From the NCBI GenBank assembly GCA_017506865.1, contig JAFCMP010000024.1, forward strand, positions 434,001 through 498,000: a stretch of 64,000 nt of DNA, written 5' to 3'. Below the pieces are notes generated by a model, which worked only from the letters and a program-made list of their open reading frames with translations, searched no databases and was not told the DNA's origin. The stretch comes from Tribonema minus (Eukaryota > Sar > Xanthophyceae > Tribonematales > Tribonemataceae). The stretch's first letter is position 1. Every line of letters starts with the position of its first letter. Below are positions 1-64,000 of this stretch, piece after piece. The position numbers were made by a program, and so were the translations under genes.

Positions 1-215
1 GTCCTCTCGGCAAGCGTCGTACCTGTGCATCACGGCTGCTGCGCAAGGGCGGCAGCGAGAAGGCGCTGCCACTGCATGGCGAAGCACGGCGTTGGCGCAC
101 GCAAGCTGCAACGGTCGCAGCGACATGCGCGCTGCATTGAGAGCAGGGTTACCGCTAGGGTGGAGTGCCCGGCCGCGCGCCTGTGCACCATGGCGGCGGC
201 GGCGGCGAGGGGCAC
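1..215 (-). repeat. Decoy copies of the 3' edge of exon 3 of the left-hand gene
   Basis: The Ala-rich end of exon 3 (CTCGCCGCCGCCGCCATGGT, then CCACAG|GT) is echoed at about 180-215 (CATGGTGCACAG, donor lost) and about 20-70 (GTGATGCACAG|GTACGA, donor kept). These are short and GC-rich, so homology is less certain than in the other arrays. Confidence 0.4.
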
Positions 216-364
216 GAGTGGGTGTCTAGAAAGCATGACAATCACATGTACCTACAATTGGCAGAAGTGTACTTGGGTAATTCGTGCATAAATGGGTTTA
301 CGCAGTTTGACGTTTCGATACATTTGACGCAAGTGCCTCATGGTCCGCGCGGCAAAAGTCTTAC

Positions 365-3300
365 CTGTGGACCATGGCGGCGGCGGCGAGGGGGGCGAGC
401 TGCCGCGTGAGCTCCACGACGCGGCCCTCCAGTCGCTGAACGGTGTCCCTGCGACGCCAGGCAGCGCCGAGCACGCGATGCCGAAGAAAGGGAAGAGGTT
501 AGAAACTTGTACAGCTTGCCATGGCCGGTTACAGCAGTGCTCTCTGCCACAACGTGGCCTCAGTTGAGAAGGTGACGGTATGCGCGCGGCAGTGCGCACA
601 CGCTTCAAGTGTGCAATCAGAAGCTCGGCAGTGCTGTCGTGGAACTGCGGCGGTCCTTTGCCCATGAGGGAGGTGGTGGTTTGCGAGCGCCCGAGGCCTT
701 GCGCTGTAGCCAGGCTGCCTTCATGCACAGCGAGCAGCTGTGCGCTGTGGCGGGGGAGGAGCGTCAGCTGTTGAGCGCTGTGGTGTGCACTTCAACTTCA
801 ACGTGCGCCGAGAGTTGAGCACGGCAGAGCAGCGCGTTGGAGCGCTTGACAGCAGCCTGTGTCCATCTGAGCTCTCAATTACTCACAAGGAACTAAGTAC
901 CAGTGGCTCAATTGCCAATATCACCGACCCCATTGCATTGAAGTTTAAACTCCAATCTCTTGCACTGAGCGTCAACTTGCATATAATAATGGATGCCAGC
1001 TTCCAGGATCATTAACACTCACAGCATGACACCAAATATTTCAACAAATCATTCACCACTACCACAACCTCAACAACTTATAAGACCCGCCAGAACCGCT
1101 GCCAACAGCCCAATGAGAGGACAGATGATCGGCGGTGGAGAACGGGCGAATCTGCGCTCCAGCAGTAACACGTGCTCCCTTACACACAGTAGTGGTATTG
1201 ACACGTCTAGTGGCTCGGACCTGCAATCTGCCAAATAGCTACAGGTGAGCATTGGTGTCAGCGGCTTGAAACTTTGAAACTCCGTCAGACTTAAAAAGTA
1301 TTTTACACGGACCGCATCACCCAAGCCCCAAACCAGCCTCATGCAACCACCGCATAGTGCACAAAAATGCAACGGCCATACGAGCAAGCATCAGAGTTGT
1401 GGACCACTGACTTGAGCTCCTCATTGTCCTCGCGCAGCGCATCGTTGAGCAGCATGGCCTTGGCGAGCCGGCGCTGCATGCCGCGCCCCCAGCGCTGCCG
1501 CTCCGCCTCCTTCTCCGCCGACTGCCGCCGGTGACGCTCCGTCAGCTGCGCAGCGCTCAAACAGAACTTCAATTAAGTGATCGTGCGGTAAGAAGGCTTG
1601 CATTGAATACCAGGGGGGGTGCCACATGCGCAAGTCTCGCTGCTGCAAAAGAGCCTTCTGCTGCTCTGCCTCCTTCTCCGCCGACTGCCGCCGGTGACGC
1701 TCCGTCAGCTGCGCAGCGCTCAGCACGGCGCAAGTTCCGCCAAGCGAATGCGTGTGACGTAGGGCTGCATGGCATACAGGGGAGCCTGCCACATGCGCGA
1801 GCCTCGCTGCCGCAGCAGACCCTTGTGCGCCTGAGCTGCGGTCGTCCGGTCAGTCGTGTGGCGTAACAAAGGCGAGCCGGGGCAAGCGCCACATGAAGTG
1901 GCGCTGCCTGGACAGCGGTGGAACTAGACGCCACATGCTGCAGCTCCGCCGCTGCATCAGCTTCATCGTGCTGACACGCGCGTCGCCGAGGCTGACACAC
2001 CGCTGCACTGTGGTGCATTGCGCTCGCGCTCGCAAGCACCGCGCACAACCGCAACTGCTGGGGTGTCCATTCGCGTCGGGGGCACGACGTTCGCGCGCAC
2101 AAGAAAGCGGATGGATTTCAACAGTTTTGGTGTTCATTCTGAAATAGTTGCATGGAGTATGCAGCACTACATGATGTAAAGCCCCCAGAAAAGCCTGCTG
2201 CAAACACGATCACACGCCAGAATTCAGATATGCCAGAACCAGCCGTGAATTGCAACTAGACCTCAGTTGCCGTGCAAGCATCGATACTGCCTGCGCAGAG
2301 TGCAAGGCGCGGGCGGCCGGCGATGCAGAAGGAAGCGCACCTGCCGCAGCTTCTCCTGCGCCCGGTGACGCTCCTCCGCGACCGCCGCCTCCACCGCCGC
2401 CTGCTGCCCCTCCGCATCGCCGCAGTGCGTATCGTCCGCCGCGCGCCACGCCGCGCCGCGCACCGCCGCCGCCGCCGTGGCGCCGCTTCGCCACTGCGCG
2501 CCCCCGACAGCCGCAGCCACGCCCGCCAAGCCCACGCCCGCTTGCTGCTGCTGTGGGCCCGCTTGCTGCTGCTGCTGCATCTGCGGAGGGCCGATGTGCG
2601 GCTGCGCGCGCGGCAGCGGCAGCGGCGGCGGCGGCGACGCGGGGCGCGCCGCGCGCTCGCAGCGCCTGCGCAGCCTGCGCTCGTGGCAGAGCTCGCCGGC
2701 GAGCGCCAGCAGCCGCAGCTGCAGCGCGCGCACGCACACTAGCAGCTCCGGCCGCAGCTGCTGCGCCGCCGCGGCGTGGAGCCCCAGCGCGCGGCCGCTG
2801 GCGGTGCGCAGCAGCAGCGGCGGCGACTGCGGGCCCGGCGGCGACGCCGCCGCCGCGGGCTGCTGCTCAGCGGCGCCCTCGGCAGCTGTGCTGTCATGCT
2901 TGTCGCCACTGGCGCTGCCGCCGCCACCGCCTTGCAGCTGGTGCGGCGCCGGAGCTTCGATGGACAGCTCTGCAAGGGCGCGTGCACGGCCCTCTTCCGC
3001 CTGCTCCGCCGCCAGCGCGCGCAGGTTCTGCACCATGGCATCCGCTGCCGCCGCCGCCGCTGGCTCACTGCCGCCGGCATCGTCGCCGCCGTAGAGCACG
3101 CCGTCGCCGTCACCGGCATCGCCTCCCGCCCCTGGAGGTGAGAACGCGTCTACCGGCCGCGTCAGCCCCAGTATGTACCTCTCCAGCGCCGGCGGCGCCA
3201 TGCGCGTCCACAAGGGTTGAGCGCCGCTGCTGCTGCCGCTGCTCGCGGCAGCAGCGGCGAGCTGCGGGTGCACGCGCAGCTGCGACAGCGGCGCAGCGGC

Positions 3301-5610
3301 GACGGCGGCGACCGCCGGGCGCGCGCGCAGCGCCGCCAGCGTCTCCCACGGGAACAGCGCGTACGCCGTCTGCAGCAGGCGCGTGCTCAGCGCCAGCAGC
3401 GGCGGCGCGGGCGCGCGCAGCAGGCGCGCGGCGACGGCGGGGTTGCGCGACGCGCGGCACGCTGTCGCGGCGATGCGGACGATGCGCCGCTGCTGCTGCT
3501 GCTGCTGCTGCTGAGAGTGCTCGGCGGCGGCGCTGTCGGCAACAGCCGTGGCGGCAGCAGCGGCGCCGCCGCCGGCCGCGGCAGAGTGCACCGCGATGCC
3601 CACGACTTCGTCACAGAGGCAGATGGCGCCGAACCGCGTGTTGAAGGCTCCGTGTAGACTGCTGATGGCGACGTCAGCATCGGTGCTGCCCAGCCACTCG
3701 CACTCGCGCATGTTGGTCAGCAGCTGTAGCCCCACTAGCGCGGGCAGCGGTGGTGACGAGACTGCCAAGGCAGATGCCGCATCGCCTGAGGTTGTGCTCA
3801 GCTTTGCATCCATGCTGCCAAGCTCCAGCGTTGCGCTCGCGCTCTCTGCACGCCCAGGCTGCTGCTGCTGCCGCTGCTGCGCTGAGACTCCTGCAGACTG
3901 CAACACATCCACGGAAGTGACGGTCTCGGGCGGCTGCCCGCGCGCACCAGCAGCAAATGCTGCCCGTATCGCCACCAGACACTCCCCGCCCTGCACGTCG
4001 AGCTCGACGACGTGCATGCGCGCGCCATCGCCGCCGCCGTCACCGCCGCCGCCGCCGCGCGGCGGCCGCGCGCCCAGCCATGTGAGAGGCTCCATGCCGC
4101 CGCCGCCGCCGCCAGGCGTTGCAGACCACAGTCGCACGCCCATTACCATCCCGTCGCGCACCCACGCGTCCGCGCGCGCCACGCAGCAGCCCAGCGGCAG
4201 CGTGCAGTGCTCCACCGTCGCTTCCGCCGCCGCCGCCGCCTCCGCGCCCGCGTCACCGCCGCAGCCCACGCGTGCCGGGACGGGGCCCAGCGTGTAGTGC
4301 GCGCCGCCGCCGCCGCCGCTGCGTGCGCAGGGAGGAGTGCCCTCCGCCGCGGCGCGCAGCGCGCCCGTCAGCGCCGCCAGCACCGCCGGGTGGACGCGGC
4401 CTGCTGCGTCCACGACGCCGGCGGCAGCGGCAGAGGGCGGTGCCTGCTGAGCGCTGCATGCCGCCAGGGCCGTGCACAGGCCCGCCGTGAGAGGCGCCAC
4501 GCGCTCCGGCAGTGCCGCCGCGCAGTGCGGCAGCGCCGACAGCAGGCAGCGGAGGCACAGCGCTAGCGCCGCGGGGGACAGGGGCGACGCCGCCGCCGCT
4601 GGCGCGGCGTCCGCGGCGGACGCGGTGGCGGTCGGCGACAGCCACGGCACATGCTGCCGCACGGGCGCGCTGGCGCACAGCGCGTCCAGCAGCGCGTCGA
4701 GCACTGCGCTGCTGTTGTTGAGCATCGCTGCAGGATGGCCGCCGCCGCCGTCGACGATGGGGGTGGCGGCGTCGCCGCCGGGGGCGCGAGCGCACTCGTC
4801 GTCGCAGTGCAGCAGCACGACGCTCAGCAACAGGAGGGTGGACTCCAGCGGAGTCGAGGGCAGCGGCAGGCCGGGCGCTGCTGCCGCGGCGGCTGCGGCG
4901 TGGGCGTCTCCTGCCGGCGAGTCGCCAGGGAAGAAGTGCTGGTCCGGCGCGGTGTGCGCCGAGTGCCCCAGCAGCGCGTCGAAGTGATGGTGCGGCTGCT
5001 GCTGCACGCAGCTCCTGATGAGGTCCGCGAAGGCCGTGGCGAAGTGGTGCGGGCACTCCTGCGACAGCGTCAGCAGCATCCTCACGCCGGGATCCTCCTG
5101 CGCCGCGGCCACCTGCAGCGGGTTCGCCGCGATGGCGCGCACCAGCTGGAAAGCGCAGGCCGGCACCAACGCAAGCGCCGTCCTGAAGAAGTCAAGCAGC
5201 ACGGCCTGCAGCTCATACAGCCGGGTGTGTGCCATGCTCGCAGCCAGAGCAACCCAGGGCGCCAGCAGCCTGCCAGCGATGCGAGGGTTCGAGCACCAGT
5301 GAGATGCATTGCGCAGCACCCTGTTGCTCGAGCGCCCATCATCGTTCCTGGATTGAACATCCTCGTCCCATTCGTCGTTGAGAGGCAGCAGCACTGCTAG
5401 ATAGGTCAGCAGCGCGCACGCCTGCTCGTCCGCCATGCATCCCTGCTGCCTGGCCTTGACCTCGTGAAGCGTGCCCCCCAGCAGAGAGAACGCTGCGCCA
5501 TCGTCGTCCTCCCTTTTGTCCCAAAGCAACGTGGCCACGTCCTTCTGGGGGACGCCCGATAAGACAGTACGAAGGAGGGCATCCCTCAAAGGTGCCAGTG
5601 ATTCGGCCAT
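365..5610 (-). CDS. Large unrecognised protein, helical/beta N-terminal part plus coiled-coil C-terminal part (5' partial gene, three exons seen)
   Basis: Exons on the minus strand are 5610-2341 (1090 codons, ATG at 5610), 1545-1382 and 448-365; the gene continues past the left edge. Junctions fit in frame: donor CAG|GTGCGC at 2340, acceptor GCGCAG before 1545, donor TC|GTATGG at 1381, acceptor GTCGCAG before 448, donor ACAG|GTAAGA at 364. I do not recognise the family. Residues about 1-230 are Leu/Ala-rich and helical, armadillo-like in feel. Residues about 480-675 have an alternating hydrophobic, beta-rich pattern that could be a SPRY- or lectin-like fold, which is a guess. A run of eight Gln lies near residue 705. 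Low-complexity Ala/Gly stretches follow. The end of exon 1 and exons 2-3 are charged and heptad-like (ERHRAQEKLRQ, LTERHRRQSAEKEAERQR, DTVQRLEGRVVELTRQL), so a coiled coil is likely. Exon 1 is secure; the two small exons rest on phase, splice sites and coiled-coil continuity. Confidence 0.68.
1639..1725 (-). repeat. Decoy copy of the 5' edge of exon 2 of the left-hand gene
   Basis: About 40 bases starting with the acceptor and CTGACGGAGCGTCACCGG are repeated almost exactly from exon 2 (1505-1545) at about 1685-1725, 180 bp further upstream in the transcript. Beyond that the copy diverges into QQKALLQQRD-like coding. A further decayed relative of that region lies near 1790-1830. Exon 2 at 1382-1545 is preferred because it continues in frame to the next exon. 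Confidence 0.6.
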
Positions 5611-6073
5611 AGACTAGGTTGCAACCTGCGGCAGCTGGATCCTTTGGCTGCTGCAGCCGCGTGAGGCCCCTGCGCTCATTATTTGCTGCTGCTGCAAGCG
5701 TTCATCCGTCCAGCTTCAGCAAGTGTTCATCCTCAGAGGCTCAAACACCAAACCTGGGACTTCAACAAGAAAATACGAACTTCAAGCCTCCCCCTCGCGC
5801 AGTAGGCAGCCCCCCATGCCTGCCAGTGACAGCAGCGCGCTTATGTCCGACAGTGGCACACCCCGCGCCAGCCGCAAGCGCACGGCTGCTGAGCGCACGC
5901 CGGGCTCGGCGGCGGAACCCCCCGCTGCACGCCCCGCGCGCGGGCTGCCCCAAGGTCAGTCCGCCGCCGACCGCTTCCTCTCCACCTCGACGGCCCAGCC
6001 GCCGGCATCGGAGGGAGGCGGCGGCGCCTCGGGCCTGTAAGCCGCCGGTGCGGCGCTCCCCTCATCCACCGTA
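5611..6073. other. Divergent spacer: promoter side of the left-hand gene and 5' leader of the LINE
   Basis: The minus-strand gene starts at 5610 and the LINE ORF starts at 6074 on the plus strand. A 105-codon plus-strand frame at 5723-6040 (Ser/Pro/Arg-rich) could be a leader ORF of the element or chance in GC-rich DNA. I see no TATA-like box. The 5' end of the element cannot be placed. Confidence 0.4.
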
Positions 6074-9000
6074 ATGATGTCTGACTCTACTTCAGGGGGA
6101 GCCGCACCGGCGGCCATTGCGGCAGCTGCTGCTGCAGCAGCGGCTGCCGCGGCGGGCATAGACCCTGCGCAGCCTGAGGCAGTGCAGGCGCCCGCTCAGC
6201 CTGCAACAGCTGCCATCTATCCGCGCTGCCCTTTATATGACACTGGCTGCCTCTTTCGGGTGCCAGTGCCCAAACCGCGCCTCCGCCGGAACGGGGAGGC
6301 GAACACGCTCACGGCGCAGACGTCGGCGTCGCTGGCGCTGGCGCGCCGCATCGCCACGACGCTGGCGGATCACCAGCGCCGCGAGCATCCGAATGTGCCT
6401 GCCGACTTTCTCGCGCGTATGCAGGCGGTCGACGATGAGTGTTTGACTCTCCACCGAGCCGGCGCGGGCACCTACTACGCCGTGGAACCCGAGCTGCTAC
6501 TCTGCGCATGCGCCTCGTGCGGCGAGCCAGGGTGCGTGCGCACGAAATTGCACCAGCGCGACCACCTGTACAAGTCCCGGGGGGCGGCCGCAACGCAGCG
6601 GCCACACGGGCCCCGCGTCGCGCCTCTGCCCCCCATCCTCCCCCTCTCTACAGCCAGCGGCGGCGCGCGCGGCCCCGGCGCCCGCGCAGCTGCCGCTGTG
6701 GCTGCGGCAGGGCCAACATGGCGCAGCGCGCTTCCGCTCTGGACGCTGGCGCCGCTCTCGCCCGCGCGCGCAGCGCTTGACGACCTCTCCTTTGACTATG
6801 TTCTGCAGCAGCAACTGGTGGTCGGCCGCCGCATTCGCCTGGAGCACCGCTCGGACTTCACAGCCGCCTTGACGGCCACGCTGGCGGGCCTCCGGGAAGC
6901 GCAGACGGCGGTAGCGCAGGCACACGGGGTTGAGGCAGCGGCACAGGCGTCCGCCACAGCCGGTGCATGGTGCAAGCTGCTGCATCTGCTGCCGTGCCTG
7001 CTGCTTGTACCCGACGGCTCCCTGCCGCGGGCGCACCGTTTTGCGGCCTTCGTGGCAGGCGACCTGGACCTGCTCACGCGCACAGCGCTGGCCTTCTGCC
7101 GCCGCGGCGCCGCCCGTGCGTGCACGCGCCGCGCTAGGTCTATGACGGAGGCGGCGGCGGCAGTGCGGGAACGCGCGGCGGCGACGGCGCGGCAGCCGGG
7201 CGGCGTCGGGCGCGCCGCGCGGCTGCTGGCGGAGGGTGCTGACACATCTGCCCCCCGCGACTCTGCTACCTTGCATAAACTGCAGGCTAAACACCCAGCT
7301 GGCGATGCGTCTGCGAAGCTGGATGCCGCGGCATCGCGGGCGCGCAGCTTGGTGGCGGCGGCGGCGCTGGCGGCGCCGGCACCACTCAACTGCGCTTCAT
7401 TCACGGCGGACGGGCTACGCGAGGCCATCCTCGCCGCCAACCCTGGCTCGGCCGCCGGTCCCTCTGGGCTGCGCAACTCCCACCTCCAGCAGTGCGTCCG
7501 GCACACGGCGCACACGTCGGGGCGCACGGTTGACTGGCTCCTTGAGCTGCTGGCGTGGCTGGGTACCGCGGTGTACTCCACCCCCGCCGCGCTGCCCGCC
7601 CCCTTTTGGCGCCTTCACGCGGCCGCGCGCCTCAGCGCTGTGGGCGAGAAGGCGCGCCCCATCGCGTGCGGCGACACCATCCGCCGCCTGTTCGCCCGCA
7701 CCTTCTGCACGGACACCCGGGACCGCGTCTCCGCGCTGCTGGAACCAATTGGCCAGTTTGGGGTCGGCGCGCGGGGGGGCGCAGAGAGAGTGGCGCTCAT
7801 GGCGCAGCTCACGCATGAGTGCGGCGGCGTGCTCCTTGCCATTGACGGCAGTAATGCCTTCAACGCGCTGTCGCGCTCGGCAGTCCTCACCGCGGTGGCC
7901 GAGCATCTGCCTGGCCTGTACGGCTACGTCGAGCACATCTACGGCCCCGGCCGGGCCCCTTGGCTACAATTTGGCCTAGATGGGCACGCCGACGCCGCCA
8001 TCATCCTCTCCCAACAGGGCGTGCAGCAGGGCGACCCATTGGGGCCGCTGCTGTTCGCGCTGGCACTGCGCGGCACCATGGTGGCTGCCCGCGCCAAGTT
8101 CCCGCAACTGGCGCTTCCGGGCTACCTCGATGACCTCACCATCATGACGCCCAGCTGTGACGCGCCGGTGCTCGACCACGTTGGCCGCGCGTTCTGCTTC
8201 ATACAACAGGCGCTGAGCGAGCTCAACATTCAGGTCAACGTCACGAAATGCGCGGCGGTGGTGCCGGCCTCAGGCGGCGCCCGCGAGCGCGCCGCCGCCG
8301 TCTTTGCCGCCGCCAATGTCCCCGTACCAGTATGTGACGACGGCATCACGCTGATGGGGGTGCCGGTCGGCACCGAGGGCTTCGTGCGCGCGCAAGTGGC
8401 GGCGACCCTTCGTGCCCCCGGCACCGACCGCCTGGTTGCGGAGCTTGTGCAGATGGAGGATGTGCAGGCTGCCTTCTCCATTCTGCGTCTTGCCGTCCCC
8501 GCCCGCGCAGGGCATGTCTCGCGCAATACAGCGCCATCCCTCACGCACGAGGAGCTACGGCGCTTCGACGCCATCACGCTAGCGGCCGTGGCCGCGCTGG
8601 CGCAGGAGCCATCGGCGGGTCTTACGCCGCCGGCCCACCAGCGCGCGCCGGCGGCGGGTGACGATTGCCGCGGCCCGCCGGCGGTTTCGGCGGCGGCGGC
8701 GCCGCCCTCTCTGTGGGCGGCGGCAGTGGCATGGGTACGCGGCGCCGACTGGGGTGGCGAGGCCCCAGTGACGCTACCAGCACATCAGCAGGTACGCGTG
8801 CATCTGCGGCTGGGGAGTGGTGGCTTTGGCGTGCTGGGCGCGGCGCCCCGTGCATGTGCCGCATTTGCTGCACGTTCCCTCGAGTGCATGGGGCCGGCAC
8901 TGGCGGCATTTCCAGTCGCGGCACGCAGCCGCGTCCTAGAGCATGCCCGCTATGGCTTCACCTTCACCCAGATAGCTACCTGCCTGCAGCAGCTGCGCAG

Positions 9001-10300
9001 CGGCAGCGATGAGGCTGCAGCGGCCCTCGCACTGCTCCTGCCCACGGTCTGGTACCAGGACTGGCGCCAGGACGACGGCGCATGGCGGGCGCTGCGCGAT
9101 CTGCTGCAACGGGCAGGCGGAGCTGCGGGGCCGGGCATGCGGACTCGCGCCGGCGCGCGCCGCGCTGCTGCGCCAGCGGTGGCGCGCGAGCCAGGCTCTG
9201 CCCAGGCCCCGCCGGCCGCCGTGCTGCCGCGGCGTCAAGCGGCGCTATCACGGGTGCTAGACGCAGCGCTCGCCGCCACGCAGCTGCGTCGGCTTGAAGC
9301 AGCAAATGCGTTGGAAGCAGTCGCGGCGTGGCGCAGCGGCGCCTCTAAGGGGGCCATGGGTTTCTTGGCGCAATTGCCGAGCACTGACCCAGCGGAGACC
9401 ATGTCCCCGCCGGAATTCCGCGAGACGCTGCGGCGCCACCTGGGCGTGGAGCGCCCCGCCCCCGCTGCGGCGCGGTGCCCCAAGTGCCATAGACCAGTGG
9501 ACTCGGGTGCCCACCTGCGCCGCTGCACACAAGGGCTTAACGTCACGCGACACAACTTGCTCGCAGACGCGCTCTTTCAGCTGCTCAAGCAGGTGGCCCA
9601 CCTCCGCGGTCTCGACCGGGACACCCTTGCCCCCTTCCGCCGCTACGCGGCGCGCCACGGGTTCAACAAGTTCATGGACATCGTCTTTGGCAGCAACCAG
9701 GTCTGCCTTCCAGTCCCTAAAGTGCAGCCGAGCGCCGACGCGGTAGCAGCAGGCCGGTGCACTAAACTGCGCGGCGGCTTTGAAGTAGCTTGTTGCATAG
9801 ACGTCACCATACGTGACAGCTCATGCCCCTCCCGCCTCCGTCAGGCTCAGGGGGGCGCGCGCGATGTGCAGCGCGTGCTTGAATCGGCTTCGCAGGAAAA
9901 GATAGACACATACGTAGTCTCAGGGGCCCTGGACCCCACTACACACACCCTATTTTCCGCAGCCTTTGACCACTTCGGCGCTATGTCACGCGACACCCAA
10001 GCGCTGCTACACGCACTCGCCGAGCAGAGCTCGCAGGGCAGCTACAATCTCGCGCAGCGCGTTGCCTTCTGGCGCCGCCGCACCTCCCTCGCGCTACAGC
10101 GCGCGCTCACACGTGTCGTGATCGACAACTGGAACGCAGTCATTGCCCCTGATGGCGACGTCAGCGCTTACCGCCGCATCGCACTGTTGCAAGTGCCGCG
10201 GCCCTCGCCGGCCAGCGCCGAACCGCCGGCTCCTCCGTAGATTTAGTTATTGCAAGCCCGATTTATCGTGCGCGCAGCCCATGCGGTCCAGGACATAATA
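5640..10300 (+). mobile_element. Full-length-looking non-LTR retrotransposon, R2-like with restriction-like endonuclease
   Basis: One uninterrupted ORF (6074-10240) carries the whole enzyme set of an early-branching LINE: N-terminal zinc finger, reverse transcriptase, CCHC knuckle and C-terminal PD-(D/E)xK-type endonuclease. No apurinic-type endonuclease or separate ORF2 is seen. The element ends are approximate: I could not find a target-site duplication, poly(A) tail or ribosomal RNA target around it. It lies head to head with the gene at 5610. A diverged, broken relative lies at 31593-34205 on the other strand. Confidence 0.85.
6074..10240 (+). CDS. LINE polyprotein: zinc finger, reverse transcriptase, CCHC knuckle, restriction-like endonuclease (1388 aa)
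   Basis: The start is the first of two adjacent ATGs (6074, 6077). Residues 1-45 are Ala-rich. A zinc finger of C2H2 style follows at about 51-105 (CPLYDTGC ... HQRREH), possibly with a second Cys cluster near 145-155 (CACASCGEPGC). The reverse transcriptase spans about 440-760: NPGSAAGPSGLRNSH near 456, the motif A aspartate in LAIDGSNAFN, GVQQGDPLGPLLFAL near 650, and the catalytic YLDD in GYLDDLTIM near 683. A CCHC knuckle (CPKCHRP...HLRRC) lies near 1135. The endonuclease motif SADAV ... CCIDVTI lies at about 1221-1245, as in R2-group elements where the sequence is PD...D. No stop or frameshift interrupts it, so it may be recently active. The protein nicks the target and copies its own RNA there (target-primed reverse transcription), by family knowledge. 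Confidence 0.92.
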   Translation: MMSDSTSGGAAPAAIAAAAAAAAAAAAGIDPAQPEAVQAPAQPATAAIYPRCPLYDTGCLFRVPVPKPRLRRNGEANTLTAQTSASLALARRIATTLADHQRREHPNVPADFLARMQAVDDECLTLHRAGAGTYYAVEPELLLCACASCGEPGCVRTKLHQRDHLYKSRGAAATQRPHGPRVAPLPPILPLSTASGGARGPGARAAAAVAAAGPTWRSALPLWTLAPLSPARAALDDLSFDYVLQQQLVVGRRIRLEHRSDFTAALTATLAGLREAQTAVAQAHGVEAAAQASATAGAWCKLLHLLPCLLLVPDGSLPRAHRFAAFVAGDLDLLTRTALAFCRRGAARACTRRARSMTEAAAAVRERAAATARQPGGVGRAARLLAEGADTSAPRDSATLHKLQAKHPAGDASAKLDAAASRARSLVAAAALAAPAPLNCASFTADGLREAILAANPGSAAGPSGLRNSHLQQCVRHTAHTSGRTVDWLLELLAWLGTAVYSTPAALPAPFWRLHAAARLSAVGEKARPIACGDTIRRLFARTFCTDTRDRVSALLEPIGQFGVGARGGAERVALMAQLTHECGGVLLAIDGSNAFNALSRSAVLTAVAEHLPGLYGYVEHIYGPGRAPWLQFGLDGHADAAIILSQQGVQQGDPLGPLLFALALRGTMVAARAKFPQLALPGYLDDLTIMTPSCDAPVLDHVGRAFCFIQQALSELNIQVNVTKCAAVVPASGGARERAAAVFAAANVPVPVCDDGITLMGVPVGTEGFVRAQVAATLRAPGTDRLVAELVQMEDVQAAFSILRLAVPARAGHVSRNTAPSLTHEELRRFDAITLAAVAALAQEPSAGLTPPAHQRAPAAGDDCRGPPAVSAAAAPPSLWAAAVAWVRGADWGGEAPVTLPAHQQVRVHLRLGSGGFGVLGAAPRACAAFAARSLECMGPALAAFPVAARSRVLEHARYGFTFTQIATCLQQLRSGSDEAAAALALLLPTVWYQDWRQDDGAWRALRDLLQRAGGAAGPGMRTRAGARRAAAPAVAREPGSAQAPPAAVLPRRQAALSRVLDAALAATQLRRLEAANALEAVAAWRSGASKGAMGFLAQLPSTDPAETMSPPEFRETLRRHLGVERPAPAAARCPKCHRPVDSGAHLRRCTQGLNVTRHNLLADALFQLLKQVAHLRGLDRDTLAPFRRYAARHGFNKFMDIVFGSNQVCLPVPKVQPSADAVAAGRCTKLRGGFEVACCIDVTIRDSSCPSRLRQAQGGARDVQRVLESASQEKIDTYVVSGALDPTTHTLFSAAFDHFGAMSRDTQALLHALAEQSSQGSYNLAQRVAFWRRRTSLALQRALTRVVIDNWNAVIAPDGDVSAYRRIALLQVPRPSPASAEPPAPP

Positions 10301-10319
10301 TACAACTTCAAGTTGAAGT

Positions 10320-10440
10320 CGTGAAAAGTGCGAGTTACGAGTTGCCGTAGACGCAGGGTGGTAATTGCAGGCCTGGTGCACAAGGACTTCGCAGATTTGC
10401 AGTTGCCGAGAGCTCTGGCGCACGAATGCTTCAATTCTCC
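10320..10440 (-). repeat. Inverted copy of a ~115 bp repeat (partner at 11630-11745)
   Basis: Read on the minus strand, 10440-10320 matches 11630-11745 on the plus strand over about 110 bases. The order of blocks is the same in both: gtgctctcggc, then tgcgaag, then acctgcaat/ggcctgcaat, then caccaccctg and tctacggcaa. Several mismatches indicate an old duplication. The pair flanks the MITE symmetrically but lies outside its inverted repeats. Function unknown. Confidence 0.6.
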
Positions 10441-10639
10441 GACCTGCGACAAGAAGGTGGGCAACCCATTGTTGAGGACACCCCTCAGCGCATCACCGGT
10501 GTGAACATGGGCTAGACCGACTCAAGCACTCAGGTATCAGTATGGGCTGCTCTAACCCGGACGCCGCTGCCGTCAGTCTGCTCGGCGACGGTAGCTAGTT
10601 TAGATATCAGATTGTTTCGTGCATTCAAGTTGAGCATTA

Positions 10640-11206
10640 CCGTAAATGCCCGAGTAAACCCCCCCCCCGAGCGGATCTGGAACTTTGCACAGCACGCCCA
10701 TGGGCCTTTACAGGGGGGAGGGGCCTGTACAAGGGGGGGGGGGGCTTAGCTGCTCCATTTTGAATTGCCAGCTAGCAGGGGAGGCGTTTACAAGGGGGGG
10801 GGGGGGCGTTTACTAGGGCCCGGAGGCCGGAGGGGGCGTTTACAAAGGTGCGGGCTCGGTTTTTGACAACATTTTTGTGGTGACCATAGCGACATCTCTG
10901 ATAACGGCAATAGCGGTGCTGGCGAAGCTGCTGCAGCTAAGACAGCTCCTGTCAATCGAGCATTGGTCCCTTGCGACCATCCGTCGGCAGTAGAGAAGCA
11001 CTCAACGAAATTGAGTTGAGCTCAAGTTCAGCTTGAAGTTCGTAATTCGTTATTTTATGGCTTGCAGCCATTTTGGTTGCTAGGGGGCGTTTACAAGGGG
11101 GGGGTAGGCGTTGTTGCCCACTTTGCCCTGGCAAGCACGCCCATGGGCGTTTACGAGGGGGGGGGGGCTTGTACATGGGGGGGGGCGTTTACTCGGGCAT
11201 TTCTGG
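10640..11206. mobile_element. MITE-like element 1, TA-flanked terminal inverted repeats
   Basis: The left end CCGTAAATGCCCGAGTAAAC (10640-10659) is matched in inverse at 11187-11206, with three mismatches or fewer. Both ends are bordered by TA (10638-10639 and 11207-11208), as expected for Tc1/mariner or pogo-type target duplication. The inside has no coding capacity. It is built from repeated GGCGTTTACAAGGGGGG-type blocks and long G-runs. The superfamily assignment is inference from the TA and the CxGTA start. Confidence 0.75.
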
Positions 11207-11629
11207 TAGGTGGGCGCACCGCCAACTTCTTGTTTGTTGAATTTGAGGTGGAGTGAGCTGTGATACTGCAGGTTGGCACTGCACGCTCAGCAGGTGACAT
11301 TGGAGTAGAAGTCAGCTTGAAGTTGACAGTCAGATGACACAGGGCCACAAATTCAATAGGGCATCTGCTGCAACCAACTTCAACGATACAAGCAGCTAAA
11401 GTAGAGCGTGGGACCTTGACAAATGGCCACGCACTTCCAAAGGCCCGACCACAGTGCACCCAGACCAATCCGGGAGGCTCAAGTCATGTCCACTCACCGT
11501 GGTGGCGATCCGTGACCACTCTACTTGAATGGTCCAGCCCATGTGCATACCGGTGATTCGCTGAGGGTGTCGTCGACAATGTCTTCCTCCCAGTCCTTGT
11601 CTTGTTGTCATCGGAGGATTGAAGGACTT

Positions 11630-11745
11630 CAGGATGTGTGCACTAGTGCTCTCGGCGAATGCCAAACCTGCGAAGGCTTTGTGCGCCACACCTGCAATCA
11701 CCACCCTGTGGTCTACGGCAAACTCCCGCACATTGCCTATGCCCG
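11630..11745 (+). repeat. Plus-strand copy of the ~115 bp inverted repeat
   Basis: Partner of 10320-10440; the two lie on either side of the MITE in opposite orientation. No coding potential is convincing. Confidence 0.6.
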
Positions 11746-12720
11746 GGGGAATCATCGGCAATGATGTGGCTTGCGGCAGAACAGCTGCTGACCGTGCGGG
11801 ACATCAACGATTGTCAGGCAAGCAAGGTGAGCGGTGATGCAAATTGGCCTGCAAGAGACTGATGCGGACGCCACCTTCAAGCATGCAAGGCTGGCTGCGT
11901 GTGCTGCTTTTGAGTGGAAATGACCATTTGTTGTGCTGGTGGTTGGCGATCGCCTCAGGCGAACTCGCTCTCGATGGAGCCATAGAACTGGCTTATGCTT
12001 GCAGGCGGCAGCTGTGTTCCTTGCGTTAGGCCGTTGTGTTGTGCATGTTATGCATGTGATGGGCCGGTGGTGTTGGCATGTTTGTTGCACTGCAGCTGTT
12101 GTTCACTCACACAATCGTTGGCTTTGTGACCGCGTGGTTGTCTGTTTCACTTTGGCAATGCTGTTGTCACGACAGCGGTAGGTTGTGGGCTTTCCAGGAC
12201 GAGTTCGATCCAGGAACGTGCGGCGGAAGCGCTGTGCACTGGCCACCACAACCCCGTCTCTAGACCCGCACACTGACGGCACTCAGTGGATCCGGGCAAA
12301 CTGCACCTGCAACTGCGCCTGACGCGCGGCTGCTGCTCTGTGTGTTTTGCTACATGCACAAAGCATCGGTGGTGCATCATAATGTCAAGTCAGATCAGAG
12401 CTTGGACATGCATAGACAACCTTGCAGTGAAATCCAGTGAAGCTGCAGAGGATGTCGCATTTGCACTGCGTTTGCTTTGGTATAATGTGCGGCGGTGGCT
12501 GCTGGCATGCGCTGTGTGTGCCCCCGTGCTCTGTACGGTCTACCATGCGCACACGATAAGTTGTGCATGGGGCAAGTAAGATTTTACAACCATATGATTT
12601 TTTTTGTGAAAGTAAATGCTAGGCAGTATCTAGCTTCTGTTCTGGATCTTCCTGTCATGGCACCGCTGTGTCGCTCTTGCCTGCAGAGTTACTACTACAC
12701 TCCAAATGTTGTGTTGGTAC

Positions 12721-12967
12721 TTTTTATTAATTCTCGCCCAGGGCGCGAAAAAGCCCAGATGATTGGCATCTAGCTGTACTTTTTATTAATTCTCGCTCAG
12801 GGCGCGAAAAAGCCCAGATGATTGGCATCTAGCTGTAAGGAATCTACATGTCGTATGACAGTCTGAAAGTGTCGCAACGACAACCACTCAAACGCCACCG
12901 CCGCCAAATGGCATCTCGGGGTCCTCCCCTACGTCCTCCTCCATGTGCCCCCCCCCCCTGGATTCAT
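12721..12967 (-). mobile_element. Truncated LINE tail, two nested 3' ends
   Basis: A ~190 bp sequence matches the 3' end of the broken LINE at 31593. It includes the last coding stretch (HMEEDV...[11 protein letters not shown]), the palindrome GGGCTTTTTCGCGCCC, and a TTAATAAAAAGTAC end. An extra ~60 bp tail-only copy (12721-12778) abuts the longer one (12781-12967), so a second tail joined at the same GTAC. The fragment stops at the C-run (a G-run on the sense strand) plus a few bases. Confidence 0.85.
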
Positions 12968-13241
12968 CTAGCTGTACATCTGCCGTCGAACTTGAAGGAA
13001 GCGGGCTGGGTTCAACTTCTTGCTGGAAAACTGCAGTACCACAAAACACAACCAAAAGTCAGAGAGGGGGAGTGTGGTATCCGTCTCTCACGTACGTGAC
13101 GTAAGACTCATTGAAAGAAGGACTTGAAGTTAAAAGACTCGGGCCTGCAGCGAGTGAGAATCGACTCTAAAATATTCGAGTGCCGCGCTCAACCGGATCT
13201 TGTAAAGCAGAAGAAGGCAAGGAAGAGAGCCAAGACAAAGC

Positions 13242-16200
13242 ATGGCGAGGACGGTGGTGCTGCAGGCGCTCGTGGCCGCCGCCCTTGTTGGTGGTGGTTG
13301 GTCTTTCGTCCAGCCCTCTGCACGCCCGGCAGTTCGTTCCCCACGATCTGCATGCAATGCGGTGGCTCCTCTGCTGCCTTCACATGCATACAGGGTCAGC
13401 GAGCCTGCCAGTGGCGCCAGCAGGCATATGCAGCCCTTGCGCATGAGCGCAGCGGCGGCGCCTGCAACCGATGGGCCCGCACAGAAAGCCAAGCGGCTCA
13501 AGGTGCTCGGATACTTTGTGCTTTGGTGAGTGAGTGTTGAGTTATGCTTGCGCTGCACAGGCTTTGGACGCCAACCCGCGCGTCTGAGTGGAATGTTCAT
13601 GTGCTGCGACATGCTGATGCTGGCGCACTTGTCGGCTGTTGTGTCGTCTTGCATGATGTGTTTTGGATCTTTGAAATTCGTAATTTCGTTTTGAAAACAC
13701 CCGCGACACCTTTGCTCTGGTTGTGCTGCCTTGTTGTGTGCGCAGGTATTTACTCAACATTGGTGAGTCAAATGAATCGCTTGTAAAGGCATCGACTGCT
13801 GTTGGTGATCAGCTGGCGTGGCGATCCCGCATGTCCGCCTCAAATGCGGTACTTGAAGTAGAAACAGTGCACGCATAAACGCGCAGTACATGCGCACTGC
13901 ACGATGTTACAGCACCATCGCCTGCCGTGACTTGAGGCTAGATAATGGATCTGCAACGATATGTACTCAATCTTCTGCTGTACTTGTAAACGTCGTCAAC
14001 TGCCAAAGTTGGCCGCACTCAGAATTCGCACCGCGCACCACCTAGCCTCGTGGTTTAAGCTCCCTAGTGTGTTTTGATGGTGATGTGTAGGCTGCTTTTA
14101 ATGGCGCACAAGGCGTTGACAGACAGCACTCACCCTACTTCTTCTGTTGACGGAACACGGTGTCAACATAACCTGCATGCGGAAACAATCGGGTTGGACC
14201 ACGCACAGCACGTGCGCCAGTGAGGTCAAAGCTTTGCCCGTTCCATGTCCAGTTATGTCCATTTGGCGAAATGCACACTGCGGTTTGTTTCTGTCATGCC
14301 GTCGGTCTGGACGATTGCCATGTGTCGGTCTTCTTGCCCCACTGTCTGCTTGAAGGTGAACGTGCATGGAGACTTGCACAACTGCCGCAGAGACGCGCAG
14401 GCGCATGGCGGCGCCACCTACACGACGTCACGGATACGATCGGAACGACACGACGTCATTGATGCGATTAATTAATTAAACCACGTTATTTTACTGCGTC
14501 CGACGTGTGCGCCGCAACCGCAGGGTACAATATCTCAAACAAGGCGACGCTGAACCGCGTGGCGCTGCCGTGGCTGGTGTCATCGGTGCAGCTCGTTATC
14601 GGATCCATGTACATTGCGCTGGTGTGGGGGCTCAAGCTCAGGAAGGCGCCCAAGCTCAGCAAGGCGAACCTTAAGACGGTGTTCCCGCTCGCGGCGCTGC
14701 ACACCACCAGCCACATCTCCGCCGTCATCGGCCTCGGCGCTGGTGAGTTTCTCTGCAGTGGCGCCGGTTGTTTCTTACTGAAAACATCGTTTAAACAATA
14801 CGGGTTTGAAAAAAAGAAGAGCGCGCAGATTTTGTGCTGGTAGTCTCTGAGCCTTGCTTCCAAAAAGGGGGTTACCGTAGTCTATAATTAAGCCCATGGG
14901 GCGACTTTTTTATGAGAGCGAAAAAAGGGGGGTGGGGCGTCATTAATATATGGAGGAAAAAAGGGTGGGGCGGATTAATAGTTTAGCCATTACAGCTTAT
15001 CTAATACCATCATGAAGTGACGGGCATCGCCAGCCTTCCCGTTTTCGATCAGCGCGTTGAACCTCAAAAGCCGGTTCAACTCGAACTTGAAGTGCCGGTT
15101 CAAAAAACAAGCACGTGATGGCTGACCGATCAGGAGCTGGCGGTAGGCTAAAGCCAGGCAAGCCATGAACAAAGATTTGTGTGAGGTACAGGAAGGCAAG
15201 CAACGCAGCATGCTTCACGTCTTCCGCAATTGCCTAGCCGGGCCAATTCGGTCTCCGCAACAGCCTCAGCTCAGCCTCCCCACCTGCAACGCAGCAGGTT
15301 GTCGTGCAGATAGAGTCTGAAAGCGACAGCGATTATGCTTCTGTGTATTTGCTGCCTGTTTACGTGATTGCTGCCTTTCTGACTGCTCTGCACGTTGCTG
15401 GCAATTGCTGCTTCGCGTTGTTCTATGTGCCCAAATTATGTGGTGATGTAGTATGAGTCACTGAGTGGATCATCCCTGCAGCATGCGCATGCGCAGAGGG
15501 CACGTTGTGCTGCATATGCATATGCAAAAAGGGGGGGGGGCATATTTTCATGAGCAAATAAAATGGGTAGGGCATCATTTTAGGAGGGCTCGGAAACTCA
15601 TAAAAAAGTCGCCCCATGGGCTTAATTATAGACTTTACAGTACAAAAACAGAGGGCAGATTTTGCGCTGACCTGTGCCAATCTTCAAAGTAGGAAGCGGA
15701 ATGAAAGGAGCACACTGCTGTTCGCATCTCAGAGAGAATTGATCGACCATTGTCGTGCGCCAGCGATGACTGTCACCTTTCACCATTGCATTTCCATCAA
15801 TGCAGCGGACCACCAGGTGTAACTGAATGCTCTCGCACTGCTAACCCAACTGCCGCGTGCTGTCACATTGCTACTTTGCAACAATGGCAGTCCAGCATTT
15901 TTCTGTCCAACTCATACACGCCGTGCATACATGCCTTGGGTTCAACCACAGGCGCCTGTACTCTGCTACGCAAGGCGTCGCGTGATGCCTGCGTCCCTCA
16001 CATGAAGCAGAATTGGGCGTGAAGCTTCGCACAGTACGTGGCACAAACCGTGTATTGATATATGAGCGCCACCGGATTGTGATGTACTCCGACCATAGGA
16101 GAGCATCGTGCGATTGCAGGAGGTGACTCGCCATTTGGTGCAAGTTGTACGTGAGACAAAGTCCTGGGGGCGCTCTTCAACGGCGGCGCTCAGCGCGCTC

Positions 16201-18438
16201 CTCCTGTTTCAACTCTAGTATAAATTTACCAACAGCACGTGAACCTAAACACATCCTCGCCCTTTCTGACACACCTTTGCCCCCCCCTTCCACCCCCCCC
16301 GTCAGGCGCCGTGGGCTTCGTGCACGTCGTCAAGGCCCTGGAGCCGCTCTTCACGGCGGCGCTGAGCGCGCTGCTCCTGCAGAAGTTCATGCCGCTCCCC
16401 GTGTACGCGTCGCTGCTGCCGGTCGTCGGCGGCGTCGCGCTCGCGTCCATGAAGGAGCTGTCGTTCTCGTGGGTCGCGTTCGCGGGCGCCATGGGCAGCA
16501 ACGTCGCCGCCGCGACGCGCGGCGTGCTCGCCAAGAAGCAGATGGGGCAGGTGCAGGCGCCCAACATGGACCCCGGTGAGTGGTGGCCCCGATCGCGGCC
16601 CCGATCGATGGAAGTTCCAGGCCACCATGTGGGACCTGACCTGTGAGCGCCGTCTGTGTACACACATGTACTTGAAGTTTGATGTTGAAGTTGTCACGCG
16701 CGTTTGTGGGCGCCATGGGCAGCAACGTCGCCGCTGCGACGCGCGGCGTGCTCGCCAAGAAGCACATGGGGCAGGTGCAGGCGCCCAACATGGACCCCGG
16801 TGAGCGGCGGCGGTATTTTCAGTTACGCCAATAGGGACCCCCCCCCCCCCCCCCCCCCCTGTATACACACGTACTTGATGCGTGTGACCGTGAGCGCATT
16901 GTCTATGCACACTTATACTTGAAGTGTGATGCTTGAAGTTGCCACGCGTGGCGTGCTTGCCAAGAAGCAGATGGAGCAGGTGCAGGCGCCCACCGTGGCC
17001 CCGTGAGTGTGGCGGAAGTTTCAGTTCGGCATGCATGTATGTACACATGTATACTAAACAAAACTTCAATCACGCACATGACTCGTTCCCCGCAGAGGAC
17101 TTGTACGGCGCGATGACGCTCACGTGCGTTGTACACACGTGTACCGAAGCAAACTTCAATTCACGCATGTGAGACTCCGCCGCAGGGAACCTGTACTGCG
17201 TGATGACGCTCATCGCGTGGGCATGTATGCACAATGTGTACCTAAGCAAACTTCAACTCCCCACGCAGGGGACCTGTACGGCGCAATGACGCTCAATCTG
17301 TTGTATGCACATGTATACTGAACTAAACTTCAATTACGTGCATCAATCATACGTGTGACTCTCCGCGCAGGGAACCTGTACGGCGTGATGACGCTCATCG
17401 CGGCGGCGATCCTCTTCCCCGCGGCGCTGGTGGTCGAGGGCCCGCGCATCAAAGCCGTCTGGGCCGCGGCACAGGCCGCCGGCCACACGTCGCGCGCCAT
17501 CTGGCGCGGCATGATCCTCTCCGGCCTGTACTTCTACCTGTACAACGAGGTCGCCTTCTACTGCCTCAACTCGATCGACGCAACCACGCACGCCGTCGGC
17601 AACACGGTGAAGCGCGTCGTGCTGCTCGGCGTCTCCGTGCTCGTCTTCGGCCACCAGCTCACGCCGCTCGGCGCGACCGGCTCCGCCGTCGCCATCGGCG
17701 GTGAGTCACTGGTTGAAGTTGAATGTGAAGTAGTGTGGTAGTGCTCGTCTTCGGCCACCGGCTCACGCCCCCCGGCGCGACCGGCTCCGCTGTGCCATCA
17801 GGGCAAGTCCTTGTTCAATTTCAAAGGTTGAAGTAGTCAAATCTTATGTGCTGCTCAGCATCGCGGTGCTCGTCAACGGCCGCAGCTTGCGCCGCTTGGC
17901 GCGTCCGGCACGGGCGTCCTCATTGGCAGTGCGTCCTTCCTTGCAGTTGAAGTTGAGGTAATGCAGTGCAGGCATCCCGCTTGTGTCAGTACTCATGTAG
18001 GTGTCGCTCGATGGAGTTCAGTTCAGAAGTTTGCTTCAGCTCGTGCACAGCAATGTCACCGTCACTCGTGTTTTGCACTGCTGAATCGCCGAGCATCCCC
18101 GTTCACCCCGCCTCAGCATGAAAGGGGGCAGTGGTTGCCGCCCTGCCTGTCCCGGAGACGACGCTCGCGTAGCTGCCAATGTAGAACGTAACACACAATA
18201 ATTTGACCATTCTCACCACTACCCCTTGTGCCGCGCCCCCCCCCTCGCACCAGGCGTCCTCGTCTACTCGCTCACCAAGAACCACTACGCCAAGAAGGAG
18301 GCGGCCGCGGCGCCCCCCACGGCGCTGCCCAAGGCCGAGGAGCCCGCCCCCGCTGCCCCGCAGCCGCCGCAGCAGGTGCCCGCGCGCTCTGCAATCGAGG
18401 AGGCGGCGGCGGCCGCGGCGGAGAAGAAGGACGAGTAG
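13242..18438 (+). CDS. TPT: Plastid triose-phosphate/phosphate translocator, complete, six exons, 434 aa
   Basis: Exons 13242-13525, 13746-13762, 14524-14742, 16306-16575, 17371-17700 and 18254-18438 sum to 1305 nt with every phase matching. Residues 1-21 look like a signal peptide, followed by WS|FVQPSARPAVRS, a transit peptide with phenylalanine at +1, so import into a complex red plastid is expected. The rest is a TPT/NST (drug/metabolite transporter) protein: LLNIGYNISNK, HTTSHISAVIGLGAG, FVHVVKALEPLF, VALASMKELSFSW, HAVGNTVKRVV, and about ten membrane segments. The Lys-Arg pair in VKRVV and the Lys in VKALEP are the usual phosphate-ligand residues. It exchanges triose phosphate or 3-phosphoglycerate for phosphate at a plastid membrane. 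The last 50 residues are an Ala/Pro/Glu-rich tail. Exon 2 has only 17 nt. Introns 3-5 contain decoy exon-edge copies, and intron 3 holds a MITE. The exact substrate among TPT, PEP and hexose-phosphate types is inferred. Confidence 0.95.
14875..15640. mobile_element. MITE-like element 2 inside translocator intron 3, 44-46 bp TIRs, TA-flanked
   Basis: The left end (14875-14916, starting CCGTAGTCTATAATTAAGCC) and the right end (15597-15640, inverse, starting CTGTAAAGTCTATAATTAAG) match almost exactly apart from a 2-nt gap. TA borders both ends (14873-14874, 15641-15642). The 766 bp interior has no transposase. It shares the CYGTA start and G-rich subterminal style with the MITE at 10640. The host sequence either side also repeats (GCAGATTTTGTGCTG at 14826, GCAGATTTTGCGCTG at 15656). 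Confidence 0.82.
16165..16210 (+). repeat. Decoy copy of inner 5' part of translocator exon 4
   Basis: GCTCTTCAACGGCGGCGCTC and following bases match exon 4 around 16347-16390 (CTCTTCACGGCGGCGCTGAG). It lies ~130 bp upstream of the true acceptor and is out of frame. Confidence 0.6.
16697..17004 (+). repeat. Two decoy copies of the 3' edge of translocator exon 4
   Basis: The first copy (16697-16801) repeats about 100 bases of exon 4 with about four changes and keeps the donor CCCCG|GTGAG. The second (about 16945-17004) is shorter and more diverged, ending CCCC|GTGAGT. The true donor is 16575|16576. Neither copy has its own convincing acceptor, so they act at most as competing donors. Confidence 0.85.
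17090..17297 (+). repeat. Three decoy copies of the 5' edge of translocator exon 5
   Basis: Acceptor-plus-exon starts recur at 17096, 17186 and 17269, each reading close to GGAACCTGTACGGCGTGATG after a CAG. The true exon starts at 17371. Spacing is 90, 83 and 102 bp. Only the last copy continues in frame through the rest of exon 5. Confidence 0.88.
17740..17940 (+). repeat. Two decoy copies of the 3' edge of translocator exon 5
   Basis: Bases like GTGCTCGTCTTCGGCCACCG through the Gly-Ala-Thr-Gly-Ser codons recur at about 17740-17800 and, more decayed, at about 17866-17930. The true donor is at 17700. Confidence 0.82.
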
Positions 18439-20169
18439 AGGAGCAGGCCCAGCAGCAGCAGCGCTCGGTGATCTGATACAGGGCGCCTGCGGCAGGCAGC
18501 GGCGCGGCGGGGCGGACAGCGGCGGCGGCGGCGCAGAGGCAGTTTTGAGACACCAGATGGAAAAGAACGGAGAGACAGAGAGAGGAAACCGGAGCAGGCC
18601 TGCGCTCTCTCGCGGTGAAGGCGGGGGGAGGGGGCATGTCATGTATAGCTGCAGTCGCGGGGCGGCGCGGCGGTAGGCGGCACTGGGGGCGCGCGGTGGC
18701 GGCGCATGGATGGAGCACTGCTGTGAATGGGCGTGCTGCGCGTCATTTCACACATTGGCAGGGTTGTGGCACTGTCGAGGTTTGGGGTGTGAGGGGGGGG
18801 GAGGGCTGTGCCGTTTTTTGTGTTGCACAGAGGGACCCCCCGTGCGCGCCCGTGTGCCCTCGCTCGCATGGCGCAGCGGTGGATCAATAGCATTGGCGGT
18901 TGGAAGGCAGTGGATCATGCGCTTGTTGCGGTTGCTGGTCTCATTTTGCTGTCATTTGCACCACTCAAGTCCACCCAGTGAGTGAGTCCCGCTTTGAGGT
19001 ACACTGTGCAGCAGCTTCAAGGTGCTTGACAAGAGCGTTCAGTTGCAGCCCTTGTGCATGATTGACAATTTTGGGGCTCTGTGAGCGGTATCAGATGTCA
19101 TGGCGTTTACATCTTCAACCTGCAAGACGCGCCGCTCTGCACTTGAACTTGCAGTTTGGATCACACCTCCAGAGGAACGAAGTATGTAAGGTTGAGCTTT
19201 CCTAGGTACGCTCAGTGCGCAGGTCTCCCTCCCTGGGATTTGATTTTTTTCAGTTACCACTCTGCAGTGCTATTTCGCTCTTGAACCAGTGCATGCAATT
19301 TAGGCTGCTCAGTGCTCAGGTGTCCCTGAGACTTTGATGTTTTGTAAATGTCACCATTGTGCTACATAATGTTGCTTGAACGAGTTGTTGAAATAAGGCC
19401 TCTCTGGGCCAGCAGAACTGCGCTGTGCGAGCAGGAGTACACCACACACCACCGGATCCATGCAAGAGCACTCTTTGAGAGTGGTCCATTGTTCAAGAGG
19501 CAATGCAGGTGACACTCCCACCGTGTCACTGCAAGCCTTAAGCATAGGGCGCACGCAATGCTACCACCCCCCACGGCTCCTAGCGAGTCGCGTTGGACCA
19601 GCGAGTTGCATAGGGGACGCTCAAACCAGCTATCATGCCCAAGGCCTAAATGCGCTATGCTGGGCTGCTAGCATGCATGCGGAAACTATGTCCAAAACAC
19701 CCACAACAGCAGCTGTCACGACCAAGCTCGACGCCACTGCCACTATGACTACCGCAGCAGAAAGGCAGCAACGTGAAAGTCGTGCGAGCAGTGTGCGTGT
19801 GGTCGCAACAACTCAAGGACGACAGCAAGTGAGCGCGCCGCCGCTGTTCTGGCTCTAATGCACGATGGCAAGTGGCGTCAACAGTTGACGTTGCACAACA
19901 GGGACAGCGCTCAAGCAGATTATCGCGGAAGCAGCGCAGGTTGCGTTCAGCGCTGCATGCAAATGCCAACACTGCACGAGCGCCTGAAGACACGCAAAGA
20001 TTTGACATGCACGCATCAACACCAACGCCCTTCTAAAGTGGACATCTGCAACAGGCAGACACGCAGTGCGCATGAACCACACACAATGCGTGGCGCAAGC
20101 GCACAGCTTCAACACCCGGGAGCATCGATGGTGCGAGGGCACAGCACGTGCGTGGGCAGTGCCATGTGC
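18439..20169. other. Gene-free spacer downstream of the translocator
   Basis: It holds the translocator 3' UTR (CAG-rich) and GC-rich unique DNA. A 132-codon frame at 19460-19858 has no recognisable composition or relatives and looks like chance. No RNA gene or promoter is evident. Confidence 0.5.
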
Positions 20170-20353
20170 TTTTTATTAATTCTCGCTCAGGGCGCGAAAA
20201 AGCCCAGATGATGGTCTAACTTGATGCTGCTGTACGGAATCTGCATGTCGTGTGACTTCTGAAAGTGTCTCAACGACAACCACTCAAACGCCGCCGCCGC
20301 CAAATGGCATTTCGGGATCCTCCCCTACGTCCTCCTCCATGTGCCCCCCCCCC
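20170..20353 (-). mobile_element. Truncated LINE tail
   Basis: Same ~185 bp tail family as 12721-12967, beginning on its sense strand at the G-run and ending in TTAATAAAAAG. Flanks GTACATGG/GCACATGG hint at an imperfect target duplication. It sits just downstream (in the minus direction) of the RPAC1-like exon. Confidence 0.85.
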
Positions 20354-20397
20354 ATGTACATTTCGAGCGCTGCTGCAGCGGCGCTCCGCGCGTCACG

Positions 20398-20640
20398 TCA
20401 ACTCTCGTTTCTTCTGCACCTCCTCAAAGTATACATATATGCGAGGGGGCCGCAAGCCTTGGCGCGCAGCACGCGCACCGCCTCCCCGGCGATGACGCAC
20501 GCCGGCAGCGCGTCGCACGGCTCCACGCTGAAGATGAAGTGACCGCTCTTGCGCGTGAGCGTCACGCGCTCTGCCCGCCCCAGCGGCCGCGTGCACTTGC
20601 GGCACAGTGTGCAGTCGCGCGGGAGCGTGCGATGGTAGCG
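20398..20640 (-). pseudogene. C-terminal exon of RNA polymerase I/III subunit RPAC1 (AC40), isolated fragment
   Basis: The frame reads LPRDCTLCRKCTRPLG, then RAERVTLTRKSGHFIFSVEP and ALPACVIAGEAVRVLRAKA, ending at TGA 20398-20400. This is the diagnostic end of the alpha-like subunit shared by Pol I and Pol III (family: PRxCTxCRECxR, HFIFxxESTGxLPPExxxxEAxxxL). The usual STG is CDA here. No other RPAC1 exon can be found between it and the Deltex gene ending at 22148. The sequence just upstream in the sense direction is G-rich rather than the C-rich tract seen before other acceptors here. It may be a duplicated fragment or the last exon after a very long intron. Identity is firm; gene status is not. 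Confidence 0.6.
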
Positions 20641-20699
20641 ACGGCACGCCCCCCTCCCCCTCCCCCTCGCTGCCCCCCCCCCAGCCCCCACGTCCTCAG

Positions 20700-22147
20700 T
20701 GTCGGAGACATTTATGGGGCACGAGGCGGCGAGCTCGCGCCGAGTGAGTAGGGCAGAGGCGTTGTACGTCAGAGCATGAGCAGCGTGGCGATTCTGATGT
20801 CACAGCGCTTTGCAACTACCAAAGAATAGGGCAGAAGCATTGTGCGTAAGGGGTCTGCGGCTACCCAAACTAAACCTAGCCCTAACCCTATCCCTAACCC
20901 CGACCAAGCAGCAGCGCAGGGCGGCGGCGCCGGTGTGACTGCACTTGAGGTAAGCATGGATGCAATTGCATCAGCAGTGTGCCAAGAGTGGCAACCATGG
21001 CACAATGTCTGTGTTCCGAAAAGGAGAATGAGGGCACAGAATCCCAGAGCGCAGCGCTTCAAGAGCGCATTCGTGAAAGCTGCAAGGCATCAATACATGG
21101 GCTGCAGGCTTCACTTGCTTCTTGGCGCCAACCTCTTTACACAACCTAACAATGGCCTCTGACCCGTGCTCTTGCATGTGCATATGCAGTGACTCGCTGT
21201 AGAGAAGCAGACCCATCTGACGAGCCCAGGCGCGAGGCAGCTAGAGTTGGGCATATTGTGCTGACGATACGATGCACTCACTAGCACGATGCTGACCGTC
21301 AGGGCATGTTCGCACCCTGCACAAATTGGGCAGGAATGCGTCCCAAGGGCGTGACACATGCATGGCATGGCAGATCGCCGCTTGCATGACTCTGGTATGT
21401 GCACTCAGTGTCCATTAGGATGGCGGAAACACACGAGCGTCGCCGATCTGTGCGCACTCAAGTGTCATGAACGTGAAGCGTCATGATATGTGCAGCACTG
21501 CTCAGCGCCCAACCAGCCCGGCGCCGACGCCAGCAAGAATGATGACTCAGCATGCATGCGCCGCAAGTCGCAAGCGACGCCGAACCCGTGCTGTCGCCGC
21601 CGACCACAGTTACGGATTTGAGGAAACCTGCACGACGCAAGAAAGCAGCTGCCGGCACACATACTTGGCCTGTGCCATCGCCACCGTGCATAGCCACTGA
21701 CGGCAATATCGACTGTGTGGGGTGTGCTCACGCCACCGCCGCCGCCGCCGCCGCGCCAAAAACGGCGCGCTGCTGTTCGTACGTGCGACGTCGTGTGGAT
21801 CCTAGTCTACCCCTGTCTCTCTGTACGTCCCCATGACCCATGATGCGTGCAACCAGTCACCCCCCCCCCTTCTCCACGAACCCCCTTGTTAAGACAGTGT
21901 TGGCCCCTCCGACAGCGCGCCAGCGCATGCAGACCGTATGTATGTATTGCTGCGGCCAGGTAAAGTGGATTTTATGTACGGGCCGCCGGTATGGTGCGCT
22001 GTGTCTCGCGCCGCCGCCGCCGCTGCCGCCGCTGCTGCCGCAACGCCGCCGTGCATTGACGGGGGGCTGCAGTGCGGCCCACAAGGCTGCGCGGACTTGA
22101 AGTATTTGCCATTTTGTTGAAGTTTTCACTTGGGCAGCAGCGGGCAT
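20700..22147. other. Gene-free spacer with telomere-like tract
   Basis: It contains degenerate CCCTAA repeats at about 20866-20905 and a C/G-rich patch near 22000-22060. No coding exon was recognised on either strand, including missing RPAC1 exons. Confidence 0.5.
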
Positions 22148-25100
22148 TTACTGCACGCCCTTGGCTGCCAGCTCTGCCTTGACGCGCTCGAAGTAGGTGG
22201 GGTCCGGGTACCTGGGGCGCGAAAACATTGTGGGCAGCGCGATAATGCAAACTGCAAGTCATTCTTCAAGTGAAAGTGACGCTCCGTGACTGACACGCGA
22301 CCAGCAATCATAAACTGCGAGTGAGGCTTCTATTGTAAACGTGTGACGCACGGACAGCATGTTGAGGTTGACAGGCCTAGGCGTACAGCAAGTATTGGAG
22401 CGAGAGGCGATTGGCCAGGCTGCTGACAGACTGCCGGTCGCTGCGCAATCACATCCATGCTCTCCGACTTATTCGCTAAATCAGTGCCTTGAAACCACGT
22501 GTCCGAGTGCTGCAAGGTCGTTCTGACGATGAGCGTCAGGCGCCGCTCGGATCAGCGCCGCAGCAGCGCTCTGCACAACCACCGAAGCACGAGACACTCC
22601 CAACAACTCACCCGAAAGCCTGCGCGCCGCCGTTGGTGCGCGTCTTGTGGCGCACGCCGTTCCAGTTGACCCAGTTCGGTACGCCCGCATGCCGACAGTG
22701 AGCGTCAGCCGCTGCTCGAAGCAGCGCCGTAGCAGCAGCGCTTTGCACATACTACCTAAGCGCGATAAATTCCTTTTAGGACTCACCCGAAGGCCTGCAC
22801 GCCGCCGTTGGTGCGCGTCTTGTGGTGCACGCCGTTCCAGATTACGCAGTTCGGTATGCCCGTCGTGACGGACGTGCCCACGGTGAACGTCAGCCGCTGG
22901 TCGAAGCAGCGCTGCAGCAGCGCCAGCACCGCACGCCCGTCGGGGGTGTCGGGTAGGTATGCGACGCGGCTCGTGCCGGAGTAGCGCTGGCCCGGGTGCG
23001 GGTGCTTGGGGCCCTGGATCTGCGCCCGCCAGGGGGGGGGGGTTGGGTGGGGGGGGGGGGGGATGCAAAGGGGGGGGGGGTGTTGAGACGTTTCGACGAT
23101 TGCTGGTGGGGGGGGGGGGGGGATGGGGAGGGGTCAGAATCGGGTCAGACGTTTAGCAATGGTAGGGGGAAGGGGAGTGGGGGGGAGTGGGGGGGCAGTA
23201 TTTGGGGACCGGGGAAGGGGGGGGCTAGGTGGGATGGACATTCACCATGGTGATCCTGCGAATGCACAACTACTATGCACGCTGTGCAAAACCAAGCAGC
23301 TCAATCTGCTGTATGCGAGACACAGTAGCTCTGAGAACTGCGTCACCTTGTGATCTCAGGCACAGTCTACCATCAAAGCATGGACTACGCACGCCCAAGT
23401 CCAGTGGCTTCAACAGTTGTGCCCGTTCCGTGGGCTCAAAACATACCACCAAAGTGCTGCGCACGCAACTGGCCCTACCCCTGACCATAACCCCAACCCG
23501 GAGAGGGCGCTACACGCTGACCCCCGACGGAAACACCTAACCCCGACCCTCACTCTAAACCTAGCCCTCACCCTAAACGTAACCTGAACCTAATCCTAAC
23601 GCTAATCCTAACCCACAGCGACAATAAACAAAAAGACAAACGCGGTGCTCCCTCACCCCCGACGAGAACGCGTAGTTGATGACAATGGTGCCCGCTCCTG
23701 CGTAGCCGCTGCAGTGCATGTGGGGGCTGGTGGTCACGTTCATTGTGCCCTCGGGCTGATCGCCGATGACGCTGCCGTACATGATGCCGCACGTGGGGCA
23801 CTGCGCGCGACAGAGGCACAGGGAGCAGCGGTCGCTATCAGAGTAGTACTGTGCAAGGCGTGTGCATATGATGCAAGTGTCCTTTTTCGAGGCGCACGCA
23901 CTGCAGCAGTGGCGCTTGCGGTGCCACCGAGTGGCCGCCGATAGAGGTTCCGTACATCACGCCGCACGTCGTGCGCTGCGTGCGTCGAATGCGCACAGCA
24001 CGGGAGCTGCAGATACTGCCATGCACTTTGAAGTCTTGTGTCTCCCTTCCACTCCGCGTGGGGCTGTGTAAGTCCGCGCTGAATGGTCGTTGATGAAGAC
24101 ATCGTCTCGCTCTTGCACGCAGGACGCAAAGCTTGCACGCTGCACCCTGCCCCCCCCACTGCAACGCACCCGCAAGCAACTAGACTACGGCACACACACA
24201 CAGAGGAAAACCCTGCGAAACCACATCATTCTTGCCCCACAGACAGGCGCGCATGAGGTCTTGTGTACCTTCATAGTTCCGCCTGGTTGCGCACATTGCA
24301 CACGTTGGATCTGAATGCGGCTGCATGTGCACTGCCGCAGCTGTGGTTCAGAGGTGCTCGTGGTGCCGTCCGACACGTCGCGGAATAGTTCAATTGTGAA
24401 GTTTGCGGGGGCACGTCACACACACGAGATGAGCGCGGCGCACCACCAAATCGCTGTTGCACCGACCACATCCGTGTCCACATGCCACCTCTGTGTACAC
24501 CGTGACCATCCTTATGAGCGCCGTCTATATTATTATACAAATTAATAGGTGAAGTACTCAAAGTTTGAGCAGCCTGTATTTGACCTTGAAGTTGGCGGTG
24601 TGCGACGCACCGCGTCGGCACCGACCACACCACGCAGGGCAGCGCAGGCAATTCAGGTGCAGGCTACTTCAATTCAAGCTTCAAGAGCGTTCTCCTGCCG
24701 CGCTGCGCAGAGAGAGCTGCACCCGCGTGCTCATCGCACTTCAAGCTCAACATCAAACTCACGCTGTAAAAGATGGGCGAGCTGAGGCGACGCGTGGCGC
24801 GCTTGCCGTGGCGCCGGTGACACGGAACAGCCTGACGATGCAGTAGCTGTGCGCGTCTCACTTCAATCCAACTGCAATTCACTGATTAACAAACATGGTG
24901 GCGCAAGCTGACGGGCAATGCGCGCTTGCCGTGAGATCGATGTCGAACACCATGGCGATGCAGTCGCGAGTACGCATTCTCACTTGAAGTTTGACTTCAA
25001 ATTAATTATCAAAGAGCATGGGGGCACGCGCGGCGTACTTGCCTTGGGGCCGGTGGCGTGGAACACCCCAGGCGGCTATGCAGTTGCGGTACGCACTCTC

Positions 25101-28100
25101 ACTTCAAGTTCAACGTCAACTTCACTAGAAGTATGAAAAATCATGGGGTACGGCGCGCTTGCCTTGGGGCCGGTGGCGTGGAACACTTTCTCGATGCAGG
25201 CGCGGTGCAGGTAGTGCCCCGGGACGCACCGGCGCAGCCGCAGCGCCTCCTGCCCGTTTCCCTTGGAGAACCCCTGCGTGGAGGGCGCGGTGAGTGAAGT
25301 TCATGAGTGAATGAATCAAAAAAATGTGAACGGATGAATGGAGGAGTTGATGCGCGCAGCCGCAGCGCCTCCTGCCCGTCCCCCTTGGAAACCCCTGCGT
25401 GGAGGGCGCGGTGAGTGAAATTCATGAGCGAACGAATGAAAAGCATGAACGGATGAATGGGTGAGTGGATGCGCGCAGCGCGCGATCTCCGGCACCGTGA
25501 GAGTCAACGTCAACAAGTCAAATTTCAATGCGCGAGTTAATGCCAACAGGACAAGAGTCAAGGAGTCAAGGTCAAGGGCTGGAGTGTGCAGCAGCGTCAA
25601 CGTCGACAAGTCCAAGTCCACGAGTCAAGGTCAAGGGCCGGAGTGTGCGGCTGTACAGTCTGGCCTCTTGATAGGAATGGAGCTGCTCGCCCCCTTGTGA
25701 GAGGCCTTGCACGTAAAGGCGCCATCGAGAGAGTCAAAGTCAGAAGAGGCGCGTTTGCACAACGTAGTTGCAGTTAACGTCGCCAAGTCAGAGTCAATGT
25801 CAACAAGTCAGAGTCAAGGAGCCCAAGGGCATGGAGTGTGCAGTACACATCTGGACTGTTTCCAGTCATGAACAACGAGCTAGGCCCAGCTGCGGCGCCT
25901 GCCTGCCCGCCCCTCGCGATACCTCCACGGCACGAGAAGGCGCCGTCAGAGTCAGCGTCAGAGTTGGAGTCAAACATATGGTGTCACAGGCGCAGCAGCA
26001 GCGCCTCCTGCCCAAGAAACCCTGCGCAAGACTCGTTTGCACGACAATGTCAGAGTCGAAGTCGACAAGTCAGAGTCAACGGGTCCCGAGCCAAGGTTGG
26101 GGTGCGAGGGAGTTTACGTAGCCAACAGCTCGCCATCGTACGCGCCGTGCTGTGCGTGGTGCCATACGCAAAGTGCATGGATAGATGTGCTCGCACAGAA
26201 ATGCACGAGAGCATCAACGTAACGCCGTCACAGAGTCAGTGCGGGGGGGGTGCGCAGCAGTACAGTCTTGGGTGGGGGGGTGGGGGGGGGGGGGGGGAGG
26301 GGCTTTGGCAACGTCGTTCACAAGTGATCGCGAATGCGTGTTGCGACGCTGCGTCGCAAGATACGTACAGATTCTGGTGGCAAGCGTCACGTTCACTCAT
26401 CTGGGCGCTTTCGCCCCCTCATCTGGCGTCAATCTCATGCGCAATCTCCGCGCTTCTGCACCCGCAGCGAGCGCCAACAACGAGCGCGATATGAGTGCAA
26501 GGCGCAGATGCGCGAGCGCGTGCGCAGCAACGCATGCGGCGAGGCTGCAGCACAACGAGCGCGATGTGAGTGCAAGGCGCACATGCGCGGAGACCATCCC
26601 ACGCGACGCCGTCACAGTCGCTGCGAATCCTGTGGTGTGCAGCAGCGCACGCGCTGAGGCTGCAGCACAAGCGTGCACGTGGCTCGTTGATACTATCCAG
26701 TGCCCGCTTGTTGGCCGACCTGGTGTCCTGGCAGAAAGAGGCCTTTGCGTTGTTTGTCAATGTCAGCACATGTCCATCAAGATTGCAAATGTTTTGCGCG
26801 CTGCTTAGTGCACGACAGTGCTCGTGCAACTCCAGCGCGCGCAGGCATCGCCCCCGCGGCGGAACGACTGCAGCAGCGGCCCGCGAACCGCCTGACATCA
26901 CCACTCCCCACTGCCGCTCTTCCGACTGACAGAGGGGCTGCGCGCAGTACACCCCGTATACTCCCTGTGCACCGTGTACTGTACACCAGCAGTTCACTGT
27001 ACTCACATCCAGGCAGATGGCGCACGCCTCGTCGTCCGCGCACGCGGCAGTGCAGTCCTCCGCGAGCTCCACCTCCGCCGCCGGCGTCGCCGCTGCGCCG
27101 CCGCCGCTGCCGCCGCCGTCTCTGCCGCCAGATGCCAGCGCCGCCGCTGCCGCCGCCGGGCCAAAGCCGCCAAAGCCGTAGCCGTACTGCGCCGCCGCTG
27201 CCGCCGCCGCGGCCGCGTTGTGCGCTGCCGCCGCGGGCTGCGCCGCCGCCGCCGCCGCCGCCGCGGCGCCGCACTCGCCGCGCAGGCGGATCGCGCGCAG
27301 CGCGCCCGTGCGCGCGTTGTACTGCGTCAGCGCGTTGAAATCGATCTCGAACGCGTGCAGGCGCGGGGTCTCGAGGTGGAGCGTCGTGCGCACGCGGCGC
27401 GACGCGCGCGCTAGGCGCAGCAGCTCGCACGCATCCGCGTCGTAGGGGACCCACGAGCCGCCGTCGTCCTGGTACTCCCAGAGCTCCGCGGGGGGGGGCG
27501 CAGCGGCGGCGCGCGCTGCGCAGCCAAGGCGGTGCGCACGCGAGCGCAAACGGGTTATTACAGCGTTGGCGGGGGGCGGGGCGGCGTGTGCTGCGCGCGG
27601 GTAGTGTTGTGCGCACGAGTGCGTACACTGACATTGGTGTTCTTGACGCATGGGGCGTGACTCGTCAAGTATGGCTAGGGTTGCATGACCCCCATGTTGC
27701 GGTCGCAGTTGGGGGTTTTACGTTCAGATGAGGTTGGGGGTCCACTTTAAAGTGAGGGTGAGGGCAAAGGGATTGAGGTGGCACGCAGGGTCGGGCTAAG
27801 CTACAGTCCTGCCAGCGGCGCAAGACTAAGCGGACCAGCATTGCAAGCGCGAATGGAAAATCGCGCGAGTTGTTGTGAAGCACTCTCTCCTGTAACGGGT
27901 GTTAAGCCGGGGGTATGACATACAAATGCACACGCCAAATTGAAAGTAGTCGCCATCATACTTTAAGTTGACGTTCAAGTAACTACCTGTGTTGACGCGC
28001 TTGAGCTCCCTGCGGAAGCCGGTGAGGGCGTTCACCTGGACCATGGCGGCAAAGTCGATGTCGTAGATCGCCCCTGCAGCGGGCACGGAGACTCCAGAGG

Positions 28101-29701
28101 AGCGTACACGCATGAGCACGCATGGTGGCGCTGTAAGCCTTCAGGGTGCACACTTCGGTGATCAAGAGTAGAGTGGAGACCTTCAATGCGTAAGTCATGG
28201 GACCATACCCTTGCAAATACTTCCAAGTGTTTCATGGGGTGACGTTCCGCTACAGTGGCGCCCGTGCCACTGGAAGGAGCTCTGATGCAGGGCGCCTAAA
28301 GCCGTGCTGAAAGTTGAGCATCGCTGCGGAAAACACTCTCTTGGACCGCCCCTAAAGCTGACGCCACGGTTTTACATGAAAAATGGGGATCTGGGCACCA
28401 TGCTGGACACTCCCATGCTGCCCCATCTGTAGGATGTGGGTTGCCAGGCTGTTGGCGCGGGTAAAGGATTGGCAGCGTCAGTGCACATGGGTGTGGTGCC
28501 GCATGAGCCGCTGCAGCCGCGCAGCCTGCGCAGCGCGTCGACACGACGCACACTGCTGTCAGTGCTGCTACTGCTGCTGCTGCTGCCGCTGCCGCTGCTA
28601 CTTGCGGCGGCGCTGCGGATGCGCTGCACTGTGGCTCCGTATGGGCAGCCGCAGCACCTTGGTCACGGCGTTAAGGCGCAGCGCACTATTCTCAGGGGCA
28701 CCAAGAGCTGCGTCAAACACAGGGCCTTGACGTTTCTGTCGCGCTGACAACAATGCTGCTTGCATGATGCTGCTGCTTGTGCGAGTCTCTCTCTCGCTGC
28801 AGCTGTTAGTGATGACAAGGAGCGTAGCAAATGCTTCATTCGATGGTGAGGGAGCACACATCACGTGTGCGGGCTCCTGGCCACTCTTGACCAGCCCTAG
28901 CAACAGGTCAAACATCCATAGCCAAACGCACTGCCGTCTTTCTTTCTGAGTTGACATGCAGTGTTCATACGTCCTCAGTGCTGCAGAGGACCTTCCACTT
29001 CACTTGTGATGGTCATCTCAACCATCAATGTGACCTTACTGCCGATGCTAAGCAAACATGTACACACATAGTTCACGCCACTTGTGACATATGCTGTAAG
29101 ATGACTACTGTATGATCTGCAGTGCACAGGGGCCTCATGAACCAATCAGATGAGGTGCTCACTTCCACTTCCCAGCCTCTTATACTGTACAGTGGGATGT
29201 TGGCAGCAGGCACACAGAGAAACCAGGCTGGAAACTGCCAGATACTGCTGGTTGAGGCTCTCAGCGCAACTGCAACTGCATACGAACTGATAGTGAATGA
29301 TTGCCATAGCAACCGCAGGCTCCGAGCAACTAGCTTTCAGGCCGTTTAAATAGACTTGAGTTGAAGCCAGAACTGACTGTAAAGGCTGTAGCATTAATAA
29401 TGGATCATGCGCAGCTGGACACCATCAACGAGTCAGCATCGTCCACACCAGGCAGCAGCTGACAGATGTGACATCTCGCAGGCCGGCTGTAAGCTGGAGT
29501 TCGTTTCACAAGAAAGAACGCCACACAAGTCGTACCTGTGCCCGCTATCCCTCCATTAGGGCTGGTGATGCGCACTGTGGGACTCCCGTTCGTGAAGGCT
29601 GTCTCCACGAGATCCGCCGTGTCCACGGCATACGCGCCCCAGATCACCCCATAGTGAGTCTTGTGGGCGTACAGCCACGCTATACCGGCCGGTAGCGGCA
29701 T
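22148..29701 (-). CDS. Deltex-type E3 ubiquitin ligase, WWE-WWE-RING-DTC, complete, seven exons, 429 aa
   Basis: Exons in transcript order are 29701-29536, 28073-27987, 27515-27007, 25249-25163, 23800-23657, 23019-22787 and 22211-22148: 1290 nt, all phases match. The first WWE domain (about residues 7-83) contains AWLYAHKTHYGVIWGAY and IYDIDFAAMVQVNALTG. The second WWE is at about 97-165 (LWEYQDDGGSWVPYD, FEIDFNALTQYNARTGA). An Ala/Gly linker precedes the RING, assembled from CAICLD (exon 3), RRCVPGHYLHRACIEK (exon 4) and CPTCGIMYG (exon 5). The Deltex C-terminal domain follows: GDQPEGTM, HPHPGQRYSGTSRVAYLPD, FTVGTSVTTG, WNGVHHKT, YPDPTYFERVKAELAAKG. WWE binds poly-ADP-ribose and DTC binds ADP-ribose in known Deltex proteins, so it may ubiquitinate ADP-ribosylated targets. 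The intron after exon 4 uses a GC donor. The start ATG fits the phase, but an upstream 5' exon cannot be excluded. Confidence 0.93.
22609..22738 (-). repeat. Decoy copy of the 3' half of Deltex exon 6
   Basis: About 130 bases match exon 6 (22787-22930), including the codons for HHKTRTNGG and the donor region, lying 180 bp further into the intron. A stop-free reading is lost in parts. Confidence 0.82.
23530..23620. repeat. Degenerate telomere-like CCCTAA tract
   Basis: Repeated CCTAACC-type hexamers and heptamers lie in the Deltex intron just beyond the exon 5 donor. On the gene's sense strand they read TTAGGG-like. Confidence 0.75.
23925..23990 (-). repeat. Decoy copy of the 5' edge of Deltex exon 5
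   Basis: On the minus strand it reads acgtgcggcgtgatgtacgg with an upstream CAG, matching the CPTCGIMYGSVIG start of exon 5 as TTCGVMYGTSIGG. It is 160-190 bp upstream of the true exon. Confidence 0.75.
24785..25080 (-). repeat. Three decoy copies of the 3' edge of Deltex exon 4, each with a GC donor
   Basis: On the minus strand, copies ending GGCCCCAAG|GCAAGT (about 25040), CTCACG|GCAAGC (about 24925) and GCCACG|GCAAGC (about 24800) follow the true edge GGCCCCAAG|GCAAGC (25163|25162). All four keep GC instead of GT. Confidence 0.82.
25157..25162 (-). other. Non-canonical GC 5' splice site (GC-AG intron)
   Basis: The exon 4 donor of the Deltex gene is AAG|GCAAGC. Exon 4 must end here because the next exon supplies the last RING cysteine pair in phase 0. 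No GT lies at a compatible position. Confidence 0.8.
25340..26035 (-). repeat. Decoy copies of the 5' edge of Deltex exon 4
   Basis: The acceptor edge GGGCAG|GAGGCGCTGCGG (true at 25249) recurs at about 25355-25400 nearly intact. It recurs as decayed versions at about 25885-25925 and 25990-26030 (GGGCAG|GAGGCGCTGCTGCTG). Conservation of GGGCAG|GAGGCG in the better copies supports that acceptor over the nearby CGCAG|GGG. Confidence 0.7.
26475..26665. repeat. Short tandem repeat, ~75 bp unit, in a Deltex intron
   Basis: The block CAACGAGCGCGATATGAGTG through GCTGCAGCA is followed directly by a second copy and a partial third ending GCTGAGGCTGCAGCACAAGC. It lies inside the intron between exons 3 and 4. 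No link to a nearby exon edge was recognised. Confidence 0.65.
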
Positions 29702-30005
29702 CGTGTGCGCTTACAGGCTTGGCACAGCCCGGGATGACAAGCTAGCCTTATTGACCTGGCCTGGCTGATAAACAGCAGGTCTGCGTGGGGATGGCTTGCG
29801 ACGCGGGCTCCTGCACTAGAAAAACTGCTAGTACTGCAGCTGCTGCTCTCACAACACTTGCTGCGAAGGAAAGAGAACAAGGCAGCAGGGCCGCTGTTCC
29901 TCTGATCAATAAAAAAACATCCAGGAACTGTCTAGAAAGTGTCTTTTTCGGCAATGTTCTGTAACGGTTTTGAAGTGTGAAGTGGAGCACCGCATAAGCA
30001 GTGCC
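29702..30005. promoter_or_regulatory. Divergent spacer between Deltex and a candidate small gene
   Basis: The spacer is 304 bp and would hold the Deltex promoter (minus) and possibly that of the candidate gene at 30006 (plus). It is less GC-rich than its surroundings. No clear TATA box or other motif was recognised. Confidence 0.3.
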
Positions 30006-31378
30006 ATGGGCGGGAGTTCCTCGAAGGACGATCAAGAACCAACTATCAGCGATCACAAGCGGAATTTGGTAGGTACATCATGAAAGCAGCAAGAAAAAAT
30101 GCGTTGATTTTTTTTTCCTGTGCTGCATTTTGGATTTGCAACGAGCCTGTAGTCTAGGAATGGGAGCAGTACATTCTGCGCCTCTGAGCTGTCAGCAAAT
30201 GCGAGTCATGTGATGACATGGCGTTTTGTTTCATCGAAGCACCGCCATGTTATCGCAAGTGCTGCGTCACGAGCCGAACCGAGCCATCGATCTTCAGAGT
30301 TGTTTTGCTAGGGATGTGCTGTTATTTTATAATTAAACATGTTTTTGGTGACAATTGCAGCACAAGCTTACATCCATCAAACACTGTCGTATAGAGGGCC
30401 CTGTGCTTTCGATCTTGTCTAGAGGTGCTGGGCACTGCTTTGACTAGACTTCGATACAGACCACATCTCTGGCTTTTTATCCGAGCTTGCAGCCACCCCC
30501 TGGCTGCAACATGCAAGGCACTATGACCTCAAACGCTGCAATGCTCACCCCTGGCAGCGCCACCAAGGTACAGTAGTGACAAGCAAGGAGTCTGCCTGTA
30601 CTTGTATGTAGCAATCGATCAAGTCACCAGCAAGGCTGTGAGTTGGGCAGGGACACATGTTGAAACCAGACATTGTGAGGCTGATACTGCTGGCAAAGAA
30701 CACGTGGAGCGGCCCTGAGTGTAGCAAACGCAACAGTGGCCGGTATGCAACGCACTGCGCGAGGGTTGCGCCTGCAAGCGTGCACGCTGCTGCGAGGATT
30801 TGCCGACAGCTTCCAGGCCAAATCAGAATGACACAGTCCCGCGAACTGGGTTGTGAACTATTTCCATTTTCATTGACTCAATCGCGCGGCCCCGCCATGC
30901 TGTCGGCGCAAGTGGCGTCGGCGGAGTTGAGGCTGATTGTGCGTGCTTGCATGCTCCGTCGGCAGCCTGAATGCCAATGCCACTGGCGTCGGTGTGCGCC
31001 CGCAGCCAGACACCACAACGAAGCACTTCAAGTACAATTATACTAATTCAATAAACCGAAGAAGATATGTAGATCAGATCGGCGTCACCGGCTCCTCTCC
31101 CCCGCTGGCTCGCGCACGCAGAGGCAAAATCAGGCGGACAGAAACAAGTGCATTTCACAGCAATATTCCAGTGAAGTGCCACTTCTTTCCAAAACATACA
31201 TGTACACACCACCCGTGAATCTCATGCACCATTACTGCCTGGCGGCTTGCGCTTGCAGGAGCAAAAGAAGGCGGACAGAAAGAAGCGTGTGTCAAAGCTG
31301 GAGAAGAGTTGGCGCGAGGCGCAGGCCATGACTGTAAAATCGCCCGATGGCTCCCCAAAAAAGACAGGAAAGAAGTGA
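30006..31378 (+). CDS. Candidate small two-exon gene, possible N-myristoylated basic protein (60 aa)
   Basis: A 63-nt exon at 30006-30068 begins MGGSSSKDDQEP, a good N-myristoylation context, and ends TTG|GTAGGT. A clear terminal exon, 31259-31378, follows CTTGCAG. It reads EQKKADRKKRVSKLEKSW then REAQAM, ending SPDGSPKKTGKK and TGA. The two join in phase 0 to give a 60-residue, lysine-rich, helical protein. A decayed copy of the terminal exon's acceptor edge lies at about 31095-31140 (CGCAG|AGGCAAAATCAGGCGGACAG), the same signature seen at real exons in this window. The terminal exon is more credible than the first one. Other exons may lie between, or the two may belong to different genes. 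No family recognised. Confidence 0.35.
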
Positions 31379-31592
31379 TAGTGGTCGTTGTGTTGTAGAG
31401 GGCCTGCTGGTGCTCGTGTGCACATGATGGCAGGCACAACGGGTGTGGGCAGCAGGTTGTGCTGCCTAGCACGCCTTTCGGACACGTCGACATGCACAGA
31501 TACATACAAGGCTGTAAATACACGATTCTGCTGGTGCATCGTCTTTCAGGCGCCGCTTGTTGTTTAACGCTTCGCGCAGGCATGTTCCCCTA

Positions 31593-34205
31593 CTTTTCAT
31601 TAATTCTCGCTCAGGGCGCGAAAAAGCCCAGATGATGGTCTAACTTGATGCTGCTGTACAGAATCTGCATGTCGTGTGACTTCTGAAAGTGTTTCAACGC
31701 CAACCACTCAAACGCCGCCGCCGCCAAATGGCATCTCGGGATCCTCCCTTACGTCCTCCTCCATGTGCCCCCCCCCCCTGGATTCTGCCATGTGTGTCAT
31801 GACACGGCCAGAGTACGCCATGTGGAGCGCTGCCGACAGCGCCGAGCGTAAGCGCGCCAGGGCGATGCCCTTGAGAGCCTTAGGGCGCGCTCCTCCGGGC
31901 ACTGACATCCTGCTGGCATACTCCGTCGCCACAGCCTCCAGCAGCTTCCGCCCCTGCTCCCCGATGCTGCCAAAAGACCCGATTCCCAAAGTGGCAAGTT
32001 TGTAGCAATTCTGGTCATAATGACCAATATAGTGGGATAATTTGGCGGCCTCTTGGTCGCGGCAGCACTGCTCGGGGTCTGCTGCAGTCTTCGCCGCCCG
32101 CGACGCCACCTGTGCCTCGAAGCAGGTGACGTCCACCATGAGCGGTAGGTGACGTGTCGGGTCGTCGTAGCCGGTCACCGGGAAGGCGTCGGCGACCCGG
32201 CGGATCCCAGAAACGGCGTGTAGTCCTCGTCCACCAGTCCCGTTTTGAGGTATTGCCGCAGGATGCGCTGCGTGGCCCTCTTGACGCTATTGTGGACGAT
32301 GGTGTCGTGCGCCTTGACGCGTGGCGCTTGACACAGACATGCATGCAGGGTGCCGCCCGGCGACTTCCCGCACAGCTTGCAGCCTGCCGTCTGCTCCTCT
32401 ACTCCGATGGCGCGTTTGACGGCCAGCTGCCAGGATAGGCCATCGAACGAAGCCGTTGTGGAGTACATGGGCTCGTTGAGGAATGCCATGCCGATCGAGT
32501 GCATGTGGCGCTGCGACCGGAATCGAGCAAGTGCTTGCGTGCGTTGTGTGCCCTGCGGCAGCTGTTGCAGGTCCGCCTCCACTTTATCTGCGATCTCGGT
32601 AGCGACGGCATCTGCAAGCGTACTCTGATTGAGGGCGCCTCAGGCTACACTGCAGCTGTAGAGCACTGACGTCAAGTACACCGTGAGCAGCGCCCGCACC
32701 GGTGCCACCAGCTGCTGGCGGCCGTGGCGGCGGCTGCTGCATATGTGGCTGCTGCTGCTGCTGCTGATGCATGAGCGCTGGTGGCAGCATATGTTCCAGC
32801 TTGTCGCCTGTTGCTGCACGCAGGGATGCGGCAGCTGTGGCGATCGTCCGCATGAGGGGCAGGCGCGCCACCTCTGCTGCTGCTGCGCCTTGTAGCATTG
32901 CTGGTGTGGAGCGTGCAGCGACTGCATTGATGGCTGCCGCTGCTGCGCGCGCTGGAGCAGCTGCGCCGCCTGCCATTGCTGCTGCTGGTGTCGCTGCTGC
33001 CGTAGGTGCTGGTGCAGCGCCTGCCGCATTGGCCGCTGCCACCGCCGTCGCCGCTGTCGCAGCCGACACGGTTGCGGCGCCGCCTGCTGCCGCTGCTCCT
33101 GTTGCAGGTGCTGCAGCAGCCCTAGTAGGGCCTGGAGCAGCTGTGTTGCCTATGCCCGCAGCAGCTGCTGGTGATGCTGCCGCAGCTAGTGATGCCGCCG
33201 ATGCCGCTTGAGGTGCAACATGTGCTGCCGCTGCTGCTGCCTCTGATGCTGGAGCAGCTGCTGCTGCCACCGCTGCTGCTGCCGCCGGAGTGATTGCGCC
33301 GTGCGCCGCCGCTGCTGCCGCTGGTGCCGCCTGTGCTGCCGCAGCGGCCCCTGATCCAGCGGTAGCTGCGCCGTGTGTCGCCGGAATGGCTGCGCCATGA
33401 GCGCGGCCTGCCGCTGATGCAGTTGCCGCTGCCGGTGGAGCGGTCGCGCCTCCACTGGTAAACGCCGCTGCCGCTGCCAGTGTAACAGTTGCAGCTGCTG
33501 GTGCTGCTGGTGCTGGTGCTACTGCCGCTGCAGCCGGCGCCGCTTGTGTTGCCGCATCCTCAGCAGCGTTGTCTGCGGCTTGAGGAGTCGCCTGCTGCAG
33601 CACCCCCGCCCATCCAGAGAGTGCTGGTTGCAGCGCTTGCAGCGTGCCCGCCACATACGCAGCATCAGCGATGTCGCAGGCGCTGGTAATGCCAAGGCCG
33701 CCATGCCGTGTTGGGAGTTGCGCTTGTTGTAGGGCGGGGCCGTTGCTGCCAGATGGAAGCGGGCACCACTTTGCTCAAACTGGCGCCAGGTCTGGCCTGG
33801 TGGCTGCAGGCCCATTGAGTGTTCGAGCACCCACTGCGTGACCCGATCCCACTCCTTGGCGGCTGGCGCTGTCTGTGTAGTGGGATTAGTGCGCAGGCAG
33901 TACGTCATGCGAGGCACCACGCAGTAGCGCAGTAACCTGAACATAGCCCTCGGAGATGTCAGGCGCGCGCATCGCTCTGCGAATCGAGCCCCTGCCCCGC
34001 CGGCACCCGCTTCCCTGCGCAGCCATGCCTCCACAAAGCTGCTGTGGCCCACCGGCACCCCCAGCAACACAGCTCCGCGGTTCTGATTTTCGTCAGTATC
34101 CCCCACTAGCTGAACGCCCAGCTGCTGCAGCAGTTGCCGCTCGTGGTCTGTCACCACATGCCCCCTGCCAGTACTTGTTTCATGGGGGCTGCCAGGTGAC
34201 TGCAC
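31593..34205 (-). mobile_element. Broken, 5'-truncated LINE (R2-like group), 3' part only
   Basis: Minus-strand frames give, in order: a post-catalytic RT stretch (34205-33519, LLGVPVGHSSFVEAWLRREA, cf. GVPVGTEGFVRAQVAATLRA in the intact LINE); an Ala-rich spacer of about 300 codons (33654-32650); a zinc-knuckle region (CKLCGKSPGG...HACLCQ, about 32370); the endonuclease (RVADAF ... LMVDVTCFEA, about 32180-32120); and the C-terminus ending [19 protein letters not shown] at 31708. The coding changes frame between these blocks at least twice. The 3' UTR is only ~110 bp and ends TTAATGAAAAGTAG. It is clearly a different family from the intact LINE, and it is the source family of the short tails at 12.7, 20.2, 36.2 and 51.4 kb. 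Confidence 0.85.
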
Positions 34206-35089
34206 GCACTACAAGCCGCACATGAGAGAGCACTGTCGCATACAACGCTTTAGAGCACTTAACTTGACTGCCGCTCGGCTGCACACAATGGGCACCGAAG
34301 CACCAGATCCGAGCCACTTGGCGTGCACCAGCGCCACCGCGCTGCACGGCCGGCACGCTCGTTTACCGCTGCTGTGCAGTACTGAGGCGACGGTTACTGC
34401 CAGTATTCCGACTGACCAAAGCGAAAGTGACACAGGGGGATGTGCAGAAGTGGGGTGGTCCCCCTCTGCGCGGACATACCTGCATGCCTAGCCTTCCTTC
34501 ACGAGCGGCGTGCAAGGACTTCGTCATTCAAGGACTTTGTCATGCGGGCCGCGTCGGGCGTGTTCAGGCGTATGCCGTGCCCGTTTTACAGAAGCCAGGC
34601 GCTTGGCGGCTCTGGGAATAGACATTCTGTTGCAGATTCGGTCGCAACGTCGCAGTCAATGGCGGCTGCCCCTCCGCCCACTCATGTACTGCTGCCGCAT
34701 GACCCACTTGCCACATTGCCAATGTGCTTGACGAATGCCAGCCCCTTTGCAATTCCTAAAGTATCACTAGTCCCCTGCGCTGCCACCCACCTTCCTGATC
34801 AGCTCGAGCACCAACTCAAAAATGCGCCTGGGAAGCTTGAGAGGCAAACACCATGCTTTGTGATTGTCATGCATGGAGATCACCTTTCAAGTGGCCCACG
34901 AACGGCACCACCACTTTAGAGGGCTTCCCTCCTGTACCCCGCGTGCAACAGCAACGCAGATGCTAAGGTAAATTCAAGCAATTTTCTTTCTAAGGCAAGG
35001 TACTGGTGTCATGTCATGCTTGCAGGTGTTGTCCAACGTCCACAGGAGAGGCTCAGGGGTGTGCTGCTGACCTGATAAAGCATGCGATT
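34206..35089. other. No supported gene
   Basis: A 159-codon plus frame at 34440-34919 has ordinary composition and no recognisable motif. It lies between two mobile elements and I do not call it. Confidence 0.5.
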
Positions 35090-35100
35090 GTACACTTGAG

Positions 35101-35215
35101 ACGTGTAGATTCTGGTTGCAAGCTGAACATCCGCTTTGTTGCGCCCGCCTGAGCAAAAATTGATCAAGAGTACACCTACAACATGGCATTTCCACAGCCA
35201 CAAGTGGAATATAAT
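35101..35215 (+). mobile_element. Second retroelement tail (family B), left part of a chimeric insert
   Basis: CACCTACAACATGGCATTTC through GTGGAATATAAT (35173-35215) is nearly identical to 51318-51362, where it forms the 3' end of a ~100 bp element with a 16 bp target duplication. Upstream parts share only blocks (GCAAGCT, CATCC). Here the tail runs straight into AT-rich DNA instead of into the target duplication. Confidence 0.75.
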
Positions 35216-36207
35216 TTATTTAATTAATTGAGGTGGTTTAATGATTGTGATTTGTTGTTTTTTTGTAGGAAATAATAGTGTTTTTTACATTTTATTTATT
35301 TGTTTATTATTTTTAACACCATCCAAATTATAATATAAATGATACCGTCTTCATTAAACGCTAATTATAAAATTATGCAATTTTAAATTTTAGTAATAGT
35401 TGTATCATCTTTAGTGGATCAAGAAATCAAGAATTAGATATGCATTAACTTTTCTTTGTCACAATTATAATTATAAAAGCGATTCATAAATGACTTCTTG
35501 CAAGCTTTCCAAGTCAAGATTTCTTCCAAAAACAAATTTTAAATGATGGTTACTTATAAAAAAATTGTTTATACTTTTCTTTGCTTTTATAATAGAAGAA
35601 AATTTATAAAACCTTTTTTTTTTTGAAAAATAAGGATAAGCCAAACGTATATTAATAAAACCTTCATAAGTAAAACGCGCTATTGTATATTAAAATTTGA
35701 AAACGACTTGGTACAATGTAGCCTTTGTTATTACCTAAAACTAAGGATTGAAACAAAATAAATGAAACCAAACTAAAAATTATAATTAAAGCTGAATTTG
35801 TAAAGCTAAAATTATAATGGAGGCTTTGAGGGTGGTTCCCCAATCTTCACACATGATAAACCTGTCATGTCTTAAATAATTTGTCGTTTATTATTAATAA
35901 TTTATAAGATCGTAATCACGTTCAAGAAAAATTTGTGCTTCTTATTTTTTTTTTGTATATACACTAGTAGGATCTCTATTCATGTTAAGTACCAAGATTA
36001 TGAGACTGTTTAGTTATAGATACTAGATTTACGCGTAATGCTGACTTTTTTACGCATTCTAGAAATCTAAATCTTTTTTTCTTGTCATAAATTCAGTAAA
36101 CCCAACAAAAAGTTTTTCGTATAATAAGATACCAAATTGGCGAATCTATTACGCTAAGTACTACAAAAAAATAAAACCATAGAACCAATAAATAGTCCTT
36201 AAATAAT
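35216..36207. other. AT-rich island, ~992 bp, probable organelle-derived or foreign insert
   Basis: The composition is very AT-rich (visibly three quarters or more A+T) in a window that is otherwise GC-rich, and both edges are abrupt. No long ORF exists and I could not recognise a tRNA, rRNA or organellar gene. The left edge is the exact end of family-B tail; the right edge is AAAAGTACACTTGAG. The block GTACACTTGAG occurs at 35090-35100 and again at 36212-36222, so tail plus island look like one insertion. Mitochondrial or plastid origin is inference from composition only. Confidence 0.7.
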
Positions 36208-36413
36208 AAAAGTACACTTGAGTGGGGGGGGGGGCACATGGAGGAGGACGTAGGGGAGGACCCCGAGATGCCATTTGGCGGCGGCGGCGTTTGAGTGGTT
36301 GTCGTTGCGACACTTTCAGACTGTCATACGACATGTAGATTCCTTACAGCTAGATGCCAATCATCTGGGCTTTTTCGCGCCCTGAGCGAGAATTAATAAA
36401 AAGTACACTTGAG
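36208..36413 (+). mobile_element. Truncated LINE tail with 15 bp target-site duplication
   Basis: The tail (36223-36398) begins in the G-run and ends TTAATA. It is flanked by perfect AAAAGTACACTTGAG at 36208-36222 and 36399-36413. This is clear target-primed insertion, later than or together with the AT-rich insert. Confidence 0.9.
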
Positions 36414-38256
36414 CACACCCAGTCCTCGATTCCTCTTGGGGGGCACCGAGGCCACTCCAGGTGACGCGCCACGAAACGGTCCCGTAACCGAAAACGCATT
36501 GGACCTCGTCACATACCTGTAGAGGTAGACCAGCACGGCAAGAGACAAGCGCCAACTGAAGCACGTGCTGTGTGCTGGCGAGCGTGCCATCGGCAAGGAC
36601 GAGGCTGCCAACACGGAGGGAGTGTTGGCAGGAGTAAGCCCGCGCGTTGCTGCAGCGTAGGAGAGGGGCCTGATGGCCCGTATTGAGGCTCTGCCCAATG
36701 TGGTGCAGGACTTCGAGGAGAGGTCCATCGCCATGCTGGGGAGCGACGAAAATAATGGAGAAGGTGGGTAGCAGGCTCCGCGGCAGCAGCAATGAAGCCT
36801 GTTGGCGTAGCTGTGCTTTACCGTCAGTGTAACAAATGACATGAACTGCGCTCACCTGATGAGGAAAGCCGCACGGACAAGCAGCATGGATGCTGTCTAT
36901 CTATTGGCTTTGATGATTGTGCTTCAATTTGTTGCCAACTTCTCCCTCGCGCAACTCACGTCGACAAGCGGTAGCAACGTCCGGACCTCGTGTAATGTTC
37001 CTCTCCAGCAGTTCTTTGGCTTCTTCGTTGTCCTACTCAGCAGGATGATGAGAAAGCTACAAATAGCAAGTACGTGGCAGTCTCGACTTATATATTGTAT
37101 TCACATTTGTGCATGTTTAAGCTAAACGCTGCACACATGGAGCACATATATAGTGCTACAGCGCCAGCCAGTGTCAGCCATGCCGAGCGACACAAAAAGG
37201 GTGACTATCCTCATGTGTCATGTGCAACAATGGAGTTGCTGCTGTAGTGACAGGACAACACAGTGCCTGAAGCACTGCTTGGACGCAATGAGACGCAGTG
37301 GCCTCTGCACATGATCTACACAAGCTATTGGACACGCTTTTCTTTAGAGCGCATGCCATGCAGTGCATGCGCATTGCCCTTGCTACACCGCTGGATCTGA
37401 AAATTCAAGGTGCAATCGTCCTCTGACGCACGTGGGCTTCTGAGTCACCAGCACTCAGGTGCCGGTGTGTAGTGCGCGTTGTTCAGCATGTCGCCATTGC
37501 AAGCACGTACTTGTACAGTATGTGTGTCATTACTTGTACTGGCCCCGGATGTTACGAGAACTGCCACATACTTCCACAACGCGTGCAGCACAAGCCTTGC
37601 AGCACCTAGCACCGAACAATCCCCCGAAGGCCTCTCGCGAGATGCGCGGCATCAGTGCCCCGCGCACGTGCTCATATTGCACTTGAAGTTTGCCTCGGCA
37701 GCGCTCGACCCGCCCCACAGGCAACAAGCATCGCGCCTCAGAGAGATGCGCCTGCACCTTGACGCTTGTGCGCCGTTCAGAGAGAGCACGCGCGAATGCC
37801 GTACGCAGTGCGGCGCCCCGCGCGGTGACATCGGTGCCGTCTCCTGCGGCAGCGCTCGGTAGGCGCTGAGCACTGCGCATTGCTTATCGTGCGTGCCGCA
37901 CTTGCAGTCGCCCCCGCGCGTTCAAGGCAGCGCACATGACTGCCTGTTGTCGCGCGCCTTGTTGCCGCTGTTGCTGCTACAGGGAGCGCGGGCGGCAGCG
38001 CCAAAACCCAGCGCGGCAGCGCTGCAGCACTGCTCAGTAGCATGTACGTAATGGCTTTGTCATCATGTTGAATGTGGGATAGGGTCTAAGGTTAGGGTCA
38101 TGGTCAGGGTTCGGCGATGCGCTCTGCGCGCGGTCGCGCCTGTGCGGCGCTGCGGGCGGTCCGGGGCGCGGCACGGCAGACACGCGGCGGCTGACGTAAA
38201 CTCACTTCAATCCTACCCCCTACTCTGGGCATGCGCCTCCGTGCTGCGCCATAGCC
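36414..38256. other. Gene-free spacer upstream of the calcium ATPase
   Basis: Open frames on the minus strand at 36361-36855 overlap the LINE tail and have no recognisable motifs. A telomere-like TAGGGTCTAAGGTTAGGGTC lies near 38080-38105. Otherwise nothing could be supported; the ATPase promoter should lie near 38.1-38.25 kb. Confidence 0.5.
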
Positions 38257-38634
38257 ATGCGCCACCGCGTCTCCCGTAGTCAGAGCCGCGGGCCCCTGCT
38301 ACGCTTTGATGCCGCCATGAGACGACCGCGCCGCGCCGCCGCTGCTGCGCAGCGCTGCCGCCAGCGCCGCGGCTCAGCAGCACGTCAAACCCAACGCAGC
38401 GCCGCACGTGAGGCCGAAGCTCCAGCGGCCGCAGCGGCGTCGGCGCCCAGCACCCCCCTCAATACCCTCCTGTGCATACATGCATACCACCCACACGCGT
38501 CCGCGACACTCAGTCCTCGCGCACACGTGAACCGCCAACGCTGACACCGCCACACACATGCTGTCACGCCGCCGCAGGAGGCTCATCATCAGATCGCGGC
38601 GCCGACAGCTACGGCGGCAGCGGCGCGCCGCCGC

Positions 38635-38674
<40 letters not shown>

Positions 38675-41600
38675 CGCGGGGCACCGCAAGAGCTCCCTGC
38701 CGATCCCCGTGGTCACCGCAGATAAACTGTTGGGTCTTGTGACGTCTGCGCAGGAGGCCAAGGAGAACAAGGAGCGCCTCGAGAAGCAGTTCGGGGGGAC
38801 GCTCAAGTTGGCTGCAGGGCTGGGGGTTGACCTCATCACGGGCCTCACGCCGGACCAGGTCATCAGCCAGCGCGAGAAGTTCGGCAACAACTGCTTCCCG
38901 GAGCCGCCCATGAAGGTATGTATTGCTGTCAGGAGGGTATGTATCGCTTCTGTGTGAAACGTTATCACGGGGCCAGGCCGTCCGCTAGGGGGGAAAGTTT
39001 GGCAGCAGCTGCTTCTGCGCCGCCCATGAAGGGGTGCATGTAGGTATTGGTGAATGAGTATGCAGGTATGCAAGCTTGGGTATCAGCGTGGACCTGATTG
39101 CCGGGCTCATGCTGGGCGAGATGATGTGAACGCGCAGATGTTTTTTGGCGACAGCTGCTTCCTCGGAGCCACATATGAAGGTGTGCACGTATCTCATACA
39201 AGTTGGTTTGGGGAAGTGGTACATCGGATATGTACTGCATGTAGGTATGGCAAATGGAGCCATGCATGCGTGTATGCACTTCAAGTGTCCACTTCAAAGA
39301 AGTAGGTTCAGGAACGGTATGGTGAATGGTGGGTATGCATAGGCTCATGCCCGACTTGATCATCGAGCAGGATGAGAGGTTCGCCTGTCACTGCCCCATG
39401 CTAAGTTTGCAGGTGCATACGGCAACTAGTACCCAACAAGTATGATCAACAGCATGGAGGGTGAGTGGGTAAGTGGAAGTAGCACCAAAGGGGCCGCAAA
39501 TGGCACGGACGTATGCGAGTGCCGTCAGCAGCCGTGCGCATGAGTTAGCTGTATGCAAAGATGTTTGAAACATCATGTTTCAACCCCCGTTCCCCAATCT
39601 CACCCCCTGCACCTCTCTCCGCCACCGCAACGCCGCGGCCGCGGGGCTCACTGAAGCTCTTGTAGGAGCCCTTAGTGACACATGCTCAAGCGCTGACCGC
39701 CACCGCGAACCGATACCTTCAGTTTCCCGCCTTGTAGTATCCCCTCACTGTCCTCCGTACTGCTGCTGCGCGCCGCCGCCGCCGCCGCCGCAGGGCTTCC
39801 TCGAGCTCGTTGTGGACGCGTTCAACGACACCATCCTCATGGTGCTGATCGCTGCCGCGGTGTCAGCAATGGCAGCGATCAGCAATGCCCCCAAACGATA
39901 CCTTCAGCTGATCTCACCACTACTCTCCATTGGCTCACCGGCCTCGTTGTTGTTGCTGCGCCCCGCCGCCGCCGCCGCCGCCGCCGCCACTGCAGGGCTT
40001 CCTCAAGCTCTTCTTGGAGGCGTTCAACGACACCATCCTCATGGTGCTGATCGCTGCCGCGGTCGTCTCGCTCATCATCGGCATCGTGGAGGAGCCCGGG
40101 CACGGGTGGATAGAGGGCACGGCAATCCTCATCGCGGTGCTCATCGTGGCGTTTGTCACCGCCGGCAACGACTACTCCAAGGAGCTCCAGTTCCGCGCGC
40201 TGGAGAAGTCGAGCGAGGAGTCGGAGCGCGCGCTCGTGCTGCGGCACGGCGAGACGCTGCAGGTGCGACTCTCCCGCTGCATAACTTTGGCACACCACAC
40301 AACTATATATAGTATGTATGCTATATTTGCTTCGAACGAAATTAACTGATCGCTAGTAAATAGTACTTTGACGGCCATAGGAGTTCGGGCACACGCTCAT
40401 GCTGTGGCACGGCGAGACACTGCAGGTGTGACTCTCCGCTGCACAACTTCAACAAGGCACAACAACTATGGAGCAAATGAATATTTGAATGATCGACAAA
40501 AAGTGGTAGTGTGATGGCCAGAGGAGTACGTGCGCCCGCTTGCGACCCGTGGCGTGCAACGGCGACAGTCCGCAAGTCCCCCGTACCGTATGCACGTATA
40601 CTACGCTATGCATACCCATGCCTGCCTCTGTCATGCACACGCGTGAATCAGTCGCACGCAGCCGCCGCGGCTGAGTGACCTGTCGTCCTTGAAGGCGAGG
40701 GCATCAAGGTCAACAAACTCGGACGCACCTCCCTATGTTGTACTGTTTGACTCGTGGCCAATTGCTGCAGCAGCGGCGACCACGGTTATTGGTGGAAGGC
40801 ACTTGCGGCTAACCATCCCTTGTCACCTAGAGCTCTACGATCTTTTGATTTGTTTTCATACATACTCTCATGCAATGCTTCTCACCTGAGTGACGCCCTG
40901 CCTTGGTCGCATTGCGCCCTGCAGTGCCACCCCGATGAGCTGGTGGTTGGCGACGTGGTGATGCTCAAGGCTGGGGACTCCATCCCCGCGGACGGCATCA
41001 TCTTCGAGGGCGAGGGCGTCAGGTCTAACGAGTCAGGCCTCACGGGCGAGCCCGATGACCTCGACAAGCGGCCAGATGGCAAGAACCCCTTCGTGTTCTC
41101 CTCCTGCCTCATCACAGAGGTGAGACGAAGTACCGGTAGTGCAGACTAGGCTGCTGCATTGAAGCAAACTTTTCGATTGCATAGGCAACTAGGCCACCCG
41201 GCCTCCCTTGGGCCTTTGTGAATACAGTCCATGAGTACCAGATTACTCGGTGTGTCACACATCACTTCAAGTTACAGTACCTGGGCAAAAGTGGCCCTCT
41301 GTGCCTCCACGTGCCTCGTCAAGGAGGCGGGATGACAGGGGGGGGGGGGAGGGGTGAGCGCTGTCATGTGGTGTGGCAAGCAGTCCGACGTCGACAACCC
41401 CCTTCCTGTTCTTTGGTGCCTCGTCACACGGAGGTGAGAATGTTGAGCAGTGTCACGCGAGCACATGTACGCCATTGAGTGTACTGCGCGACCGCGAAGT
41501 GTCCTCGGCGTTGTCCGTGTCTTTGTCGTGGAAATTGCAGTTTTGAGGCGCTGTCACCTGTGCTCACAGCCCCAACGCCGCGGCACAAACAGCCCTCCTC

Positions 41601-44600
41601 GCTTGCGTCCCTTAGAGATACAGGTCCTCGAGCACCTCAATAGGATGGTGTGCGGAACAGCGGGGGAACCTGGAGTGGCGGGTACAGCTCATCACAGAGA
41701 GGCTTTGGGCTAGGATTAGGATTTAGAGTTGAGGTTAGGGTTGGGAGGCTGAGGGTTGAGGTCAGGGTTGGGTTAGGGTTAGGGTTATGGTTGTGCAGAA
41801 CACATGCATCCCCGGGCAGTACTGCCCTGCCCTGTCGCAGTGTGCCATGCGCGCATTGCTTTGCTCATGTGCGAATTGAAGAATACTAGGCCAATCAGAG
41901 CTTCTGTTGTGCCCCAGAAACGTGCATCCCAGCAAAAGCACCCCCCCTCTCATCATGGTGTGCCATGATCACCCATCGTGGTACGCTGTGAGCACCTCAC
42001 ACGCCTTACCCTCTGTCCCAACCCTGTGCTGCTGAGCATGACCACTGCCCTGCACGGCCGCACCCAACCCCTCTAACACTGACCCCCCCCCCCCCCCCCC
42101 CCCCCCTTCCCCTCTGCCCCCCCCCGCCCCCAGGTGGGCAACTCCTCCGACGCCAAGATCCTGGTGACGGCCGTCGGCGAGCGGTCCGAGTGGGGCAAGA
42201 TCCGCGCCACGCTGACGTCGGAGCCCACGGAGACGCCGCTGCAGGTCAAGCTCGACGCGATGGCGACCATGATCGGCTACGTCGGCGTCGGCTTCGCCGT
42301 GTGCACGTTCGTCGTGCTCGTCATCATGATCTGGGCGCGCCACGGCGGGCAGGACGTGCTGCAGCGTGAGTTCAAGTTAAAGTTGACGTTGAGGTTGAAG
42401 CTGTGCCGCGCGTGCGTGCGCTGCGCCGTGCCCGTGGTCGTGATATGCGGGCAATACAGCGTGAGTGTAAGTTGAAGTTGAGGTTGAAGTTTGCCGTGTA
42501 TACGATCGTCGTGCTTGTCATCATGATCTGGGCGCGCCACGGCGGGCATGACGTGCTGCAGCATGAGTTCAAGTTGAAGCTGAAGCTGAAGTTAAGGCTC
42601 GCCGCGTGGCTGGCGCTGTGTCGCGCTCGTCATCATGATCTGGGCGCGCCACGGCGGGCAGGACGTGCTGCAGCGTGAGTTCAAGTTGAAGTTGAAGTTG
42701 AAATGGTGCTTGCGTCGCATCGCGCTCGTTGGCGTGATTCGGGCGCGCCTTGCAGGCCATGAGTGCAAGTTCAAGTTAAAGTTGAGGCACGCAGCGCGCG
42801 CGGCCCGCGCTCGTCGTCGTGATTGCGGGCCTGCGAGGTTGCAGGCAGGTGTGTGATGCAGCGGCGCGCATGTTGAAGTTGGCGTTGAAGAGTTGGAGCG
42901 CGCTTGCGCTTCGTCGCGCTCGTTGCCGTGATTTGGGCACGCGCTTGTGGGCAAGACGTGTTGCAGCGGCATGCGCCTTGAAGTTGAAGTTGAAGCTTGG
43001 AGCGCCTCCCCGTGCGCAACATCACTATTTCTGCGGGCATCATTGAGGCCCTCTGTGCACCCAGTATAGCGGGGCCCAATCCCTAGGCCATAATGCGCGC
43101 CATCACACGCAATAGTGAAATATATTTCCCTCTAATTGTGACCCCACGCATATGCTCGCGCTCGCAGGCATCAGCGAGGCGTTCATCATCTGCGTTAACC
43201 AACGTTGCAGCGGCGATTCCCCCAGGGCCTGCTGCTCGCCCTCACATATTCAATTGAAGTTCCCCTCTAATCATGACGCCATGCATATCCTTGTGCACGC
43301 AGGCATTGTGGAGGCCTTCATCATCTGCGTGACCATCATCGTGGTGGCGATCCCCGAGGGCCTGCCGCTGGCGGTTACCATCTCCCTCGCCTACAGCACG
43401 CGCAAGATGTACAAGGACCAGAACCTCATACGCGTGCTCGCCGCGTGCGAGACCATGGGCAACGCCACCAACATCTGCAGGTGAGAAAGGGGGCCGGGGT
43501 GCACGGCGGGGAGTTGAAGTTGGTGCACTGTGCTTCACGTTGATGTTGGTATGGAAGTTGTAGCCTCAAACGAGAAGATTGTTGAAAAAAAAAAAAAAAT
43601 GACAACCTCAACCGCATTAGCGCCGCGCGCGAGACCATGGGCAATGCGACCAACATCTGCAGGTAAGGATGGGGAGCGTGCTGCACGGAAGGTAGTGAAG
43701 TTTGTTGTTTGTGACTCATGTTGAAGTTGGTATAGAAGTGCCAGCCTCGCACGAGCACATGATCAAAAATAAGAACCTCATACGCGTGCTCGCCGCGTGC
43801 GAGACCATGGGCAATGCCACCAACATCTGCAGGTGAGGAGGGCGGCGGGGAGTTGAGGTTAGCATTGTGCTTCATGTTAAAGCTGGTATGGAAGTTGTAG
43901 ACTTTTGAACGAGAAGATGGCTGATTATGACAACCTCATATGCGTCCTCACCGCGTGCGAGACCATGGGCAACGCCACCAACATCTGCAGGTGAGAGGAG
44001 CACCGCGCGCAGCGGGCAGCCAACCCTAAACCAAAATCAAGAGGGGGACCCTGGCCTGAGCCGGATGGCTGTCGTGGAGTGCTGGGCTCGCGATGAACAC
44101 GTTCCCGCATCGCCTTCTTTGAACATCACACTAACGCCCCCCTTCATCATAGCCGATCTCCCCCCGCCCCCCCCCCTTTGCGCCAACAGCGACAAGATGG
44201 GGACGCTCACCATGAACCAGATGACCACTGTCAAGAGCCGGTTTGACGAAAAGCCCGTTGCCGCATTGCCTGCCACCCATCACACAAACACCCCTCTTCA
44301 CCATATGCCCTGCCCTCCCCCCCCCCCCCCCCGCGCGCCTCACGCCATCAGCGACAAGACGGGGACGCTGACCATGAATCAGATGACCGTCGTGGAGGGC
44401 TGGTTCGGCGACAAGCAGGTGCCTGCAGACGCGCTGCGCACGGCGGGTATAATTCCCTCCGAGGTGCTGGACCTCGTGACACAGAACTGCTCCATCAACA
44501 GGAGCTGCGAGGTGCACTTCAAGGTGAGACTTCGAGTTGCCCTCCGGGGGGTTAGGTTTAGGGATAGGGTATGGGTTAGGGTTGGACGAGGTGCTGGACC

Positions 44601-47600
44601 TCGTCACACAGAACTGCTCTATCAATAGGAGCTGTAAGTTGCACTTCAAGGTGAGACGTGCCCGGCCGATGCCCTCATATCAGCGCTGTGAACGCGCGGC
44701 AGCCGTGATTTGCAGAAGATGGCGAGCATGTGGTGTTAGTGCATCACCGACGTGTGGGCCTCGTTGCAGTGTACCCACATGCAGCAGTGCTCGGGCTTTG
44801 CAGGCCGCACGCATGTAGTGTGCGACGCGAGCGCGTCTGATGTGGTCTACCCAGCCTCGTGGGAGTGCTGCATCAGCTTAGGGTTAGGGTTAGGGTTAGG
44901 ATTAGGGTTAGGGTTAGGGTTAGGGTTAGGGTTAGAGGCATGCTTGACGTCGTCGCGCGCCGAGCATGCCACGGCGCAGCTAGAGCCCTGTCTGTACTAG
45001 AGGTACTGTGCTTGCTGCATGAAGTTTGCACGCCAACAGGCTATGCGGAGGACGTTACTGTGTAACAGATACCCTTCCCGCGCATCCCTCCACCCCCATG
45101 CCCTACCCCTCGTCCTCAACCCCAACCCTGCACCAATCTGTGAACCCTCATCCCCCCGACCCCGACCCTAACTCAGACGCCCCCCCCCACCTCCCCCCCC
45201 CCCCACCCCAGGACGAGCACGGCAAGGTCCTGCACAAGCCCAAGGTCATCGGCAGCGCGACCGAGGGCGCGCTCGTCATCCTCACCACCGACTGGGGCTT
45301 CAACGTGGTGACGCTTAAGAAGGCGCTCTTCGACCCCGCCGTGGACCGCGAGTACCCCTTCAACTCCGCCAAGAAGCGCTCCTCCGTGCTCGTCGCACGC
45401 AAGGACGGAGGCGGCGGCGGCGGCGTGCGCCTGTACTGCAAGGGCGCGTCGGAGCGCGTGCTGGGCGACTGCGCGTTCATCACGGGTGCGGCCCTGGCCC
45501 TAACCCTCGTTTCAAACCTACAGTTTCTTGTGATGAACGTGACCGTAATCCTAGCCGTAACCCCAAACACCAACGCGAGATGCTTACTCTAAGAACGGTG
45601 TGCACCTGTACTGCAAGGGCGCCTCGGAGCGCGTGCTCGGGCGACTGCGCGTCCACTCCCGTACTCTTGTGTACGCGGTTGCGCACCCGCACCGCGCTTG
45701 CCGCAAACGCCCCCCCCCTCCCGCCCCCCCCCCGGGCCTCTAAATGCTGCGCAGGCCCCGACGGCACGCCGTAGCCGCTGACCGTGCACAAGCGCCACGA
45801 GCTCGATGAGATGATCTTTGGCATGGTGGACCGCGCGCTGCGCACCATCTGCTTCAACTAACTTTAACCCTAGCCCTAGGCCTATCCCTAACTCCGATAA
45901 GATGATAATGTGATAAGATGATAATGTGAGACTCAAACCCCCCCCCCCCCCTCCCCTCTATACGCTGCGCAGGCCCCGACGGCAAGCCGCAGCCGCTGAC
46001 CACGCACAAGCGCCACGAGCTCGACGAGATGATCTTTGGCATGGCGGACCACACACCATCTGCCTCAACTAACCCTTACCCTAGCCCTAACCCTAACCCT
46101 AACTCTTGAGATGATAGTTTGAAACTCACGAACCGCCCTTCGCCGCGCGTTGCGCAGACCCCGACGGAAAGCCACAGCCGCTCACCGCGCACAAACGCCA
46201 CGAGCTCGACGAGATGATATTCGGCATGGCGGATCGCGCGCTGCGCACCATCTGCCTCGCACACAAGGACTACGCGGGCACCGCGGAGCTGCCCGCGGGC
46301 TGGGAGACGGCGTCGCCGGACTCGGACGACATGGTCTGCGACGCGATCGTAGGCATCATGGACCCGCTGCGGCCCGAGGTGAGCTGTTGCACATCGACAG
46401 TTACATGTGGCAGTTGAACTTTGCCACTTTTGCACTTCACGGGTAGTGAATGAATTCAAGGATTTATTGCACGTGTGCGCATGCAACGGCCGAGTACACA
46501 GCATACCAGCCGGCCTCTTGTGGGGCCTTCAGTACAGGTACATCACTATATCCATGAAGTCATATAGTGACTACTTAGGTGGCGACGCCGAAACAGCCAG
46601 CGGGGACGTCAAGCGCACTGCATGGCACGCGACGCGCCCTCGCTGACCCTACCCCTTACCTAAGGGCAAGGTAATCCCAACCCTGGTCCTGATGTTCACC
46701 CTGAGGTTGATCCTATCCCCGATCCTTCCCGATCCTCACCCTGAGCAATGACGCCATGCACACGCGCCCGGCTGCCCCCGCGCCGCTGCAGGCGCGGAAA
46801 GCCGCCGTCACGTGCCTGCGTGGTGGTCCCTAACCCTTGCGCTAACCCAAACGTTCAAACCCTAGCCCTAGCCCTAGCCCTGAACCCAACTCTCACGCAG
46901 CCGCAATTCATGCCCTAGGTCTGCCGCTGAGCGGGCAGCCGCCCCCCTACACGCATGCGCTGCTGAAGGTGCAGGAGGCCGCCGCCACGGTGCAGCGCGC
47001 GCACGTTGTGGTTCGCATAGCGGCTGGTGACCTAACCCTAGCCTAACCCTACCCTAGCCCTAGCTTCAACCCCCCTCCTAGCCCTAGCCCTAGCCCTAAG
47101 CAGCGACGCCACGCCATCTTGCCTCAGGTGAAGGAGGTCATCGCCACAGCGCAGCACGCACGCATGCTGGTGCCCATGGTGGCTGGTGTAGAACCTCACC
47201 CTAATCTCAATCCTTCCCTAGCCCTGGCTTCAACCCCCCCTCCTGGCCCTAACGCCGCCACTTAAGCAGCGACGCCGCGCAATCATTACCGCAGGTGAAG
47301 GAGGCCGTCGCAACTGCGCAGAGCGCGGGCGTGATGGTGCGCATGGTAACTTACAACCCTAGTTCAACCCTACCCCTGCCCTAGCATCAACCCTCCTCCT
47401 TGCCTAAACCTGCAACTAGGTAAGCAGCGATGCCACTGACCAACGATGCCACGCGTGTGCTACCGCAGGTGAAGGAGGCCGTCGCGACTGCGCAGCGCGC
47501 GGGCGTGATGGTGCGCATGGTGACGGGCGACAACATCCACACCGCCAAGGCCATCGCGCGCGACTGCGGCATCCTGCGCGAGGGCGGCGTCGCTCTCGAG

Positions 47601-50481
47601 GGCCCCAGCTTCAGGGCCATGACGCCTGCGCAGGTGCGCGCATACATGCAACAGGACCATGGGTGCTCGTAGTTTATTGTAGTCTGATGGGACCATGGGT
47701 GCTCGTCATTTACTGTAGTCTGATGAATGCCGTGTGCGAGTGACTGCGGCGTCCTGCGCGAGGGCGGCGTCGTGCTAGAAGGCCCCAGCTTTAGGGCCAT
47801 GACGCCCGCGCAGGGACGTTTTGTGCACACATGATTACAATACTTCAAAGTACAAAAAAGTAGAAATAGTTGCGACGCAGTCCATTGGTGCTTAGCTACG
47901 CTTTTTAATTTGAAAGCTGAATTGTAGACAGCGTTTGCCATGACCTGCGGCGTCCTAAGCGTGGGCGGCGTCGCGCTCGAGAGCCCCAGTTCAGGGCCAT
48001 GACGCCTGCGCAGGTGCGTTGCGCGCATGCGTATAATGGGAGACAATGGGCGCTTGTGTTCTGCGATAGACGGAATGCCTCACGCGACCGACGAGGTGCT
48101 GCCGCGCCTCCCTCACCCTCCTCCTACCCCCCCCCCCCCCTCACCTCACCTTGAATCCTTATCACCCCCCCCTCCCCCTCAACCCCCAGGTGGACGAGGT
48201 GCTGCCGCGCCTCCAGGTCCTCGCGCGCTCAACGCAAAATTGCCCCCTAACCCTAACCCTGCTCCTCACACTGACCCTGACCCCGACTCTGACCCTGACC
48301 CTCTGACCCCCCCCCTCTGCCCCCCTCTCCCCCCCCCCCCCCCTTTACCCCCAGGTGGACGAGGTGCTGCCGCGCCTCCAGGTCCTCGCGCGCTCGACGC
48401 CCAACGACAAGTACCTCCTCGTCACGCGCCTCAACGGCCACAACATGCCGCGCAACGAGGCGGAGTGGAAGGAGCTGCACGACAAGGACGGCCTGCGCGG
48501 CCTGTCGTGGGCGGCGGACCGCGACAAGATGCTGCCCGGCTACGCCGACGAGTGGCACAAGGCGAACCCCGGGGGCGGCGAGGTCGTGGGCGTGACCGGC
48601 GACGGCACGAATGACGCTCCTGCGCTCAAGGCCGCGGACGTCGGGCTGAGCATGGGCATAACCGGCACTAAGGTGCGTGGTTGAAGTTACATTTGAAGTT
48701 GAACTTGAAGTCGGCGTGGTAGCGGCCGACCGTGGTTTCAGTTGTAGTTGTAGTTGAAGTTGACGTCACAAACGACGCGTCCGCGCTCAAGGCCGCGGAC
48801 GTCGGCCTGAGCATGGGAATTACCGGAACCAAGGTGCGTTGTTTAGTTCAAGTTGCTTGATGCGAGAGCACGTCTGCTTGCAGTTGAAGTTAACGTTGTT
48901 GAAGTGACATGATGGGCGACGGCACGAACGACGCGCCCGCACTCAAGGCCGCGGACGTCGGCCTGAGTATGGGAATTACTGGCACCAAGGTGCGTTGTTC
49001 AATCAAAGTTGAAGTTTAGTTTGGAGTTGAAGTTAGCATCACAAATGATGCGCCCGCGCTCAAGGCTGCGGACGTCGGGCTGAGTATGGTGATTACTGGC
49101 ACCAAGGTGCGTAGCTGGGATTGAAGTTGAAGTTGAATTGGATGTGGTGAGGTAGCGGCCGACCAAGGCGGCGGACGCCGATTAGCATTGGCATCACTGG
49201 AACCAAGGCAGGCGCTGTGTGTGCGTGCGTGCGTGCGTTGTTGTGTGTGTGTATGACGTCTGCTTTGCATATGCTCTGCAACAATTCGATGCAACGCGCA
49301 TGGGGGGCGAGCCCATTGGCCTCTCCTTATGCTGAGCTCCTCTCTTGGCGCATATGACCTCTGCTGTTTCAAAGTCTGCCGCACGCAGGTCGCGCAGCGT
49401 CCGACATTGTCATACCGGACAACTAACCCTACCCCCAACCCTAAACCTAACCCTAACCTTAAGTGCAGGTCGCGCAGAATGCGTCCGACATTGTCATACT
49501 CGACGACCGCTTCTCGTCCATCGTGCGCGCCATCATGTGGGGGCGCTCCGTCTACGACAACATCCGCAAGTTCCTGCAGGTGAGTGATGAACTGCAACTT
49601 TGAACCGCATGCTTCTGTGACGCTCCACGCAGCGCCGTCGCCGACGTCATCGCGACTGTTCACAGCGTTGTTTTGTGTTCACCCAGTTCAAGGCATAATA
49701 CGTGCACGTACTGCCGGGGTGACACAAGTGTGTGCGCAAGAACCCTGAGTGTGCAGCAGCAGCCCTTCGCGCAGCCGCAGCACCAGTCTCATCAGCTGAC
49801 CGCAGTCTCCCTTCCCCAATGAATGGAAAAAAATAGATAAATATGTCGTTCATCCGCAGCGAATCCTCAATGCGCGCGCGGTTGAAAGCAAATGCCCTTC
49901 CCCCCCCCCCCCCCCCCACATGTGGCCCTCTCCATCATCGTCTTTAGCCCCATCTGCATCTAAGATGCAAGTGTTGCGGCCGTGAGCAACTGTAACCTAC
50001 CCATATCCCCCTAAACATAACCTCACTCCTGACCCTACCCCCCCCCATCCCCCCCCCCCCCCTCCCCCCCCCCCCCCCCTTCACCCCCCCCTTCCCCCCC
50101 CTCAGTTCCAGCTGACGGTGAACGTGGTGGCCCTCTCCATCGTCTTCATCGGCTCCATCGCGGGCTTCGACCCCCCCCTCAACGCTGTCATGATGCTCTG
50201 GGTGAACCTCATCATGGACACCATGGGCGCGCTCGCGCTGGGCACCGAGTCGCCCACGCCGGCGCTGCTGCAGCGCAAGCCGTACTCGCGACGCGCGCCG
50301 CTGATTTCGCGCCCCATGGCGCGCAACATCATGACCATGTCGCTCTTCCAGCTCGCGCTGCTGCTGGGGCTGCTGTTTGCGCCGGAGGTGAGCGCTGCTG
50401 CCGATCTGCTGCTGCCGCTGCTGCTGGTGCTGCTGCTACTGCTGGTGCTGGTGCTGGTGCTGGTGCTGCTGGTGCTGCTGG

Positions 50482-50523
<42 letters not shown>

Positions 50524-53110
50524 GTCAAGCGAACAGTGATTCTTAATGCTTCGACAGCCTGGTTCATGGTAGTGTTTGAAGTCAACAATGCCTGAAGCAT
50601 TGCTGGCCATGTTGCTGGTCTCATGCTGCAATGGACGGCTGCAGCAGTGCTCAGTATGCGGCCCTCTCAGGCGGTGTTTGACAATGGCCAGCCGCCCATT
50701 TGCAGGAACACTCTGTGCGCTAACCATGACCCCACTTCCCAAGCTGCAATGGACGAGTGCATCAGTGCTCAGCATGCGCATCACCGCTAAACACGTGCCG
50801 CGTCGCTCGTGCAGGTGGTGTTTGACAACGCGCAGCCGCCCATACGCAAGAACAACCCATGCCTTGAGTGGCGTGAGAAGGCCCCTGCAGACGTGGAGGG
50901 GTTCGTGTGGGACCCGCATACACATAAACCGGTGGGTGCGGCAGGCAAACCTTAAAAAATCACATGTGAAGGGCGTGGGGCGTGGATGGCAGTCTGTGTA
51001 CGTTTGAGAAGTCAGCTCGTGTGTCCATCTAGGATATCAGAACACACAATCTGAGGGGCATGGGAGGCAATCGCTTTGTAACGCACTGCACCTCACTGGC
51101 AATTGTGTGTGTGTGTGGCACCTCTGAACGCGTGAGTTGGTGCATCAAAGATGCAGCTGTTGCGGGGCAGCGCAGGTCACCGATTGCAGATGCGCGCGGG
51201 TCCTCGAAATGCAGAGTCTGTGAACATTCTTACAAGTACTGTACTTCAAAAGTACAATCTTACTTTGGTGTGGCGTGCAAGCTTTGCATGCTACATCCAA
51301 GAGTGAGACCAAGGCGACACACCTACAACATGGCATTTCCACAGCCACAAGTGGAATATAATAAAAGTACAATCTTACAAGTACTGTACTTCAAAAGTAC
51401 AAGGGGGGGGGGCACATGGAGGAGGACGTAGGGGAGGATCCCGAGATGCCATTTGGCGGCGGCGGCGTTTGAGTGGTTGTCGTTACGACACTTTCAGACT
51501 GTCATACGACATGTAGATTCCGTACAGCTAGATGCCAATCATCTGGGCTTTTTCGCGCCCTGAGCGAGAATTAATAAAAAGTACAAGAGTTTTGGCTGTA
51601 CTTCAGAAGTACAAGAGTTTTGGCAGTGTCTTGAAATGCTTGTTGATGAGCACTGAGACACTTGATCACGAGGGTGCGCATGGACTCCAGTAGCAACCAT
51701 TTGAGCTTTGTCACGCGAGTCTATGGAGAGTGCACGAGTTGACCAGAATCGATGCCCTCTCAAGTACATGAACGTCACGCTGAGCCCCCGAGGTGAAGAC
51801 CCTCAAAGTTCGCGATCACAGGCAAATCAATCAGCTACGCAGCACTTTTAACGCGCCAAGAGCTGTACTGAACACTGTCAGAACCCTCACCATGCAAGCA
51901 ACACAAAGTACATGAAGACAAACCAAAAGATTGCAGAGCGCTAGGTGACAAGGTGCGGTTGACCGCAAATGCCTTCCACCAATGACTGTCGCCGCCGCTG
52001 CTCTGCTGATCATGCACAGATATTCAGCGTGACCTGTGTCCACGTGTGCCGCTGCAGCTGGACGCTGGGCACGCCGGCATCACGTGCGACGACTTCTTCG
52101 CCCCCGTAACCACCACCACGATGGGGTACCCGATACATATATATTCAGCGTGACCTTTGTTCATGTATGTACGCTGTTGCAGTTGGACGCTGGGCACGCT
52201 GGCATCACGTGCGATGACTTCTTCGCCCCCGTGAACACCACCACGATGGGGTACCCAGGGTGCGGCATGGACCACAACGGGGAGTGCTACGAGGTCAGTG
52301 TGCCGGGGTAAACGTAGCCCCTACCCCAGCCTCACTGCTACTACAACCCTACATGTCTACCGTATGATGCAGTTCAGCCGACGGCGCACGGGTACAGTCC
52401 GCGCTTAGGGTTAAGGGTTGGTTTGGAGTTGGGGTGAGGGTTGCTCACGAATAGGGCGCATGCATAGAGGTCAGTGTTTGCGTAATTTGACCCCTGACCC
52501 AGCCTCACTGCTCATGCAAACCTCAAGTGTGTACAGTACACTGCAGTTCAGCCGGCGGTGCACATAGTACAGTGCACGACGACCATCTGCCCGCGGTCAG
52601 GGTGAAGGGTGAGGATGGGGTTAGGGCGAGGGTTAGGGCTCATGCATACCAGCTGCCACACCTGTGCTGTGCCGATTGTTCTTTGAGCAGCGCCTCAATC
52701 AACTGCGCGTGCCTTAGCCACACTAATCCTCATCGTAACCCTAACCCTGATTCATGCGCCAACACACAATGTGCGCCCAGGCGTCCCATTGCAGTCGCGT
52801 GCGTCTTAGGGCTAGGGTTAGGTTTGAGGCTACCCCTCACCGACACACGGTACTCGTACGACGCTTACGCAGGCGGCGAGATGAATGGCGATTGCGTCGT
52901 CCGTCGTCAGCACCTGCGCGCACAATGATGAGACCATGACTGCCATGGCACATGACTGCTGCACGTACGGGCAAGTGGAACCGTCAAGCGTGCGACCGGC
53001 AATCAGCATCCAACGGCCATATGCTCCAACCATGACCGAGCTGTCTAGGCCACCGTACCTCCAGACTTGCGCAGACGCACTCTGACGCAACGCAACCCAA
53101 ATTCTGCTTG

Positions 53111-53141
<31 letters not shown>

Positions 53142-54507
53142 AGAGGTCTACCACAAGCTCATCAACTTCCAGGAGAAGTGCTTCAAGGGGTGCCTGGACT
53201 ATGACTACGTGCACTACAGCCTCATCTTCAACGCCTTTGTCTTCAGCCAGATCTTCAACGAGTTCAACGCGCGCTCCATCGGCAACGAGTGGAACGTCCT
53301 CAAGGGCATCACCAGCAACCCCATGTTCCTGGCCATCATCGTCATCACGCTGGGCCTGCAGGTGCGTGCTTGCCTCGAACGCTAAGAGCTTGCACACAGA
53401 AGTCTTTTTGACTACTGTGGATATCGTGGTACTCTTTGACTCACGGCCAACGACTGCAGCAGCGGCGACCACGGTTACTGGTGGAAGGCACAGGCGGCAA
53501 ATCATCCCTCATCACCTGGAGCTCTACGATCTCTTGATTCGTTTTCATTTGCGAGTGCATGGGTTTGCTCGCTTCAGCTCTGAAGGAACGTGCGGAGGTA
53601 CAGCCACTGCGGCGCGCGCTGTGACGCATAGACGGTCAAGGGCTCAAGTCAGAGAGTGTAGGCATGTAGGTATGGAGTGACTCGCCCACATCTGCGCGTA
53701 AAAGGGTTACCTGCGTCGGCGCAACCTCCACTTCAGCTTGAGGGGCCAAGCCTGTATCCTCACAGACGTGGGTCAGGGACGCGGGGAGTCGCTCCATACC
53801 ACTTTTGTGAATAGAGGCGTGAACCCACGCGATGCGCTCGCAGTCAATCTACATGCGCAATCAACAGCTGTGGCGTCACCAAAATGGCGGACGGCTGCCG
53901 TGCGCCGACGCCCGCCCTGCCGCTAGCCGCGCTCAGCGGCAACAAGCTTCTTGAAGTGTGGAGACAGTCTGTCCTACGTCAAGATGAGAGCACTGCGTCA
54001 TGCCGAATCACCCCCTTCCCAGCGCTTCAAAACTCGGACTCCTCTTGCGCGCATGGAAAGTACAGCGTCATGCACCGCGCTATGGTGTGCTACTTGCAAG
54101 TTGACGCTCCGAAAGTCGGACTCACGGTGCTACAGCGAAACACACCGCGCTTCGCCGTGTGCTACTCCAAGTTGACGCGGCGTGACACCTCAGCCCCCCC
54201 CCCCCCCCCCACCCCCATGCTACTGAGAGTTGCCCCTGCGTGAGACCTCACCCCCCACCCCCCCCCCGCCCCCCCCCGCCACCCCCCGCAGATCTTCGTC
54301 ATCGAGGTCGGCGGCGAGTTCACCAAGACGGCGGGGCTCACGTGGGACCAGTGGCTCATCACGGCCGCGCTCGGCGCCATCACCATCCCCCTCGGCATCC
54401 TCATGCGCTTCGTGCCCGTCGCCGAGAACCCCAAGGACTTTGCCGGCTACGACGTCACCGCCGCCGCGCTGCCCGCAGTGACGCCCTCGCCTGATAAGCT
54501 CGCGTGA
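38257..54507 (+). CDS. P2B-type (PMCA/ACA-like) calcium-transporting ATPase, complete, 17 exons, ~1187 aa
   Basis: Exons: 38257-38407, 38578-38915, 39996-40262, 40925-41119, 42134-42365, 43303-43480, 44352-44523, 45212-45485, 46158-46378, 47469-47633, 48355-48672, 49469-49579, 50106-50387, 50815-50931, 52183-52293, 53146-53361, 54292-54507. The total is 3564 nt and all phases match. Exon 1 is the least certain; an in-frame ATG at 38317 has the better context (1167 aa). Motifs: PEGLP (M4), CSDKTGTLT with the phosphorylated Asp near 455, KGASERVL (nucleotide binding), [18 protein letters not shown] (hinge), [18 protein letters not shown] (M6), FNEFNAR (M8). Ten membrane segments are expected. 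It pumps Ca2+ out of the cytosol across the plasma or an internal membrane. Odd points: the actuator loop reads LTGEPDD, not the usual LTGES. The M7-M8 loop (exons 14-16, about residues 969-1065) is long, with six or more cysteines and an NTT glycosylation sequon. No long C-terminal calmodulin domain is present; the N-terminus has a poly-Gly stretch. Confidence 0.95.
38980..39385 (+). repeat. Decoy copies of the 3' edge of ATPase exon 2
   Basis: Three decayed echoes of exon 2's end are present. About 38990-39030 has TTTGGCAGCAGCTGCTTC then GCCGCCCATGAAGG. About 39083-39182 is the longest copy, ending ATATGAAG|GTGTGC. About 39320-39385 is the most decayed. The true donor is 38915|38916. Confidence 0.72.
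39790..39870 (+). repeat. Decoy copy of the 5' edge of ATPase exon 3
   Basis: CAG|GGCTTCCTCGAGCTCGTTGT and on to GTGCTGATCGCTGCCGCGGTG repeat the first ~75 bases of exon 3, 202 bp upstream of the true start. Only the downstream copy leads on to the full exon. Confidence 0.88.
40380..40440 (+). repeat. Decoy copy of the 3' edge of ATPase exon 3
   Basis: CTGTGGCACGGCGAGACACT then GCAG|GTGTGACTCTCC copies the true edge (CTGCGGCACGGCGAGACGCT, GCAG|GTGCGACTCTCC) 166 bp downstream. Confidence 0.85.
40737..40878 (+). repeat. Dispersed repeat family C, copy 1 (ATPase intron 3)
   Basis: A ~140 bp sequence centred on CAGCAGCGGCGACCACGGTT and GGTGGAAGGCAC recurs at 53430-53570 (same strand) and 51880-52015 (opposite strand), all in introns of this one gene. 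One shared frame reads [19 protein letters not shown], so it may be a scrap of a mobile-element ORF. Not recognised. Confidence 0.8.
41700..41795 (+). repeat. Telomere-like TTAGGG tract in ATPase intron 4
   Basis: GTTGGGTTAGGGTTAGGGTT and degenerate neighbours (GAGGTTAGGGTTGGGAGG) are present. TTAGGG is the telomere motif of many algae. Confidence 0.8.
42400..42980 (+). repeat. Array of about six decoy copies of the 3' edge of ATPase exon 5
   Basis: The edge GGCGCGCCACGGCGGGCAGG, then ACGTGCTGCAGC|GTGAG, recurs with donors or mutated donors near 42471, 42562, 42675, 42762, 42850 and 42975. Each is followed by TTGAAGTTGAAG-type runs. The copy at 42615-42682 is near perfect. The true donor is 42365|42366. 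Confidence 0.88.
43025..43245 (+). repeat. Decoy copies of the 5' edge of ATPase exon 6
   Basis: GCAG|GCATCAGCGAGGCGTTCATC (43169) carries decayed codons for the M4 helix as far as the PEGLP equivalent. A shorter one, GCGGGCATCATTGAGGCC, lies near 43035. The true start is 43303. Confidence 0.82.
43600..43998 (+). repeat. Three decoy copies of the 3' edge of ATPase exon 6
   Basis: GAGACCATGGGCAACGCCAC then ATCTGCAG|GTGAG recurs at about 43605-43663, 43757-43832 and 43930-43991. Spacing is ~160-170 bp. All keep good donors (GTAAGG, GTGAGG, GTGAGA). The middle copy is nearest to the true exon in sequence, so age does not simply track distance here. Confidence 0.88.
44188..44262 (+). repeat. Decoy copy of the 5' edge of ATPase exon 7 (phosphorylation site)
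   Basis: AACAG|CGACAAGATGGGGACGCT copies the exon start that encodes DKTGTLT, but reads DKMGTLT. Using this acceptor would alter the catalytic motif, so it should be silent. Confidence 0.85.
44550..44660 (+). repeat. Telomere-like tract plus decoy copy of the 3' edge of ATPase exon 7
   Basis: GGTTAGGTTTAGGGATAGGG (44550-44585) is followed by a copy of the exon's last ~65 bases (44587-44652), ending TTCAAG|GTGAGA like the true edge at 44523. Confidence 0.85.
44876..44938 (+). repeat. Near-perfect interstitial TTAGGG array
   Basis: About ten tandem TTAGGG units with one variant lie in ATPase intron 7. This is the cleanest telomeric array in the window. Confidence 0.92.
45595..46075 (+). repeat. 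Decoy edges in ATPase intron 8 (one exon 8 end, two exon 9 starts) with telomere-like tracts
   Basis: 45597-45650 copies the KGASERVLG end of exon 8. 45750-45858 and 45968-46075 copy the first ~105 bases of exon 9 (CAG|GCCCCGACGGCAAGCCGCAG), and each is followed by a CCCTAA-like tract. The copy at 45750 reads a stop within the first codons. The true exon 9 starts at 46158. Confidence 0.9.
46640..47400 (+). repeat. Regular ~170 bp array of decoy 5' edges of ATPase exon 10 with telomere-like spacers
   Basis: Exon-10-like starts follow an AG at 46792, 46969, 47128 and 47295; the true one is at 47469. Intervals are 177, 159, 167 and 174 bp. Each unit has CCCTAGCCCTAA-type DNA, then AAGCAGCGACGCC-type DNA, then the acceptor and ~50 exon bases. 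Confidence 0.9.
47735..48020 (+). repeat. Two decoy copies of the 3' edge of ATPase exon 10
   Basis: 47735-47813 and 47938-48013 copy the last ~80 bases (CGGCGTCCTGCGCGAGGGCG through ACGCCTGCGCAG). The first ends CAG|GGACG (donor lost); the second keeps CAG|GTGCGT. Confidence 0.9.
48085..48240 (+). repeat. Two decoy copies of the 5' edge of ATPase exon 11
   Basis: GACGAGGTGCTGCCGCGCCT occurs at about 48089 and, with acceptor CAG, at 48190-48235. The true exon starts at 48355 after a C-run and a short CCCTAA stretch. Confidence 0.88.
48760..49210 (+). repeat. Four decoy copies of the 3' edge of ATPase exon 11 (hinge motif)
   Basis: Copies of CTCAAGGCCGCGGACGTCGG ... ACCAAG|GTGCG end at 48833, 48989, 49106 and 49208 (last donor lost). 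The true donor is 48672|48673. Spacing is 161, 156, 117 and 101 bp. The longest copy (48909-48989) includes the [11 protein letters not shown] codons. Confidence 0.93.
49384..49468 (+). repeat. Decoy copy of the 5' edge of ATPase exon 12 and telomere-like tract
   Basis: ACGCAG|GTCGCGCAGCGTCCGACA (49389) copies the exon start (true 49469). Between the two lies AACCCTAAACCTAACCCTAA, which supplies the polypyrimidine tract. Confidence 0.88.
49915..49965 (+). repeat. Decayed copy of the 5' part of ATPase exon 13
   Basis: TGTGGCCCTCTCCATCATCG then TCTTTAGCCCCATC echoes GTGGTGGCCCTCTCCATCGT in exon 13. It also follows a C-run. Confidence 0.65.
50395..50525 (+). repeat. CTG-rich microsatellite in ATPase intron 13
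   Basis: A run of CTG/GTG/CTA trinucleotides begins 8 bases after the donor and ends in about ten pure CTG units. If transcribed it could fold into a hairpin next to the 5' splice site. Confidence 0.85.
50665..50720 (+). repeat. Decoy copy of the 5' edge of ATPase exon 14
   Basis: GCGGTGTTTGACAATGGCCA then GCCGCCCATTTGCAGGAACA copies the exon start (true 50815) about 145 bp upstream. Confidence 0.82.
51248..51378 (+). mobile_element. Short retroelement, family B, with 16 bp target-site duplication
   Basis: The ~99 bp insert (51264-51362) ends GTGGAATATAAT. It is flanked by AAAAGTACAATCTTAC at 51248-51263 and 51363-51378. It shares its last ~45 bp with the tail at 35173-35215. It looks like a 5'-truncated LINE end or a SINE. 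Confidence 0.85.
51393..51587 (+). mobile_element. Truncated LINE tail with 11 bp target-site duplication
   Basis: The insert (51404-51576) starts in the G-run and ends TTAATA. It is flanked by AAAAGTACAAG at 51393-51403 and 51577-51587. It is only 15 bp from the family-B insertion. Confidence 0.9.
51880..52015 (-). repeat. Dispersed repeat family C, inverted copy (ATPase intron 14)
   Basis: Its reverse complement matches 40737-40878, e.g. GGTGGAAGGCATTTGCGGTC and TTGTCACCTAGCGCTCTGCA. No target duplication was found. Confidence 0.78.
52050..52138 (+). repeat. Decoy copy of the 5' edge of ATPase exon 15
   Basis: CTGCAG|CTGGACGCTGGGCACGCC carries ~80 bases of exon 15 but lacks one Asn codon and has no donor. 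The true exon, 52183-52293, lies about 120 bp downstream. Confidence 0.9.
52395..52835 (+). repeat. Scattered telomere-like tracts in ATPase intron 15
   Basis: TTAGGGTTAAGGGTTGGTTT (52408), GGGGTTAGGGCGAGGGTTAG (52616), CGTAACCCTAACCCTGATTC (52734) and TTAGGGCTAGGGTTAGGTTT (52806) are present. Both orientations occur within one intron. Confidence 0.75.
53430..53570 (+). repeat. Dispersed repeat family C, copy 3 (ATPase intron 16)
   Basis: It matches 40737-40878 through GCAGCAGCGGCGACCACGGT and GAGCTCTACGATCT. It starts about 70 bp after the exon 16 donor. Confidence 0.8.
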
Positions 54508-56381
54508 GCGCTGCCGCTGCCGCCGCGCGCCGCATGCGCCACTGCTGCTGCTGCCGGGGGGGGAGGCCGCGAACTGGCGAGCCGCGGCAGCGGCGCTGCG
54601 GCGGCAGCGCGGCGCGCGGCGCCGCTGGCACCACCGCACTGCCCCCCCTTTCATCCCCTTTTTATGGCTACATACCGCGCTCTGCCTGCGCTAGATACCG
54701 TGCTCTGCCTGCAGCGGGTTCTGCGTCGTTGCGTACAGAAACCGCGCTCGGGGATCGCGCGCTCTGAGAACGTTCTTGCCGTACACGGCAGCCCGTTTTC
54801 GAAGCGGCGCAACATCAGCCCTCCCCCCCCTCCCGGTAGATCATGTCGTTCTCAAGCTCCCCCCACTACAGCTGGGGGGAGAAGGGGGGGGGGGGGGGAG
54901 GTCGGGGAGGATGGAAGTTTTGCAGCAGTGCACCCCCCTGTTGCCCCTCGTGTGGTAGGCCAAGAGGTATCTCAAGTGCAAGAGGGGGGGCAAGGAAGGG
55001 GGGGTGGGGTGTGTGTGTATTTGCAACAGGGGGGGGGGAACGTGACGGTTCCGAGGGCCACTTTCGGGGGTGAGGCGTGCATCAAGCTGTGCATGTGTAT
55101 GTGCCAGTGCTGAGTGTTGACAGTGCATCCTTTGAAATTGTTACCGTCCCCATTTAACCGCCACCAAGTGCTGTCAATGCCCCCATCTCTCTGCGCCTTC
55201 AAAAGCTTGCACACACAATGATGTGAGCGGGGCATAAACCCCTGGCTTTGCCTTGTAGAACACGTCTGAGTGTGCCTGTGTTGCAGCTTTGAGAAACAGT
55301 GCAGTCGGGGCGCTGACACTGGCCGATCGCAATGCTCCCCGAGCACAACACCGCACCGCACAGTGCTTTTCTGGTGCAACAGAACCACCGCCAAGTCGCC
55401 CAGAGTATCCAAACGTCATGGAGCTACTTGGACGCCATGGAAGGGGTCAACTCCAGCGAGATTATTGTGGTGGCTTTTGGCCTCAACTTCAACCTGAACA
55501 TCATGCACCACATTCGACGACGCATTCGCCAGTCACTGACAAGGATGCCATCAGACATGACCTCAGTGAACTACACGGGTCATTGAACGACGTTCAAAGC
55601 GTTGTGGTGCGCGGCGACACCTTAGTTTCCGACAAAGAAAAATCAACACTGTGGATAGCAGTGCTTGAAGCATGCCAACGTGCCTCGGTGCGTAACGTGC
55701 AAGGCAATGCCACCAAACCTCAACTCTTGAATGCGCACTCTGAAAAGCAGCGAGATGGCGCTGCCTGCAGGTGACGGGTGGGATGTGTGCTCACGCACGT
55801 TGACTGCCGCACACAGCACCAGAAAAACCGCGCCTGCTGCTGCTGCTGCTGGCTGCTGGGTGCCTCGCCCTCTGGGCTCGCCGTAGCAGGATACGCTCTT
55901 TTGGAGTTGCTGGCCCCAAAGCCGAGAGCCAGCGCCAGCGTCACCGTAGGCCCCGCCGCCACCAGCGCTGCTACGGGGCCTCTACCTGTGCGCCCTCCAA
56001 TGCGCCCAGCAAACAGCCCTCAACGGTTTAGTGCTGAATATTATACGTACAGTACGCAAGAGCTTTTTAAATCCAGCAGCTTTTGCTTTTGTTGTAGGAC
56101 ACGACGCACGCGGGCACAGCGGCGTACAATGGCAGCGAGAGGGAGGGCATAGGTGGCGGCATGGCGACAGCTGACGCTTGGCTCACCAGACATTGCGAAG
56201 CGACTGCAGCACCGCTTTGCAGAAAGCAGTAAATCCATCACAATCTGCACAGACAAGGTGCACAGCAGGCGTAGCTGCTGCACGAAGACGTGCAAGGCTG
56301 TCCTCAGAGCACGAGAAAGCTTCAAACACGCCACTCACTCGGAGCAGGCTGGCGGTGGCGGCTGGGGGGGAGGCAGGCGGC
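54508..56381. other. Spacer between the calcium ATPase and the PP2A subunit
   Basis: It includes the ATPase 3' UTR and a G-run-rich patch (54880-55040). Open frames near 55289-55774 have no recognisable motifs. The region before 56382 (GCGGCGGCATGA context) should hold the PP2A subunit promoter and leader. Nothing else is supported. Confidence 0.5.
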
Positions 56382-59300
56382 ATGAAGGGCATTTTCAGCA
56401 ATGTCAAGAAGAGGGTTGGAAACCGCGAGGTGGAAGCGATACCCGCGGGCTTCGACATCAGCGGCTCGCCACTCAGCAGCAGCACGCACAGTAGCATAGC
56501 ATCGTTGGAGCCAATGGTGAAGGGCCACCACCCCTCTGGCTCTTTAGGGGACATTGTGATTCCGAAACGGGAGAGGAGCAACAGCTTCGGCAACGGCGGG
56601 AAGCGATCCTTTGGTGCCAACACCAAGGCAGATCCCCGCATGAGGGATCTGCCCGCGTTAAAAGACACGCCAGCAGGGAAAAGGGATGCCTTATTTCAGC
56701 TCAAGCTGCAGCTGTGCTGTGTCATCTTTGACCACACGGATCCTGATGCCGACAAGAACGGGATGGAGACTAAGTGGCACACGCTCATCGAGCTGAAGGA
56801 CTATGTCAACACCCCGCAGGGGCAGAAGGTCAGCCCCCCTCTGCTACACCTCTCCAGCAGTGCGCTGCAGTAGCAGCACGCGTCCCCGATGCGCCCCTTA
56901 GCTGTCGCTGCAGGCTGTGGCAGGAGCCCTCAGCTGTCGGTAATTGTAGCTCTCCATTGGTGGCGGCCGCTCCGCTGCTAACGGTCATCGCAGCCATGCT
57001 GCTGCGCGCTCGCTCTCACTCGTGCGCCCCCCCGCCCCGCCTCCCCCCCGTTCCTGCAGCAAATGTTCTCGGAGGCGAACATGCCGGAGATCATCAACAT
57101 GGTGCAGGCGAACATATGCAGAGCGCTGCCGCCGCTTACGGAGTCCTATGATCCGGACGAGGATGAGCCGGTGCTGGAGCCAGCGTGGCCGCATTTGCAG
57201 GTGCGCCCGCAGCTGATACCTACGCCTTTGCGTGTTGCGCGCTGGTGTCTTCATTGTTGAAGTTGCTGAGTTGGTATCGGCCACGCTGGATAGCGGAGGG
57301 CGCGCCGCGAAGGCGCCGCAGCAGTGCTCCGGCGAGCTTGACGGCACGCGGCGCAGCACGCACATCGCTTCAAGGCATCGGTGTGACTTAAGCGAGGCGA
57401 CGTCACGCTGCGCATGCGCCGTGTGCCATTTGGGAACAAGTCCTGTGCCAGCCACAGCTGGTGAAAACTGCATTGTGGGCAATGTGGCCGTGCCTTGCAA
57501 GTGGACTACCTGAGGCGGCATGTGCTCTGGCCCACATGTGCGGCCTCCTGTGGTCTCTGTGCTGCACGCTTGGCGACAGCCCTGTTGTGACTTCAAGGCG
57601 GGGCCGTGATATCGCTGTTTCGCTGCACTGGCGATGGTGACCATTACGCAACTTGTCGACCAACAAGTAGCGCCACAATGATGGTGCATTAGGGCTCGCG
57701 AGTACAGTAGTCTCTGGCACTAACGTAATTATCATAATAAATGTTTGCGTGGATCGTTCCAGCCATCCCGTGGTACTTCAACATCAACAACGTCTACTTC
57801 TCTGTATCGTTGTTGTGGGATCGTCGTCGGGTGGGAGCTAGCAGCGCCACACTATGTAACCGCTGAAACCGTCAAGCGCCTGATTGGACACTCCTCCTGT
57901 GGCTGAGCAGAGTTGCCCAAGCAGACCTGCACCATTGTTCAATACGTAAAGTTCAAGTTGAAGAACACAAGTTCACAGCAGAGCCACCGCGCCAGTTCGT
58001 GCTGCACTCTGTCGTTGCCAGAACAGGCAGAGGTGGCAAATTCGAACGTACGTCGGCCATGAGGCCACACGGCGCCGCAGCTGCCAGCAAACCACGGAAC
58101 GGCGAACTTGCATTCTTCTGAAGTATACACCTCAAAGTAGACACAGCTTTGAATTGAGTGTCCCATGATTTTGACAGGTTGGTGTATTTGTCCATTCGTT
58201 GCCGCGCGGAGCTGTGCACAAAAAGTGGTCGTCGTGACGCATGCGCCAACACACGCTTCACACTTCGACCAGTGGCTGCCCCCCCCCCCCCCCCTCCCTC
58301 CCTGCAAACACGCGCACAATTGACTCACAAGTCTGGCCAGTTGCAACTCGCTCGTCAGGCAGCTAACGAGACCCGGAGTTATGGTCATGGCGGTTAAGCG
58401 TACGATTTACAACCTTCTGCAATTGCGTGCTACCTCAGGCATCCACTGCAAATCTCAGATGTGTTGAAGTTGAAGTTGGCCTTGAACCTGGTCTTGGGTT
58501 TCTGCCCCAGGTCATGTATGAATTGTTCCTGCACTTCGTAGTGAGCGCCGAGGTCAGCCGATTGTGTCAAACATGAAGTTGATCTTGAACTTGATCTTGT
58601 GGCCCCCCGCCCCCCACCCCCCCCCACCCCCCCCTCGCGCAGGTCGTGTACGAGTTCTTCCTGCGCTTCGTGGTGAGCGCGGAAGTGAGCGCCAAGGCCG
58701 CCAAGCGCCACATCGACCAGTCGCTGTGCCTGTGGCTGATCGAGCTCTTTGAGTCGGAGGATCCGCGCGAGCGTGACTACCTCAAGACGATCCTCCACCG
58801 CATCTACGGCAAGGTGCGACGCTCCGCCGCCGTGCGTGGTGGTAGGGTTAGGGTTACCTAGGGTTAGGGTTAGGCTTAGCTCGAGCGCGACTTCCTCAAG
58901 ACGATTCGCCACCATCTACGGCAAGGTGTGACGCTCCGCTGCCGCCGCGCTCTCCGCTCACGCGCACCCTGTGTGCGCCGGGGTGGCAGTCGCCAACAGT
59001 ATGGCGTCGATACTGCGGCAGTGCGTGCCGTAGGCCTGCTCCGCCGCTCTTGGGTCTCCATGTCCGGGTCTCCGTGGCAGCGGCGTGCTCAGTGCACGGA
59101 GGACATGCGTACCCACACGTTGGTTGAAGGTTTCGTTCCGCCGGACTGCTGCGCTGCTCCACCAGCGATGATGCCCTGCGCCGCTGCGTATCCGTCGCGC
59201 CTCTCCGCTCTTCAGAAACTCTGCATGCGGCGCGCGGCGCGCGTCTCGGTCATTTGCGCCGTACGGCGAGGCGGTGCACAGCCGCCGTGTCCGCTGCTGC

Positions 59301-62300
59301 GCGTGCGAGCTGGTCGCGCGTCTGTCCACGCCGCGGTCGTAAACTCGGTGCGCGCACCATCTACCGTTCCAGGCGATGCGCCGCCGCGGCTTCATACGGC
59401 GCGCGGTTTCGGCGATAGCATGTCTTTCGGTTTGCGCAAGAGACGGCCTGGAGTCTCTCAATTGCATCATCTTGCGTACCCGCCCACAAATCCTGTGCGA
59501 AGCCCCCCAAGTTCTCATGCCTGGTGCTCCAGGTGGCGCATCACCGCGGCTTCATCCGGCGCGCGACCGGTAACGTGTTCCACCACACTTTGTGTGATGA
59601 CGGTTCCTGGTCTCTCTACACAGCACCCACACGCCTTACCGCACGTTTAACCGCACTTGCGCTCCTCCAGGTGATGCACCACCGCGGCTTCATACGGCGC
59701 GCGACCGGCAACGCATTCCACCACACCTCGTTTGATGACAGTCCCGAGTCTCTCTGCGCAGCGCTTACACGCCGTGATCTGCGCACTTGCGCTCCTCCAG
59801 GTGATGCACCACCGCGGCTTCATACGGCGCGCGATCGGCAACGCGTTCCACCGCTTTGTCTTTGAGACGGAGCGGCACGCGGGCGTCGCGGAGATGCTGG
59901 AGATCTTGGGCTCCATCATCAACGGCTTTGCCAAGCCGCTCAAGCACGAGCACGTCGTCTTCCTGCGACGCGCGCTGCTGCCGCTGCACAAGCCGCGCGC
60001 CGTCAAGCAGTACCACCAGCACCTGAGCTACTGCGTCGTGCAGTACGTCGAGAAGGTGAAGGGCGCGGAGCGCTGCTGCTGCTGCTGCTGTTGCTGAGCG
60101 CTGCTGCTGCTGCGCAAGCTGCGCGCCGTGAACCGGTACCACTGGCACCTCACTTGGCTATTGCGTGGCACAGCACGTTGAGAAGGGGATGGGGGGGGGG
60201 GGGGGGGGGGGGGCAGGCGGCTGTAGAAATGCCGCTAGCATTTGCGCTACGGCGCGCTGTACCGCTGCGAGCGGGGGCGAAAGAGCGCAGGACTGAGAAA
60301 GGCGCGCTGCTGCGCCTGTTGCGCGCTTGAGCGCTGCCCTGCGTCATGGTGCGATCGCGCGCTGGGCGCCGCCATTGACGCGAAGGGGGGGGGGGGGAGC
60401 TGCTGCAGCGGCTGCAGAAATGCCGCTGGCGTTCGAGCTACAAGGCGCTGTACCGCTGCGAGAGGGCGCGAAAGAGAGTAGGATTGACGACAAGCGCTCT
60501 GCTGCACCTGTTGAGCGCTGCCTCGCATCGCTGCTCAGCGTCCCTGCGCGATCGCGCGCCGGGCGCCGCCATTGACGCGACGGGGAGAGCAGTGATCGTA
60601 CGCTGCCCATCATGTGCAGTCCACTCGAGCGCTGCTGGACCTGTCTGCCTGTCTCGCAAGACTTGGGACATGTGTTGGTGGTGTTAGGGCTGTGCAGACA
60701 CAGTGGCCAGGTTGCCCTGGTCCTTGTATACTTCAACTGTTTAACTCAAGTGGGTGTACTTCAATGGAGTCACCTCTTCTGTCCCGTCTTGCAGGACCAG
60801 GACACCATCATACCGGTGGTCGTGCCGGCTGTCTGCCAGCAGTGGCGTTGCAGCAGCAGCGCGCTCTCCGTGCACACCTCAAGTGACATGCACTTCAACT
60901 CTGCATTCTTCAACTCTGAGCTCCGCCCGCAGGACGCGGACACGGTCATACCGGTGGTGCTGGCGCTGTGCCGGTGGTGGCCGTGGAGCAGCTGCGCGAA
61001 GCAGCTGCTCTTTCTGAATGAGCTGGAGGAGGTGCTGGAGGTGTGCTCGGGGGCGGTGACGGGGACGCCGTGCGGCGCGGCGGTGCTGCGGGAGGCGATG
61101 ATGCCGCTGGCGACGCTGCTGGCGCGGTGCGTGGGGTCGACGCACTTCCAGGTGGGGAACTGCTCCTGAATGGCTCTTGAGTATAACCCTTTTTGCTGCT
61201 GTGTCTTCATGAGTTTTTCCAACCAAGTCCAAGTAAAGCAGCTGCTGGCGACGCTGCTGGCGCGGTGCGTGGGGTCGACGCACTTCCAGGTGGGGGCGCT
61301 TGTGAACTGCTCACGAACGGCTCTTGGATATACCCAATGAATCGCGCATAAATACGGTACCCTACATCAGCTTCAAGTACACCTGCTCTGGACGCTGCTG
61401 GCGCAGCTCGTGGAATCGACACACTTCCAGGTGCGTAAGCTGCGGGAAGCATACGATGGACTTCTCTCATGAAAGGGACTTCCTTCGGTGGTCGGCCCAC
61501 TTTGGTGTGGTCGTGCTTAATCAGACAGGCTCAAACGGAAGCATGGCTTGTTGAAGTTGAAGTACGATACGCCTGCGACGTTGTTGGCGCATTTTGAGGG
61601 GTCCACGCACCTCTGGGTATGCAAGGGGCAGGGGGGGGCTTATGTGCTCAGCAGCGCGTCCATGGCTCGTCAACAGAACTTCAAATATTCACAACAGAAC
61701 TTGTAATATTCACGTTTGATAATCACGAGCCCAAGTTGAAGAAGTGCAATTCAATGTTGCGAAGCGAAGAGTCATCAGCGCTGGCTCTCCCCCTTGTGAG
61801 ACCAGTGCGCAGACCGCTCTGCTGCAGTGAACTGTCGCGCACAGGTACGCCAACACTGTTGATAGAAGTGGGCCGTCCCGGTGTGAGGCAACACTTCAAG
61901 TGTATGGCCGGCGGCGTGCTGTTGTGACGGCGGCAAGTGCAGCTGGCGCCAGCTGGTCAAACAGCACTTGCAAACTTCTACCGATTGTTCGCGTATAGCT
62001 TGCATACAGCTGTGGAGTAGATCAATCGCAGCGCACACTCCGCTCAGAGCGCCGGCAGCTCAGGGCGCAGCTGCGGCAGTTTCGCAAATGGCAGTTTCGG
62101 AAACCTCATGGGCGCCATTTCGCAGGCTGCTGCGCCGCTGGACGTACACACAAGAGTGCCACCCGATAGTGCAGTGATGATGCCGAGAAGAAACTTCTTG
62201 AATGAACATGTGTGCAGTGGTTCGTGTGCAGTGAGCTGATGTCGGCAGCTTCGGGCAGAAGCACCGCGCGGCCCAGCGAGACAGACGTATTTGGAGCTGG

Positions 62301-63813
62301 CAGCGACTGCGCTTCCGGTCCCAAGGTCCGCTGTGGTCGGTGTCTGCAGTGCCAATGCATCGCAGCTGCGGCACTCGGGGTGTAGACAGCGCCTGCGATG
62401 ACCGCTGTGCTCAGTCCTGGAGGCAGCGTGTGGCTATGCGGCTGCGCGGTCGCAAATCGCGGCACCGGTAACTTCAACTTGAGAACTCAGATTGCGCGTC
62501 ACGTGGCTGCTTCACTGTCTGAGCAACGCTGCGGGAAGCGTGCGAGAGGCGACACCGGCAGCGCATCGCAGTGGCACAGGAATGGGGAAAGATATGGGTG
62601 TGCTGCCTGGGCGTGGTGTCGGTCCTCAGCCCGAACTTCAACGGTCACTGTCACACACAAATGAAAAGGCAATGCAAAACTTGGCAATTTTTGAGATTGT
62701 TCGACAAAACTCCAAGTTTGCCAGGTAACTTTTACTATTTAGCAGGGAAACGGGCGTTCAATCATGATAAGTGAAGGCTCCATGCATCCGCATGCCCAAC
62801 TTCAACAGCAACAAAGTTTGTGCGACACAGTCACACGACGCACACTTTTCAAAGTGCTTTGGGGGCTCCTGTGCGTGCTGCCCGCCTCCCCCTGCTGCAC
62901 CCTGACAGCGTCGCCCGTCGCCAGCTGCCCTCTTAGACCTGGGTCGGCCATTGCCGGCAATTCGGCATGGCGTTCGCACTCGTATCTGACCAGCGCTGCT
63001 GCTGTAGAGCCAATCGAGGCACGCAGTCACGACAAGACGTCTACACAAACGCGTGGCATGGCGCGCTTCCTGCAGAGCTGCTGTCACGTCTCACGTCGTG
63101 CTGTGCACCGCGTGCGAGCGGCTGGAGCGGCGTGTCACGCGGGGAGAGTCGCCGCTGCCTGTTTGCCCCTCTAACTTCAACCGCCCCGCCGCCGCAAATT
63201 GCGACTGACCACGCACAGTCTTTGTGTCAGTCCGTACGTCGACGGCATGAAAGCCTGAAACTGTCAATCTCGCAAAGCGCAGCACGCGGCACTCGTGCGC
63301 TAGCGCGTGCTGCGCCGTCGCGCGCAGGCGACCTAGCGCCCGCGGCGCGCTGCCCTCCCGCAGTACCTCCGCGCATCGCCCGGGAAAAGTACACACACCA
63401 TGTGCACTTGATCTGAGTCGTTTTCAAAGTATACAAGTACTGATTGACTTGATTGTGCGCCTCCCCCCCTTCACAGCGTCACCTTCGACTCTGCGCGTCT
63501 GTATACCTTTGTATATACTTGTGCACGTATGTATCCCCGTCCGCCGCTGCGCGCAGGTCGCGGAGCGCGCGCTGTTCTTCTGGAACAACGAGCAGCTCGT
63601 GGGCCCCGGCGGCGCGCTGTCCATGGCCAACGCCGGAGCGCTGCTGCCGTTGCTGCTCGGCCCCGTGCGGCGCCATGCGGACGGCCACTGGAACGCCGTC
63701 GTGGAGGGGCTCGCGAGCAACGTGCTCAAGATGTTCATGGACCACGACCCCGTGCTCTTTGACCGCTGCAGCCAGGACCTGCTGCGCGAGGAGGCGGAGA
63801 CGGCGCGGCAACG
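56382..63813 (+). CDS. PP2A regulatory subunit B56 (B'), 3' partial, six exons seen, 496+ aa
   Basis: Exons are 56382-56828, 57060-57200, 58643-58813, 59801-60055, 60933-61151 and 63557-63813, all in phase; the last ends in phase 2 at CG|GTGCGT, so the gene continues off the right edge. The ATG follows GGCGGC and opens [12 protein letters not shown]. Residues 1-85 are a Ser/Arg-rich leader. The HEAT-like B56 core then follows the family order: [138 protein letters not shown]56 recruits LxxIxE-containing substrates to the PP2A holoenzyme. The insert [16 protein letters not shown] in exon 5 is a little longer than the animal form. Introns 2-5 carry decoy exon edges. Confidence 0.94.
58505..58565 (+). 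repeat. Decoy copy of the 5' edge of B56 exon 3
   Basis: CCCAG|GTCATGTATGAATTGTTC then CTGCACTTCGTAGTGAGC copies the exon start (true 58643). It is moderately decayed. Confidence 0.85.
58840..58932 (+). repeat. Telomere-like tract and decoy copy of the 3' edge of B56 exon 3
   Basis: GGTAGGGTTAGGGTTACCTA and TAGGGTTAGGGTTAGGCTTA (58840-58878) precede a copy of the exon end (58880-58925), ending ATCTACGGCAAG|GTGTGAC. Confidence 0.88.
59365..59745 (+). repeat. Three decoy copies of the 5' edge of B56 exon 4
   Basis: Acceptor plus GTGATGCACCACCGCGGCTT-type starts occur at 59373, 59533 and 59671; the true one is at 59801. Spacing is 160, 138 and 130 bp. The nearest copy is the best preserved and the farthest is the most decayed. 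Confidence 0.92.
60105..60182 (+). repeat. Decoy copy of the 3' edge of B56 exon 4
   Basis: GTGAACCGGTACCACTGGCA through GTTGAGAAG|GGGATGG copies the exon end, but the donor is mutated to GGGATG. Confidence 0.82.
60214..60595 (+). repeat. ~190 bp tandem duplication in B56 intron 4
   Basis: Two diverged units (about 60214-60400 and 60404-60595) share GCGCTGTACCGCTGCGAG and GGGCGCCGCCATTGACGCGA, each introduced by a G-run. They are not obviously related to an exon edge. Confidence 0.8.
60793..60855 (+). repeat. Decoy copy of the 5' edge of B56 exon 5
   Basis: TTGCAG|GACCAGGACACCATCATA copies the exon start (true 60933: GACGCGGACACGGTCATA), 135 bp upstream. Confidence 0.88.
61235..61625 (+). 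repeat. Three decoy copies of the 3' edge of B56 exon 5, graded in decay
   Basis: CTGGCGACGCTGCTGGCGCG ... CACTTCCAG|GTGGGG is copied almost perfectly at 61243-61294. It is moderately diverged at 61395-61433 (GTGCGT donor) and strongly decayed at 61571-61620. The true donor is 61151|61152. Confidence 0.92.
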
Positions 63814-64000
63814 GTGCGTCAGAAGTTGAAGTAGGAAGTTGAAGTAGTGCTGTGATAATTAGAATGGATCTGCGATTTCGTGCTGTGGGATAGCTGCAGC
63901 CAGGAGCTGTTGCACTTCATGTTATGCCAGTGAGGGATGCTGCCAGTGATTGATTGCGGCAGCGCGAGCGCGTGCCATGCATTCATTTATTCACGCGTTC

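What the first reader, a model, noticed from the sequence alone, without database searches (positions are those of the whole stretch)
16165..61625. Exon edges are serially duplicated into neighbouring introns throughout several unrelated genes
In the translocator, Deltex, calcium ATPase and B56 genes, about 30 exon edges have one to six extra copies. Each copy holds roughly 40-130 coding bases plus the splice site and a little intron. Copies of 3' exon edges lie downstream and copies of 5' edges lie upstream. The working intron therefore runs from the first donor to the last acceptor, skipping nested decoys. Many decoys keep perfect donor or acceptor consensus. This is more than chance repeat content, because every array matches only its adjacent exon. 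Tandem duplication spanning a splice site is a proposed route of intron gain. Here it looks like a continuing process that lengthens introns and leaves graded fossils. I know of no description of it at this density.
Basis: partly seen in the sequence, partly recalled or inferred. Interest (0 to 1): 0.93.

Follow-up and report, generated by a model that had tools for sequence, protein, structure and literature searches.

The report
Exon-edge copies fill alga's introns
In the yellow-green alga Tribonema minus, the last or first stretch of many exons, together with its splice site, has been copied one to five times into the neighbouring intron, which lengthens introns, leaves false splice sites and can mislead gene annotation.

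Summary
In three annotated window genes (calcium ATPase, B56, triose-phosphate translocator) 24 of 52 exon edges have copies in the adjacent intron, none on the opposite strand or in non-adjacent introns of the same gene. Of 312 edges of 156 predicted exons from the window, the ATPase paralogue and 23 further loci, 108 have copies; at 13 loci chosen without regard to genes, 25 of 98. They are uneven: 0 of 62 edges on three contigs, 108 of 250 on seven. Downstream hits belong to donor edges (142 of 145), upstream hits to acceptor edges (82 of 89); spacing is mostly 100-220 nt; codon-position counts fit neutral decay. Best explanation: tandem duplications straddling a splice site survive because first donor and last acceptor still work, then re-amplify in register. 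Two results do not fit random duplication: exon parts are too short (11 of 99 edges above 90 nt, 38 expected), and they are far better preserved than the intron parts of the same units, so something refreshes them or positions the duplication. RNA use and other species could not be tested.

The parts
38257..54504 (+). Calcium ATPase gene (T. minus JKP88DRAFT_296915), 16 exons; 15 of 30 edges with copies
   Evidence: protein P0001, exact junctions, copies
38965..39031 (+). copy of the donor edge of exon 38754-38915 (71 nt, 75%)
39794..39861 (+). copy of the acceptor edge of exon 39996-40262 (68 nt, 93%); CAG kept
40379..40425 (+). copy of the donor edge of exon 39996-40262 (47 nt, 83%)
42490..42967 (+). 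three copies of the donor edge of exon 42134-42365 (92, 98, 76%), at 42490-42562, 42620-42674, 42910-42967
43176..43239 (+). copy of the acceptor edge of exon 43303-43480 (80%)
43604..43990 (+). three copies of the donor edge of exon 43303-43480 (85, 98, 95%)
44038..44254 (+). two copies of the acceptor edge of exon 44352-44523 (80, 80%)
44587..44650 (+). copy of the donor edge of exon 44352-44523 (91%); the public gene model splices here (44591-44650) and loses a segment that the homologues shown have
45596..45655 (+). copy of the donor edge of exon 45212-45485 (92%)
45756..46066 (+). two copies of the acceptor edge of exon 46158-46378 (100 exon nt each; 87, 83%), at 45756-45855 and 45974-46066; exon part joined to CCCTAA-like repeats; the first has an in-frame stop (read by eye)
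46969..47350 (+). three copies of the acceptor edge of exon 47469-47633 (76, 81, 95%; nearest is most similar)
47736..48013 (+). two copies of the donor edge of exon 47469-47633 (88, 90%)
48190..48235 (+). copy of the acceptor edge of exon 48355-48672 (98%)
48762..49106 (+). three copies of the donor edge of exon 48355-48672 (85, 87, 84%), GTGCGT donor kept in all three
49389..49423 (+). copy of the acceptor edge of exon 49469-49579 (82%)
56382..63814 (+). PP2A B56 regulatory subunit gene, 7 exons; 6 of 12 edges with copies
   Evidence: P0121, junctions; Pfam B56
58511..58558 (+). copy of the acceptor edge of exon 58643-58813 (81%)
58879..58925 (+). copy of the donor edge of exon 58643-58813 (86%)
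59375..59722 (+). three copies of the acceptor edge of exon 59801-60055 (94, 89, 96%)
60098..60185 (+). copy of the donor edge of exon 59801-60055 (78%)
60800..60863 (+). copy of the acceptor edge of exon 60933-61151 (75%)
61241..61430 (+). two copies of the donor edge of exon 60933-61151 (98, 85%)
13443..18435 (+). triose-phosphate translocator gene, 6 exons; 3 of 10 edges with copies
   Evidence: P0241, junctions; Pfam TPT
16699..17002 (+). two copies of the donor edge of exon 16306-16575, at 16699-16799 (101 nt, 96%) and 16941-17002 (89%)
17186..17295 (+). two copies of the acceptor edge of exon 17371-17700 (97, 89%)
17741..17927 (+). two copies of the donor edge of exon 17371-17700 (92, 78%)
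22530..23019 (-). Deltex exon 22787-23019 (predicted) with a donor-edge copy; a 175-nt tandem array lies at 22530-22862
   Evidence: Pfam DTC

Best explanation
Exon-anchored tandem arrays. Local tandem duplications of about 100-220 bp happen in and around genes of this alga. One that straddles a splice site is tolerated, because the first donor (or last acceptor) still defines the exon and the extra copy falls into the intron; one that stays inside an exon breaks the gene and is removed by selection. The founding unit (mostly 25-100 exon nt + splice site + about 100 intron nt) is then re-amplified in register, like a minisatellite, so an array of copies grows into the intron from each end. The copies themselves decay neutrally. 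Shown: edge anchoring, direction, orientation, spacing, shared breakpoints within arrays, a substitution pattern that fits neutrality, intron parts homologous in most copies. Inferred: DNA-level tandem duplication as the founding event, selection as the filter, and a refreshing step (conversion of copies by the exon) that would explain why exon parts stay much closer to the exon than intron parts do.
For: Edge anchoring and direction: 142 of 145 downstream hits nearest the donor edge and 82 of 89 upstream hits nearest the acceptor edge; 157 of 234 end exactly at the splice site; 8 opposite-strand hits against 234. No copies in non-adjacent introns of the same gene in the window. Spacing: 193 of 211 between 100 and 220 nt, 3 of 211 below 100; medians 155 (donor) and 160 (acceptor). 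Within arrays far breakpoints agree within 3 nt in 48 of 122 donor pairs (null 0.12) and 27 of 46 acceptor pairs (null 0.18). Intron parts are homologous above the 95% null in 61 of 97 donor and 40 of 55 acceptor copies. Codon positions 1,2,3 differ at 0.090, 0.079, 0.160: nearly equal at 1 and 2 as in a neutral copy, with the excess at 3 expected from synonymous change in the exon. Seven of seven comparable donor edges with copies in the window ATPase also have copies in the C70 paralogue, with similar breakpoints, yet copies mostly carry their own exon's states at sites where the paralogues differ: 278 own, 70 paralogue, 31 other; 237 against 66 after dropping one misaligned edge.
Against: (1) Random breakpoints are rejected: exon part above 90 nt at 11 of 99 edges, 38.3 expected; KS p about 1e-14 on 106 edges. 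(2) Co-duplicated intron parts should diverge at most about twice as fast as the exon part, yet their identity barely depends on it: 0.70 for exon parts of 97% or more (n=18, none at 0.85 or more), 0.63 for exon parts below 80%; shuffled baseline about 0.56-0.59. (3) Arrays are very uneven: 0 of 42 edges at five loci of contig C112, 0 of 18 on C515 and 0 of 2 on C173, against 108 of 250 on the other seven contigs; C13 against C112 Fisher p 4e-8. Plain tolerance of duplications does not predict this. The exons there are predicted, so some may be false, and C112 loci do share sequence with other contigs, so a foreign contig is not the obvious answer. (4) GT is kept slightly less often than neutral decay predicts (72 of 97 against about 83 by my estimate from codon positions 1 and 2), which hints at selection against decoy donors. 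(5) AG is over-represented at one offset from the far junction of donor copies (23 of 104 against about 7), partly from a few arrays.
Confidence: 0.6

Rival explanations
1. Exon-templated homogenisation: arrays are old, and the exon part of each copy is repeatedly overwritten by the exon (ectopic gene conversion or template switching, conceivably from cDNA), while intron parts drift apart. This is an addition to, not a replacement for, tandem duplication.
For: Exon-part identity is only weakly tied to intron-part identity (r 0.28 over 208 pairs); identity falls within 10 nt past the splice site: for donor copies 0.92 in the last 10 exon nt, 0.79 at +1 to +5, 0.59 at +6 to +10; copies track their own paralogue's exon at diagnostic sites; in one array of recent copy-copy duplications (L019) exon and intron parts are equally similar, 0.94-1.00 and 0.96-0.99; a tandem pair inside a B56 intron (60193-60585) keeps 80% matches with 3% indels over its whole period, so intron sequence is not always scrambled faster.
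Against: Intron parts of own exon and own copies match better (0.48, n=45) than those of the two paralogues' exons (0.26, n=10), so copies may simply postdate the paralogue split in a genome whose introns change fast. Tracts of 30-70 nt are short for gene conversion (general knowledge).
Confidence: 0.4
2. Ordinary local duplication everywhere, seen at exon edges only because conserved exons make copies recognisable there; nothing is special about edges.
For: Noncoding 200-nt blocks within 1.5 kb of predicted exons also have local direct copies (219 of 707 blocks; 14 have an opposite-strand hit); in an earlier random draw 55 of 224 noncoding blocks had them against 80 of 156 exons. Intron-intron pairs are harder to detect, since intron sequence diverges fast.
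Against: Noncoding blocks further away have fewer (37 of 304; 11 with an opposite-strand hit; some loci there probably hold exons my finder missed); the exon-part length distribution is not that of random breakpoints; three contigs have none. Near blocks include the edge copies themselves, so they are not a clean control.
Confidence: 0.3
3. The copies are functional decoys or alternative exon ends, kept by selection.
For: Exon parts are better kept than intron parts; the public model of the ATPase splices at a copy, exon 44591-44650; AG is over-represented at one offset before donor copies.
Against: Codon positions 1 and 2 differ nearly alike; decoy GT is lost at or above the neutral rate; the ATPase model that uses the copy lacks 15 residues whose counterpart is present in the 6 other homologues for which one search printed the region (4 of the 11 asked gave no line), so it looks like a prediction error.
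Confidence: 0.1
4. Assembly or haplotype artefact.
For: Raw reads were not available; copies were found on 7 of 10 contigs sampled, not on all.
Against: Exon parts differ from the exon by about 11% on average, with neutral-type substitutions, in direct arrays of up to five copies.
Confidence: 0.02
5. Introners or another mobile element inserted in exons.
For: Introns carry recurrent simple repeats (GTTGAA, TTAGGG and complements).
Against: In the window's three annotated genes copies match only their adjacent exon.
Confidence: 0.03

Closest known systems
[quoted passage not shown] listing and passages seen)
   Different: One event in one gene that made a new intron from a cryptic donor. Here about a third of sampled edges are affected, serially, on both sides of introns, and the copies stay inside the existing intron.
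Rogers-type tandem duplication of an exonic AGGT segment (reviewed in PMC3443670, Drosophila cases in PMC2891723; listing and passages seen)
   Same: Tandem duplication supplies extra splice sites.
   Different: The duplicated segment there is exonic and becomes the intron; here it straddles a working splice site and lengthens an intron.
Repair-mediated duplication of proximal DNA in vertebrates (PMC2671141; listing and passages seen)
   Same: Short local duplications (median 147 bp) that can carry splice sites, linked to break repair.
   Different: Filtered there so as to exclude tandem copies; a duplicated exon in opposite orientation is reported; 4 of 824 donors held a partial exon/intron. 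Here copies are direct, tandem and edge-anchored.
Direct repeats near intron borders (PMC11782384; listing and passages seen)
   Same: Repeats at exon-intron borders.
   Different: 4-30 bp repeats shared between the two ends of one intron, not serial copies of one edge.
Minisatellite arrays (general knowledge)
   Same: Direct units, regular spacing, shared breakpoints within an array.
   Different: Each array is anchored on a splice site and on a different exon; the intron part is strongly diverged.

Membership tests
Tandem duplication spanning a splice site | copies direct, adjacent, containing both exon and intron sequence | tested here: met
   direct and adjacent; intron part homologous above null95 in 61 of 97 and 40 of 55 copies
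Tandem duplication spanning a splice site | exon and intron parts of a unit have the same age | tested here: inconclusive
   intron-part identity only weakly tied to exon-part identity; taken plainly not met, but a refreshing step or faster change of introns would also give this
Tandem-duplication intron gain (Rogers type) | a new intron lies between the copies in the mature gene structure | tested here: not met
   copies lie inside existing introns in the models used; the one public model that splices at a copy looks erroneous; no RNA data
Introner | similar sequence in many introns of unrelated genes | tested here: not met
   0 hits in non-adjacent introns within each of the three window genes; the ATPase copies also match the paralogue's introns, as expected
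Introner | short target-site duplications and terminal repeats | not tested
   not examined
Duplicated alternative (mutually exclusive) exons | whole exon duplicated with both splice sites | tested here: not met
   copies hold one edge; the far end lies within the exon; weak AG excess at one offset
Nested introns (stwintrons) | stepwise splicing of internal and external introns | not testable with these tools
   no RNA data
Minisatellite-like array | units share breakpoints and spacing within an array | tested here: met
   27 of 46 acceptor pairs and 48 of 122 donor pairs within 3 nt, null 0.18 and 0.12; more than chance, but far from all pairs

The most novel reading that the evidence does not exclude
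T. minus has a self-renewing engine of intron growth positioned at splice sites: duplication starts preferentially at exon edges with a short exon footprint, arrays persist through gene duplication, and the exon continually re-writes its copies, so that introns are largely built from fossils and refreshed copies of their own exon ends. It is active in some parts of the genome and not in others.
Probability: 0.3. Interest if true: 0.87.

Novelty: new variant of a known kind. Interest (0 to 1): 0.72.

Why it matters
How introns lengthen, and how splicing picks one site among near-identical neighbours, are open questions. Here one genome offers, by extrapolation from 25 of 98 edges at gene-blind loci, very many natural experiments: a working splice site beside one to five recent copies, often with intact consensus, at known distances. 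It makes rules of splice-site choice testable, gives steps of intron growth that can be ordered in time, and warns that gene models in this genome can be wrong (the public ATPase model splices at a copy).

Tried and rejected
Rejected: purifying selection on the protein sequence of the copies. By eye some ATPase copies differ mostly synonymously, but pooled codon positions fit neutral copies plus synonymous change in the exon. Rejected: copies as whole duplicated exons. Rejected as an artefact of mine: a hard 80-nt limit of the exon part. My first low-complexity filter (distinct 3-mers per length) dropped long copies; it or a variant was used, and gave only 4 of 91 edges with more than 90 nt. 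The corrected filter gives 11 of 99, still far below 38. Numbers quoted from the earlier calls rest on the old filter. Led nowhere: permissive alignment of intron parts saturates. A script that compared exons with introns timed out (its partial output used) and was redone. The codon-usage gene finder was trained on the two ATPase genes; trained on one and tested on the other it recovered exactly 10 of 15 and 7 of 12 exons of 90 nt or more, out of 14 predictions each, at the penalty used, so ab initio exons include errors; annotated models are the firmer base. Controls: opposite strand, non-adjacent introns, noncoding blocks. Rows dropped: hits under 25 nt, low-complexity hits, exons without both GT and AG; one misaligned edge. 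Literature: ten searches of an open-access library gave single cases of boundary-spanning duplication but, in the titles, abstract starts and passages that I saw, no serial genome-wide pattern; subscription papers, including a T. minus genome paper that I recall, were not seen.


Full report
WHAT AND WHERE. The window is positions 434001-498000 of contig C24 of a 158-Mb assembly. The calcium-ATPase protein of T. minus (JKP88DRAFT_296915, P0001) lies on a contig of the same length, 1,569,067 bases, and its paralogue P0002 on one of 346,121 bases, the length of C70. The organism is therefore Tribonema minus, a yellow-green alga (taxonomy).

CHECK IN ANNOTATED MODELS. I placed P0001, P0002, P0121 (B56) and P0241 (translocator) on the DNA letter for letter with GT..AG introns; all junctions resolved. 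For ATPase exon 7 I used the first donor. Each exon was compared with each intron of its gene. In the window 24 of 52 edges have copies (41 copies), 2 further hits are not at an edge, none is on the opposite strand and none is in a non-adjacent intron; the C70 paralogue has 14 of 22 edges, 27 copies and 1 opposite-strand hit.

CHECK ACROSS THE GENOME. I fetched 25 stretches of 10 kb: two make up the C70 paralogue, eight lie at other matches of Pfam PF00690, two flank the window, 13 were chosen without regard to genes (8 at round positions, 5 drawn by a script). A simple codon-usage gene finder gave 156 exons of 90 nt or more with both splice sites; two loci, L026 and L033, gave none. With a corrected complexity filter 234 same-strand hits fall in the 1,200-nt flanks of their own exon against 8 on the opposite strand. 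Of 145 downstream hits 142 are nearest the donor edge; of 89 upstream hits 82 are nearest the acceptor edge; 157 end exactly at the splice site; 17 end 30 nt or more from it. 108 of 312 edges have copies (211 copies); at the 13 gene-blind loci 25 of 98.

UNEVEN SPREAD. By contig: C13 21 of 44 edges, C24 39 of 116, C70 16 of 26, C160 5 of 6, C164 5 of 14, C224 8 of 14, C346 14 of 30; but C112 0 of 42 (five loci), C515 0 of 18, C173 0 of 2. C13 against C112 gives Fisher p 4e-8, though edges within a gene are not independent and some exons may be false. C112 loci share sequence stretches with C173, C346, C224 and C24, and C515 shares dispersed repeats with the window, which speaks against foreign contigs without excluding them. 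I have no explanation for the unevenness.

ANATOMY. Spacing between successive copies is 100-220 nt in 193 of 211 cases (median 155 donor, 160 acceptor), below 100 in 3. The exon part is 25-135 nt and mostly under 80. The intron part is about 100 nt. It is homologous between exon and copy in most cases, tested against introns of other loci, so units are head to tail. Copies of one array share the far breakpoint more often than chance. In several arrays that I read by eye the junctions carry simple repeats of the TTAGGG or GTTGAA type.

AGE AND DECAY. Exon-copy differences per site are 0.090, 0.079 and 0.160 at codon positions 1, 2 and 3. A neutral copy of a conserved exon should show about equal change at positions 1 and 2 and about double at 3, as seen. 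The ATPase paralogues differ at 0.097, 0.073 and 0.27, so the average copy is younger than their split (my inference). At sites where the two paralogues' exons differ, copies match their own exon 278 times, the other 70 times and neither 31 times; without one misaligned edge 237 against 66. Some arrays go the other way, such as the window's exon-11 donor copies (2 own against 3-6 paralogue each). Yet all seven comparable donor edges with copies in the window gene have them in C70 too, with similar breakpoints. Either arrays are rebuilt at the same places, or old arrays are kept in step with their exon.

TWO MISFITS. First, under random breakpoints 38.3 of 99 edges should have an exon part above 90 nt; 11 do, and KS gives p about 1e-14 (edges of paralogues are not independent). 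Selection against long copies is a possible cause that I could not test. Second, exon parts are much better kept than intron parts of the same units, almost regardless of exon-part identity: 18 pairs with exon parts of 97% or more have intron parts averaging 0.70, none at 0.85 or more, against a shuffled baseline of about 0.56-0.59. The fall lies within 10 nt past the splice site. In the one array with young copy-copy duplications both parts are equally similar (L019). I read this as exon-templated refreshing of the copies, or as faster change of introns near exons; the data do not decide.

HOW IT MOST LIKELY WORKS. A duplication across a donor leaves the first donor in charge; one across an acceptor leaves the last acceptor in charge. 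Both are tolerated and lengthen the intron. Duplications inside exons are not. In-register re-amplification makes arrays. Step one is inferred from anatomy, selection from the direction rule, re-amplification from shared breakpoints. What keeps the first donor and last acceptor in use is unknown; GT is intact in 76 of 101 donor copies and AG in 48 of 56 acceptor copies that reach the edge.

CONTROLS AGAINST MY READING. Noncoding blocks near exons also show local direct copies (219 of 707), those further off fewer (37 of 304); in an earlier draw 55 of 224 noncoding blocks and 80 of 156 exons. So local duplication is not limited to edges, and part of the edge excess is better visibility of exon sequence.

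CONSEQUENCE FOR ANNOTATION. The public ATPase model ends one exon early and resumes in a copy (44591-44650), dropping a 15-residue segment whose counterpart is present in the 6 other homologues for which one search printed the region (P0002-P0006, P0009; 4 of the 11 asked gave no line).

LITERATURE. Seen in listings and passages: PMC4974935 (one boundary-spanning duplication in potato), PMC2891723, PMC3443670, PMC2671141, PMC11782384. In what I saw, none describes serial, edge-anchored copies at this density. Ten library searches are listed under Tried and rejected; subscription papers are not covered.

Noticed in passing
flanks of 156 predicted exons (window and fetched loci): Strand-mirrored hexamers: within 150 nt of donors GTTGAA 34 against TTCAAC 2 and TTAGGG 16 against CCCTAA 6; within 150 nt of acceptors TTCAAC 22 against GTTGAA 1, CCCTAA 25 against TTAGGG 2 and CTAAC (branch-point-like, recalled) 40 against GTTAG 6; much closer to balance at 400-800 nt.
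   Followed up: partly
contigs C112, C515, C173 (L018, L025, L030, L032, L035; L020, L028; L017): No edge copies at any of 62 predicted edges, against 108 of 250 on the other seven contigs sampled.
   Followed up: partly
window 38916-39995: This ATPase intron, with edge copies on both sides, is absent from the C70 paralogue, whose exon runs through the site. Gain or loss not decided.
   Followed up: partly
window 44591-44650: The public gene model splices at a donor-edge copy and loses a conserved segment.
   Followed up: yes
window 12775-12960, 20165-20356, 31591-31780, 36224-36407, 51400-51585: A dispersed repeat of about 190 bp, five copies, 87-99% identical, two of them inverted; also in L023, L028 and L033.
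   Followed up: partly
window 6041-10240 and 31708-34208: Long reading frames that look by eye like reverse transcriptases of retroelements; no family search made.
   Followed up: no
window 44878-44935: Nearly perfect TTAGGG array of 9.7 units inside an ATPase intron.
   Followed up: no
window 40737-40859, 51912-52002, 53426-53548: A second dispersed repeat, 74-86% identical, in both orientations, in three ATPase introns; also in six other loci.
   Followed up: partly
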